From: Pseudo-nitzschia pungens
Taxonomy: Eukaryota > Bacillariophyta > Bacillariophyceae > Bacillariales > Bacillariaceae
DNA: 64,000 nucleotides
Direction of reading: 5' to 3'
Assembly (NCBI GenBank): GCA_037355855.1
Contig: CM074763.1
Span: forward strand, 4,464,001 to 4,528,000
Under the pieces are notes generated by a model that was not told where the DNA came from, ran no database searches, and saw only the letters and a program-made list of their open reading frames with translations. Shown piece by piece: positions 1 through 64,000 of the stretch. Each line of letters begins with the position of its first letter. Positions within the stretch are counted from its first letter, which is position 1. The position numbers and the translations under genes are program-made.

Positions 1-317
1 CTGAAGCAGAGCTGCTGTAGAATTAGTACTGCAATTGCTGTAGAAAATTATGTGTCCTTGTTTTGTTTTCGGTCGTGTTGCTTGTTGCTTGCCGACCGAC
101 CGACAGGAAACAAGGAACCAAAGCAACCAAAGGAAGCAAGGAGCAGCCAAACAAATAGCAGAATCAGATAGGCGAGGTCTCTGTTAGTAGGTGTACTGCT
201 TGGTGTTGTTGTAGGAGCTTTAGAAGTGAGGGAGATATTAAAGGGGAAATTTGTGTAGAAATCTACGTGTTTTAAGTACTGGAACATCGGAACGTCGGAC
301 AAAGATGCGCGTCGCAA
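1..317. other. Left edge, no gene recognised
   Basis: I see no supported gene here. Open frames exist on both strands but have no recognisable domains. Similarity to the other copy of the DNA transposon begins at about 318, so this stretch is the flank, or an unrelated replacement of the missing 3' part of that element. Confidence 0.4.
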
Positions 318-1300
318 AATTGTGACAGATTTTCTTCCAACATTAAATCTGGATTTGACAGAAGGGAATACAAAGCGTCCAGAAAAGGGCAAACATAGAT
401 TTGGGTGGGTTTGTTGTCGGGAAGCCAATTCACAATTTTGGGCTCAAATTTTGGTTCAGAAGATATGCAAAGATTTCTTGTGATTTCTTGAAAAATGGCA
501 TCACGTTTTCTTGTTTGTGTGATATTGAAATTGAAACCGGGAAGATTATTGCTGTGTTTCGCCCAGTTGAAAATGGTTTGATAAGTGGATAGAGGTAGCT
601 TGTGTTGTGATATAATGTTGAGGAGGTTGAGTTCGGCAACCAGTTCGGGACGGGGTGGGAACAGAGTGCGATTCCAGAATGTTTCCTCTCTTTCGTTTAT
701 GGATATGGTGGTGCTTTTAGTGATTTTGGAATCAGATATTTCGGTATCGGAACTGGCATCGAAATTGTCAGAGGCATCAGCGTCAGAACCGATTGTTGAA
801 GTTGGTTCATTTGCAGCCATTTGTGATTCAATTGCCTCCCTTTCCATGGGTGGGATGAGTACATTGGCAATCACTTGGCCATTTAGTGAGGGGTTAATAC
901 TGTTATTTGGAGGTGCGGCGGTGTCATTTGGGGCAAGGGACGGGGGGATTTGTGGTCCATTCTGTGTCATTGTCAGTCCATATTGTGATGGTGTGTGTCG
1001 GACCAAAGGAAGGGAGACTTCTTCTTTCACGGAAGAAATAAAATCCATAAGATTGTTCTCACGATAATATGTCCGGCACTCACTGTTGGACTTGAGATGT
1101 AACAAAAGTCCTCTGCGGACATATCGGTAGGTGAAATTGTAGCTCGATTCTTGTTTGTACCCCTTGAATGATTGCTGTGATTTTCTTGTTCTTCTGGAGG
1201 TAATGCAGTTGTGACAATGGAATGTCTTGGGTAATCTGGGATCATTGGCAAAAGTGCCTGGGGTCGGAGGAAGCTTTCGGCATGGTGGTGTGCGTGACAT
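272..1300 (-). pseudogene. Plavaka-like transposase, N-terminal fragment (copy A)
   Basis: A 342-residue open frame. Residues 1-305 or so align with the interrupted transposase at 44517-45932 plus 54897-55152; the last 35 or so residues are unrelated read-through, so the gene is truncated before the catalytic region. Near the N-terminus (residues 29-75) is a zinc-finger-like pattern: CHNC, then a HL..S..C..YY motif. This is common in front of Plavaka-type transposases in diatoms and fungi. A Ser/Asp/Glu-rich linker follows, then a conserved helical stretch around residue 225 (SQHKLPLSTYQTIFNW). Family assignment rests on remembered motif resemblance and on the DDE-region motif seen only in the other copy. 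Confidence 0.55.
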
Positions 1301-1716
1301 ACAAACATGTGTTTGTGTTTGATAATAAAATAATTGTTTTTGTGGAGGGAGGCTTCAAAGCCAGTAGGTTTGTGATGTGACACCACTGAAAAAAAAGGTT
1401 AACAATGGTGTGCGAGGTAACACTTTTGTGTGATTGAAGTAAATCTGATTAAAAATTATTTGTTATGCTGAGTCAAATGTGTCAAATGTGTAAAATGGAA
1501 TGAAAAGGTGACGAGGGGCTGAATATCAGGGTCTAGATTGGGACATTTTCCTCAAAACGTTGGGGGGGGTCGAGAAAAAGGAGAAATAAGGTTGAGAATA
1601 ATGGAAAAAAGGTTGTGAAATAAAAAATTGGGGTCACGTTTTTCTGAAAATAGTTGCGTTTGGGTTGCGTTCAGGTCGCGATGGGTCGCAATGGGTCGGA
1701 AAACAGTTTTCGGACG
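318..1716 (-). mobile_element. Fragment of Plavaka-like DNA transposon (copy A)
   Basis: This segment matches the larger transposon at 41016-55582 over the first part of its transposase gene and its 5' terminal region. The end at about 1694-1716 carries the same kind of terminal sequence (ending CGGACG) as the right end of the other copy near 55582. Between gene and terminus are short TGTCAAATG-type subterminal repeats (about 1470-1495). The 3' half of the element is absent: similarity stops abruptly near 318. It is therefore a 5'-end relic with no opposite terminal repeat, and is unlikely to be mobile. Confidence 0.6.
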
Positions 1717-1999
1717 TAGCGTAGACTAGTAGCTACGAATTGATAATTAACCGAATCCCACATGGGAATCAAATATAGAGATATCCATACATGGATATCA
1801 GTTATGTATGAACAGGCATGCAGAAGAGAGCGATAGTATGATTAAGGTTACATACAGAATATTTGTTATATACAGGGATGTAGATTATATAAGGAGATCG
1901 CAATGACATCATTGCTCATTATTTCCTCTCTCTAATTTGAATCCTATCTCGTAAAGTGAAATAACACACAATGATTCATACTACTCCAAATTTCTACTT

Positions 2000-3010
2000 T
2001 AGAGTGTTACAACCAGCTCCTCCATTACAAGCATCAGGATCACTCCAGATATCCCTTTTGTGACAAGGACAATAAGAAGGTCTCTCATATGCTTTCCTGC
2101 ATGGACCCTGGGGCTCTCAAGCACAGCGTGACTGCCTCCAGGGGTCCTCTGCAGCAGAAGCTTGATGCTGAGCAGACTGATCCATCTTTGGTCACTGCCA
2201 TTGTGGATCTTCTCACTGGGGTCTGTCAAGACCACAGAATCTACCCTCAATCATAGCCCCCTGCAATAACTTCTGTTGTCTGGGCTCAGGGGCAAATTGG
2301 CTGGCACAATTGGCTGGCACAATTGGCTTCTTCACTGGTGGTCTCCTCTCTGCTGGCATCGCATTCAAGCTGATTACTACTTCCTGATTGGTAGAAAATG
2401 CTCTCCTAGACATTGGGCCACTACCATCATTCATCAGTTCTTCCTCACTTGTTAGGATCTGTGGATGTATTGCAATGAACTGCTCCACACTTCTGGGGGA
2501 ATGCTTGAGGCTGAACAACACCAATCTCTCAATGCTTCCATTTCCTCTGAATTGGCCATTGGTCCAGCTGGTGCTCTCCCCAAATCTCACTCCCTTCTAC
2601 AAACTCCCCTCCAAGTCCTTCAAGGTGATACCCTTACTGCAAAGGGGCAATGGCTTGCAACCATCCATCTTGCCAAGAAACACTTTGCAACTCTACCTGT
2701 CCAACCAGCGCAGTCATATCAACAGGAGGCTGCTCTGAAGTGTGCATGGCTGAAGGAGTCCTAGGTATGGTGGCTTTTGCCTCTTTCTTCTTGATCTTGC
2801 AGATCGAGACTTGTTTTTTTCACACTTCCTGTTCCATGCCATACAGTTTCCTTGGTGCTGGGAACTTCTCCCACTATCTTTCTTTCCCCTTCACTCCCTT
2901 CCAAGTCCTTCTTTGGGACGAAGCATGCCATGCAATGCTGGAACAGTCACAAACCCACTTGGGACTGGGAATAAGATTAGCAAGCTGCTGAATTGCCAAT
3001 TCCAGATCTG
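2000..3010 (+). repeat. Decayed dispersed repeat (copy 1)
   Basis: Several short overlapping frames here resemble those at 62065-63510. Shared traces include a TDPSLV..IVDLLT peptide (about 2175-2215; TDHPSLVATIVDLLT at 62212-62256), a SYQQEA/SHQQEA peptide and a GNFSHYL-like CT-rich segment. No intact frame longer than about 120 codons and no recognisable enzyme motif remain. It is most likely two decayed copies of one unidentified element or old gene family. Orientation is inferred from the plus-strand peptides. Confidence 0.4.
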
Positions 3011-3527
3011 CTGAAACTTATGGCAAATAGAGTTAGCCATAGAGCTTACAGTTGGACTATCACTACTATTCTATCACTAGTAGACCAGGGGGTATGGCAG
3101 TTGTGCTAGTACTACGCTATTCCGGGAATATTATTTTTTAAAAACGGAGCGTTATGAGTGGAATGCTTTTTTTTTTCGATCAAAATGCGTCATCAAAAAA
3201 TGAATCCAAGGCTTAAAATTGACTATCGCGCGCCGCGAGACATGTCTCCGCACCATGGCGCACCACATTTCTTTTCCCAACGTTTGGATGTATCGATTTG
3301 GTACGGCAGAGATAGAGATGGTCGAAAGAAAGTAAGGTTTAACTACGAGAGATGCCAAACTAACTTGTCTCCACCGATAACCGAGACCATCATGGAGTGA
3401 GTCGCGTTCAGCAAGGAAAAAAAGACGAGTCGTGGCAGATTGATGAGATGAGAGGATTGATTACATTGTGACCTTCCAACCAGTAAGATCGGAAATCCAG
3501 TGAGTAAAACTAAAACAAAACACGACG
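3011..3527. other. Intergenic, upstream of the 3528 gene
   Basis: No gene supported. AT-rich, with a poly-T/poly-A stretch near 3135-3180. It presumably holds the promoter and 5' UTR of the following membrane protein gene, but I recognise no clear TATA box. Confidence 0.35.
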
Positions 3528-4673
3528 ATGGTCTCTTCTCAGACAGGGATAGCCTTCGGAACAAACGACAACTCTGCAGCGGTGAATGATGCAGTTTCGG
3601 AAACGAAAGGAGAAAAAGAAGGAAAAGCCATTACGCAACATCACGCTTTGTCGGTACCGAAAGTCGACTCTGCGGAGACCGAGACGGATACGGCATCCGA
3701 ACTAACTGCTTCAGTGCGGATGGAAGACTTGCATCAAGACTATCGGAATAAAGACCTAAACAACAACAATGGCCATAATGGATCCAACATCCAAAAAAGT
3801 ATGCACGAGGATAGTAAGAGCGACTTTACTAGATGCGACAACGAAGGTTACAATGAGAGCGAGAAGAAAAATACATCACTAGGGAAAACCGGCGATTCCA
3901 AGCCCAAGAAAGAACCACTTAAGGTGACTTTCTCTGAACCAGAGATAGGTGCACAAGAATGGACCTACGAAGACCATTATCGGAATACCCCAGAACTTAG
4001 CCACCGTGAACACCAGAGAAAACTGAATTATGAACGAGCGGAACAGCGAAGGGTCAGTAAGGTCATGTGGTGTGCCGTCGCGCTGTTGCTTTTGGAGGTT
4101 GCAGGTGCAACCATCGCCGTTATGAACCACCAAGAAATGGTGGAATGCTGCGGAAACTCCATCTTTTCGGAAAATGAAAGGAGAGCGGAACAATGGAACA
4201 AAATTTTCTACTGGATCGGGATAGCATACCTCATAGTTCTCATTCTCATTGAAATACCAACCTTGGTCATTGCACAAGAGACATTCTTCCTGTTCAATCC
4301 AATGGTCGGATATCTGTTGGTGATGCAAATGATGTATGCAACCGATATATGGAATGCCTACATCATGTATGGCTTGGAAACGGTTGCGATGCTCGGCCAA
4401 TCAATGGTTTTGGTTCAGATGCGTAGAACCCCTGAATCGTGTATCCATTCTCTTTTGAACTATGCGCTTTCTGGAATTACTGTGTATTTGCTGCTCAGAC
4501 TAACACAGCAGGGGGGCTACTGTATAGTGAACGATCGGATCCAATCAGTCTTTAGTGACTCCACCTGCAATATGAATTGCATCGATGAGGCATCCTGCTT
4601 CCGGTGCACAGGTGGCGGTGATGACGACGTGTCATCTTCAACACAATGCTTTATCCGTTTCGGTGAGAGCTAA
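3528..4673 (+). CDS. Membrane protein with acidic, disordered N-terminus
   Basis: An intronless 381-residue frame of unknown function. Residues 1-175 are hydrophilic and low in complexity (Asn, Ser, Lys, Glu rich) and probably face the cytosol. About four hydrophobic segments follow at roughly 180-199, 226-249, 254-298 (long, possibly two spans) and 308-325. The C-terminal tail is cysteine-rich (CNMNCIDEASCFRC, about 348-360) and may be lumenal or extracellular with disulfides. There is no signal peptide. Tetraspanin-like topology is possible, but the CCG motif (C207-C208-G209) does not sit in a convincing large loop between spans 3 and 4, so I do not make that call. Probably lineage-specific. 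Start is the first in-frame Met; M65 is an alternative. Confidence 0.75.
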   Translation: MVSSQTGIAFGTNDNSAAVNDAVSETKGEKEGKAITQHHALSVPKVDSAETETDTASELTASVRMEDLHQDYRNKDLNNNNGHNGSNIQKSMHEDSKSDFTRCDNEGYNESEKKNTSLGKTGDSKPKKEPLKVTFSEPEIGAQEWTYEDHYRNTPELSHREHQRKLNYERAEQRRVSKVMWCAVALLLLEVAGATIAVMNHQEMVECCGNSIFSENERRAEQWNKIFYWIGIAYLIVLILIEIPTLVIAQETFFLFNPMVGYLLVMQMMYATDIWNAYIMYGLETVAMLGQSMVLVQMRRTPESCIHSLLNYALSGITVYLLLRLTQQGGYCIVNDRIQSVFSDSTCNMNCIDEASCFRCTGGGDDDVSSSTQCFIRFGES

Positions 4674-5867
4674 GCAGGTCAAGAGAAATACTTAAAAAAA
4701 GAATAGTTAACATTTCCGTCAACATCATTTCATTTTAAATTCTTTATTAACTTTCGTGAGGTGTCTGTCAGCGAGATACTTCGAAAAAACGATTGAGTAA
4801 ATCATCATCCATTTTGGAAGGAGTGCAATGAACCGCACTCTTTCTTCAAATTGTCGGTCGAGTCACCACGCGTTTGGTTGTGATTAAAGCGGGCTGGTAC
4901 AAGTATTGCTACAACTCAAGAGACACAGTTTCATCTTTTGATAGAGATTTGCCCGTGTATGATATTTTCTTAGTTTCCGTGCTTGAAATTTGAGCTCATC
5001 CGTAGTTGCGCTGTTGGTGAACTTCATCCCCAAAGAAAGGTAATTGGATCAAATAATGCCCCTCGAATCTACGAATGCCACTACGCAGAAGGTGCCTCCT
5101 ATCGGGTCAATTCTTGTCGGTAAAAGATTCTTGAGCCATATAGTAGTGGCACCGATAGCCAAGAGCAAACTTGCTTTCAACATGATTGGATTCTCAGCAA
5201 CATAAGAAATTACAGCTTTTGTCCGTGTGTTTTTGGTTTTCAGACACTTTTTTGTTTTAGGCATGGACGTACAAGTTCGACTAATCAACGAAGAATAGTA
5301 AGGTTTACTTCACTGTGACTGTTGCTATTTTTGGTCTTTCACGTGACTGACTGCAATAGATACTGGATATGATTAATGATTACTGTCTGGCAATAGTTCA
5401 CTGCAATCGAATGCAAGCTGAAGACAGAAGATTGGGTAACTTTCCGCATGCTTCATAGTAGAATAGAATTAGTTTCAAGAGTTTTCTTGAGCACCACTTT
5501 GGAGCTCGCGGTGGTAAAATTCATCACCCAACACATACCTGGTTCTAGACAAACTTCGCATCCATATCGATGAGAACGATCTGGTTCGCCGCCAACCCGA
5601 AACAGGTTCTAACATACGAGATTCACAAAAAGTACAAAACATAAAGAAGTATAAAACTGGATTAAAATTTTAATAATGATAATACTCAAGCTCGTACTCA
5701 AACCCTTATCAACATTAAAGAGTGAATACTAAACTTCTTCATCACCTTGTCAAAGTACCAGAACCTTGCAAGCACAATTGTAGTAGCGATGTTCCGCGAG
5801 ACTTGGTAGCAAGGCTTGTGCCCTTCCATTATCTCTTCTCGACGATTGAAATGTCACGTGAAGATGT
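4674..5867. other. Intergenic between convergent genes
   Basis: The genes on either side converge here, so this holds both 3' UTRs. A 79-codon frame on the minus strand (5049-5288) has one possible membrane span but no recognisable family and no support as a gene. No repeat or RNA gene recognised. Confidence 0.4.
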
Positions 5868-6763
5868 TTAAAGCACGGAGGTGAGGCTGGCGAAAGAAGA
5901 GACAGCGTCCTTGGCAGCAGCGGTGCACTTCTCTTCGTTCTTGAGGGTGGCTTGGAGAGAGACTTCCTCGATAGATTGGTAGAATTTCTTCGCAGCAGCC
6001 TTCTTTTCCTTGGTGTCAGCGAGGTAGTTGACGGCTCCACGGGTCTCGTACATGTATCGGCGGAGTTCATCTTGGACTTCGAACCATTGCTTCTTGGCAC
6101 TGTAGGCTTCCAACTTTCCAAGACGCTTGCTGGTCTCGGCGAGGACGGCCTTCTTCTTGGCTACGTACTCGGAAGCACCAGGCTTGTAGAGAGAGTCTGC
6201 ACCGGCCTCTCCATAAACAGAGTAAGGAGAGTACGTTGCTCCGGACTGGTCAGATCCGTAGGCGGCTCCCTCGGAGTAACTGGTTCCATCTCCGATGAGA
6301 CCGAAAACAGAGAATCGAGGAGATTCACCGGCGGCAGCGTTGGCGGCGGCAGGGATCAGAGCGGCTCCGGCAGCAGCAATTCCAGCAAGAGCATCCCGAC
6401 GGGTGGCATCTTGCTGTTGTGTTATCGGAAAGCGAAACCACATAGCGGGAAAGGGTTAGAGCGAAGTGACAGTGATAAGCGTCATTATTCATCATACCAC
6501 TACGTGCACTTCTATCCAGACGCGCATTCCAATAGTCTCTGGCGTCAACCAGAGACATCACCCAACAACTTGGTTCCGTTCGATTTGTCCGTCGAAGACT
6601 TCGCAGGACCCACAGAAAGGCACCGGAACGCATTCGTCGTGCACAAACAAATGGGTTCGTCAAGTGAAAGGAATGTTTTCAAGCCCTGAATTATCGATTA
6701 ATTCCTCACCTGAGAGAAGGCAGCAGCAGAGGCGATAAGGGAGCAGAATACAGCGGTCTTCAT
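5868..6763 (-). CDS. PSII extrinsic protein, PsbQ/Psb31-like, plastid-targeted
   Basis: Two exons: 6710-6763 (18 codons) and 5868-6413, joined across a GT-AG intron of 296 bp (6414-6709); splicing keeps phase 0. Exon 1 encodes a signal-peptide-like start ending in ASAAAF, close to the diatom plastid ASAF motif. Exon 2 opens with a twin-arginine TRRDALAG stretch followed by a hydrophobic Ala-rich run ending AAANAAAG, typical of a thylakoid-lumen targeting peptide. The mature part (about 150 residues) is helical, with W..VQDELRRYMYETRGAVNYLA like the PsbQ four-helix bundle that supports the Mn cluster of photosystem II. Diatoms have both PsbQ' and the related Psb31; I cannot decide between them. 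The Met at 6443 belongs to the intron and is not the start. Confidence 0.8.
6414..6709 (-). other. Intron of the PsbQ/Psb31-like gene
   Basis: Donor reads CAG/GTGAGG and acceptor ACAACAG/CAAGAT on the minus strand. Removing it joins the signal peptide exon to the twin-arginine lumen-targeting exon in frame. It separates the plastid-entry leader from the thylakoid part of the protein. Confidence 0.75.
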
Positions 6764-7413
6764 TGTTAATTCTTTGTCGGGTTGGAAAGTGAGAATAGGG
6801 AGGAATTTGTTGTGATGCTGATGGGCGACAAAGAATCGTTAGTTGATTGCGTACGAGGTACGTTCAAGTACGACAGGAAAGGACTCGGGAACCCTCCTTC
6901 AAAACTTCGTGCGTGTCGAAGAGTTCAAGTTGGGATCTTCTCGAGAGGGAAAACTACAATCTTCCAGCCTCCAGAGAAAAAGTGCGCGGTATTTGATACG
7001 AGAAGTTGCACACGTCGAGGTTTCCGAAAAATCATTAGGTAATGAGCACAAAAAATCATAACTTCATCCTTAGAGTAGAATAGAATTCATGACTGAATGT
7101 AAAATAAGACTGAAAATAATCATTGGATTCGCTATGATCTTCTCATTATACAGTTATGAATATTGATATATATTCTTGCCTGCCGACGCGCATCAAGACG
7201 GATACTGTTGGCTGGCAACGCATCCCTTCGCCTCCTGTTAGAACTCGCTGGCTTCATGATGTATCAATCAAACAGTCACTTTGTCTAGAGGGATTCAGCC
7301 TACACCTCTTTACGCCTTAACGTTCATGACATGAGCTTTGCATTACCATCTTAGCAACTACATCTGGTATAAATATTCTTTCATCCAGTTTGGTACGGTA
7401 GATCCCAGTCACC
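6764..7413. other. Divergent promoter region
   Basis: About 650 bp between the starts of the PsbQ/Psb31-like gene (minus) and the Voa1-like gene (plus). It must carry both promoters. Short open frames here have no recognisable content. Confidence 0.5.
7368..7375 (+). promoter_or_regulatory. Putative TATA box of the Voa1-like gene
   Basis: TATAAATA lies 46 bp before the ATG at 7414, giving a short 5' UTR if transcription starts about 30 bp downstream. Based on motif and position only. Confidence 0.4.
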
Positions 7414-8373
7414 ATGATGAAAAACTTCGCCTTCATCTTTGCGACGTTGCTGTCGTCTGTTCTTGCTGCTCCAGCTGTGGTGTGGCACAGCAACGAAATC
7501 AGCAGCAACAGCGGCCGTGCGCTTCATTCTTCCGAAGAGTTGAGTGCCTCGGATTTGATGAAGAATGTCCTTTCGGAAGCTCCTGAAGCTCCGATGTCCG
7601 CTGTAGTATTCCTTGTTGGAAAGGGTGAAGATGGTTCGGAAAAATTGTCGGAACTTGCGTCATCAGGAATGCTTCCTGAAACTTCTTCCAAATACAACGA
7701 TGCAAGTGGTGTCTACCACCACGTAACGGGACTCCAAAGTAGTGGCGTTTTGGTCAGAGAAACCGGACGTCATATGGAGGACAAAAACCGAGTCCTCGAA
7801 GTTTCCCTTGCTGAATTTAATAGCAAGATTGCCTCTCTTGGTGCACCTGTTGAAGTTGAAATTGATAGCAGCGGAACGCCAAAGGCTGTATCCACGAACA
7901 AGAGCGTGAACAAGCGGGCACGTGCTCTCGCTCATGCTGATGTTTACATTGTGAATGTCAATGCGAAACAAGACGCTTCGGCAATTGATAAGTCCGTCAC
8001 TAGCGCGATAGGAAACAAAAATATCGGGTCTGTTCTTCTCGCCGGAGTTCGATCTGTTGATGAAGTCAAGCACGAACGACTTTTGATGAACAAGCGCCGA
8101 ATGCTAAAGATGGAGCAAGATGGAAATAAGATCATGGAAGCCCGCGGTCGCCGTCGCCTCGAACAAGAAGCTGATGGAGATGTGAATGAGGATGCTGCAG
8201 CAGACGATTTGTCGGGAGTTTACTACGTTGCTATGACACCAAATATCTTGTCCGGACTTTTATTTTTCTTCATGTTCGTCGTTGTAACCTTCACTGGAAT
8301 CTCTTGCATGGGGGACATCCAAGGCGGAGAAGTCTTCGTGGACAAATATCCTTCGCTTGGACGGGAGGCTTAA
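7414..8373 (+). CDS. V-ATPase V0 assembly protein, Voa1/Ac45-like
   Basis: A 319-residue type I membrane protein. It has a signal peptide (residues 1-19, ending VLAA), a lumenal domain of about 250 residues with weak conservation, and one membrane span at about 278-299. It is preceded by YYVAMTPNILSGLL, the conserved signature of the C-terminal part of V-ATPase subunit S1 (Ac45) and yeast Voa1/Big1. The short cytosolic tail ends near DKYPSLG. These proteins sit in the ER/Golgi and in the V0 ring, where they help assemble the proton pump. A basic RRMLKM..RRRLEQE stretch before the span could be a furin-like processing zone, as known for Ac45. No intron. A TATA-like box precedes it. Confidence 0.8.
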   Translation: MMKNFAFIFATLLSSVLAAPAVVWHSNEISSNSGRALHSSEELSASDLMKNVLSEAPEAPMSAVVFLVGKGEDGSEKLSELASSGMLPETSSKYNDASGVYHHVTGLQSSGVLVRETGRHMEDKNRVLEVSLAEFNSKIASLGAPVEVEIDSSGTPKAVSTNKSVNKRARALAHADVYIVNVNAKQDASAIDKSVTSAIGNKNIGSVLLAGVRSVDEVKHERLLMNKRRMLKMEQDGNKIMEARGRRRLEQEADGDVNEDAAADDLSGVYYVAMTPNILSGLLFFFMFVVVTFTGISCMGDIQGGEVFVDKYPSLGREA

Positions 8374-9950
8374 ACTAGAGAATGAATCAGTACAACGTAA
8401 TCACTTCTCTATCAAACCAAGTAGAGTAGTCGGTGCTGAAACGTCATCCACTACTACTACTACAACCTCATGACTAAATCATATTGTATTTTTTTCCGAT
8501 CACACTTCGTCTATTGCTACAAGTAGGATCAGTTTGAAGTTATCATGACCTTGTTTATCTATCCACACGACAACCTATGTCCAACAGAAACTTTGGAAAA
8601 CATTACGCTGTCATTACCAAACTGTCCGATACTCCGCAATGCTTTCGAAGATAAAAAGGGCGTAAATTGGACTTTATGTCAGAATGAGGTCATCTATACC
8701 TGCTTCAGGTGCATGAACCTATCGCCATTGCGTTGTGCAACTTGCATGCAGTTCGATTGTATCAATCACTCAGCTTTCTGAAAGACAAAAAAAGATAGTC
8801 CTGTCTGCTCATGATTTTTTCAGTACATTTTGATCCTCTGTTCTATTTTCTATGAAGAAATCCTGGAGACTTTGATAGCGTTCTTATTCTTTACTTGTAA
8901 CTTATTGCTATATTACACGAGACTGTGTCACAATTGTGATATGAATGGCAATCAGGCTCACCCGTGTGAACAAGATAGGACTAGAACTTTTGCTGAACTG
9001 TTCAACTGAGTCCAGGAGCTTGCTCTGGATTGCAGGAATCAACTTATTATTTCTTTCAATAACAATTAGATTCGTCAAATACAAGTACACAGTTACTATA
9101 GGATAGTATGATTGTTTGAAATTAATGATTCTGTGCTGGCCACCAATGGCAAGAGAACTGAATGGATTGCAATAGCATTATAATGAATCTAGTTCCTTTG
9201 CTGGTTTTAGACAAAAATGTGCAAAACAATTCATGTTTTGTGGAATTCCAGCAAGCGTATCTAAGGCAGCACTGGGTCTCAGAGGAACAGTAAGAACCTG
9301 AGAGTGAGATAACTTTTATTCTTCTAGTGTCATTGCTTATTCAAACTGAAGCCTTAACATGCCCCAGAACCTAATAGCTATGCCCATTAATACCATTGGA
9401 AGCCATTGGAATATTAAATAATGGACTGAGTGAAAACTCAAATTCTAAATTGTATTTGTCAAACAAAACAGTGATATTGTCACACTGAGCATTTTGGCAA
9501 CTGCATGAATCTGAATTCTCAAATTTACCAATTATGGTGACCATTGCATTATGTTGTTGATAAAACAGGTTTTTTTTATCATAGAGGATGTGAACTATTT
9601 TATTTTCAATCTCCTTGCAACAATTCACCCCAATCAGATTGTCAGGAGCCAATAAGTACTAATGAACAACCAATATCCAGAACCTGAATACGACCAACGG
9701 AGCAAAGGTAAAGAAGGCATCAGAGATTGACTACCTAAGAGGAGCAAGCTACGACCAACTCAAGAGAATCACAAACAATGGTAGAATCCCGGGAATAACG
9801 AGGGGCAGGGAGGAGACTCTACTATGAGATTTGCCCTGCGGAGGCTGTCAAGCGAACAATTCAAACAGAGCTGATGAGACCCAAAAGACCTTTGATGACG
9901 GTGCTCGTTACGATACGTTGAAAATTTTCTCGCATTTTGTCCCATTTAAT
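8374..9950. other. Intergenic, possibly with decayed repeat
   Basis: No gene supported. Frames at 8545-8781 (+, Cys-rich, 78 codons) and 9371-9652 (-, 93 codons) have no recognised domain. The part from about 8900 to 9800 has peptide-like traces on the minus strand and looks like a decayed element, but I could not assign a family. Confidence 0.35.
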
Positions 9951-11333
9951 CTACTGAGTAGCTCGTGGATCTTGCTGTCTCAAGGATCTAGCGAGCGCCT
10001 TTGCTTCCTCCGAAAAAGCCACAGGACGACCTTCTTGCACATTTCGTTCTTGAATTATGGAGCGTTGAAGTGCGAAAAGCCACAGGATATCAACGAATCC
10101 TTTTTCTTCATTGTCATTTGACAGGCCGAGGTGAAATGTCTGTTGTCGATTGCTGTCATTGACAGTTTCGTCCTCCCCAAAATTCCGCTTTCCCTGCTCA
10201 AGGGCCACAGACACTTCGCGAGCTGCAAAATAAATGGCCTCAATGGTTGATAGCATACCGTCTCCACGATTGTGCCACCTCCAAAAATTACTCTTTTGAG
10301 GAGGAAATTCTAGATGAACAAAAGGCAAATCATTCAAGGGAGACAGAGGGTTATGTTTTTTCGCTCCACCACTGTGACTTGGTTGCTGTATTTTTATTTT
10401 GTGATGGTCGGCACTGAATAACTTAACATTGTAGGATCGCGTCCATTTGATATCGAGGACAACCAATCTTCTGATTTTGTTTGCCACTCTAGAAATCGGC
10501 ACTGACCTCCCCTCTTGTGGAAACAACACATACGTGCCCTCTTTTGACGTTTCATTATCGTCTGTTTTAGTATTCTCGTCAGCCTGGGCATTGGAATACT
10601 TGGGCAATGAATCTCCTCGGTTTAAGTCATAGAGTGTCACATTTCTCCACCATTCATCATCTTTGGTTGAAGACGATGTTTTAGTCTCGATTTTCTTGTT
10701 TGATGTTTCACAGACTCTCACTTGTTCCTGAAGTTGCTCGTGATGGTCAATATTTTTGTTCATATTATTTAGTGGTGGTGATACTTCTAACGCCTCTGAA
10801 ATCATGTTTGCCATGCACATCATTTGGATCCCAGTTGAAGATGTTCGTCTCTCCTTCACACCCAGAACAATATCTATCGATTGGAATGGGAACGACGATC
10901 TTTGTCGCCGACGACATGTCTTTGTTCTATCATGCTGTTCGCGGATGAATCGTTTTGGCCAAAAGCTACTTGGAACCAAAACCTTGCAGCACTCGGGACA
11001 GTATAACGATCGAGAAGTTTTGCAGCAGAACACCCGCTTTTCAACAAAGTCGGCGACGCCATTGTTGGTGTTACAAGAGTCAAATTCGTCCTTAATGATG
11101 TTATCAATAGTCGGATTTCCATCGTCGCCACTTTCAGCCTCTCGTTGTATTCCCATAGCTGTAGTTTTTCGGAGGTATGACTCCAACTGTAATTCTTCCT
11201 CTTCCAAATTATAATCAGTAATCGACATTCTGAAAGTATTGGTGTAAAATCGTCTTGAAATCTGACAAAGCAACAATGGATCGAGCAATATGTTTTGAAA
11301 AATATTTCGTTTGCAAGTGCTGTCGGTGTTCAT
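9951..11333 (-). CDS. DTW-domain tRNA-uridine aminocarboxypropyltransferase, DTWD1 type
   Basis: 460 residues. The enzyme family transfers the 3-amino-3-carboxypropyl group of S-adenosylmethionine to uridine (acp3U) in the tRNA D-loop. Visible signatures: a Zn-type Cys cluster SRSLYCPECCK (about 108-117); RRTSSTGI (162-169), the conserved DRRTSSTG-like block; LFPQEGRSVPIS (270-281); the DTW-like motif LDIKWT (293-298, here D-x-x-W rather than the DTW triad); and FWRWHNRGDGMLSTIEAIY (350-368), the strongest match to DTWD1. A poorly conserved, Ser/Thr/Lys-rich insert (about 185-265) splits the domain. The first 35 residues are basic and hydroxylated and could be a mitochondrial leader; M36 is the alternative start. 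No intron. The gene's 5' side faces the GTA-rich spacer. Confidence 0.85.
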   Translation of the reverse strand: MNTDSTCKRNIFQNILLDPLLLCQISRRFYTNTFRMSITDYNLEEEELQLESYLRKTTAMGIQREAESGDDGNPTIDNIIKDEFDSCNTNNGVADFVEKRVFCCKTSRSLYCPECCKVLVPSSFWPKRFIREQHDRTKTCRRRQRSSFPFQSIDIVLGVKERRTSSTGIQMMCMANMISEALEVSPPLNNMNKNIDHHEQLQEQVRVCETSNKKIETKTSSSTKDDEWWRNVTLYDLNRGDSLPKYSNAQADENTKTDDNETSKEGTYVLFPQEGRSVPISRVANKIRRLVVLDIKWTRSYNVKLFSADHHKIKIQQPSHSGGAKKHNPLSPLNDLPFVHLEFPPQKSNFWRWHNRGDGMLSTIEAIYFAAREVSVALEQGKRNFGEDETVNDSNRQQTFHLGLSNDNEEKGFVDILWLFALQRSIIQERNVQEGRPVAFSEEAKALARSLRQQDPRATQ

Positions 11334-12868
11334 ACCGTGTAAGGGAATACGCTACCGATCACTGCACTTCTGATGAGATTTGAAACGGATTGAATCATCT
11401 TATTCTAAGTTACCGTACCATACGTCGGACCCGTGCCGTATGGTAGGCCTTACCGTACCTTAGCAAAACTTGAAAATTTTCGCCATGAAATTTTGATTGA
11501 AAGAAAAAAATCAGACTAAAGCTTAAATCTTACCGGTAAGCCTTACCAGTAGTTACTCGTATGTGCGAAGTACGAAGTAAGGTTACTAGTAGTAAGGATT
11601 AGGAGTAATCTCATGTAATTAGTAATTACTGTACCGGTACTCCAACTTCGCACTCGTAATTTACAATTTACCGTGTTGGTATCATGCTTGTCGCTAGAGG
11701 TAAGGTTACTCAGTACGTAAGGTTACCCGTTCTCGTACAATGGTAGGAGCTACAGTAATTTTACGGTATATGGTACAAAAAAAGGAACTTGCAAGTAAAA
11801 TTATTACCGTACTACGAAGTAATTACTAATGTTACTCCGTATTTTAAAAGGTTTACTGTAAGGTACGGTAGGTGTAATCAAGTAAGGTTTACCGTACCGG
11901 TAATTACCCAACGTTAATCGTGCTGGTACCGCAAATAGTGATGGACAGATTCGTCAACACGAGTAAGTTACAGTAATTACTACGAAGTAATCTTACTACA
12001 GAATTTCTATCAGCTGTCCCCGGGTTTCAACAGAAATTAGTAGTCGGGAACGTAGAACCGGGGGACAGCTGATGAGAATTTTGTAGTAAACTGAAAACTC
12101 TTACTCTGAACTCATGAGGAGCTCCCACGAAGTGCGGTGAACAATTCGAGAATGGGGTCCTTAGTAAAAGTAAAACTTACCGTAAGGGACGATTATCTTC
12201 AGAAGATGTACTAGGTAGCTGATACCGTAGGACCAGTAGACATGGAATAAGGTTTACCGTAAGGTAAGGTTTACCATAACATAATTGGACGATACGGTAA
12301 GATTTAACCTTAGCTGTCGTGATGGGTGTTTTTCACACAAGATTTCGCAACCGTCGACGACAGACGAATCTTGGAAGAACGTGAAGAAAGGATTCTGACT
12401 AATAATGCATTACTAAAAACATAAAAGAAAATGTCTTACTTAACGGGGACGTTCTTCATCCATCTCATTATGACGTTTGCATAATGGTGTCTCGTCAAAT
12501 TCTACATATTTAGTAAGGCATCGGTCATGTTTGAATCACTCCATTTCATTCGCTAATATTAGTTCAATGAAGAAAGCATTCGTTACGTCTTGCTTGCCCA
12601 GAACAGCTCAGCGGAGCAGCAGTGCTCCCCACGATCGCTTTCGTCCGATTTTTGTGATTGAATTCATAGAGCAGTTCAACGACATAATCAGCAAAACCAT
12701 ACATTGCGGTGAATAATCTGGGAACTTTTGCTCGGAAGAAGTTGTGTTTATATTGGTCCATCATACGCACGTTGTTGCAATCCTTGTTCAACATTCGCAA
12801 CCCTCTCCTGCAAACTAGGAAGTCTGAGATATCACTTGATTCCAACGAGATCGCTGCTCGAGCGCACT
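11334..12868. repeat. GTA/TAC-rich degenerate intergenic repeats
   Basis: From about 11402 to 12310 the sequence is built from recurring short words such as AAGGTTTACCGTA, CGAAGTAA, TTACTCGTA and TACCGGTA, many on both strands and partly palindromic. No coding content. The rest, up to 12868, is ordinary intergenic DNA with the promoter of the next gene. The same words recur near 17490-17900, 23520-24290, 29760-29930 and 61010-61590. Confidence 0.6.
11993..12089. repeat. Inverted repeat, 34-bp arms
   Basis: Arms at 11993-12026 and 12056-12089 are near-perfect reverse complements (about 30 of 34 positions) around a 29-bp loop, with a core CAGCTGTCCCC. The unit could form a stable hairpin in RNA or a cruciform in DNA, or be a tiny inverted-repeat element. 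Confidence 0.7.
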
Positions 12869-13228
12869 ATGACTCGCCGAATTCTTCTCGTTCTGGCCTT
12901 GGCACTTTGTACTTTGACCATATCAACACACGGGTTTATTCCCACAAAGAAGAAGAGTGCGGAGCGCCGTGCAGCTTTCTCGAAGCAGAAAAGCGACGGT
13001 GGCGATCACGAGGACGACTCGCAAGCCGTCGATGCCGCCCAAACAACGCAGTACAAACCTGGACCCTCGCCTACGGCGTTGTACGCAACCCCACCAGCTG
13101 CCGTTGCTCACGCTGCAGCTCTCTACGAGTACGAAGAAGAGGACGAAGAGGAGGTCTCGTACGAGGTCGCCCTTATTTCCTGCATAGTGTCCCTCGCAAT
13201 CGGTTTCGGAACTGGATACCTTGTATAG
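12869..13228 (+). CDS. Small plastid-targeted or secreted single-span protein
   Basis: 119 residues. Residues 1-22 form a signal peptide; the cut would fall in STHGF, with F at the position typical of the diatom plastid motif, followed by a basic Lys/Ser/Arg stretch like a transit peptide (FIPTKKKSAERRAAFSKQ). A linker rich in Ala/Pro, then an acidic run (YEYEEEDEEE, about 88-97) and a final membrane span (YEVALISCIVSLAIGFGTGY) at the very C-terminus. The layout suits a small thylakoid membrane subunit, but I recognise no known Psb, Psa or Pet protein. It lies between two PSII genes (PsbQ-like and PsbO). ATG at 12869 is chosen because it begins the signal peptide. Confidence 0.65.
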   Translation: MTRRILLVLALALCTLTISTHGFIPTKKKSAERRAAFSKQKSDGGDHEDDSQAVDAAQTTQYKPGPSPTALYATPPAAVAHAAALYEYEEEDEEEVSYEVALISCIVSLAIGFGTGYLV

Positions 13229-14172
13229 ACACGGATACGTCGAAGTACCAACTAATGTCAACGTGATTTCATACGCATCATACAATCCGTGACAACCAAA
13301 AGCAATAATAAAGCGTGTTGACGAATAGGAAGCAAACGTCGCCATCACCAACCTTAAGGACAATACGCCCCACTTTCTCCGTAGAGCATGTATTTGCTCT
13401 TCCTTCCTTCGATTTCATCCAAACCGACACGGACTTCAGCGCTACCAAACCCAAATAATGATGATCGAGGAGCCGGGACCTAAGCAGCAGAGATTCGAAT
13501 TTGCTAGATCGAACCTACTGCACAAATAAAAACACTAAACTAAATATGAGCTATTGTCACTTCATTCCCAACTCATCTAAACACTTAATTTATTTGTTGT
13601 CGGCAAATTCATTGTAATGCAATTATGTCATAACAGTATGCAGCCTCCGATTATGGTCAAGCACACTTATTTAGCGATGTCTGTGGTCGATCGAATCTGA
13701 TGGGTACAAGACAAGATTGCTTGTCCTCCGATGTTGGACACGGTTTGGTTCAACAACACAAACCAGTCGTATTTTTATGATATACGGTTGAAAGACAGAC
13801 ATTATTTGGCTCAGAACCCTAAAATGCATCCTTTACGTTTGGTTAGTACTTATTTCTACGTCGATCTTTCAATTTCCCAGATTCAACTTGCGTCAGCCTC
13901 ACCGTTCTCGTCTACTTCTTTTTTCTCGTAGCTTTCACGTGCTTTTGTTCAACATGCAAGAAGGCGCAGCGCACAAAGCTTTCTCTTTTCTACTCGAAGT
14001 TTCAAGGGTGACGACACGGTTTCTTCTTCCTTTTATCTTCAGTACGTTCACGGGAAGCTATCATCAACTACCGCACAGGACGCCGCGGAAGCCTTCGTAC
14101 TGTCATCACGAAACTCTATCACGCAACTCTCTCACATCACAAATTTTACTGCTCAATTTAAAAACATCCAAG
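13229..14172. other. Intergenic, promoter side of psbO
   Basis: No gene supported. It contains the 3' UTR of the small membrane protein gene and the psbO promoter/5' leader. Frames at 13731-13931 and before the psbO ATG lack recognisable content. Confidence 0.4.
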
Positions 14173-15093
14173 ATGAAGTTCGTTGCTGCCGCCACCCTTG
14201 CCCTTGCCTCATCGGCTTCGGCCTTTGCCCCTGCTTCTCCTGCCAGCGTAAGTAGTCTGGTGCAATCACTCTCCATGCGGAGATAATAGAATTCGTTGCA
14301 TGGCCTGTAGCGAACAGGTCCGAAAGTAATTCCGTCAAGTTGAAATAGAACGATCGAATGAAGTGCTTTGGGGTCAACGCTTCCAATGGAAGCGTCGCCT
14401 TCAGGAATTATTCAGCTGGTAATCCATCACAATTTGTCGAACGATTGCAAACTTTCGGCTCTGTATTCACTTCTGTTCCTTGTTTTCCTGTTTGATACCT
14501 CGTATTTCTCTGCCTTCGATGGTGAATGTACCGCTGCGAACAATGCATCGCAATCACGAAATGAATGAAAACAGAGTAACTCGGCCCTTCAGATGTCCCT
14601 CAAGGACGACCTCATGACTGCCGGAAAGGCCGCCGTTGCCGGAGCCGTTGTTTTCGGAGCCATGGCCTCTCCTGCCCAAGCTTTGACCAAGGCCGAAACT
14701 AACTCTCTTACCTACTTGCAGGTTAAGGGAACTGGTCTTGCCAACAGATGCCCTGAAGTCGTCGGAGAGGACAGCATCAAGCCCACCACCGGCCAAAAGC
14801 TCGTGGAGATGTGCATCGAACCTAAGGCATGGGCCGTTGAGGAAGAAATCGGAAAGGGAGGAAAGACCGAGAAGAAATTTGTCAACTCCAAGGTCATGAC
14901 CCGTCAAACCTACACCTTGGACGGAGTTGAGGGAGACCTCGAGAACTCCGGAGGTGCCATCGTCTTCAAGGAGAAGGAAGGTATTGATTACGCCGCCACC
15001 ACCGTCCAACTCCCTGGAGGTGAACGTGTTCCATTCCTTTTCACCGTCAAGGACCTTGTCGCCAAGGGATCCGGTGATACCTTCAAGCCTGGT

Positions 15094-15131
<38 letters not shown>

Positions 15132-15426
15132 CACTGGTCTCTTCCTTGACCCTAAGGGACGTGGTGGTACCACCGGATACGATATGGCTGTCGCTCTTCC
15201 CGGTCTTCAATCCGGAGAGGAAGGTGATGACGAACTTTTCCGTGAGAACAACAAGACATTCGATGTCACCACCGGACGTATCGAGATGGAAGTGAACAAG
15301 GTCAACAGTGAAGAATCTGAAATTGGCGGTGTTTTCGTTGCCACTCAACTCGGAGATACCGATATGGGATCCAAGGTCCCCAAGAAGGTCCTCACCAAGG
15401 GAATTTTCTACGCCCGTGTCGACTAA
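14173..15426 (+). CDS. psbO: PsbO, 33-kDa Mn-stabilising protein of photosystem II
   Basis: Exons 14173-14247 and 14575-15426 are joined across a 327-bp intron (GTAAGT...CAG), giving 308 residues. Exon 1 encodes MKFVAAATLALASSASAFAP, a textbook diatom signal peptide with ASAFAP at the cleavage site. Exon 2 starts with a transit segment (SNSALQMSLKDD), then a hydrophobic lumen-targeting run ending ASPAQA. The mature protein begins near LTKAETNSLTYLQVKGTGLANRCPEV, as in PsbO; its two cysteines (LANRC, VEMC) would form the known disulfide. PsbO binds the lumenal face of PSII and stabilises the Mn4CaO5 cluster. An alternative acceptor just before 14593 would drop six residues; I prefer 14575 because it retains the usual ALQMS transit motif. 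Confidence 0.95.
14248..14574 (+). other. Intron of psbO
   Basis: Donor AGC/GTAAGT at 14248, acceptor AAACAG/AGTAAC at 14574. It splits the ER signal peptide from the plastid transit and lumen peptides, the same design as in the PsbQ/Psb31-like gene. A second AG at 14592 (CTTCAG) is an alternative acceptor in the same phase. Confidence 0.8.
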
Positions 15427-17168
15427 GTACAATGGCATGACGCATGAGTAGCAGTACAGTCTACTGAAAAAGAATATAGAACAAAGCAAGCTAGTGCAGC
15501 GCCAATTGTTGTTCTTCTCCTTCTGCCTATATCAAAAACCACTTCATGTTGGAGTCCACTCCAGCAACCTTTTTGCTATGACCCTGACACAATACAATTA
15601 TAGAGCACTACGATGTAAATGTATCCCTATAATAATGATATCAGTTGAGTCTCAAACCCACATTCTTTTGAATATTAGCCTGGAAGCTGGTGTGCGAAAC
15701 AGAGTCACGGAAGGTAATGCTAATCACAAAACAAGCATCGGTTGTAGGCCGTAAGATGATACCATTCAGTCCCGAACTTGTACCTTAGGAGGAGTATGGC
15801 ACGAACGAAATAGAGTCAGTGAACTGTGTTCGAAACAAAGTTCAAAATTCTACCGACCTTCCGTGACTCAGGTAATTCCGTACAACCAGAAACTACCTCT
15901 CTTCGAAAGCGAAGCGCACTACGGAACACGGTTCGAATTCAGGAAGCTGTTCGTACCGGTACGTGTATCAAACGGATCGACACAAGATTTTACTTCTACA
16001 TACCGTACATCTCGTTCCATCTCAACGAAGAAGGAATGATCCATGTGAACCGCTGCTTCCCAATACGACTAGTAGTAGTACTACTACGGTACAACGAAAA
16101 CCCACCGCACGAGAACAATGAAGTCACTTCACAATGATAGTCTCCTTGTTGTCATGCATTCCTGCCTTTACAAGATGAGATGAAAAAGAAACAACAAGCA
16201 ACGAAGAAGTCATTATTCTGATTACATTTATCCTGTTGTTTTTAGACCAAAGTCAAATTGAGGCTGCTATGCTTGCCACTTCTGTTGTGATTCCGTGCAT
16301 CTTTATGTGTGTAGTATGGTACTACTTTTGTTCTTTTTCAGTATACCTGCAACAAGGAAAGTTCACATGCCACACCAAGGGTCCAACCAATACAACATGA
16401 GGTGATATGAATGTTGCTGGCCAAGAATTAGGTTTAGTCTACCCTCTACTGCCTATTTTTGTTCCTGTTGGTGCTGTTGCTGTTGCTGTTGATTGCCCTT
16501 GTTTGACAATTCTTCTAGCATGTGATTCATTTGTGCATACATTGAATTAAATTACTACTCTAATTCTTAGTCCCCAGGCCATCCAGGACTGATATTGGTG
16601 CATGGCAATACACCTTCAAGGTATATTTCTTATCAAGTACTTTGTACTAGTTTGTCTTTTTTTCAGGAGAGGTGGAGGTTCCTTTTTCAAAAGTGGTGCA
16701 AGAGTAAATGTTCATGAAAGAGCAACACAGATACATTCAATATGTCCTGCTGTTACATGTAGTATGCGTATTGCATTGGACTATATTAAAATGCATTTTG
16801 AAATATTATTGTGTTGTGCCAAACTTCTTTTTCATTTTTGAAACCATGTGTATCATTCTAGTAGGAAGAATAAACACATCATCCTCAAAATGATGTGTCC
16901 TAATTTACCGTATGCTAGTTTTTACTTGTGTACGGTAACAAGAAGGTTTATGGCAGTTTTTACTTTTTTCTAAAATTTTATTGAAGGGATGCGTCAAAAA
17001 GAATATTACGAAGTGCAGTAACCTTATTACCGTAGTATTTTTATTCTTTGATGAAGCTCCCGTGTTGTTTTGTGCTGCTGTAGCAATCCTTGTGGGGACA
17101 ACAGGAACAAGATTGATTTTTGTTTTTTGACAAATTTCAAAAATTCCCAGTCCTCCCCACACTGAATC
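15427..17168. other. Intergenic, no gene seen
   Basis: About 1.7 kb without a supportable gene. It has a short CTGTTG-type repeat near 16465-16492 and AT-rich stretches. Frames at 15494-15754, 15826-16137 and 16602-16893 show no domain, no compositional signal and no splice pattern I could defend. Confidence 0.4.
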
Positions 17169-17433
17169 AGTGTCAAAGTGACACCCGGGGTCAAAGTGAC
17201 CCCCGGTGTCACTTTGACACTTGACACTCGCTGATACTTTTGGGGGTCAAAGTGACACCGGGTGTCACTTTGACACTCACAAGAGAAGTAGAAAAATGCT
17301 GTATACGTACGAACAAGTGTCAAAGTGACACCCAGTATCAAAGTGACACCTGGTGTCAAAGTGACACTTGACACTCACTGATACTTTTGGGTGTCAAAGT
17401 GACCCCGGGTGTCAAAGTGACACAAGCGCTGAG
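17169..17433. repeat. Array of nested palindromes built on GTCAAAGTGAC
   Basis: In about 260 bp the word TCAAAGTGAC or its complement occurs ten times, often inside GTGTCAAAGTGACACC. The units combine into larger inverted repeats: around 17171-17220, GTGTCAAAGTGACACC and GGTGTCACTTTGACAC flank a GC-rich core (CGGGGTCAAAGTGACCCCCG). A longer segment, ACACTTGACACTC.CTGATACTTTTGGG, occurs twice (about 17218-17245 and 17365-17391), so part of the array was duplicated. The minus strand reads as VTLTPGVTL repeats, which I regard as incidental. Confidence 0.85.
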
Positions 17434-18466
17434 TGGTGCGTGGGGGGCTGGAAAAATTTAAATTCTTAGAAAAAAACTAAATCAACCATGTTCCAGTAAA
17501 CCTTACCGTAATACGAAGTATGCAAGAAAAAATACATAGCTTTACTAGGTAACCTTATCGATACTAGGTCATGGGAATGATGAACTACAAGTAATACCTA
17601 CGTGTACAGTACGAATAGTACCTACGAACCGGTACCAACACCGTATGTACTTCTACTTCGTAAGGTTTTACGGTAGAAGTAAGTCAACTTCGGAAACCTC
17701 GGTTCCTTCGTAATTAAGTTAAGCCTTACCGTAATTACCGTACCGTACGGGAGGGAGTAAACGAAAAAGATGGGATGAATGGGGGATGTCGAAGAATATT
17801 CAAAGCACCCCAGAATTTTGAACCAACGTGTTGCGAGGATCCAACGGGTGTCACCATTTTCTACGCCTAATCTTAAGGTTACTTGTACCATACCGTAGTT
17901 GAGAAGTTCTTGCTCCACTGTCAACGTTGTCGTTACCGGTAGAACTCGTACTGAAGGGATTGTACAATGCACAATGAGACGAAAGAACGAAAAAGGAATT
18001 ATCTTGTTTCATCTGATGCGAATACGATCGATCATATCCCCTGCTACCACACGACACGACACGACACGACGCATCTCTCTTCCTCGACTCCGGGATTGAC
18101 CGTTGTATCCATACGGTTGCTAACGCAAAACCTAGTAACCAATACAATCCGAAAAGGACGAGTTCCTTGGCCGAGCAGGGAGTTGTCCCACGCTAAGACA
18201 AGATAGACCATCATACAACAACCTCCAGGTGTCGTTCTGTGCTACCGGCACTGGAGAATTGTATCGACGAACATTTGTCCTGGAATCGAAAAGAGTTCGA
18301 GTTTTGGAATACAACGTATTCTGTAGCAGTGAAAGAGGAAGGGTTTTACGATTGCAAACACCGGAAATAGCGCTACGAGACTATTCTTTCTTTTCTGTGA
18401 AAGGGAGAGCAATCGAGCCATCAAGCCATCAGCAGTTATCATCAGTAGCAGAACACGCCAATTCAC
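17434..18466. other. Intergenic with GTA/TAC motifs; upstream of Miro
   Basis: Holds degenerate GTA/TAC words at about 17490-17900 and a five-fold ACACG-type microsatellite at 18050-18073. The 3' end must contain the Miro promoter. No gene supported. Confidence 0.45.
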
Positions 18467-21400
18467 ATGGCACCTCCAAATCACGTTTCACCATCGATGT
18501 CTGCCAGGGAACAAGGAGATGCAAGGAATAATGGGGTAGAACCTCAGAAACGATCGAGCATCACCATGCTGGTGCTTGGAGATGGTGCGTATTCCGCAGA
18601 AAATATTGTGTCTTTCTTTTGACGGAACTAGAAAATTTAGAAATAATTCCATGGTTCGGTTGGGTTGAATACGAATTTTGCTATCCGTTATTGAAATACT
18701 GGCTGCGTTACCTACCATGTGGTTTATCCAATGCATCCTCGATTGCTTCCATGATTTGCTCGTTGTGCTCATTCTATGGATTTCTTCTCTCCCATGTCCT
18801 CGATTGCTTCACACTTCAGAGGGCGTAGGCAAGTCATCTCTCATCTCCACATTTGTCTCAAGACATTTCTCGGAAGTTGTCCCCGGGATTATGACTCGAG
18901 TGCGATTGCCACCGGATCCTGAAAATTCATGCATCACGACTATAGTGGATTCTCAGGGCGGAGACGCTGCCTTGATATCAGCAGTAGCGAACATGGCTAC
19001 AACAGGGGCGGCAGGAACTGCAACGACTGCATTGTCTACTCCTACTGCTGCTTCTGTGATCGATGGTGGCAATGGCGTAGACAGTGGGGAACGGGGAGGA
19101 TTAGATAATCTCACAGTCGCAAGCAGTCCATCGGCGAGCACATCCATGGCAACAACGCCGGGGTCGAATTATCTTCGTGGCAACAATCTGGCCAACAACA
19201 ACAATTTTAGTAGCACCGAGTCATTGACAGCTTTGCGTTCGTTCTCTACTTCTGCCCGTCCCAACGGCATGGGTGGTATCGAGAATGTTGACTCGATCAT
19301 TCTGATTTACGACTTGGATCGCGACGAAACATTTTTTCGATTGGAGAATCATTGGCTTCCTCTGATCGAACGGTGCTACAACGGAGAGGTGAGTTGTTTT
19401 GAATCGTTGGCACCTTTTCTCGGCAATTTTTTTCAACGCCATTTCTTACGATAATGTGAAATTGGGGAAACTTCGTTCATGCTAGTTACCGGTGATCGTT
19501 GCCGGAAACAAGATGGATCTCTTTTTGCCTTCTAGTGCCGCGGGTGTCACAGACGAACAAGTATTGGCCAGATCTCGTCAGCAGATTGTTTCCCTTATGC
19601 AGCGATTCCGATTCATTCGACAATGCATCAAGTGCAGTGCCAAAAACCTTTTGCGAGTCGACGAAGTTTTCCTCAAGGCGCAACAAGCAGTATTATATCC
19701 CTTCACACCTTTGTACGACCTAGATATCGGCAGACTCTCAGAAGATTGCCAGCGTGCCTTCACGAGAATTTTCCGGATGTACGATCGCGACCACGACGGT
19801 TTGTTGAGTCATTCAGAGCTGGACAGATTCCAGCACGAAACGTTTCACGTTCCGGTATACGAAAGAGACTTAACGGGTTGGAAGAAAGTTGTGAGCCGCA
19901 ACAACCCCAACGAGGAAGTCGTCCGCGACGGAAAATTCACCGTGGCTGGATTTTTAGCCATATTTGATGTCTTCATAAGTCAGAACCGACTTGATGTACC
20001 ATGGCAAGCACTGAGAACTTTTGGATACGACGATTATCTCAACCTGCAGGTTCCAGACCACGTTTATAGTGGCCCAGAAGAGGCTTCCTGGAGCCTAACC
20101 CTCTCCGCTAGACGATTCCTTACAGATCTGTTTCATCAGTTCGATTCGGACCACGACGGTGTACTTTCGTTGGATGATATGGACGAGATATTTTCTATCA
20201 TTCCTGAACCTTCTTTACCTCCGTGGCATCCAATTCGATCGAGAACATTGTTCGGAGACTCTTTCAGTCGACCCACGATGCCACATTCCGAATTACACAC
20301 ATCGGAAAGCACAAGAAGTTCATCGTCGCACTTGGGTATATCGCAATCTCTTTCTGCAAGCGGGATCACTATAATTAGCAACGAGACCTTCCCATCGGTG
20401 GACATTTCTTCAATCGACAGGGCAGCCCTCGTTTCCACACCGCTCACCTTTTTGGATTGGATGGGTTTATGGCATGCGATATCTGTTATTTCCCCTGGAA
20501 CCACGCGTGCTGAACTTTTCCGATTAGGCCATATCGAAGACAGTAAAACGAGCAGACGAGCGCGCGGAAGGAGGAAGTCCATAGCACCGATATATGATCC
20601 CACTCCAGATTCGTTGTTACCATCTCGAGAATTGCGACTCTTGCTTCTCGGTAGCCCAGGTAGTGGGAAAACGGCTCTCATCAATTCTCTGTGTGGGAGC
20701 AGAAACAAGGATCCCCTCAAAACGGCAAAAACATCAATTCCCGAAACTACAAATACTTTTGTTCGTATGAAACGAAAGAAGTACAAGAAGGCTAGCACAG
20801 GTGAGGCATACGAAACCATTGTTGTACATTTGATTATCACCGAAGTTCCCGAAGCAGAAGCTGAAAATAGGGCAATGCAACAAAAACATATATCCAAAAT
20901 GCTGTCGGATGGAGGCTGTGACTTGGTTGTCCTTGCTTTTGATTCAACCAACAGCGCAAGCCTTGCATATGCCAAACATCTAGAAAGTTCTCTCTTGACG
21001 GAAGATCTCGCTAGAGTGTATGTGGCTACAAAGTCAGATCAATGTGGCCCTACCCAGGATCGAGATGAGGAGGAGGACGACGAGTGGCAACCAACAACGG
21101 TTATTGATGAGGCAGCAATACATTGTCGAGAGCTTGATCTGGAACCCCCCTTGATCACATCCGCTACAGAGAGCATGCTTGGTGCTTCGAACCATCTTGG
21201 AGAACGAAGTTCTTCACAAGCACTGGGGCACCTCGCTCGTTGTGCGTTGAAAGAGTCAGGAATAGAACCATTGCGAGCTAAACCACACGAAGAGCGAAAG
21301 CGCAGGGAAGCGTCCAAACGAAGAAATCGAAAAATGATTTGGTTTGGAGTGGGTGTTGGTGTAGCGGTTGCGGTTGTTGGTTATTTGTGGACTGGTGCTT

Positions 21401-21507
21401 CCGGTAGCAAGGGGACGTCTGCGTCTACCTCAGGTGGAGAACGAAAAGGACGTGGAACGTTTGGATGGTTTCGGAGTTTTTTTGTAAGGGCAGAGTCCGC
21501 TAGCTAG
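18467..21507 (+). CDS. Miro: mitochondrial Rho GTPase
   Basis: Three exons (18467-18584, 18820-19388, 19486-21507), phases consistent, 902 residues. Miro sits in the mitochondrial outer membrane and links organelles to transport and ER contacts, sensing Ca2+. Domains: N-terminal GTPase with P-loop GDEGVGKSS (38-46) formed exactly across intron 1, NKMD (237-240) and CSAK (279-282); EF-hand loop DRDHDGLLSHSE (about 329-340); second EF-hand DSDHDGVLSLDD (about 449-460); second GTPase with P-loop GSPGSGKT (618-625); tail anchor IWFGVGVGVAVAVVGYLW near 846-863 with basic flanks. Longer than the usual 600-660 residues because of a Thr/Ala/Asn/Ser-rich insert (about 88-193) in the first GTPase and a Ser-rich stretch after EF-hand 2. 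Confidence 0.93.
18585..18819 (+). other. Intron 1 of Miro
   Basis: Donor GATG/GTGCGT, acceptor ACTTCAG/AGGGCG. It interrupts the first P-loop; only this splice recreates GDEGVGKS, which strongly supports both sites. Confidence 0.88.
19389..19485 (+). other. Intron 2 of Miro
   Basis: Donor GGAGAG/GTGAGT, acceptor CATGCTAG/TTACCG. Splicing joins ...RCYNGE to LPVIVAGNKMDL in phase 0. Confidence 0.88.
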
Positions 21508-21968
21508 ACAAGTTCGGAAGCTAGGAAGTTAGCAATTTAGAGAGAGACGCTACTGTACTGTTTCATGAAAGGTAGACGGACGAAAGAAAACCGGCCATTG
21601 GAAAGTTTAATTTTTGAGGCGTCTGATGTCCAGGCGTGCGCCACAATGTCGGTGCAATAAAAAAGAGTTTCACATTGTATCACCGGCATACAAAAACCCA
21701 CTAGCCAGGTTATTTCATTTTCTAATTGTGTTGATTTTCATTTACTCACTTCACTAGACGTACGAGATTCGTACTGTGAACATTCGAAATGCAGTTCGTT
21801 TTTTACTAAAGCACTTAGTGCGTACGGTATCCTTCGCTGACTTCGCTGAACCTGTTTAATGCTGTTACTGAACGACGGTGTGAAAAGCAATTTCGAAACC
21901 AACGAGCAAGCATTTGGCAACAGAAGCAAATATTTTTTCAGTTATGACTACAATAATTACTGTTTACA
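21508..21968. other. Intergenic between convergent genes
   Basis: About 460 bp holding the 3' UTRs of Miro (plus) and the cyclin (minus). No further feature recognised. Confidence 0.5.
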
Positions 21969-23048
21969 TTAGAAAAGGATATCGCCGGCCACAGCCCTCG
22001 GGGAAGAATGAATGCTAGAAGAAGCACTTAACGATGAATCAGAACTATCTTTCTCTGTCTTGTTCGTGCTGTTATTGCTAAGCCCACAAGATCGCTGGAT
22101 GAGCAACGCGCTGGATGAATCCTCCGAGGACGAAGCGATTCGCATGAGTGCCGTGCTCATGTTCTGAAAGGTGCCACACAGTGAACAGTCCTCGTTGATT
22201 TCCAACTGTTCTTTTAGAGCATTCACGGACTGCAGGTCAAATGGATCCATGTCCAAGCTACCTAGGGCATTGACAAGCGCTGCAAATGCGACGTGGGACT
22301 GGCGATGCAAGCAACTCAGTTCGTAATCGCTCGCGGCTTCGTCTACTTGGCAACGGACCAGTTCGAGTATCCTGTCTTCCACCATAGTCCGAACAGTACA
22401 CGGAACATATTCATCGTCAAGAAGTCGGAAGTTCTTCACGAATTCATGTGCAAACGCCATGGGTGTCGGTGGATTGACACTCCAATTCAGCGCCATCAAA
22501 ATTTCGAGTTCCATAGCCTCAACGTCGTCTTTCGAATATTTTCCTCGCGATAGTTTTGCCATCGACTCCGGTTGAAGAGCTTGCCTTTGTTGAATTTTGG
22601 TCACTAAATACAGTGAGGCCATGACGACCAATTGGTAATCGTCACGGTTCCAGAGTATCCTGTTTCCTCGGGGAGTGGCAACGAACCTATCGACACAGGA
22701 CATTATCGATGCGATCATGTCGCGGTCATAGTTACAAAATTTGCAGAGACTGATGCACCACTTGGTCATAACCTTCCGACAAGCTGGATCTACCGGAATA
22801 GCGTTTGCATCCAAAGGGTTGACACATTTTGCTGTCTTCGCAAAATAGTCGTGCTGTGCATAGGTTGTTTTTTCTTTGTATAGCATGACCTCAATTACAG
22901 AGGAAGAATCGACCCAGAGCTCCATGTTGTGTTGTACTAGAGTCGCGCAAAATGTGTTTATGAAATGTTGAAGGTTGATAGAAGCAGATATGATGTTCTT
23001 TTCGCCTATGTCGTCAATAATTGTGGCTGCCGATGAAAGATCCACCAA
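21969..23048 (-). CDS. Cyclin (diatom-type)
   Basis: 359 residues, no intron. A cyclin N-terminal box spans about 85-195: CRKVMTKWCISLCKFCNY corresponds to the MR.IL.DW helix 1 region, then a helix with DRFVA and LYLVTKI, with the conserved Lys of the Lys/Glu pair at K151 and likely partner Glu near 179-182. NWSVNPPTPMAFAHEFV ends the first box; a weaker second box follows to about 275. The C-terminus is Ser-rich and disordered, with SP sites that could be phosphorylated. Such proteins bind and activate a cyclin-dependent kinase. Diatoms have many lineage-specific cyclins (dsCYC), often tied to nutrient or light signals; I place it there by overall appearance, not by phylogeny. Confidence 0.82.
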   Translation of the reverse strand: MVDLSSAATIIDDIGEKNIISASINLQHFINTFCATLVQHNMELWVDSSSVIEVMLYKEKTTYAQHDYFAKTAKCVNPLDANAIPVDPACRKVMTKWCISLCKFCNYDRDMIASIMSCVDRFVATPRGNRILWNRDDYQLVVMASLYLVTKIQQRQALQPESMAKLSRGKYSKDDVEAMELEILMALNWSVNPPTPMAFAHEFVKNFRLLDDEYVPCTVRTMVEDRILELVRCQVDEAASDYELSCLHRQSHVAFAALVNALGSLDMDPFDLQSVNALKEQLEINEDCSLCGTFQNMSTALMRIASSSEDSSSALLIQRSCGLSNNSTNKTEKDSSDSSLSASSSIHSSPRAVAGDILF

Positions 23049-24722
23049 CCCGAAACAACTGTCAAAGATCCGGTGTTATTGTAATGATGTAAAGTCCTGT
23101 GATTTATCGTAGATACTGTGTTTTGAACAAAGCTTTCGAACAATGGTCGTTGATGAAGATTGAGGGTAACTGGGTTCGCGCGTAAAGACAGATTGAAGAA
23201 TAGTGTGGCAATCAAGCTGTGTGATCTTCGCTCGTTCTTGTATTTGTAATATCTTGTGCAGAATCCCAAAGAGGCGTTTTGATTTTGAGATTGTCACGGT
23301 GCAATGCAGTGTTCAAATCAGATTGTCCGCCTGAGCAGCGAGAATACCGTACGCTTGGGACATTCTTCGTCCTTGCAGTAAGGAATTGCGTTCTGGAAAT
23401 GGGTCACGATGATTGTTATTGCCATGAGCTACCGAATTGGCACAGGAACGTCTTTTCAGCTCGTGTAGTTGGTAGCGTGGGGGGTAAAAATAGAAAAAAT
23501 AGCAACGGTGTATATCAACTACGTACGAAGTATTTTGAATACGGTACTTCGTACTACTTTCTCTGCACATGACACGCTTTTGCGAATTCTCAGGAAAATC
23601 CGTTCCGGAAGGTCACCTAGAACAGGCTTTAATTTTTTGGTTGCTTCATTACATATTTAAAAATATTGGAAGCCGTCCGTCCTGTCACCCTCTAGACCTT
23701 AGAATGAATGAAGTACCGGTATGACATCGCTTCTTTTTTTTTGTTTACGTTACTCGTACGTAATTACTTCGTATTGTATGGATTTTGACTATGGGTCAAA
23801 TTCATGGCTTCCGTTCATGATTTTCCGTCCGGAACTTCATAAATTATAGTCGGAACCTATTTTTGGACGAAGTAACCTTACTACGTAGTTACTAGTTACA
23901 TATTCTATTTCAAGGTTGACTGACGGACGTGTATTGAATTATTTCGTCATTCATATCAAAATTTGGATTGCTGTTGGACAAAACTTTACTTAAGTAACGC
24001 CAAAAATGCACGAACAAAACTGTCGGTACGCTTTCCGTTGGAAAGAGAAGACAAGCCCCAAAAATTCGAAAGACATGATTACGATTGGTGTCATGTACGT
24101 AAGGTTACTCGAAAGAGTCGAATTCGGAATATAGGAATTGGAAAAACGAGGTGGCGCGATCGGCGATACCCGCGTTAACCCTCAAGGATGGTGGCGACTT
24201 TTTGAGCAAGTCGGGCAGTCCAGTTACTCCTACCCACAGTTCGATGCCAATGGCGTAAGAGAAGTAAAAGTATCGTACCGTACGGTATTATCGACGACTC
24301 GACTGGATTCGACTCGACTCAAAATCATCACTCGTTCATTCCCATTTAGACCTCCGAACGAATAATCGATTCGACACTCGACACGGACATGCGACATGCG
24401 ATCATCCGTTGCAGTCCTATTAGAAAACGGAGTGTAACCAATTGATTGAGAGAGAAAATTGTCGCCGAGAGCAATCCCCTTCGACTTGTCTCCAACAGTA
24501 ACTAAAGGAAGTTTCTTCTTCGTTTCTCGAGCAACAACGACTTTCGTATACTACGTTAAGAGAGTGTGCGTGTGTGTGTATGAGAGAGAGAGAGAGAGAG
24601 AGAACGGGTGTGTCCTTGTTTGGGAGCGATAGACAGAGAGAAGGAACGGGAGAAAGGCAGAACTGAACCCAATAGTACACACCACAATTGCAAATAATTT
24701 TTGTCCGTATCCAATCCCGATC
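23049..24722. other. Divergent intergenic region with GTA/TAC motifs
   Basis: Contains promoters for the cyclin (minus) and the ankyrin membrane protein (plus). GTA/TAC-type words are dense at about 23520-24290. Open frames here, such as 23076-23297 (-), carry no recognisable domain. Confidence 0.45.
24562..24603 (+). repeat. TG and GA microsatellite in the 5' leader
   Basis: A GTGTGCGTGTGTGTGTA run is followed by eleven GA units, ending about 120 bp before the start codon at 24723. It probably lies in the 5' UTR or core promoter of the ankyrin membrane protein gene. Confidence 0.8.
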
Positions 24723-27700
24723 ATGGATGTCGGCGAACAACAACGAGAAGACAGTCCTTTGTGGAATAGCCCGCGATCCGTCAATCGAAAGGAATCTCCA
24801 TGGATGAGAGATCACCGGCGGGCTCCTCGATCCGTAAGGACGCCACCTCCAGACACCACCGCCAACAGCAACAATTCTCAGCGGTCAAAGAGGAGGTTAC
24901 CAAAAAGCTCTACAAATCCATTTGATTCCCCACTGCCGTCCTCTGGCAGCAGATCTTCCGCCACTCCTGCCAGCCGCAATCCGAGTCCCAGCGAAGGCGG
25001 CCACCGCATGGCGTACACACAACCACCTCCATCTTCGGGGCAAGGCAGCAACACTGCGAAGACTGGAACGAATCCATTCGATTCCCCGACGCCAGTACGG
25101 AATACCCCGAACAGACACACTCCATTTGATGAGTCACCCGCTTCCACACGAGAGTCGCTTCGACTTCACAGCCATTATCCGCCGGTCAAGCCGGGATTGA
25201 ATCGATTCGATACTAGTAGTAGCAGTAGTTTCAGCGAAGACTCTTCTTTCTACCCACACGTTCGGGTGACGGTGCACACGCAACAGAACGCTCCTTCAAC
25301 CACCCACAATCAAGTCCACCCAACGAAACAGAGTTCGGTAGCTTTGGATAGCCTGGAACAAATTCTAGATGTTACGGAGGAAACAACGGCAGACGAGAGC
25401 GAGGATTATGCGGATAGCATGAACGGGAAGGAGAAGGAAGATTGGTCTGACGAACCCCATGCGCAACACAGAGAGCAAGTAGAACCGCAGAGGGGATACA
25501 GTCCGCACCTGCAACGGGAGGAACAACTTTTCTACCCCTATCCTCCTCAATCACTTCCAAACGTCCCGTCTCAAACCACTTTTTCTTCGGGATTCTACAG
25601 GCAGAACTCCGCAATCTCCGAAGATGGTAGTGCTACCCATACGACTGCCTCTCCAAGCGAAAAAGCGCTGAAGGCTGCCGAAACGTTAAAAAAAAGCTTC
25701 GAGCAGAGGAGACGACAAAAGAAGGCAGGAACGAGAAAAGTGGCAACCATTGACGAGGACGAGGAGCAACCCCAACCTCAACGACGGAAAACTCGCAAGG
25801 ACTATGTTTCAGATGACAGCCCTGCGAAGGAATCACCAGTCGTTCTTGGGGGTGTTGCGGGGAAACGACGAGCCGATGCCGATGCCAAAAATGCGGCTGC
25901 AGCGGCTGCTGCTTCGTTTGCGGGGAATCCAAACAAGCCTCTTTTACAACCCAAACCTCAACCGCAACCCCCGAAAAATGAGAACCATATTGAGCAACAA
26001 TCTGTCATCCAAGATGCGTCGAATGGTTTGGCCAAGGAGCAAGAACATGATCCACAAGAAACGGAACATACGAACAACAACGACGACAACGCAGGTTTGA
26101 ATTATACGTTGCACGACCTGTGCGACGAAGCTGTCAGTACTGACGACCTTGCTTGGCACAATGCACTCTACCTGTTGTCCATACGACCAGATTTGGGACA
26201 CCAAACAGAACCCGAATGCAAGATGACACCTCTCCACGTCACCTGTTTGGCGCAGAAGCCACCGCCAATATGGTTAACTAGGGGCCTACTATATGCTGCA
26301 CCAGCAACCTGCCGACAACCGGACAAGGGAGGGCGCTTGCCCCTGCACTTGTTAGTGGCTACCACAGCAGATCTTGACACTATTCGTTTGCTGGTAGAAG
26401 AGTACCCTCCCAGCGTGGCTCACAGGGATGATCGGGGTTTCACTCCCCTTCAATTGCTGCTAAAGCGGAATGATTCCGATGGATTGACATTGGAACACTT
26501 GAGGCTTCTATTGGGTCAACAAATTGACGTTTTAGGAACAAGAAGGAAAGTGAAAAGTCGCTTCTTATTTCGAAGGGGAGATCATTTGAAGAATAATTTG
26601 CTGTTGCAGGATTTGGAAGCGCTAGCAGAAGAACGACAACAACGACATGAGTCCATGTTTAGAGAGTATCCAGATGATGTGAGACGAGCCTTGACGAAAC
26701 TCTCCCAGTGGAAAAGACGACAAAGCAACAAGCAAAATATTCAGAACAACGCGGACGAAATATATTTCCTGCAGTCGAGAAATGCTGAGTTCGTCAATCC
26801 AGCATCCATCCCTACTCCAACTGGCCAGCTGCTTCCATTGCATTTATTGGTACGAAGAAGTTTCCACGCAGATATGGCAACCATGATCCAGGACATACAT
26901 TCCATCAAACGAGCAGAAGCGGTTGATTTATTGAGAGTTTTGATAGCCGCGTATCCTGAGGGACTCGTGGGAGTGGATGCAAACGGAAAAACACCCGTGA
27001 TGACGGCCATGCTGCAAAAGGAAGCACCGCCCACCGAAGAAATTATCGAACTGCTATTGGGTTTCAGGACTCCTGGATTCGATAGTAGAGCCAATGGAGG
27101 GCCTGCAACGATACCTACCGGGGATACTGTTCAAACGCCACTGCACGTTGCAGCAGAGGAGTATTTGTCGAACTACTCGCTGCTTAACACGATTTGCGAG
27201 TCATATCCAGGAGCGAGAACTGCGCAAGATGCATGGGGACGAACGCCCCTTCACTTAGCCTTTCAGAATTATCGGTCGATTGCAATTGATGAAGCGACCT
27301 TGCAATTGTTGTTTGTCGAACCCGTTGCAAAGATCAAGGACAATGCCGGGAAAACACCCCTTGATTTGTTGCTCGAAAACCCGGCTTGTGTTGTGCAAAA
27401 AAAATCCAAGTCGTACAATGCCGACAGCAAAGGATCGGGGATGGTGTTTCAGCAGTTTTTTGATTCTTCTGTTGAGCGACCACGAAATAGGATGGAGGCT
27501 CGAGACTTCCTTTCCAAATTCCAAAGCTTTCCACCCTGGTTAAGGAGACAAGCATGTGCAGCCAGGTTCGTTCAGGATATCCTGGTCGAAGAAATCGCAT
27601 CTCCTTTTACTACCTTTCGAATCACGGGGTCGGGGATTGTTTTGATCTTATTATTGGTTGCCCTTCGTCGGATGTTGCACCAAGATCCGGAATACACGTA

Positions 27701-28853
27701 CTTGATCTACTATCTGGCGATATATCACCTTTTGATGCAACTGATTCAATGGGGAATCGCAATATACATGGGGGAATGCTTTCGATTGTGTGTCTTGAAT
27801 ATTTGGAGATGGTTCGATTTGGCAGCAGTTATTCTTTCGATTTGGTGCGCTACGTATGTCTCTCGAGAAATTATTGATGTTGATGATGGTATTGGTCTTT
27901 TTCTTTCCAAGTTGGGGGCCTGTGCTACGATGGCTTGTTGGCTAAGTCTTTTGGGATATTTTGCGGAGTGGTCCTGCGGGTTAGCTGTGTTCATAGGGTC
28001 AGCATGTCAGCTTCTTACGGTTTTGGTCTGGCCGTTGCTTATTTCGATCATGGGGTTTTTTGCAACATCGCAAGTTTTGCATACTTTGGAAGACTGCACG
28101 AATGGGGGCATGTGCAGTGTTTCTGAATCTTATTCGCTACTCTATTTGACAATGCTTGGATATCCTGTTTGGACTGACGCTGATTACAAACTATCACCAG
28201 TTGTTTCCGTGATACTTTTTCTTTTCGCAGTTTCATGCATATGGTGGATACTATCTGCCGTTGCCATAATTGTAACAGAATCAAACCGGTTAGACCGTCG
28301 ACAACTTTCCTTGACATGGTATTGGGAACCGAAGGTTGCCCTGACGGTGCTGACAGCAGGTCGTAGGCAAAACGAAAAATTCATTGAATCCCCTTCCTTC
28401 TTGGAGCAGTACTGTGACCAGTCGGAAAAATATTGGCATATACTTTCGACCGCACTTCGCGGGGAGAAGAGCGACGTGCACTGGGATGCATGTTGCTTTC
28501 ATTCGACACCACTGCTCTTCTTGACAGGGTTCCTGGCTCTGTTCCTTTTGCCTATATGGTTTGCTTTGGGACTGTTTTCGTTGGGACTCTTGTGGCCTCC
28601 ACAAATTCGGCGTTGGTTTTTTTCTCCTCGCCCTGCTAGTAGCACAATATTCAACAAAGGGAGTCGTTCTGTAACACTGAACGAAGATGATTTGACGAGG
28701 ACGAAATTATCGCAGCTTCGCACAGAACTGATTGATCTCAAGGCCTCCACTAGCAATCAAAACCATCGAATCCAAACAGATTTGACGTTGATAAAAGACA
28801 TTATCTTTCGAGTTGCAATGGACGAGGAAGATGACTGTGCGAGTCGGTATTGA
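24723..28853 (+). CDS. Ankyrin-repeat membrane protein with channel-like domain
   Basis: A 1376-residue intronless frame. Residues 1-430 are disordered and rich in Pro, Ser, Gln and charged residues, with TNPFDSP/TPFDESP-type repeats near 59-65, 113-123 and 136-141. Ankyrin-type repeats occupy about 500-890, with TPLHVTCLA (501), LPLHLLVATT (539), TPLQLLL (573), LPLHLLVRRS (702), TPLHVAAEE (804), TPLHLAFQN (840) and KTPLDLLLEN (876). About seven hydrophobic segments follow between 965 and 1290, with YLTMLGYPVW (about 1140) between the last spans of the first set, placed like a pore loop. The tail (1320-1376) looks like a coiled coil. This order resembles TRP-type channels, but I see no firm selectivity filter, so transport activity is an inference. 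Confidence 0.8.
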   Translation: MDVGEQQREDSPLWNSPRSVNRKESPWMRDHRRAPRSVRTPPPDTTANSNNSQRSKRRLPKSSTNPFDSPLPSSGSRSSATPASRNPSPSEGGHRMAYTQPPPSSGQGSNTAKTGTNPFDSPTPVRNTPNRHTPFDESPASTRESLRLHSHYPPVKPGLNRFDTSSSSSFSEDSSFYPHVRVTVHTQQNAPSTTHNQVHPTKQSSVALDSLEQILDVTEETTADESEDYADSMNGKEKEDWSDEPHAQHREQVEPQRGYSPHLQREEQLFYPYPPQSLPNVPSQTTFSSGFYRQNSAISEDGSATHTTASPSEKALKAAETLKKSFEQRRRQKKAGTRKVATIDEDEEQPQPQRRKTRKDYVSDDSPAKESPVVLGGVAGKRRADADAKNAAAAAAASFAGNPNKPLLQPKPQPQPPKNENHIEQQSVIQDASNGLAKEQEHDPQETEHTNNNDDNAGLNYTLHDLCDEAVSTDDLAWHNALYLLSIRPDLGHQTEPECKMTPLHVTCLAQKPPPIWLTRGLLYAAPATCRQPDKGGRLPLHLLVATTADLDTIRLLVEEYPPSVAHRDDRGFTPLQLLLKRNDSDGLTLEHLRLLLGQQIDVLGTRRKVKSRFLFRRGDHLKNNLLLQDLEALAEERQQRHESMFREYPDDVRRALTKLSQWKRRQSNKQNIQNNADEIYFLQSRNAEFVNPASIPTPTGQLLPLHLLVRRSFHADMATMIQDIHSIKRAEAVDLLRVLIAAYPEGLVGVDANGKTPVMTAMLQKEAPPTEEIIELLLGFRTPGFDSRANGGPATIPTGDTVQTPLHVAAEEYLSNYSLLNTICESYPGARTAQDAWGRTPLHLAFQNYRSIAIDEATLQLLFVEPVAKIKDNAGKTPLDLLLENPACVVQKKSKSYNADSKGSGMVFQQFFDSSVERPRNRMEARDFLSKFQSFPPWLRRQACAARFVQDILVEEIASPFTTFRITGSGIVLILLLVALRRMLHQDPEYTYLIYYLAIYHLLMQLIQWGIAIYMGECFRLCVLNIWRWFDLAAVILSIWCATYVSREIIDVDDGIGLFLSKLGACATMACWLSLLGYFAEWSCGLAVFIGSACQLLTVLVWPLLISIMGFFATSQVLHTLEDCTNGGMCSVSESYSLLYLTMLGYPVWTDADYKLSPVVSVILFLFAVSCIWWILSAVAIIVTESNRLDRRQLSLTWYWEPKVALTVLTAGRRQNEKFIESPSFLEQYCDQSEKYWHILSTALRGEKSDVHWDACCFHSTPLLFLTGFLALFLLPIWFALGLFSLGLLWPPQIRRWFFSPRPASSTIFNKGSRSVTLNEDDLTRTKLSQLRTELIDLKASTSNQNHRIQTDLTLIKDIIFRVAMDEEDDCASRY

Positions 28854-29069
28854 GTAAGGTATAACCTGTAATGCAAGGTTACGTTGATACGTACATTATC
28901 ATTTCCTAAAGATACAACTTTCGCTAAATTTTTATCTCATTCATGAATGGCATTGTGAAGAAGGTCACCGGTTGTTGTCAAATAACAAAATATTAGTAGT
29001 ACAACATAAGTCTAGCATTCGTTCCCATGAGGCTTGCCCAAACGGATCGGCTGATTCCGCCGACTGGTT

Positions 29070-29648
29070 TCATTCGATCTCTTTGATTGTGTTCTCCTTG
29101 TTGACACAAAACTTGGACACACAGGCGTGGTACAAGGACGAGAACAAAGCAATCGATGCCCCCGCGAGTTCGAAGACATATTCTTCTCGCAATGTTTGGC
29201 CGTCGTTGTCCCCTGTCCCGCTTGTCTCCCCTCCCTCGGGGGTATTTTTTACCTTCAGTGCCGCCATGACAATGTACACAATCGACCAGATGGAAGTCAG
29301 TACCGAAAGGAGGTAAATAGCCATGATTGGGAAGCAGCATGAGTAATACACCAAAAAGAATGCGGGGACGGCCGCATTCAAGGAGTAGAATGCGATCCAT
29401 TCGATGCCATCAATGTCGTTAGATTGTGTCGATGCAGAATAAGCAAACAACGCGAGAAATGCAAGGCTCGTCAGACCGAAAAATATCGTCTTGCACGAAC
29501 ACGTGAAACGTGAGCGCGACGAAGAGTCCTTCATTTGCTCGGGGTCTTCGGTCTTGGTGACTCCATCAAAAGGATCGACTGCAGTGCTAGTAGTTCCAGA
29601 GCTCTCGGCATTCTCTTGTAGCCATTCTGGTGTCGCGGAAGTGTTCAT
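29070..29648 (-). CDS. Small four-helix membrane protein
   Basis: 192 residues, no intron, function unknown. A hydrophilic N-terminus (1-50) is followed by spans at about 54-73, 82-102, 104-132 and 157-177, with cysteines at the membrane edges (CSC at 50-52, CC at 104-105) and a Gly/Thr-rich loop (136-150). No signal peptide. It converges on the ankyrin membrane protein gene with about 216 bp between stops. Family unknown; probably lineage-specific. Confidence 0.7.
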   Translation of the reverse strand: MNTSATPEWLQENAESSGTTSTAVDPFDGVTKTEDPEQMKDSSSRSRFTCSCKTIFFGLTSLAFLALFAYSASTQSNDIDGIEWIAFYSLNAAVPAFFLVYYSCCFPIMAIYLLSVLTSIWSIVYIVMAALKVKNTPEGGETSGTGDNDGQTLREEYVFELAGASIALFSSLYHACVSKFCVNKENTIKEIE

Positions 29649-30480
29649 GATATTGATGATCGTATTGCCTTGCCGACTTTTGAAGAGGTTGTGTGGATCC
29701 CAAATGAAGGTTGTGGCGTTTTTCGACCCAATGCTGAAACTCTTTTTGAGATGAGAATAGATAGTAATTTAATCTTACTTCGTACTAGTAAATCTTAGCG
29801 TGATATTTTGATTTCGAGAGCGAGAAAATTACTTTTTCTTCGTATTGAGAAACCAATACGGTAAATTTACCGTACGGTAAGTACTACGAAGTATTACATG
29901 GTAAGATTACGGTACCGGTAGAATACGAGGATGAAAATGAATGCGAACTGCTGTTTGACCGTTCAACTCTGTGGTTGAAAAAATGAGGTTTTAACGGATA
30001 CCGTTTTTTGTCGTTTCACGTAGCGTACAAGCTTTGGCGATGAGAAAACGGTTTCAGTATAATCTGGCCTAGCTCAACGTGAATTATTTTTGCGCCGTGT
30101 AACATACACTAGTGCTTGTTCTTCGTACAGTATTTCACTGATACGTAGTACAGAAAAAAAGTGAAAGACAAGAACTGTAACTGGCATGAATTATTGAAGC
30201 ACGTTTTAGTGACAGAATGTTGCGTTACTATCTGACCAAATACCTCCCCCAAACAACAGAAACCCCCTCAAAGCAAGTTATAAGTTATTTGTAAAGAGTA
30301 TAAACTGACTGTTTGCAACAACCCTTGTTGAAATCAGTGACTTACACTTCCACCACTTTGGCCACCGTTAGCAGCTGTTTTGTCACCAAAATCCAAAAAG
30401 TTATTCAGTTTCAGAAGTGTAGACATTGGTACATTTTCTATGCCCACCCATACCATCAGAGTAGCAACATGTAAATGTCA
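29649..30480. other. Intergenic, GTA/TAC motifs
   Basis: Upstream region of the small membrane protein gene. GTA/TAC words cluster at about 29760-29930. No other feature recognised before the degenerate repeat array. Confidence 0.4.
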
Positions 30481-30509
30481 AAATTCCCATTTTTTAAAAC
30501 ACAGGGGTA

Positions 30510-30628
30510 ACAAAGATATCATGATCCCAGTCTTTCAGGAGTACAGCAAAAAAACACATGATCCCAGTCTTTCAGGAGTGCAGGGAATCACATACTATGG
30601 TACAGATGATTCTGGTGTATTGGGATTG
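30510..30628 (+). repeat. Degenerate ~42-bp repeat array, left segment
   Basis: Units read like ACATGATCCCAGTCTTTCAG followed by GAGTGCAGGGAAT. The array stops at the ATTG duplication of Copia element 1 and resumes after it at 40583, so the retroelement landed inside the array. Confidence 0.7.
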
Positions 30629-31593
30629 TGTGTTGATATCCGCTCGTCAGCGGTCTTCAGGGAACTTAATCGTAGATATAAACTGTCTCGTACTGGTCTA
30701 AAAATAAGGGAAAGCCCTAACAATAATAATACACGAGGTCCTGGCAAATCATGAGTTTACAGTGGACTGTTCAAGGTCTATTGCATACACTTAAGCAATA
30801 CAAGGCACTTCCCTAGAGGTACATCGGGATCGATCGAAAGGAGGGCATGATAGGTGTGTTTATTTTAGAGTGAAACATAAAGAGTGAATAAAAGGGAGCT
30901 GAGCGCGTCTCAGCTCTGTATCGTGACATCGATCCGCTAACTCGCTAACTCGTATAATAACAGCGCTCCGTAGGTCTGGTACTGTATTCTACGGGTAGCG
31001 TATCGGAGTATCGTAGGGTATCTCCGATTAATTAGATCAAATCGTGTGCTAGCTCACTTATGCTAGCACGTTTGGTAACTGTTTGGGCCGGGTATCCGGT
31101 CATGGTATATATTATACACCAATGACCCGACCCCGGCGGTAGCATAGTATCTTAGCATGATATTATGGTAGGTTAGCACCATCAGTATCTCGTAGCCTTA
31201 GCAACCCTAACCCTGTAGCATTTAGCTACGCCATAAAAAGGTGCTTTACTCGGGGTACGTACGATTGGTACAAATCGTACGCGGCGACCCTAGTAAACTC
31301 TGCTAGCATCCATACTAAACAGGATAGTAGGATATAGGTCTGCTGCTAAGCCTGTTGCTAAGCCTGTTGCTAAGCCTGTTGCTAAGCCTGTTGCTAAGCC
31401 TGTTGCTAAGCCTGTTGCTAAGCCTGTTGCTAAGCCTGTTGCTAAGCCTGTATGCTAGCAATTAGCACACAGCTCTAGCATTCAGCCCAGCACCTGTTAG
31501 TCAGTTACTGGGGGCTGCTGCCTGTAGCCCCAGTACACTCTCCTGCACAGAAGCCTTAGCACAGATCATAGCACCACCTTGAATATCTTCATA
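30629..31593 (-). repeat. Element 1 LTR (3' LTR in coding sense)
   Basis: 965 bp. Contains nine GCTAAGCCTGTT units (about 31341-31450) and several perfect inverted repeats, among them GAGCTGAG/CTCAGCTC, GTGCTAGC/GCTAGCAC and CGTACGATT/AATCGTACG. The internal sequence next to it, in coding sense, ends in ATCACGGGGAC, a weak candidate polypurine tract. Confidence 0.92.
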
Positions 31594-32259
31594 GTCCCCG
31601 TGATTCATGCTAGTATTCCTGTACTGAGCAAGCAACTATACTGGTCCCCGGAAACAGATACTCCCAGGGGAACACCAATACTCTTGCTTGTTGTACCAGG
31701 ACACTTGGATGGATCATAACATAATTCAGGGGTGTATCCATATCACTTGTCAGAGGTCAAACTGCATCAAATATTGCAGTTCTCTATCAGAGGCCCGGCC
31801 GATTTATTGTAGAAAAAAAAGAGGGGGTTGGACCGAAAGGCGTTTTGCCCTTGGTCCGATTCCTTAACACATATAAGGACATATCAATCGGCCTATTGTC
31901 TTTCAAGTTTATAGTCCCCGGAACCGGTGTACCGGAGACTCCCAAATACATAACATATAACATAAGATCAGGTCGGATCGAAATCTGCTACAACCAAATA
32001 ATCCATAATCCGTAATCGGAATCCACTGCGTTCCGAAAATAAGATTGCGGCACTTGGTTGCAATAAGGATCAAAATCGAAGCGTCCGAAAGCGTTGTGTC
32101 CGAAAGCGTTGCGTCCGATAATCGAAATCAAAATCGTGACTATCGAAGAACTTGTAATCGAAATCTGAAATGGCCTGGTTCCGAAAATCGAAATCAAAAA
32201 TCTTCTGCGTCCGAGCTGCTTGTCAGGGACACATGTATCCCAAATAATGCAGCTAACAG
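31594..32259. other. Element 1 internal non-coding region, 3' side
   Basis: Lies between the RNase H stop and the 3' LTR. Contains repeated CGAAATC/CGTCCGA-type words (about 31975-32215). The same kind of sequence occurs at 47190-47410 in element 2, so it is an element part. Confidence 0.6.
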
Positions 32260-35200
32260 CTACCACATGCAGCGCTCGCAGTGGCTTTTCAACATGGGAC
32301 CATTGAGCAACTTCGTGAATAAGTCAGCAATATTGGTCTCGCCAGGCTCCTTTGCAATGCGAATTGTCCCAGCAGCAATAGACTCGCGCGCCTTGTGGTA
32401 GGCAACACTGTTGTGCTTCTTGTTGCATGGACTCTCCGGCCTGGTGGTATTCTTAACAACAGATTCATTGTCACAGTACACATTGGTAGGACCTTCAATA
32501 GGGACACCCATCATCCGGAGCTTGTACCTAAGACCCTCAATCAGTTCAATGGCAATTCTTAACGCCACTATCTCAGATCCGAAGGTTGAGGTCTCCACAG
32601 TAGTTTGGCGTTTGCTGAACCACAGGATAGGGGCCCTGTTAAGGAATATAATAATTCCCGTATGGGATCTTCTTGTTGCTTTGCATCCGGCATGATCGGC
32701 GTCAACAAAGCAACTCATAATAACTGCTTTCCCAAGGGGTTCAGGAGCATCCGGTGGCAACACTTCCTTGGCATCTGGATAGAACTCACTCCAATCACAG
32801 TCGGGGAATCTGGACTCATCCACTTCAGGCCGGGTCTCATCAAACACCAACTTGGATCGGGCATGCGCCTTGAGATAGGCAAACATGTGCAATACTTGGT
32901 TCAAATGCCCTGTTCGCGCTTGTGCTAGATATCTAGACATAAGAGATACAGGCATGACCAAATCCAGTCTCCCAAGTTCGCACAACCACCTCAAGACACC
33001 AATCAGGCCCTGGTAGTAGTTCTGCTTGCTTGGATCCAGTTCGGCGGTTACATCAACTTCTGGACGATAATCGGATGTCAACGGGGTAGACACCTTGTTC
33101 GGAAGGTACTTGTAACCATACTGCTCGGTGCCAAGCTCCTTCTCTACTGCGTCGATGGCTTTCTTGGCATATTTCTCAGAGGACATCGCCCACTTGGGGA
33201 TTGGGTCATCTTCAACCACATGCGAATGAATATCAGCGCCCAAATACAAGGTTGGAACTTCTATAGTCCCGTCCTTTAACGTGAAGCGCTGCTCGATACT
33301 CTCCAACTGCCGTCTTGGGTCCTCACTGCAACAGATGATATCGTCGACGTATGCAATCAAGTAAGCCCAGTACCTAGAACCATCCTTTCGCGTCTCCACT
33401 CGCATATGAACATCAGGATCAGCTTTACAGGGTTGATATCCTAGCGTTCGTAGGTGCTTGGTCAAATAGGATCGGAACGACGCGCCTGCAACAGGAAGTC
33501 CATACAGTGCTCGAACGATCTTACATACCTGACCTACCAAGTGCGGGGGAAAACCATCTTCTGCTCGTGCAACCAAATAATACTTCTTCTTGATCGGCGC
33601 TGTAAGGTAGGCATTCTGGATGTCCGCAGACAGTACGTCCAAATTGTTCAGCGCTGCCAACAGGAAGAAAATACGGACTGAATCTCTGCTTGGTACACTG
33701 CTGAAGGTATGTTCCTTGGCAGTAGCTTGTACCTTGTGGCCGTCGGCGACTAATCTAGCCTTTCTGGTGAGGGATCCCAGCTTGACGTCGAATATCATAT
33801 GGGTAGTGATCCTGCTGAATCCTTCGGCCTTGAGACCTTCGACGGTGTAGCTTGGATCGAACTCGAACGCCATCTCGTTGTTTCTCATCTCCTTCGCAAT
33901 CGCCTTCTCCCAATAGTCCGTTCCAGTCTTTCGGTCGATGGCTAGGGCTTCAGGAATAGAATGAGGCAACTCCACTCCAAACTTGTGTGTCCTATCCCAG
34001 TACTTGTTTCGCTTGGTGGCCTTGAGGATTCGCTTCTTCCTTCGTAGTACGTGGTGGATCCACCATCGGAACGCTGGCTGCTCTGAAATCTTGGCGGATA
34101 CGGCGTACTCTGCGGTCTGCACAGGAAAGGACTCTTTTAGGTCGCTCAACTTACACCAGGATTCAGTTCCATCCTTCCAACTGACGAGCAATCGCCATCC
34201 CTTCGTGGTAGGCCTGGGAACTTTGCGACCATACCTGTTGGTGATCGTCGCATCTTGCTTCCTAACGGCGGATCCGTCCTTCTCGTGATCGATAATCTCG
34301 TCCAGTAGAGAGAACATTCGTCCGTCGTCATCGATCTCGCTGTACATGCTCTCAGCAACAATATTGGCGGTGTACTGCTCGACGGAACCATCTGGAAACT
34401 GCAGATCATACATTCTGGTATCAAGGATAGGGTTATCATTCCTCTTGCCAATCGGATTGCCATTAAGATCAGCAGAACGATTCTTCACGACACACCGTAG
34501 TCGTTCGTTGCCCTTCTGGATCATGACATTATTACCAATATACTCATCATAGTCATCCCCATCAGGTATGAGGTCGTCGATGTCTGGGATGGAGGCTTCA
34601 GGCTCGGCGAGCTCCCATCGTTCTTGGTGTCCTTCAAATAATTCAGCAGGGGGATCAGGGTACGTAGCTTGGAACTTTGCGTCGTTATCCTCAACCTTGT
34701 CCCCGATCTTGGATTCAACTGCTTGGTCAAATGAGTCCATATAGCGCTTGACGTCATGGGAACGCCATTCTTCTTCAGTAACAGCAAGGACTGTGTTAGT
34801 GCTTACCGGCATGGCCGCCTCGTTCAGAATCCAGTGGCAATCTCCACCTCCGAATCGGTCACCGCACGGGCCAAGCCACCGTCCCAACTTTTTGGTCCCA
34901 TCAGAGAGATCAACCCAATAGACGAAATCATACCATTCATGGGCTTGGTACAGAGATATATCAGGCATGTACCCGTGTACAATTTCGAACGGCGTTCGAC
35001 CCATCACCGTAGGATCACTGGAAGCCGTGCGCTGTCGGATGGCAGCAACAAGCTCCCCACAGAAAGCCCACAGGCGCTTGGGGGATCGTTTCCGGGCCGT
35101 CTTCTTGCGGATGCTTCTGCTGATATGGCCGATGCTGAGCTCCGCGCGATTCTGGAAGGGACATCTTGGCTGGATGAAGGTCTGGTGGATATGGTGCTTG

Positions 35201-36793
35201 CTGACAACCTTATTCCATGGAGTCTTGTAAGTCCCAGGGGCTCCTTGCTCTCGAGCGCCATCGGATATCAAATGTTCGGGGATGCCAACATCGTGGATGA
35301 AAATCTTCAGTCCTTCATACGCTTGCCTCTTGCCCTGTATAGGTATGAACTCGTCGTAGCCCTTACCATTACTGAAAACTTGGGCGGCTGAATCTTGTCG
35401 CATGATGCTCGGGACCTTTGCCATCCAGGTGTCGGTATACCATTTGCCAGCCGCGACGCGCTTGTTTCTGAAGCTCTGTGTTGGCAATCGGCGGACGAGG
35501 GGATGCATTGGGTTGCGGAATCCTTTCTGGGTCGTGACTCGAAGGGTATCCGCAGCCTTCCTCAGGGATACATCCCAAATCTTGGACAGACGGTCGGAGT
35601 CGATCTTGCAGTATCGTTCGGTGTCAATCGTCGGACCCCACTTGGCTCGTCTGGCGATAGTGTCGAGCTCGGGATCGACTGGTTTGACTGCATCGTCCCA
35701 TCGAACATGCTTGTAAACTGATGACAGGCAGACGGGAGAATTGGAAGCGCTCGTGTCCATCGGTGTAGGCGCGCTCGTACAGAGGGGTATGCAGGGCATT
35801 GACTGTAAGACTTGGTACTGAATCGTCGTCTACATCATCGTCCCCGCAAGTCTTCAAGGAATCGCCCGAAAAGAGAGAAGAAAGCCGTGCATCCAGACGA
35901 GAGTCGGATGCAATCGCACATGGGGTCAGATCACGGCGGGTACAGAGTTGCTGAAGACTCCGCAGCTTGTACTTCTCATAGCAATCATGCTGTGGTAGGA
36001 TCAGCTCGTCGCTCCGAAGAGGCTTGTCATACATATGGGGACTGAAATTGGACCGTGTCTCGTCTGGCTCCAACTTGCGCTTGTTGGACTTCTTGGACTG
36101 CTTCGTGGTCGGCGCGGACGCATGGGGCGTCCCCGCGCGAAGGACAGACAACGTAGGATTCAACGGATGAGAGCCGTCGATAGCTTCTTCGGCTTGCTCG
36201 AACTTCTTGCTCTTCGGGTCCCAAGGGAAGTCTCGGGTTGCAACGACATGATTGCATGTGGCCATCTCATGCTTGGTGGGCTTGCGGGAAGGGAAATAGG
36301 ACACAACCCCATCAAGCAGGAGCTTGATGTCGAGGGTGTGTCCCGCTTGGGGATCTTCAGGATCGGTATTGTCAATATGGATGGAGTGACTGGACTGTCC
36401 GTCATATTGACGGGGCGCTTCATTGACACGATTGGGGTGACAGTCCCGTATCTGATTCGGACAAATCAAGCTGTGGGGTAACTTGTCGCCAAAATACAGG
36501 GCTTCGTGGAAGTAAATCAACCAAACTTTCCCGTCGGTATCTGTGTAGGCCGTAACACAGGTCCCAATAGGAATGTTCTTGATAGGCTCGAGCTCAGGCG
36601 AAAAGGGATGAACATCGACGTGGCTGACGACTTGGTCTTCAAGCAAGATCATGTTGGAACCGGCGGCAGTCGTATCAGCGTGGCTGTCCAGCTCGCATTG
36701 CCCCTCAGGACTGGGTGGGGGGCGCGTGCGTGGCAGATCCATCTGGTACAACAGCCGGCCGACCTTACTTAATTTCGGGCACCGGCCGTCGGT
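32260..36793 (-). pseudogene. Element 1 pol: protease, integrase, RT, RNase H
   Basis: Frame A runs from 36793 to about 35745 and includes the protease motif CELDSHADTT (about 36700). A small insertion/deletion near 35745 shifts to frame B, open to the stop at 32260. Element 2 reads through this point, showing it is damage. Integrase core: WYTDTW, LISDGAREQ and QNRAE give the D, D, E pattern. RT: RKARLVADGHK, LSADIQNAYL, AYVDDI (catalytic DD) and ALYGLPVAGASF. RNase H: CFVDADHAG, STFGSEIVALR, VYCDNESVV, NIADLFTK. Gene order puts integrase before RT, as in Copia. These proteins would copy and insert the element. Confidence 0.9.
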
Positions 36794-38743
36794 TCAGTTC
36801 TTGGGGGTCTGTCCTTGGTTCGAGCCGTTGCCCTTCTTCTTGTTCTTTCTACGCCCCTTGGGTCCAAAACTGTTCCCTGCGCCTTGGGTCGCATTCGCGT
36901 TCGCGGAGGCAGCAGGCGTGGTATGGTTCGAACTAGTTGACTGGATAGTTTGAGCCTTCTTCTTCTGACGGAGGTCGTACAACTGCTTTCGTTGTGCCTT
37001 GGAGAAGGTCTTGTAAACTTCGTAGGGATACTTTTTATCTTCGACCTTCCCACTATACGATTGACTTCCTTGGTCGTCACCACCATCTTGGCGTACAGAG
37101 GAAATACTTCGCGCTCGCTTGGTTGAAGCCGCACCCATCTTCCGTATGCCGAGGCATTTCTTGAAGAATGAGACGCATTCATTGAAGTTTTTGGTGTACT
37201 TTTCACCTTCGAGGACTTGGATCTTGGGGTTCTCAAACCGATCATCTTGGATGCTGTGGATGAAATTCATGGTGAAGTCTTGCTCGTCGGGCAACTTGTC
37301 GTTGTTGACGAGCGTAGTCTGGAAATTCAACCAAGTTCTGCAGTGCTTCTCAAAATCGTAGGTACGAGAATCCCCGGTATATTTTGAAGTGAACATGCTT
37401 GTACGGACCTTGTCAATGATAGCCGCGACGTTGGTATCGGAGAAGGCATTCTCGTAGAGGGTTAGGAAAGCCGCTCAGGCGTTCCCAGTTGGATTCTTCG
37501 AGTCTTTGTATCTTCGGGTGTAGGCCCAGCCAGGGCCGTCACGAACTGCATTGCAGAGCAGTACCCAAACGTCGTGGTTGTCGGTGACAAATTGCGGGCC
37601 TTCAAGCGTGGCGCATCAAACATTGTAATCCATCCAGTTGGAAAAAGTTCCGTCTTTCCCAACAGTGGCGGATCTTTCTGCTGCAGTCACCGCCTCTTCC
37701 TCCTTCGGACGAATAACATATGACAGGGGGAATCCTCGCTCATTGTACTGGAAGCGGAGGAACTGACGGAAGTTCTCTTCCCACTGACGAAAGTTGTCAA
37801 AGCTAGCGAGCTTCGGCAGAGTAATGGATGCTGAGACTGTCTCCTTGTCGGCAGTTTCCATTCCAGTTAGGCGCTCACGCGTCCGGTCGGCTGCGAGGGG
37901 ATCACTAAGCCAAGTATGGGCTGTAGGCTTGATACCAATGAGAGGTTGGTAGCGGATCCATTCCGAAAGGAGCTTAAAGGATTGCCTGAAAAAAAGTCCG
38001 ATGAATACTTGTTCGTGGTAGGGACACATCGGGTGACGGTCTCCATTGAAGTCGCGGAGGTACTTGGGTAGTTCCTTGGCAGAGAGCTGCTGAATGGACT
38101 CGATGCTGTTGAGGCCATTTCGGAATAGTTCATCCGCCGTATCACTGTTACTGAAACCAGAAAGGATCGTGTGGAGGTCTAACTCTCTTGAGGTGAGTTT
38201 TGCTCCATTCTTGTACCCAGAGATGCCTCCATTAGCCTGGGCTGTGGCATGAGCTTGGAGGATGTCAGGACTAGCTCCTGTAGGGGCGGCGACAAGAGCC
38301 GTAGCGGGAGCAGGAGCAGGAGCAGGGGCACGAGCGGCGGCAGCGGCAGCAGCAGCAGTAGCAGCCTCAGCGGCAATCCGAGCTGCATTCTCGCTGCGCA
38401 TGGCTCTTAGTTCTTGAATAGCAGCAAGTAGGATCATCTCAGATCGAGGTTGGATGTCAAGGTTCGGTTCTTGTTGGACTCTGGAGCCTCCAAGGACAGC
38501 AGGAGCAACAGGAGGGACCCCAGGCGCTCCGACAGGGGGAACACCGGCTCCAACAACGGCAGCGCCAGCGGCCCCAGGGACAGCGCCTTCAGGGACTGCG
38601 CCTCCAGGGACGGCGCCTCCAGGGACAGCGCCTCCAGGAACAGCTCCACCTCCAGGAGCAGCGCCATCTCCAGGGACAGCGCCGCCTCCGGCGGCAGCGC
38701 CGCCTCCAGCTTCAGGGGCATCTCCAGCAGTTTGCTTGGCCAT
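36794..38743 (-). pseudogene. Element 1 gag with in-frame TGA stops
   Basis: One frame from ATG at 38743 to 36794, interrupted by TGA at 37616-37618 and 37475-37477 and ending with TGA at 36794-36796; pol continues in the same frame beyond it. The N-terminus is a Gly/Ala/Pro/Val repeat (GAVPGGAVPGG units of 15 bp, about 38560-38700), then an Ala/Pro-rich stretch, then the conserved capsid-like part (about 37640-38230). The C-terminal third is basic (GPKGRRKNKKKGNG), probably nucleic-acid binding; no CCHC knuckle is visible. Each TGA could be a decayed CGA codon. Confidence 0.8.
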
Positions 38744-39653
38744 GGTTGTCTTGACTTGCTCTGAGTAACTAACTTGCTTCAGTTTCTAAACCAAATTCTT
38801 TTGTGGTGGGGACTGTTTCCACCCAAGTTGTCGATCAAAGGTCTGTGTCGGTTTCGTTTTTCGAAAGAAGAACATCCGAATCGATGGTCCGTGCCGATCG
38901 GAGGTTACGTGTCGACAACCAAAAGAAAAGGTATCCGGGATGGTTGGTTACCAAAAGAGAAGAATTCTTTCGGTCTTTCTGCTCTGGACCAATCGATTTG
39001 ATTTTTGGGACATGACTGGTCCCAGGGATCTATCGGTTTTGAGATATGACTGATCTCAGAGACATGACTGGTCTCACGTTGATTTTTGAGATATGACTGA
39101 TCTCGGGGTTCTGATTCCAAGTTCCCTTGGCTAAAATCAAAAAATCGATGGTATGGCAGATTCGAGGCGGTCCGGGCCTCATTTCTTGTTGGATGGTCCT
39201 GACGTCATGTTCTGCTGGACATAACTGTCCTCACTGGGGGATACGTGGTGGTCTGTCTCCACGAAAGTTCTTTCCCAGTGTGGTTCCATCCGTTGCAAAC
39301 AAGCGTCCCCTTGAATCCTGTAAATAACAGGGAATCATGGACGCTGCTTTCTCCATGTCCTGCTCCTTCCCCACCGGATCGAGCCCTATGGTGCCACCAT
39401 GACGCTCAACTACCGTATCATGTATCAGTAGACCCCCAGAGGTGGATGTGTCGGGCTCCGGTCAGTCCGCGTGTCTGCTGGGGAAGGGCTCCCCATTAAC
39501 ATCAGGGATCTCACGATGTCAGCTGCTGGTCCAGTTACAGCTGATGGTTTTACATCCGGCATGGATGCCAGTGGTGATCAACCAACTGGGTTTCGTCACA
39601 CGCTCTAGCCGGCGTCCCGGATCGTAGTGGGTCGAGCGGTGGGTCTGATAAAC
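38744..39653. other. Element 1 5' leader with putative primer site
   Basis: Untranslated leader between the 5' LTR and gag in coding sense. Just inside the LTR, the minus strand reads GTTTATCAGACCCACC (39638-39653), where a tRNA primer binding site is expected; it resembles but does not match the TGGTATCAGA site of initiator-Met primers. Short repeated words GACATGACTGGTC/GATATGACTGATC occur at 39010-39100. Confidence 0.5.
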
Positions 39654-40582
39654 TGTGTTGATATCCGCTCGTCAGCGGTCTTCAGGGAACTTAATCGTAG
39701 ATATAAACTGTCTCGTACTGGTCTAAAAATAAGGGAAAGCCCTAACAATAATAATACACGAGGTCCTGGCAAATCATGAGTTTACAGTGGACTGTTCAAG
39801 GTCTATTGCATACACTTAAGCAATACAAGGCACTTCCCTAGAGGTACATCGGGATCGATCGAAAGGAGGGCATGATAGGTGTGTTTATTTTAGAGTGAAA
39901 CATAAAGAGTGAATAAAAGGGAGCTGAGCGCGTCTCAGCTCTGTATCGTGACATCGATCCGCTAACTCGCTAACTCGTATAATAACAGCGCTCCGTAGGT
40001 CTGGTACTGTATTCTACGGGTAGCGTATCGGAGTATCGTAGGGTATCTCCGATTAATTAGATCAAATCGTGTGCTAGCTCACTTATGCTAGCACGTTTGG
40101 TAACTGTTTGGGCCGGGTATCCGGTCATGGTATATATTATACACCAATGACCCGACCCCGGCGGTAGCATAGTATCTTAGCATGATATTATGGTAGGTTA
40201 GCACCATCAGTATCTCGTAGCCTTAGCAACCCTAACCCTGTAGCATTTAGCTACGCCATAAAAAGGTGCTTTACTCGGGGTACGTACGATTGGTACAAAT
40301 CGTACGCGGCGACCCTAGTAAACTCTGCTAGCATCCATACTAAACAGGATAGTAGGATATAGGTCTGCTGCTAAGCCTGTTGCTAAGCCTGTTGCTAAGC
40401 CTGTTGCTAAGCCTGTTGCTAAGCCTGTTGCTAAGCCTGTATGCTAGCAATTAGCACACAGCTCTAGCATTCAGCCCAGCACCTGTTAGTCAGTTACTGG
40501 GGGCTGCTGCCTGTAGCCCCAGTACACTCTCCTGCACAGAAGCCTTAGCACAGATCATAGCACCACCTTGAATATCTTCATA
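39654..40582 (-). repeat. Element 1 LTR (5' LTR in coding sense)
   Basis: 929 bp, matching the LTR at 30629-31593 except for six rather than nine GCTAAGCCTGTT units. Followed by the ATTG target duplication. Confidence 0.92.
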
Positions 40583-41015
40583 ATTGCACAGAAACAAATA
40601 CATGATGATCCCACTCTTTCAATAGTGCAGTTAATCAACTACATGACGCTCCCAGTGATGCTCCCCGTCTTACGTGGTGGGTGCCGGCAGGGAACCAAAT
40701 ACATGATGATCCCAATCTTTCAGGAATGCCAAGAGACAACAACACAATGATCCTGGTCTTTGGGGAGTGCAGGGAATTAAGTACATGATGATCCTGGGCA
40801 TAGTACATGATGATCCTGGTCTTTGGGTTACAAGTACACTATGCTCCTGATCTTATGTGAATGTATGGAAACAAATACACTGTGATCCCAGTTGTTTGTG
40901 AGTGCACCAGGAAATCAAGCCCACGATGATCCTGGTCTTTTGGGAGTGTACAAAACCAAAGACATGATGATCCTGGTCTTTTTGGAGCGCATGGAGGCAA
41001 GTACATGATGGTCCT
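40583..41015 (+). repeat. Degenerate ~42-bp repeat array, middle segment
   Basis: About ten units with the core ATGATCCTGGTCTTTGGGAG, each followed by GTGCAGGGAA-like and CAAGTACATG-like parts. It ends at the terminal repeat of the DNA transposon and continues at 55583. Confidence 0.75.
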
Positions 41016-41038
41016 GTCCAAAAACTGGTTCGCGACCC
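41016..41038 (+). repeat. Terminal inverted repeat, left
   Basis: 23-bp terminus beginning GTCCAAAAACTGG; complement of 55559-55581 with two mismatches. Confidence 0.8.
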
Positions 41039-41418
41039 CTCTCAAGAATTCATATGGGGGGTCGCGATTTATTCCTGGGTCACTTTTGATGTAGCTCCAT
41101 TCGTAGCCCTCTCGCGATTCGCAACCCCAATCGCGAGCCGGGTACTACCTCAACTCCGAGAAAAGGAAGAAAAATTCAAACAAGACCCAAATTTTTTTGT
41201 AAGACTCAAATATTTTTTCTTCAGTCACTTAATCAAATTAATCAACCCCATTCTAATTTCTCGTGCCATTTTCAAAAAATTATTTTTGTCTCGAACTAAT
41301 TCCCCCCTTCCCCCAATTTTTTTATCTGACTCATTATTGCCGACCCTACCATTATTATATATTATGACACTGTTCCAGAAATTCACTCTCAAAAATTTAT
41401 TTCTCACCACGATACCAA

Positions 41419-43343
41419 TTATTTCCCACAACCCTCTTCAAGAAATTCATCACAAAAATCACAATTATCACCCGAAGCCCAGGAATCGCGACCCTCGTGA
41501 AAAAATATTGAAACACTATGATGTGAAATACAAGTCTTTCTTTTGATAAATATTAAAATTACTGTAATTATTTTTATTCTCTGTTCAATTTTCTCATGCA
41601 CACACACACAAATTTTGGTTCGTTCGAATGATTTGTAAATAATGGTCATCGTGATAATTTCATCCGTAAGTCCCTGTTCACCACCGGTATCGATACTGCC
41701 AGTAAAGTTCTCCCCCTCTTCCTTTACATCTAGCAAAGCTTTTAGCTCCGGACTAATGTATTCAGCAACTTCTTCCTCTGGCCCCCAGTCCTCATCCAAC
41801 GGACTGTTGTTGTTTTGATTGTTCTCATCAGCAGCCTCGCGACGGATCCTCACTCTCAACCTTTCCTCACATTCTTTACCCGTCTGCTGGTCTTTCCTCA
41901 GCACCTCAATCTCCCTGCACAAGTTATTGAACAGTGCTAGACCTTCCTTCGACCATGATTGCTGCTCTCCACTGTACTGATCACAAAATTTCTTTTTCTT
42001 CTTCCTTCTCACAATCCGGCCGCCACTGCTGCCCTTCATTTTTTGCTCAACATGATTCACCCAAACATCATACTCATTATGAATCATCATCAATGCAAAT
42101 GCTTCATCCGTAACTGTGAAAATTATACTTATCAAACATGTCTTCCTTCTGGTTTTGTAGTCCCTCTGTATTGGACAGACACTTGACAGAATCCGAGTCA
42201 CAAAGTAATAAAAATCCTCATTTTCACTGCCATCATACCTTCTGTACTCTGGATGCAGTCCCATTTTCTTTCTTCTACCAGCACTACTAGCAACCTCCTT
42301 CACAACAATTTCCACTTTACCCCGAAATGAATTTGGCACAATGCCAGCATCCTCTTGTTCAAGTGTGTCCTCTAGGAGTACACAGCAGTAGAAAAGTTAT
42401 GACATTAGAGTAGCTTGGAATGCATACGATAGTTTCAATCACCACCAAGCAGTAATAGTATCCAATTCATCCACTTAGTAAGCACGTACCGAGATAATGT
42501 TTTCTAGCCAAAGTTTGAGCATTATGCCGCAGCGTGGCAACACCCTTGTACACCAACCTTCTGTTAAACTCATAAAAAACTTGAAATGGAATACCATGGG
42601 GCGGAATCACAGCTTTTGACTCAATCGCTCTCTTCAAAACTGATTTGACACGATCTTCATCCACAATAAACTTCAATTCATGAAACCACCTAGTCTTTAT
42701 GTGCCGTGTCAACTGCCCTTCCAACCCCGCGTCGTTCCTGTGTTCAGAGAGTTTATCGAACTGCAGCTGTGTTATCTCTAATTTTGTTTCACTTACGGTT
42801 CGTACCATCTGCTGCTTTGGCTTCCTGGTTTCAGTTGCCTTCGGTGTGGGCTCTTTTTTTGTATCCTCCCGCAGTATTGTCACATCCCTCTCTAAAGAAG
42901 CTACTTTCTACTGGCTCTCTTCTAGCTGTTGTAGCAACGCTTCATAGGTGGGTCTTTGTGGTATTTTGGCACCGGTATTACTAGTTCTTGGTGTAACAAA
43001 ACCCGTTGCGGCGGGTTTGTTGTTTGGTGGTGTGGTACCAACCAAAACCTTGGCGGGGTTATTCTTGGTTCTTTTATTTTTTTTCCCTACCACCACCTGA
43101 GGTGGGTGGTAGTTTTCGACTTGTCTTTGGGTTCAATTTCCTAGTAGTAGTAGTATCAGCACCTGTAGCATTCGATACAATTTTTCCACTTCGATTTTTT
43201 CTTGGTGCATTGAGATCGGTGGGTGCTATTCCGTAGCCATTTTCAAATTTTTTCACCAATTGAAGTTGTAAGATTTTCAGGCGTCGGAAGTGGAAAAAAT
43301 ATGTGAATGCATAAAATTGTGAACACAGTTTTTCTACTAACAA
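41419..43343 (-). pseudogene. Transposon accessory protein, broken
   Basis: Exons 42490-43096 or so and 41419-42371, joined by a GT-AG intron (42372-42489) that reads KHYL-E-DTLEQEDAG across the junction. An in-frame TAG at 42908-42910 and a frame change near 43080 upstream break the N-terminal half. The second exon holds a conserved-looking block: ITVTDEAFALMMIHNEYDVW, a basic KKKKKF stretch, and WSKEGLALFNNLCREIEVLR. Similar blocks accompany repeated genes in diatom genomes by my recollection, but no function is known to me. Possibly a DNA-binding helper of the transposase. Confidence 0.5.
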
Positions 43344-43980
43344 AACAACTGTTAATCATTTTCCACCCATCACCCTGCAACCATTAGTATTGTTTGTTAA
43401 AAATTGTTGTTCCCGCCACCAATGGCACTACCACTAGTAGTACTATTAGTAGAAACAACAATAATCTTGTGTACACTTCACTATGGAAATTAGACGTGAC
43501 GTGGCCAAAATGTTTGAGAGTATTCCCACCCGCGCCATAATTTTTTTCTATCCACCTGTGCACATCTCTGTGCATTCTCTACTGTACCCATATTCACTAC
43601 TGATTGTATTGCTGGCACTACTATTCCCTGGTGTACAGTAGGCAAATATTACTAGTAGTACTACATAAGTATACCAGCACCAGTAGCAGTTCAACTATTA
43701 CGAGCGATCATACCATTGATAAAGTGACATTTATAATGATAATATCCACTGAAGGCAGAAAATGATCATGCAGTCTCTGTGGTACTAGCACTAAAGTCAT
43801 GATGGTCGGATAGGATGGAATCCTCCACAAGAAATACATTTTCCTTTGCCATGGGGCCGGACGACTATTTATTTTTTCAAGTATTCAACCATGTTCAATT
43901 TTTTTATAATCTTGGACATACTAGAAACCAAACAATCACCATTATTTTACATAGTCACTGGTATATTTGTGCATTTTTAA
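43344..43980. other. Spacer within the DNA transposon
   Basis: No gene supported between the accessory gene and the 181-bp tandem repeat. Contains short TACTAGTAG-type repeats near 43425-43450 and 43645-43665. Confidence 0.4.
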
Positions 43981-44640
43981 CACTGGAAGACAAAAAAATG
44001 TTGGACAGTATGACCTATGCACAGGAAATATGCACATTCTGTGGTGTAAACTCTGGTACTGAGAATCTTTCTGAGAAATTACAACTTACATCCAAAATAT
44101 AATTGGTATCCAGTTTATTCCTTTTTAGTATTCTAATAGATGCATATACTGACCATTATTCAGTGTGGAATACAAAAAATTTAGGACAGTGTGACCCATA
44201 CACAGGAAATATGCACATTCTGTGGTGTAAACTCTGGTACTGGGAATTTTTCTGAGCAATCAGGTGTCACATCCAAAATATAATTGGTACCCAGTTTATT
44301 CCTTTTTAGTATTCTAATAGATGCATATACTGACCATTATTCAGTGTGGAATACAAAAAATGTAGGACAGTGTGACCCATACACAGGAAATATGCACATT
44401 CTGTGGTGTAATCTCGGGTACTGAGATTTTTTCTGACAAATCATGTGTCACACCCAAAATATAATTGGTACCAGTTTGTTCCTTTTTAGTATTCTAATAG
44501 AAGTATATACTGACCATTATTCAGTGTGGAATACAAACAATGTAGGACAGTGTGACCCATAAACAGGAAATATGCACATTCTGTGGTGTAAACTCGGGTA
44601 CTGAGAATGTTTCGGAGAAACCCAAAAATAAGAAGTGGTA
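43981..44640. repeat. 181-bp tandem repeat, about 3.5 copies
   Basis: The word ACAGGAAATATGCACATTCTG occurs at 44021, 44202, 44383 and 44563, spacing 181, 181 and 180. Units include CAGTGTGGAATACAAA and CCTTTTTAGTATTCTAATAG. The last unit overlaps the 3' end of the truncated transposase, whose final 45 or so codons are repeat sequence. Confidence 0.88.
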
Positions 44641-45932
44641 TCAACTTGATCTGTTTGGATTTTATTTAATATACTTGCACCCGACTGTGCTCCATATTTG
44701 CCACATAATTTATCATGCAATTCTGTGTCACCGATGACATAGGCTATTGCAACCTTCATTTTGACCTGCCACAATTGGCCCGCATAAGGGAGAAAATCCC
44801 ATTGGATGCCTTCATGGGTAGACTCACATGCTTCTTTGAAAGATCGGAGGGCCACTTCTAAGGCACTGTGGAGGTTTTGGATTGATTCTTTTGGAGATGG
44901 TTTTCTTGAATGGTGGATGCTCTCCAAATCAGAGTCAGGATGAAAATAGATTGTTGTCCAGGCCTCCGGTCTTTTCCTTGTTTCAATGTTGAATATGCCT
45001 AGGGTCATGTTGAGTGGAGTCAGTGATAGTCTTCCGTGGGCATCCAAGCTAATTCCATCCATGTAAAAGATGATGGGAACAAGGACTTCAAAATTGTCTT
45101 CTCTGCAGAGGGATCTCCAGGAATCCGACCACCATGATCCATGGTGCAACTCGGTGATGGGACAAGAATCAGTTCGAACCAGGAAATGCTCTGGTGACAG
45201 AGGGGTTTCACTGTTGGGGAGTGACAGATTTTCTTCCAACATTAAATCTGGATTCGACAGAAGGGAATACAAAGCATCCAGAAAAGGGCGAACATAGATT
45301 TGGGTGGGTTTGTTGTCAGGAAGCCAATTCACAATTCTGGGCTCAAATTTTGGTTCGGAGGATATCCCAAGATTTCTTGTGATTTCTTGGAAAATGGCAT
45401 CCCATTTCCTTGTTGGTGTAACATTGAAATTGAAACTGGGAAGATTATTGCTGTCTTTCGCCCAGTTGAAAATGGTTTGATAAGTGGATAGAGGTAGCTT
45501 GTGTTGTGATATAATGTTGAGGAGGTTGATTTTGGCAATAAGTTCTGGACAGGGTGGGAACAGAGTGCGATTCCGGAATGTTTCCTCTCGTTCGTTTATG
45601 GAAATGGTGGTGCTTTTAGTGATTTTGGAATCAGATATTTCGGTGTCGGAACTGGCATCAAAATTGTCAGAGGCATCAACATCGGAACCGATTGCATTCA
45701 TTTCCTCTTTTTCAGCCATATGCGATTCAATTGCCTGTCTGTCCATGGGTGGGATGAGTACATTGGCAATCACTTGGCCATTTAGTGTGGGGTTAAAATT
45801 GTTATTTGCAGTTGCGGAAGTGTCATTTGGGGCAAGGGATGGGGGGATCTGTGGTCCATTCTGTGTCATTGTCAGTCCATACTGTGATGGTGTGTGTCGG
45901 ACCGAAGGGAGGGTGACTTCTTCTTTCACAGA
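44517..45932 (-). pseudogene. Plavaka-like transposase, middle part (split by element 2)
   Basis: A 470-codon open frame continuing the frame of 54897-55152 once the retroelement and one CAGA copy are ignored. Shares residues with the fragment at 272-1300, then continues into the catalytic region: VLVPIIFYMDGISLDAHG, TPLNMTLGIFN and RKRPEAW correspond in order and spacing to the PIILYSDKT, YLTIGNI and RRKPS blocks of Plavaka DDE transposases. VIGDTELHDKLCGKYG follows, another conserved block. The frame then runs into 181-bp repeat sequence and stops, so the C-terminal catalytic part is gone. Interrupted by insertion, frameshifted in its 5' part, and 3'-truncated. Confidence 0.65.
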
Positions 45933-46819
45933 TGTGTTGATATCCGCTCGTCAGCGGTCTTCGGGGTCTAATCGTAGAACTTAATCGGCTTGTACTGGTC
46001 TGTAAATAAGGAAAAGCCTTAACAATAATAATACATGAAGTCCTGGCAAATCGTGAGTCTACAGTGGACTGTTCAAGGTCTATTGCATACACTTAAGCAA
46101 TACAAGGCACTTCCCTAGAGGTACATCGGAATCGGTCGTAAGGGAGGGCATGATAGGTGTGTTTATTTTAGAGCATAAAAGAAAGAGTGAATATATCGTG
46201 GCAGGAGCTGAGCGCAGCTCAGCTCTGTATCGTATCGTGACAGCGTTCGATAACTCGTATAATAACAGAGCTCTGTAGCTCTGGTACTGTATTCTACGGG
46301 TAGCGAATCGTATCGGAGTATCGTATCTCCGATTAATTATTAGCGATATGCTAGCTCACTTATGCTAGCCCGTTGGGTAACTGTTTGGGCCGGGTATCCG
46401 GTCATGGTACATATTATACACCAATGACCCGACCCCGGCGGTAGCATAGTATCTTAGCATGGTATCATGGTAGTTTAGCACCACCAGTATCTTGTAGCTT
46501 AGCAACCCTAACCCTGTAGCATTTAGCTACACCATAACAGTGCTATACTCGGGGTACGTACGATTGGTACAAATCGTACGCGGCGACCCTAGTAAATTCT
46601 GCTAACATCCATACTAAGCAGGATAAGCCTGTTGCTAAGCCTGTTGCTAAGCCTGTTGCTAAGCCTATTGCTAACCATTTAGCACACAGCTCTAGCACTC
46701 AGCTCAGCACTCAGCTCAGCACCTGTTAGTCAGTTACTGGAGGCTGCTGCCTGTAGCCCCAGTACACTCTCCTACACAGGAGCCTTAGCACAGATCATAG
46801 CACCCTGGATATCTTCATA
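45933..46819 (-). repeat. Element 2 LTR (3' LTR in coding sense)
   Basis: 887 bp; starts TGTGTTGATATCC and ends ATATCTTCATA. Related to the element 1 LTR but with many small indels. Keeps the GAGCTGAG/CTCAGCTC stem with a changed loop, and four units of the 12-bp repeat. Confidence 0.9.
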
Positions 46820-47399
46820 GTCCCCGTGATTCATGCTAGTATTCCTGTACTGAGCAACTGTACCGGTCCCCGGAAACAGATACTCCCAGGGGAACACCAA
46901 TACTCTTGCTTGTTGTACCAGGACACTTGGATGGATCATAACAAAATTCAGGGTTGTATCCATATCACTTGTCAGAGATCAAACTGCATCAAATATTGCA
47001 GTTCTTCTATCAGAGGCCCGGCTGATTCGTAGTACAAAAAAAAAAGGGGGTTGAACCATAGGACATTTTGCCCTTGGTTCGATTCCTTAACACATAGAAG
47101 GAGATCAATCAGCCTATTGTCTTTCAAGTTTATAGTCCCCGGAACCGGTGTGCCGGAGACTCCCAAACATGTAACATATAACTTCATATACAAAAGCGAA
47201 ATCGGATCGAAATCAAAGTCTTCCGAAGAACTCGTTGCTTCCGAAACAACAATCGGAATAAAGTTGCAATCGAAATAAGGTTTCAATCGAAATCGGATCT
47301 GCTGAAAACTGCGTTCCGAAAGACGTTGCTAATCGAAGTCGTAACGATTGGAGAGCTCGTAATCAAAATCGAAACGGTCGATAAACTCGTAATCTAAAT

Positions 47400-47735
47400 C
47401 CGTTGCGTCTGAGCTGCTTGTCAGGGACCAAAGGTATCCCAAATAATGCAGCTAACAGCTCCTACCACGTGCATCGCTCGCAGTGGCTCTTCAACATGGG
47501 ACCATTAATCAACTTGCGAATAGGTCTGCAATGTTGCTGTAACTTGGTTCCTTCGCGACCCGAATTGTTCCAGCAGCAATAGCCTCGTGTGCCTCGTGGT
47601 AGGCAACACTGTTGTGCTTTTTGTTGCATGGACTCTTTGGTCTTGTGACGGTCTTCGCCACAATCTCATAGCTCCTGGTAGGACCACAGTAATACCAAAT
47701 ACCGATCCAAATCCAAAGAATAATAACAAGCAACT
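47400..47735 (-). pseudogene. Element 2 RNase H remnant
   Basis: Matches the last part of element 1 pol: RPKSPCNKKHNSVAYHEAHEAIAAGTIRVAKEP and the NIADLF region are recognisable, then the frame breaks. Everything of pol upstream, through RT, is missing. Confidence 0.75.
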
Positions 47736-49030
47736 CATGCTCCGTGTCCCCGGAATAAAGATTTCTGGTTCAACAACTAGATCAAAGGGACTTGGTACCC
47801 GCATGGATCATACAATAGATCACAGCTGGACCACACCGGTCCCCGAACTGGCTGCTGACAGTTCATTCATTGTGGTTAACATGACACAGCTGAGAGGTTG
47901 ATTCAGCTGTTCTTGTGTACCCGCTGTTCGTACATCTCGCGTCCTGCTTGGGCATAATTCCAGATTCGAAGCGCGCTGCTACTGCAACTCGTTTCGTTCG
48001 TCCGTTCGTTCGACTATGAGCAAGCGGTCGTCCTTGGAACATAACAACTGTTGCTGTTCTATCCGTTCTTCTTGGGTTCGCTTGTCACTTGTTCCGATCC
48101 TATCCTAATCACGCTGCTCGTCTTGTAATACTGTCTTACAGACAGCAGAGTTCCTGATTCGTAGATCGTATCGGTTCGTAGATCGTATCGGTTCGTAGAT
48201 CATATCGATTCGTAGATCATATATTCAAAAACACGCTGCTCCTGTAACAGGATGACCGATTCAATCGTTGGTTGTTGTCCCCGGAACAGCAGTTCTGTAT
48301 TCATGGTAGTATCAGACATACATCGGTTTCGATGCCACATTTTCAATGCTGGTCTGAATCCCCGGTCGATTTACTCAATCGGTGATTCGCAATCAGCGTC
48401 ATCCGTAGAGTAGCTTGTGGTAATCAACGTCAGCGTCATCTGTGTAACTCGTGGTAATCAGCTTCCAGACAAGGTAGAGAACATGCGCTAGCGTCGTAGC
48501 AGGGATGAATTGAATAGTCTTCGATCGATACATTCAATCGATACATTCAATCGGTCGTAGCAATTAGTGTCAATCGAAGTACCTCAGGCAATGCTAGTTC
48601 TGCACGAGGCAGACACCATGCGGTATCTAGCTGTCGTCTAATATAACCTCAACTTCAACTTCAATGCTGTTGCTGTTTGTAATCTTCTGTTCTGTGCGCA
48701 ACGCCGCTATCTTTTCATGTTGCACGCAACTCCGTTGCGCTTCCATTGTTCAGCCTACTGGTATTCAACCTGTAACAGGGACAGCATGTCCCCGTATCAG
48801 TATCATTCCACATATACAGGCTTGATTCTTGCAAGGCTCGTACTCGGATAAATCACTGTTTAGTTCACTTGCGGCGGCTCAAGCCACATGAGCGTACGCA
48901 TGCTTTGCTGTAGCGTCAGCGCTCCACCTCTAACAGAGACCACATGTCCCTGTAGCCGGAGCGATCATATGCTGTTACTCATCGTGCTTCACGCAACTCC
49001 GTTGCGCTTCTTCGTGGCATCTTGCTTCCT
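47736..49030. other. Element 2 filler sequence replacing RT
   Basis: No coding similarity to element 1. Rich in short direct repeats: four TTCGTAGATCGTATCGG-type 17-bp units at 48158-48224, and CAATCGATACATT units near 48525-48555. Recurrent phrases such as TCCCCGGAA and ACGCAACTCCGTTGCGCTTC (48726-48745 and 48991-49010) occur within it. Confidence 0.55.
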
Positions 49031-50430
49031 GACGGCGGATCCATCCTTTTCATGATCGATAATCTCGGTACTGCTCGACGGAACCATCTGGAAACTGCAG
49101 ATCATACATTCTGGTATCAAGGATAGGGGTATCATTCCTCTTGCCAATCGAATTGCCATTAAGATCAGCAGAACGACTCTTCACAACACACCGCAGTCGC
49201 TCGTCGCCCTTCTGGATCATCACATTATTACCAATATACTCATCATAGTCATCCCCATCAGGTATGAGATCGTCAATATCTGGAATGGAAGCTTCCGGCT
49301 CGGCGAGCTCCCATCTTTCTTGGTGTCCTTCAAATAACTTCGCAGGGGGATCAGGGTAGGTGGCTTGGAACTTCACGTCAGTATCCTCAACCTTGTCCCC
49401 GATCTTGGATTCCACTGCTTGGTTAAATGAGTCCATATAACGCTTGACATCATGGGAATGCCATTCTTCATTCAGGGGCTTGGTACAGAGATATGTCTGG
49501 CATGTACACATGTACCATCTCGAACGGCGTTCGTCCCATCGTCGTAGGATTAGCTGTGCGTTGTTGGATTGCAGCAACAAGCTCCCCGCAGAAAGCCCAC
49601 AGGCGCTTGGGGAATCGTTTGCGGGTTGTCTTCTTGCGGATGCTTCTGCTGATATGGCCGATGCTGAGCTCCGCGCGATTCTGGAAGGGCTGGATGAAGG
49701 TCTGGTGGATATGGTTCTTGCTGACAACCTTATTCCATGGAGTCTTGTAAGTCCCAGGAACTCCTTGCTCTCGAGCGCCATCGGATATCAAATGCTCGGG
49801 GATCCCAACATCGTGGATGAAAATCTTCAGTCCCTCATACGCTTGCTTCTTGCCCTGTATAGGTATGAGCTCATCGTAGCCCTTACCATTACTGAAAACT
49901 TGGGCGGCTGAATCTTGTCGCATGATACTTGGGACCTTTGCCATCCAGGTGTCGGTATACCATTTGCTAGCCGCAATGCGCTTGTTTCTGAAGCTCTGCA
50001 TTGGCAGTCGGCGAACAAGGGGATGTAGTGGGTTGCGGAAGTCTTTCTGGGTCGTGACTCGAAGAGTATCCGCAGCCTTTCTCGGATGTACATCCCAAAT
50101 CTTGGACAGACGGTCAGAATCAATCTTGCAGTATCGTTCGGTGTCAATCGTCGGGCCCAACGTGGCTCGTCTGGAGATCGTGTTGAGCTCGGGATCGACT
50201 GGTTCGACTGCATCGTCGTCCCATTGAACATGCTTGTAAACTGATGACAGGCAGACGGGAGAATCCCTGCAATGGGGATCCAATTCGAAGCGCTCGCGCT
50301 CGTACAAAGGGGTATGCAGGGCGTTGCTTGTAAGACTTGGAACTGTATCCTCGTCTAAATCCTCGTCTACATCGTCTCCGCAAGTCTTCAAGGAATCGCC
50401 CGAAAAGAGAGAAGATAGTCGCGCATCCAA
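49031..50430 (-). pseudogene. Element 2 integrase region
   Basis: Two overlapping frames (49468-50430 and 49050-49781) correspond to element 1 integrase and the region after it. The D (WYTDTW), D (LISDGAREQ) and E (QNRAE) positions are present. A deletion between the integrase core and the downstream VKRYMDSFNQAVE part, and a frame change near 49470, break it. It reads straight through the point where element 1 is frameshifted. Confidence 0.8.
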
Positions 50431-51640
50431 ACGAGAGTCAGATGCAATCGCACATGGGGTCAGATCACGGCGGGTACAGAGTTGCTGTACTTCTCGTACC
50501 AGTCATGCTGTGGGAGGATCAGCTCGTCGCTCCAAAGAGGCTCGTCGTACTAATGGGGACTGAAATTGGACCGAAATTGGACCGTGTTCCGACGGGCTGG
50601 ACCTCTTGGACTGCTTCTTGGTCGTTTCCGCGCAAAGGGCGGACACCGTAGGATTCAATGGATGAAAGCCGTCGATGGCTTCAATGGATGAAAGCCGTCG
50701 ATGGCTTCTTCAGCTTGCTCGAACTTCTTGCTCGTCGGGTTCCAAGGGACATCCCGTGTAGCAACGACATGATCGCATGTGGCCATCTCATGCTTGGTCG
50801 TACTGTCGGGGGATTCATCAGCACGATCGGGATGGCAGTCCTGTATCTGATTCGTGCAAATCAAGCTGTGGGACAGCTTGTCGCCAAAATACAGTGCTTC
50901 GTGGAAATAAACCAACCAAACTTTCCTGTCGGGCGCTGTGTATGCGGTAACACAGGTTCCAATAGGAATATTCTTGATAAGCTCAGGCGAAAAAAGGGTG
51001 AACATCGACGTGACTGACGACTTGGTCTTCAATCAGGGTCATATTGGATGTCCGATTCCTGCTGTAGGCATATTGCGTGTCGGGGCAGGGGTCTCAATCG
51101 GTATAGGTCCGATTCCTGCTGTAGGCACGTTGCCTGTCGGGGTATTAACCTTGGTCTGTTGTTGCTGCTGTTACTGTACGGCAGAAACAAACTTGGTCGA
51201 AGAAACAAACTTGGTCGAATCAGGTGAATGGGGGTGTGATGGGTTCCAGGGTGCGTCCCTTGTAGCAACCGCATGGGCACACGTCCACAATTGCTGATTC
51301 AGCTTGCTGAAATTTCGGGCTTGCTTGATGCCAGGGGGCATCCCTTGTAGCAATCACATGGTCACACGTCTGCATTTCCTCCGTCGTGGGGCGCCTGGAG
51401 AGGAAGTATCAAACTGCCTTGGTGTCTTATCCACTTGATTGTGACCACAGTCCCTAACCTGGTTGGGACACATCAGGCTGTGCTGTAGCCTGTCCCCAAA
51501 ATATAGTGTCTCATGGAAATAGATTAACCAAGCCTTCGTAACTGGATCTGTATAAGAATCCACGTGGGAGGTAACTTGGTCTTCCAATAAAATCATGTTA
51601 CAATATCGGCATGGCTATCGAGCTCACAGTTGCTCTCTTT
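50431..51640 (-). pseudogene. Element 2 protease/pre-integrase region, duplicated and divergent
   Basis: Two versions of the same protein part lie in a row: 50655-51032 (VYFHEALYFGDKLSHSLICTNQIQDC), close to element 1, and 51354-51625 (IYFHETLYFGDRLQHSLMCPNQVRDC), clearly more divergent and preceded by CELDSHAD. The junction near 51040-51300 has short repeats (GATTCCTGCTGTAGGCA). This suggests a join of two related elements. Confidence 0.7.
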
Positions 51641-52530
51641 CGGCCTTGCTGATCTTGCTGCTGGTACATCCATTTGATACACCAATGCTGAGACAGATCG
51701 ACGGCGCTACGCTCGTAACAGGGCCCGTCGTAGCAGGTCTATCAACGAGCGTCGTTGCTGTCAGGTCTATCAACGGGCGTCGTTGCTATCGCACATAGCA
51801 TGCTGCTCGTGTTTTACACAGGTCCGCTGTGTACTAGGCGCACATGCCTTTGGTCATATCTTGTATCAGTCATCGACATATCTCCCATTCTGTATCCTCT
51901 ATCCTTGTAAGTCACGAGCGCTGTGGCCGTCACATTGCTCCTTACATTGGATCATGTTAACAATGCGCTACAGGTCCATGCTGCGCTTGTTCCCTTGCTC
52001 CCGCCAATCCTTTTAGCTGCTGTAGGCTTCTCTCCTGTCAGGGCATCGATGTTGTTCTCTTGTTGCTGCTACTGCTCTTTCGCCGCAAGGACATACATAA
52101 ACATCGTTGTCCCCGCTGTTCTTCAGGTAGAGAGGATCAATCGGTCAACGCTGCGTCTAGCATCCGCTGCGAATCCTCGCGTCTAGCGTCTGCTGCGAAT
52201 CCTTGTTGCTATCGATCCATCGCTATGGACTTGGCTATCGATCCATTGCTATCGATCTGTTACGGATCGATCCATTGCTATGGATTCTTTACAGCACATC
52301 GTTTGCGCTCGTAAGGCAGTCTTCTTTCTCGTATGCCAGTCGTCGGGCACTACCGATGACACCTTTTCTTCTGTCATGAGCAAAGATGGGCTTCTTGTTG
52401 AGGATACTGGTGGTTTCAGGGATACTTTTTGCAAATACTTGCAAACATACAGGTCTTTCGGCCGTCGAACGTCATAAACATACAGGCCTTTCGGCCATGG
52501 AACGTTTGGACGCTCAGGTTTGGTGTCAAA
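51641..52530. other. Element 2 filler sequence replacing the end of gag
   Basis: No similarity to element 1 coding DNA. Contains repeats such as ATCGATCCATTGCTATGGA (about 52210-52280), GGTCTATCAACG.GCGTCG (51738-51783) and GGCCTTTCGGCCATGGAACG-like units (52455-52505). Confidence 0.5.
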
Positions 52531-53120
52531 ACATGCAGGCCGTGCGGCCTTCAATCCTTCCGGATCCTTCAATTGCATACGTCCAATCTCCAATTCTTTC
52601 GATGTTACCGGATACCATATCCAATCGAGGAGAATGGCAATATTTCGAAACCAGGAAACACATTATCCTTAGTCGACTCCGTCTCTTCCTTTGGACAGAA
52701 TCAATCGTAGATAAATCAGATCGGAATAACTTATCAGCCGTAGCATCATTGGAGAGCCGTAGCATCATTGGAGAAAGATTAACGATCTCTCGTCTGGTGA
52801 GTGGCTTTCCATCTTTGTAACCGTAGATTCTTCCACTCGCATGAGTGGCCTCGTTGGTAGCAATAAGATCCTCCTTGTCCTTCAAAGAACCAAAGTTCTT
52901 GCCCATTCGGTCCTGTAGAACTTGGAGTTGCTTGACAACCAGTCATGAAATCATCCTCCGCATGCACCATAGATCCTGCCACCTTGGTGTTGGCGTTGGC
53001 TTCGGCGTCTGCGCTCCAGTTGCGTTGACTCCAGGTGCACGACCAGGGACGGCTCCAGGTGCAGTGGTAGCGGCGGCGGCTGCGGCTGCAGCGGCTTGGC
53101 TTCTGTTTTGCTTGGCCATG
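52531..53120 (-). pseudogene. Element 2 gag, N-terminal part
   Basis: Starts at MAKQNRSQAAAAAA (ATG at 53120), like MAKQ in element 1, with a shorter Ala/Pro/Gly leader. A frame change near 52950 leads into GRIYGYKDGKPLTRREIV and ADKLFRSDLSTIDSVQ, matching the element 1 capsid-like part. It then ends within filler; the rest of gag is absent. Confidence 0.75.
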
Positions 53121-54021
53121 GTTGACTTGTTTTGACTTGCTCTGAGTAACTAACTTGCTTCAGTTTCTGAACCAAATTCTTTTGTGGTGGGGAACTGTTC
53201 CCACCTAGGTTGTCGATTGAGGTGACGACCAAAAGAAAAGGTATCACGTATCACGTCAGCGTTTCGGTGTCAACACTTTCGTGTTGACGTCTTTCGTGTC
53301 AACAGTTTCGTGCCGACGTTATCCACATCGATGGTTCCGATTCGATGGTTGGATGGTTGGTTACGACCAAAAAGAAGAATTCTATTCGGTCTTTCTGCTC
53401 CGGACCAGTCGATTTGATTCTGAGATATGACAGATCTCAGGGTTCTTGGCTTGTCTGATTCCAAGTTCCCTTGGCTAAAATCAAAATCGATGGTATGGCA
53501 GATTTGAGGTTGTCTGTGCCTCGTTCCGTTGGATGGGCCTGACGTCATGTCCTTGGTCTGCTGGACACTGTCTTCACTGGAAAGTACGTGGTGGTCTGTC
53601 TCCACGAAAATTCTTTTCCTTTTTCCAGTGTGGTTCCATCCGTGGCAAGCGAGCGTCCCCCTTGAATCCTGTAAAAATAACAGGAAATCATGGACGCTGC
53701 TTTCTCCACGTCCTGCTCCTTCCCCTACCGGATCGAGCCTCCATGGTGCCACCATGATGCTCATCTACTGTATCAACAACTGCGTATCAACAGGCCCCAG
53801 AGGTGGATGTGTGGGCTCCGGTCGTATTGCGCGTTTGCTGGGTGGGGAAGGGCTCCCCATTAACATCAGGGATCTCGCGATGTCAGCTGTAGGTCCAATA
53901 AGCTGATGTTTTACATCCAAGTGTAGGCATGGATGCCAGTGGTGATCAGCCAGCTGGGTTTCATCACGCGCTCTAGCCGGCGTCCCGGTTCGTAGTGGGT
54001 CGAGCGGTGGGTCTGATAAAC
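53121..54021. other. Element 2 5' leader
   Basis: Untranslated leader in coding sense, similar to 38744-39653 of element 1, with a short CGTGTTGACG/CGTGTCAACA repeat at about 53255-53320 not seen there. Confidence 0.6.
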
Positions 54022-54896
54022 TGTGTTGATATCCGCTCGTCAGCGGTCTTCGGGGTCTAATCGTAGAACTTAATCGGCTTGTACTGGTCTGTAAATAAGG
54101 AAAAGCCTTAACAATAATAATACATGAAGTCCTGGCAAATCGTGAGTCTACAGTGGACTGTTCAAGGTCTATTGCATACACTTAAGCAATACAAGGCACT
54201 TCCCTAGAGGTACATCGGAATCGGTCGTAAGGGAGGGCATGATAGGTGTGTTTATTTTAGAGCATAAAAGAAAGAGTGAATATATCGTGGCAGGAGCTGA
54301 GCGCAGCTCAGCTCTGTATCGTATCGTGACAGCGTTCGATAACTCGTATAATAACAGAGCTCTGTAGCTCTGGTACTGTATTCTACGGGTAGCGAATCGT
54401 ATCGGAGTATCGTATCTCCGATTAATTATTAGCGATATGCTAGCTCACTTATGCTAGCCCGTTGGGTAACTGTTTGGGCCGGGTATCCGGTCATGGTACA
54501 TATTATACACCAATGACCCGACCCCGGCGGTAGCATAGTATCTTAGCATGGTATCATGGTAGTTTAGCACCACCAGTATCTCGTAGCTTAGCAACCCTAA
54601 CCCTGTAGCATTTAGCTACACCATAACAGTGCTATACTCGGGGTACGTACGATTGGTACAAATCGTACGCGGCGACCCTAGTAAATTCTGCTAGCATCCA
54701 TACTAAGCAGGATAAGCCTGTTGCTAAGCCTGTTGCTAAGCCTGTTGCTAACCATTTAGCACACAGCTCTAGCACTCAGCTCAGCACTCAGCTCAGCACC
54801 TGTTAGTCAGTTACTGGAGGCTGCTGCCTGTAGCCCCAGTACACTCTCCTACACAGGAGCCTTAGCACAGATCATAGCACCCTGGATATCTTCATA
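54022..54896 (-). repeat. Element 2 LTR (5' LTR in coding sense)
   Basis: 875 bp, three units of the 12-bp repeat; otherwise nearly the same as the LTR at 45933-46819. The adjacent putative primer site (GTTTATCAGACCCACC on the minus strand) is the same as in element 1. Confidence 0.9.
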
Positions 54897-55152
54897 CAGA
54901 AGAAATGAAATCCATAAGATTGTTCTTACGATAATATGTCCGGCAATCACTGTTGGACTTGAGATGTAATGAAAGTCCTCTGCAGACATATCGGTAGGTG
55001 TAATTGTAGCTCAATTCTTGTTGTTTGTACCCCTTGAATGATTGCTGTGATTTTCTTGTTCTTCCGGAGGTAATGCAGTTGCGACAATGGAATGTCTTGG
55101 GTATTCTGGGATCATTGGCAAAGTGCCTTGGGTCAGAGGAAGCTTTCGGCAT
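54897..55152 (-). pseudogene. Plavaka-like transposase, N-terminal part (split by element 2)
   Basis: Encodes the zinc-finger-like start (CRNC, then HLKSNSDCRTYY) up to FISSV, where Copia element 2 cuts in. Compared with 272-1300, one A is missing near 55120 (CAAAG against CAAAAG), so the original start (SRTPPCRKLP, near 55170) is out of frame. Confidence 0.65.
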
Positions 55153-55558
55153 GGTGGGGTACGTGAAATATAAACATGTGTTTGATAATAAAATAATTGT
55201 TGTTGTGATGCGATTCTTAGCTGGGGTACCGGTATGTGACGTGACACCACTGAAAGAAAAAAGTTTTACAATGGTGCGCGATGTAACTTTTGTGTGATTG
55301 AAGTAAATCTGATTAAAAATTATTTGTTATATTGAGTCAAATGTGTCAAATGTGTCAAATGTGTCAAATGGAATGAAAGGGTGCTGAATATCAGGGTCTA
55401 GATCAGAACATTTTCCTGAAAACGATGCAGGGATTGAGAAAAAGGAGAAATAAGGTTGAGAATAGTGGAAAAAAGGTTGTGAAATAAAAAATTTGGGGTC
55501 GCGTTTTTCTGAGAAACATCGCGTTTGGGTTGCGTTTGGGTTGCGTTCTGGTCGCGAT

Positions 55559-55581
55559 GGGTCGCGAACCAGGTTTCGGAC
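55559..55581 (-). repeat. Terminal inverted repeat, right
   Basis: Reads GTCCGAAACCTGG from its outer end. Preceded internally by GCGTTTGGGTTGC-type words and by four TGTCAAATG subterminal units (about 55335-55370), as in the copy at 318-1716. Confidence 0.8.
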
Positions 55582-55582
55582 G

Positions 55583-56840
55583 CCTGGTCTTTGGGGAATA
55601 AAGAGAGACAACAACAAGATGATCATAGTCTTTGGGGAATGTGGTGAATCTAATACACAATGCTCCCTGTCTTTGGTGAATGCAAAAAAACAACAACACA
55701 ATGTTACCTATCTTTTGTGAGGGTAAAGAAAGAAATATACAATGATCCTGGTCAATGAGGAAAGTAGAGAAAGAGATACACCATGCTGTTGCTACTATGA
55801 ACCAAAATACACAGTGATCCCAGTCGTTGGTAAGTGCATGGAAGCAAGGAGTAACACAATCATCCCAGTCTTTTCAGAATGCAGAGAAACAACCACAAGA
55901 TGATCCTAGTATACAGAGAAACAACAATACAATGCTCCCCGTCTTTTGTGAATGCAGGGAAACAGCAACACAATGCTCCCTGTCTTTTGTGAGTGAGGCA
56001 AATCCAATATAGCTGTGATTGATCAATGTTCCTTCTGCTGCTGCAAGTGATCAACAACACAAAAGCATGATGATCCTGGTCTTTTCTGAATACAGAGGCA
56101 GAACTACATGAAAGACTGGGATCATTGTGTCTTTGATTCACTGCTTTCATGAAAGACCGAGATCATCCTATTGTAGACTGAAGACTAACAGCAGCAGCAT
56201 CATTGTACATTTGTTTCTCTGCATTCACAAAAGACCAGGATCATTGTGTATTTCTTTCTCTGCATTCATGAAAGACAGGGAGCATCATGTGTTTGGTCCC
56301 CTAAATCATGTATTTGGCTCCCTGAACTCACAAAAGACCTGAATCATCATATTTTTGTGTCCCCACACTCACAAAAGACCATGATCATTGTGTATTGATG
56401 TACTGGCACTCACAAAAGACCAGGATCATCACCATGTAGTTGGTTCCCTGCATTTCTGAAAGACCTGGATCACCATGTATTTCTTTCCATACACTCCAGA
56501 AAGACCGGGATCATTGCGTACTTGATTCCCTGAGGTTGCTCACAAAAGACCACGATCAGCATGGAATCAATTCCCTTCACTCCCAAACAACTGCTGGGAT
56601 CACAGTGTATTTGCTTCCATACATTCCTGAAAGACCAGGATCACAGTGTACTTGGTTCCCTACATTCTGAAAAGACCAGGATCACCATGTACATGTTCCC
56701 TGCACTCAGCAAAAATTTGGTCCCCTGCCAGCACTCACAAAAGACCGGGATTGTCATGCATTTGGTTTCCTGCATTCATGTAAGACCAGGATCATGGTGT
56801 ACTTGTACTTCTATCATTTGACTCCGTACACTCCTTTAAC
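55583..56840. repeat. Degenerate ~42-bp repeat array, right segment with inversion
   Basis: Continues the array at 30510-30628 and 40583-41015. From 55583 to about 56100 units keep the forward orientation (GATCCTGGTC, CTTTTGTGAG). From about 56120 to 56840 they are inverted (CTCACAAAAGACC, AGGATCATCATGTATTTGG). About 16 or more inverted units are visible, with period near 42 bp and heavy divergence. Confidence 0.8.
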
Positions 56841-57998
56841 CCAAAAGACCAGGTGTATCTTGTTTTTGTTATCACCAAAGGCAAATATTCTGTCAGGAAC
56901 TTACTTTGTTTACAAGAAGTTGCTTCATTACAATTTTTGCCAGTCACTGTCCAGTACAAACTCAATTGCATCCCTTGTATAGCCCCCTAATTTCTGACTA
57001 CAAGTGTAGCTGTATGATGAATCACCGATTGCCCTATTTTGTAACAACATTTTTTGACTCCACAAAAGGAGATTTTCCTGCTCTTTTTTGGGGTTTCAGT
57101 TATTTTGAAGCTTTGAGTTTGGTGCGAGATAGTCCAGCAAGGATCATAGTGCTGACAAGCATGTTAATAGCAAGTACTCTGGTGGATGGATTCACCACCA
57201 AGGAATCTCTTACTAGTAGGTATCTGCCCTCTAATGCCCATTACCATGTACTCTTAGCTCACATTGTTGTCAGTTCAAAATATCTCCATAACTCATCCCA
57301 GATTGGAAGACTCACCACCAAGACAAAGCAGACACTTGTAGTTTCTCTTCGTTGAGGAAGGAGGAGGACCCCACCATACCCACACGAACTTGTAGAAAGT
57401 GAGAACTAAGATGGAAAAGGTGACAAATGTCATGAATCAAAGATCCCATTCTTGCTGAATTCAAGAGAACATACTTACACGTAGCTATTTTTCTTTGTAT
57501 TGAGATAGATTGCCTCTAAATCTGAAGGAGGAAAAACTGAAAATTCCAAGGCATTTTGCCAGCATTGTGGCATAGCCATCACAAAATGCAGTATATGTAT
57601 ACATGTATACATGGTACCAGTCTTGAATCTTATAATCTTGGTTTTGATTACATCAATATTTACAACACAAAACTTGTTTTTTTACAACAAAGTTCGTACT
57701 ATATTATATTATCACTACTTTTGGTTATATCGTGGTCAGGACAATTCCGCTGTCACGTTCTGGATTGGGGACCACCGTCGTACACCGAACAAGACTTCGC
57801 ATTTTGATTGAGAAGGGCATTGCCATAGGTAATTACTGCGAAAGACCAGCAGCGATTTCGGGTTCAAAAATTTGCGGTCGACAGTTTTTGTTCACATGGG
57901 AGTGACAAATCCAAGACGCGAAATGATAGTATATAAAATTGTGTGGTTCAAGGATAGATAGCACTCGATTATTTCGTGTTCATAGTCTCCCTTGATAG
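56841..57998. other. Intergenic, no gene seen
   Basis: A 149-codon frame at 56906-57355 has no recognisable domain and I do not support it. The tail of this region may hold the first exon or leader of the small frame that follows. Confidence 0.35.
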
Positions 57999-58220
57999 GT
58001 GCAGAAAGTACATCACCGCCAGATGTGGGAAGTTTGGATTTTGCAGTCGGACAATCAGAAAACGACGGATATTCGTACCGTCAGGGCAGAAACTCATGAA
58101 ATACAAGAGCGCATCGAAGCTCTTTGGTGGTCCTTAGTTGGATTTTTGTTGTTCAGAGCTTTCCAATTTGTGGATGTGGCTATCTTACAAACAGTTGAAA
58201 AAGATAAATTACAGTCATAG
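57999..58220 (+). CDS. Possible small single-span protein (perhaps a last exon)
   Basis: The frame has a convincing C-terminal half: TVRAETHEIQERIEALWWSL, a likely amphipathic helix, then a hydrophobic WWSLVGFLLFRAFQFVDVAI span and a short polar tail. There is no good ATG: the frame opens with GTG at 57999. TTTTGCAG/TCGGAC at about 58047 would be a good splice acceptor, so it may be the last exon of a gene starting upstream. Function unknown. It converges with the copine gene, about 90 bp away. Confidence 0.3.
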   Translation: MQKVHHRQMWEVWILQSDNQKTTDIRTVRAETHEIQERIEALWWSLVGFLLFRAFQFVDVAILQTVEKDKLQS

Positions 58221-58310
58221 CTGTAATATTAAAAAACTACACCAAAAAGAATTGCATGCATCGGCGACACGCAACTGAAATCTCCAGTGTCACAGACTAA
58301 ATTCGTATCT

Positions 58311-60766
58311 CTATCCGAGGAAAGTATATGTTCGTTCGTCTTCATCTGGTGGTTGGATTACCACATTGTCCATTGTGAATTCCTCCTCTTGTCCTGGCAT
58401 GATGTTTTGTTCATAGAAATAGTCGACGAGTTGATCGGGAATCTCATCCAATACGGCCTCTGTCAAAGCGTTGAAGCTCTTGTAATCATTGAAAGCCACA
58501 AATTTTGTAATGTCGCGTCCCTGTTCTATTCTGGCATCAAAGGAATCTAAAAATTCCATACCAGCGAAGTCAGCTTCTCCAATGCCAAGAATTACGACCG
58601 ACAACGGCTCGTTGCTCGCCGCAATCAAACATTCCTTTGTTTCCTGAATGTCCTCTACGTCGCCTGCCGTAAGGATGAGAAGGATAGTGTAGGACAAATG
58701 ACCATTCTCTCGTGCTGACTCCTGAGTGCAGAGGAGAGCAACAACAACAACAATAACGATAACGTTAACAGACAAAAGACGAATTTCGTGCATCGACAAT
58801 GAACCGTTGTCAGAGGATAAACGAAAACGAGAACTTCATTCCATCGACACCAATCAACCGAATCTAGACAAAACAGCGATGTCACCAACCAGTCTGTGAC
58901 GACCACGTACCTGCTCGTGTTGCGCATAACCAGCTGCTGTGCGAATGACTTCCGTAAATTTCGTCGGGAACGACATTCGAAGCGGTGTTCGAAAGACACC
59001 ACGGTAGGCATCCATAATTCCCTGGACCCCCTCTACTTCCACGTCGGTCCCGCACTGGAAGCAGTGTCTGACTCTGTCGCTATATTTAGCTCCAAATCCC
59101 CAAACCGGGAACTTGTTGTCGTAATCGTACTTTGCGAGGATAGATCCGACAGCAAAGATGGCCTTTTCATAGTCGTTCCATTGCTTGGTTCCGGCATTGT
59201 GGAAAAAATGCGGTGTGCCCGGGACTCGAGGGTCCCCGTTGGATGCAGTGAAGTCAATTGCAACCGCCAAACTAATTTGGCAACCTCCCGTAAGGTAATC
59301 GATGAATTCTGGTCTCGGCGGAGGTCTTTTCATATGCGACGGTCTCCTCCGCTGGGAAACAGATGCCGCAGCCAGTTGTTCTGTGACCTGCGCGGTTCTC
59401 ATAGCTTGTGCATTTTCATCCGCAAGAGTCGACGAGCGCCGTTGTTGTGCACCGATTACGGATGCTTTCATGACTTCAAATTTACCGACTTGCTTAGTGT
59501 CTTGTCGATGCACATCAAAAAAAATAATTCCTGAATCTCCATCGCCATCAACATCGTTACCATATCGAGAGGCATTAATTAATCCCTGTATAGAGGTTTC
59601 AAATTCCCCCATGTTCTTGTGCTTGCCCCTCCTTCGATGGTCCCAAATGACAACCTTTACAGCACGATCTAAATCTCCGTTGCAAATAGCTTCCACATCG
59701 AGTGTCGCTTCGTTCCAAACAGGATTCGAATCACGCCGAACGACGTTCGACTGATACACTTTCACCCTGACGTTTTTTGCATCGTTTTTTTCATTGATAA
59801 AATTCGAACCCCAGGATATATTGCGAAAAAAAAGACAAGTTAGGATCAACCAAGTTCCGATACAATAGAATCACAGCCTTGTCGCGTAATGCCGATTCGC
59901 AGGAGATTTAGCCCACGGGTAAGTGCAGCATGCTACGGTACATCATTTTCCAACGATTGACTCACCAAGCGGCACCTGTAGGGCGATCAACCTTTCGAAA
60001 AATCTCAAAAAAGGGAGAAGCTACGGTTTTCATCAGACCGGTGCTGGTGTTTTTGAGCTTGAAGGCACGCATCTGGAAGGAAAATTTTCCCTGTGCTCCG
60101 TCTTCTTTGCAACGCTCAACATGGGCGTAGATGGCTCCGCCAGTTTGCAGTTCCTTGGACCTGACATTGCCTCGAGATCCCAGAATTTCGCCAACCTCGA
60201 ACAAGGCCGTCCCCATCACCCGGTGGGGGAATTTCCCTTCTCGCAGTTGTGCTTTGCTAGTGGCGTCGCCGACAATGTTGAGGATGGTGTTGGCATCGTT
60301 CAACTGGAGTTTCCTCTCCGACGTCCCGGCGGCCTTTGCGTCGAAATCAAACACACCGACCTCGATATAATAAGGGACACCGAATTTGTATTCCTCGAGA
60401 AAAACGACGGCCGACCATTCCGGACTCAGATTGTTGAAAACTCTGGAGCGCGAAAGAAACGAATTCAGAAACGGAAGACGCAAGGCATGACCGTACGCAA
60501 AAACGAAAAGGTCGATGAGCAACGGCATAACACGAGACATTGCGAGACATTGAGTTGCATTACAAAAAGCTTCATCTCAAACCAACGCCAAGACAATCAG
60601 CGGCGGAAGAAACTCACACCTCTGTTCTGCCGACAATTTCGGGAGTGTTGTCCTGGTGGTCACCCCTGCGCGTCACAACGGCAAAGGGGTCCGACTTTCC
60701 CATCATTCCAGACAGATTCTTCAGCCCTTCGCCCGTCAGGGAGACCTGCAATCGAGCCGTTGCCAT
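58311..60766 (-). CDS. Copine (two C2 domains plus vWA domain)
   Basis: Four exons: 60618-60766, 59966-60442, 58911-59766 and 58311-58721, all GT-AG and consistent in phase, giving 630 residues. Copines are cytosolic proteins that bind membranes in response to Ca2+ and recruit partners through a von Willebrand A-like domain. C2A: starts MATARLQVSLTGEGLKN, with GKSDPF and TEVVFNNLSPEW rebuilt by splicing. C2B: FFEIFRKVDRPTG, then SNPVWNEATLDVE. vWA: AIDFTASNGDP (about 379-389, the MIDAS-like start), later LLILTAGDVED and VVILGIGEADFAGM. The C2B motif usually written SDPF reads ASPF here, losing one Ca2+-ligand Asp. M at 60766 is preferred; an in-frame upstream Met at 60856 would add 30 residues. 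Confidence 0.93.
58722..58910 (-). other. Copine intron 3
   Basis: Donor GAGCAG/GTACGT, acceptor CACTCAG/GAGTCA, phase 0. Inside it a GTTATTGTTGTTGTTGTTGC tract precedes the acceptor. Confidence 0.85.
59767..59965 (-). other. Copine intron 2
   Basis: Donor GCTTG/GTGAGT, acceptor AACGTCAG/GGTGAA. It restores the DRPTGAAWVKVYQSNVV segment of C2B. Confidence 0.85.
60443..60617 (-). other. Copine intron 1
   Basis: Donor GAGGT/GTGAGT, acceptor CGCTCCAG/AGTTTT. It restores GRTEVVFNNLSPEW, the conserved strand-turn of C2A. Confidence 0.85.
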
Positions 60767-60856
60767 ATTGGTAATAATTTTCGCCCCTTGGAGACTACTA
60801 CGATCTGGGTTAGTTCTAGCGGGGGTACCGTAATATTTTCGTTGCGTGTCAGACAA

Positions 60857-62064
60857 ATTGAAAAGAGTTTACACTGGAAAAGGTTCGGAATGGATCAATG
60901 AATGACTTCTTGGTTTCTTTGTTGTATTATATCCGTGCAATTCAACACGAATGCAACACGCGATCGTTGTTTTGTGGAAATGCACAATTCTCGACGCAAT
61001 GGTCGACACGGACACCTACGAGTACTTGTACTCGTACCGTACTTCTAGATGATGATGTTGTCTTGCTTCATTTGCCGGAGAGAACTATCTTGTGAAACCC
61101 TCTTCTCGCTTGCAATTTTTTTGGGGGGCTTTGATCGTAGTTTCGACGAACGAAGTAAACCTTACTCGTATTACTCGTATCGGTAATTACTCGTACCGGT
61201 ACACGTACTCGTACTCGTAAATGCATTACGTTCAGAACTGTTGGGAAACCGGAATCAGTTCAGCTAACCGAAAAAAATTTTGGTCTTCGAATTCCGGCTC
61301 AACAAAAACGTGCAAAAATTGAAGAGCACTTTGTGTTTACTTGGTACTAAGGTTACTACTAAATTGGTACGTAAAGCAGCAAGAAACAGGATTTTAACCG
61401 CAAGGTTTTACGGTTCGAGGTGCGTGCATGTTCGAGAAAGGTTCTCCTGACATCTTTGTTGAACTCATTGTGTTATTGCGTAAGGTTACGTGTACGTACC
61501 AGATACCAGGTACTCGTACTCTCTCCGTAAGATTACCGTGCTGTACGTTGTTGAGTAAGGTTTAATCTTACTTGTACTTGTACCTTAATTATTTGCTCTC
61601 ACGTTTAGAATTGCGAACTGTCCTGTCTTGTCATCAATCGTGACATCGGCCTCCGGGGAAAAATCGCATTAAAAATTTCTTTTTTCGAATGCTCTTGTGC
61701 CTTCGAACTTCTTATTCTAATTCTCAACAACAAGATACAGTAAGGTTAGTTTTGCTTTTGTAATGTACCGTAGTTAGTCAATAGTCACCGATGGAGAGCT
61801 GCGCTAGATCGCAAGTCGCAGACGGCCGATCGAACCGGCTGAATGTGCAACGCAGAAGTAGATGATCCAAAACCGCGCGCCCTAAAATTTATCATTAGTT
61901 TCCATCTTTTCCGTTCAATTCCGTCCATTGAACCTTTGAACCTTGATGGGCAATTTGCTACTACCAGTACAGTACAGTACATTACAGTACAGTACACGTA
62001 ACAACCTTCCTCGTACTTTATCAATCAAAAGAGAGGACAAGAAGTAGTAATTAGTCAAACTTCT
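60857..62064. repeat. Intergenic, GTA/TAC-rich motifs
   Basis: Upstream of the copine gene. GTA/TAC words (ACTCGTACCGTA, GTAAGGTTACGTG, CTCGTACTCGTA) are dense at about 61010-61590, and AGTACAGTACAGTACA-type repeats occur at 61968-61996. No gene supported. Confidence 0.5.
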
Positions 62065-63510
62065 GGATGAGCTTGTTTCCCATTATGGATCCTTTGGTTC
62101 TACCCCAGGAAGGACTACTAGACAAACTTTCCTTTGGAGTACCAAAAAGTTGGATTCAATTTTTGACACTTTGCCCATTCTTGAAAAATCTTCTGTTCAA
62201 CATAATGTTCCAGACTGATCATCCATCTTTGGTTGCTACCATTGTGGATCTTCTCACCAAAGTTTGGAAGGGTCACAGCACTCTGTTCCTGCTTCTTGTC
62301 CTGTCCCTTCCCTTTTGATATTGGGAACTCTTCCCTCCCATTTTACCTTCTGTCAAGTCTCTATTTTGTGGATCTTGTTTTGTTTCTTTCCCTGCTTGAT
62401 GTTCAAGATTTGTTTGAAAAATCGTCGTTCTACCACTTGGGGTCCTGACTCTCTGATGGAGGTGACATTGAAGTCTGGTCACGGACTGAGTAAGTTAGTT
62501 CCACTTTTGGTGGTTAAATTTACTTCAATCCGTATATTATTATTATTCTGTTCAATTGAACCACATTCTTGGTCCTGCTACTAGTAGTAATGACTGCTTG
62601 TCCAACAAACAGCTCGCTTGTGGTGGTTGTTTTCACACTGGGCAGTTTCATATTCATAGCATGGCATCACAGCAGAATCCTTCGCTATTACTCATTGCCA
62701 TATCACTTGATGATGGTCATTCTTACTATTGCTATTGCAGTCACCAATCTGAGATCAACTTGGTCAATTCCTCTGCTTGCAATGGCATACTGCTGTGGGG
62801 GTTGTTGTTTGTGGCATTCTTTTGGTCTGGATAACCTGCACACTGCTAGCTCATAAAACTGTATCCTTCTTTGTTCTCATAAATCTTCTGCAATCTTCCA
62901 TTTCAATTGGGTCACATTTCACACCACTTCTACCAGTTCAATCACACCAACAAGAAGCTTCTGTGGGCTTTGCTTCTGACAGGATCCATCATTTTCTTCA
63001 TTACTTGTGGCTGATTGACCTCCACATTGGTTCCAGGTTGGATATCAACAGTCTCCCCTTCTTTTTGCACTCAGATAACTGTGTTCAGTCAACAAGGAGT
63101 GTCACAACTTGGATTTCACAATTATCTGAAACAATGCACACAACCACATTGCTAAAACAGGGGAAGTGCATGATCTCATTATCAGATTCATTTTGCCTCT
63201 CATTGGTAACAGATTACTTTGGGAGAAAACCTTGTCATGTTGCTGCTGATAACTCCTTTACTGTAGATTCTATTTTTGATTGATCATGGTCCAGCAACAA
63301 GGGTTGTGGTATGATTGGAACAGTGGAAAGGGTAGACCCCCAAAGGTGGCAAGCATAGGAATAGATACTTTCAGAATGCGAATCCCACCACTCTTCTTGC
63401 TACTAACAAAAAAACTGCCAGAGTTGCCCATAATACTCCAACCTGCAGTGACTACTACTAGTATGATGAAGACAGCACCAGCAGGCATTGAGACCAAGAA
63501 GGCCTAGTAC
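62065..63510 (+). repeat. Decayed dispersed repeat (copy 2)
   Basis: Related to 2000-3010. Plus-strand frames at 62067-62318 (LPQEGLLDKLSFGVPKSWIQ ... TDHPSLVATIVDLLTKVW) and 62777-63283 (SHQQEASVGFASD, HIGSRLDINSLPFFLHSDN) look like remains of one protein, but many frame changes separate them. No catalytic motif identified. Confidence 0.45.
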
Positions 63511-64000
63511 CTTGGAGCTTATTGCTTATTGCTCCTCCTTCTAGCAGAGTGCCACCAGTAATTGTTAATTCTATGGTAATGGTTGTTCTGTGAACAGTCT
63601 TTGCAAGCATAGCTTCTTTGTTGTTCAATAGGAAAGGGGTTGGGAAAAGACAAGAAAAAATGGGGTAATGAGATGAACCATTTCTGAGAATTGGATTTGA
63701 GGACTTATTTTGATCATCAAATTGATTGATTGTTCAAACTTGTTGGAGGAAAATGAATCTCAGTTTTTCCCTCTTTTAAGGTTAGTGCACATATACGACA
63801 AGCAGTATTCGAAAAAAAAGCATGGTGACGGACAAACTTGCTTTTCTAGCTTTGCGGCTTTACAGCTACACGTACGATACGAAGTAACCTAGCTTGTAAC
63901 ATCATTATTTTGAGATGAAACCCATGCTCGGATAGACGTTGACATCATTATTTTTCACGCCATCCTCGTCAGCCACACCACCAAAAATCGATAGATTACT
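63511..64000. other. Right edge, no gene seen
   Basis: No supportable feature; AT-rich intergenic sequence. Confidence 0.35.

Follow-up and report, generated by a model that had tools for sequence, protein, structure and literature searches.

The window analysed here, a stretch of 64,000 nucleotides of the Pseudo-nitzschia pungens genome (C6:4464001-4528000 of a 66.9-Mb assembly of 28 contigs, to which all genome-wide counts refer), contains a nest in which two LTR retrotransposons and a Plavaka-like element with terminal inverted repeats (TIRs) interrupt a tandem array of 41-bp units. The left flank of the nest (29040-30177) was found once in the assembly, with no second haplotype of the locus, and downstream of the nest a copine-like product is encoded at 58854-59849. 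Among the 120 best matches listed for this product, two bear an organism name, and both are diatoms (Fistulifera solaris and Bacillariaceae sp.).

The left retrotransposon, Copia 1, lies on the minus strand at 30629-40582, with LTRs at 30629-31593 and 39654-40582 and an RVT_2 frame at 32260-35799 on that strand. Exact copies of ATTG at 30625-30628 and 40583-40586 bear out the initial annotation, which had placed this element in the array with an ATTG target duplication. Over 929 aligned bases its LTRs show 0 substitutions; they differ by one 36-bp gap, which corresponds to three 12-bp units of an internal array. Copia-type elements have LTRs starting with TG, 4-bp duplications and RVT_2, with integrase placed before reverse transcriptase. 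Paired LTRs starting with TG, a short (4-bp) target duplication and RVT_2 are all present in Copia 1; no integrase Pfam match was obtained in five Copia 1 frames, and the LTRs of both elements in the nest differ from the type in ending in TA.

The second retrotransposon, Copia 2 (45933-54896, minus strand; LTRs at 45933-46819 and 54022-54896), is bounded by exact CAGA duplications at 45929-45932 and 54897-54900, and its LTRs differ by 2 substitutions in 875 bases and one 12-bp gap. It departs further from the Copia type in that no RVT_2 match was recognised in the three frames scanned, and its longest minus-strand frame does not exceed 344 aa. We assigned it to Copia because its LTRs are 89% alike to those of Copia 1 and its body gives matches of 76-93% (the two bodies were compared by local matches, a global alignment being uninformative). 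The near-identical LTRs, together with the lack of a long minus-strand frame and of an RVT_2 match, suggest that Copia 2 may have been copied in trans when already defective. The body of Copia 2 (46820-54021) also carries 14 short tandem-duplication loci (period of at least 9) in 7.2 kb, compared with 4 in the 8.06-kb body of Copia 1, 9 in 28 kb of left flank; 10 shuffles averaged 0.2.

Copia 2 lies within the Plavaka-like TIR element (41015-55582, ~5.6 kb without Copia 2; TIR YGTCCRAAAMCTGGTTCGCGACCC), whose transposase frame (44517-45929, minus strand) abuts the insertion and matches PF18759 (Plavaka) by a narrow margin (E 4e-6; 26.7 bits versus a cut-off of 26.3). The earlier placement of Copia 2 inside this transposase agrees with the exact CAGA duplication, with the abutting frame and with an additional, incomplete copy of the Plavaka-like element at 322-1716 on the plus strand. 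This copy, 90.3% identical to that of the nest in an alignment of 1,383 bases, continues across the Copia 2 site (1033) and has a single CGGA where the nest has the duplicated CAGA, which by sequence makes it an empty site for Copia 2 in a related copy. In this empty copy the site is spanned by a 342-aa frame (272-1300, minus strand), and a Pfam scan of that frame alone returned no match. Also within the Plavaka-like element of the nest is a 181-bp tandem repeat (3.5 copies, 43984-44620).

The target duplication of the Plavaka-like element, for which CCT had been offered as a possibility, is most likely CC (41013-41014 and 55583-55584). Among exact genome-wide matches to its end sequence GTCCRAAAACTGGTTCGCGACCC, the preceding base was C or T in 225 and A or G in 0 (C in 98 and T in 2 of the 100 of these 225 ends listed), and a pyrimidine before GTCC at 225/225 exact ends implies that this base belongs to the element. 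Its own outermost bases in the window are T at 41015 on the left and G at 55582 on the right, which makes T41015 the first base of the element. As far as the sections of PMC12730594 considered here go, the Plavaka families described are fungal, and the duplications are of 2 bp in PlavakaA and of 2 or 3 bp in PlavakaB. The window element resembles these families in its PF18759 match, its TIRs and a 2-bp duplication as in PlavakaA, whereas its termini (YGTCC..GGACR) are an exact match neither to TGT..ACA of PlavakaA nor to CATCA..TGATG of PlavakaB (PMC12730594, same sections). No diatom Plavaka study was apparent by title among the matches listed in a search of mostly open-licence literature.

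With the inserts removed, the array is continuous. Phase was tested with a circular profile of 41 positions that had been trained on the window array. At the Copia 1 junction the phase passes from 40 (last base of 30510-30628) to 0 (first base of 40587-41015), and at the TIR-element junction from 25 (last base of 40587-41015) to 26 (first base of the piece starting at 55586) (a cut at 41014/55585 gives joined letters identical to those of a cut at 41015/55586). Joining cost 0 bits at both junctions, and the penalty for dropping 1-40 bases of the right-hand piece was never below 0.6 bits for Copia 1 or below 2.5 bits for the TIR element; the chance of two exact phases is, by arithmetic, ~(1/41)^2. 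The continuity proposed in the initial annotation is thus confirmed by exact phase at both outer junctions, and its figure of ~24.5 kb of inserted DNA corresponds to a measured 24,528 bp (9,958 + 14,570). Its description of the array needs correction, as the period given as ~42 bp measures 41, and the array does not keep one direction: it reverses strand, with plus-strand units to ~56105 and minus-strand units beyond.

Sequence of an array-linked repeat family extends to ~30180 on the left and to ~56944 on the right. Without the inserts, the window copy of this family comprises 2,237 bp (449 + 428 + 1,360). The first piece (30180-30628, plus strand) holds the left TIR (~30180-30206), a unique subterminal region and the first 41-bp repeats from ~30505, its last letters being ATTG; the second (40587-41014, plus strand) consists of plus-strand repeats and has CC as its last letters; the third begins with the remainder of the plus-strand arm (55585-56105), flips at ~56105 into the minus-strand arm (56106-56867) and closes with the right subterminal region and right TIR (56868-56944, plus strand; TIR at ~56918-56944). 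Profiles of the family ends, built from 19 left and 16 right ends, each had a single match in the window, at 30183-30480 (E 1.9e-71) for the left end and, weakly, at 56868-56943 (E 0.0011) for the right. From these alignments, extended by a few positions, we infer the exact outer edges of the copy, 30180 and 56944. They adjoin TA at 30178-30179 (a position counted from the profile alignment), the putative target duplication, and CA at 56945-56946, its right partner and one transition off. The left arm is ~80% identical to its best-scoring relative. Neither window TIR was recognised by the family TIR pattern at ≤7 mismatches in 28; the two resemble each other with a score of 28, which was reached by 5 of 20,000 random window 31-mers, some possibly overlapping the element.

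Genome-wide, 41-bp units were found at at least 38 loci including the window (at least 37 others, among the best-scoring places listed and grouped by hand). We examined 23 of the 37 other array loci (loci L009-L028 and L046-L048), with strand order determined by BLAST in all 23. Eight are two-stranded, and in 8/8 of these the plus stretch comes first (minus first in 0), the remaining 15/23 having one strand; in L012 the start of at least one minus match falls within the plus stretch. The family TIR is the 29-bp sequence TACCCGTSAAAAACTWWAATGRATCACGT, and at ≤7 mismatches in 28 both TIRs were present at 6 of the 23 array loci, one at 6 and none at 11, the last group including three near-identical repeats (L046-L048). 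At six loci (L009-L014) both TIRs lie outside a two-stranded array, and in L011 a small repeat piece (1885-1990) lies outside its TIR pair. The repeats L046, L047 and L048 (on contigs C9, C5 and C1) are 2.2 kb long and 99.8-100% identical, each with ~0.28 kb of 41-bp array and no TIRs.

The TIR pattern at ≤3 mismatches had 98 forward and 107 reverse matches in the genome (205 ends), compared with 0 for the backwards control. By hand count, 30 facing TIR pairs occur among the 100 of 205 ends listed, 26 of which span 644-706 bp and 4 more than 4 kb. The 644-706 bp pairs represent a short form (e.g., L044, 665 bp), and no array was detected in the short-form loci examined. L009 and L044 have 297 bp on the left and 283 bp on the right in common, the arrays and further sequence of L009 replacing the middle 85 bp of L044. 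Between L009 and L010, two overlapping matches (92.9% and 91.4%) jointly run from TIR to TIR with none beyond, and no flank homology was found among L009-L012 (400 bp on each side, E ≤1e-3). Inverted sequence in L044, L009, L010 and L012 is limited to the outer ~30 bp and short motifs of ≤23 bp, their subterminal regions of ~270-300 bp being otherwise unlike between the two ends.

The 675 units compared came from the window and from 16 of the 23 examined loci, and their similarity was 0.725 within the same arm, 0.722 to the opposite arm of the locus and 0.723 between loci. This equality suggests that the arrays pre-date the spread of the family, having probably been built for the most part before the copies spread and without later homogenisation. 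For 396/485 units of two-stranded loci the best match was only at another locus, a count that is uninformative as most units are elsewhere. A search for the origin of the 41-bp unit in the short element gave a marginal match (E 0.21), and enrichment of array loci at contig ends was not significant (KS p 0.13; 33/38 loci, on contigs of known length).

At exact TIR ends, the base 5' of TA is G in 99/110 and A, C or T in 11/110. The data best fit a 2-bp TA target duplication at a preferred GTAC, the exact edge resting on few informative copies because the G before TA is nearly fixed. A 4-bp GTAC duplication is ruled out by copies with unlike flanks, namely C4:6096600-6097250, with tips TTA and TAA, and C2:50591-51255, with tips CTA and TAC. 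The putative TA duplication argues against Mutator for this family. No transposase with family TIRs was found in two of the four >4-kb facing exact-TIR pairs (among the 100 of 205 ends listed), of which L012 is an array-bearing copy and L049 a short copy that contains an LTR element. The 6.5-kb L049 was rejected as an autonomous partner, since it is a short copy split by that element (31-6569), which has a 1089-aa frame (RT, RNase H, integrase) and a 479-aa frame; this domain order is Gypsy-like. Another TIR pair of 6.5 kb (C6:1081761-1088307) may be similar to L049. DDE_3 (PF13358) had 44 matches in the genome, and by eye 0 of these fell inside the TIR pairs listed (100 of 205 ends).

We consider it highly probable (~0.9) that the region derives from a foldback-like TIR DNA transposon, non-autonomous and present here as one old copy, whose interior comprises two head-to-head 41-bp arrays and which was later invaded by the Plavaka-like element, Copia 2 and Copia 1. 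Directly observed are both LTR-element duplications, the repeat phase, the strand flip, the family ends at other places and full-length copies with array and ends in common and unlike flanks. Several points speak against this reading, namely the weak right end (E 0.0011), CA in place of TA, window TIRs outside the family pattern, the 11/23 loci without recognisable TIRs, the repeat piece of L011 outside its TIR pair and the lack of a transposase in the long pairs examined. Some of these points would suit a true satellite or minisatellite that was amplified in place and adjoins pieces of a TIR element by chance: the 41-bp units are tandem, 11/23 array loci have no recognisable TIR, and three near-identical 2.2-kb repeats hold a bare 0.28-kb piece of array. 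Such an origin is nevertheless improbable and already contradicted, as the full-length copies have array and TIRs in common and flanks not. A uniform head-to-tail array homogenised in place was not what we found, given that the plus strand comes first in 8/8 two-stranded loci, similarity is no higher within a locus (0.725 and 0.722) than between loci (0.723), and family ends flank the window array on both sides.

The flip at ~56105, viewed on its own, could also result from a chromosomal inversion or palindromic duplication confined to this locus, to which we assign a negligible chance, since it is refuted by the eight other plus-first loci, six of which (L009-L014) have both TIRs outside the array. 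Selection on coding or RNA-producing cargo, in the form of long frames or a long hairpin, would make the arrays more than passive filler. The unit indeed has no stops in any frame of one strand, with open frames of up to 346 aa (L010, L012 and L014), and the array centre (55800-56420) is predicted to fold with an MFE of -205 versus -135 +/- 6 in 30 mononucleotide shuffles, 127/198 pairs crossing the centre. We regard cargo as very unlikely, because stop trinucleotides on the open strand number 366 in 28,001 bases (22 arms from 12 examined loci and the window, the other examined array loci being left out), equivalent to the 345 +/- 18 of a neutral simulation, a strand free of stops occurs in 11.6% of shuffled rings, and folding is a trivial outcome of inverted arrays. 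Coding capacity of the repeats is therefore unsupported; with stops at the neutral rate, the long frames seem incidental to a unit free of stops and give no sign of coding constraint.

The order given in the initial annotation (array, then TIR element, then Copia 2, with Copia 1 separate) stands, and the divergences agree with it. Under the foldback-like transposon reading, its lowest layer changes from a satellite to what is probably a TIR transposon with inverted repeat-arrays, which adds one layer to its count because that layer is itself a transposon. Divergences follow the nesting, with ~80% identity for the left arm, 90.3% for the Plavaka-like copy, 2/875 for the Copia 2 LTRs and 0/929 for the Copia 1 LTRs, the first two values being distances to relatives that only bound insertion ages. 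The arrays may have grown in an ancestral copy by unequal exchange or slippage and then spread by transposition. The anatomy of the foldback-like element suggests cut-and-paste movement in trans by a TA-duplicating transposase, through which it would have entered a TA between two host genes. The Plavaka-like element later inserted into the plus-strand arm, most likely duplicating CC, and Copia 2 then into the Plavaka-like element at its transposase frame, duplicating CAGA. In a separate step, Copia 1 entered the same plus-strand arm with duplication of ATTG; its order relative to Copia 2 is not fixed by the nesting and is indicated weakly by the LTR counts.

Among known foldback systems, Galileo is a P-superfamily element. 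Galileo and Drosophila FB resemble the present family in having long inverted arms that are internally repetitive. Inverted tandem-repeat arms occur in the window and 8/23 loci (15/23 being one-stranded), and the family moves as a unit with a target duplication (TA, with unrelated flanks; TA/CA in the window). In the four copies compared, the repeats do not lie within long TIRs reaching up to the element tip, and we therefore use the term foldback-like and not foldback. The closest precedent met is Tetris, a foldback transposon of Drosophila virilis, which in the portion of PMC4079207 considered here is likewise a non-autonomous element with TIRs, carries tandem repeats of variable number internally in two inverted arms, has a short relative with the same ends (DAIBAM), and has repeats that also occur in satellite-like arrays. 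Tetris has 8-10 bp duplications, for which Mutator was suggested, and repeats of ~220 bp within long TIRs (same portion of PMC4079207), in contrast to the TIRs of ~29 bp, subterminal regions that are not mirror images, 41-bp unit and TA duplication of the foldback-like family. That portion also ties most foldbacks to Mutator (PMC4079207), unlike the foldback-like architecture observed here, which occurs with what is probably a TA-duplicating element.

The novelty lies in a foldback-like family whose ends are unlike and whose target duplication is TA; nesting, foldback transposons and satellite-like foldback repeats were already known. No paper on a diatom foldback element was found in a search mostly limited to open-licence literature. 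It is possible, if rather doubtful, that this large family is moved by a transposase that duplicates TA, seeks GTAC and belongs to a lineage not known for foldbacks (205 TIR ends at ≤3 mismatches), in a 0.66-kb short form and a 3-4 kb array form with the same ends. If true, the family would provide a live system of a transposon becoming satellite-like DNA outside animals and plants. Under the main reading, an apparent satellite becomes a mobile element, and similar arrays may need annotation as transposons. The nest also offers a readable four-layer insertion series, nesting itself being ordinary. Another repeat family appears to be inserted in two further foldback-like copies, at 3304-5365 of L017 and 913-2789 of L033, which indicates that nesting in this family is not limited to the window.
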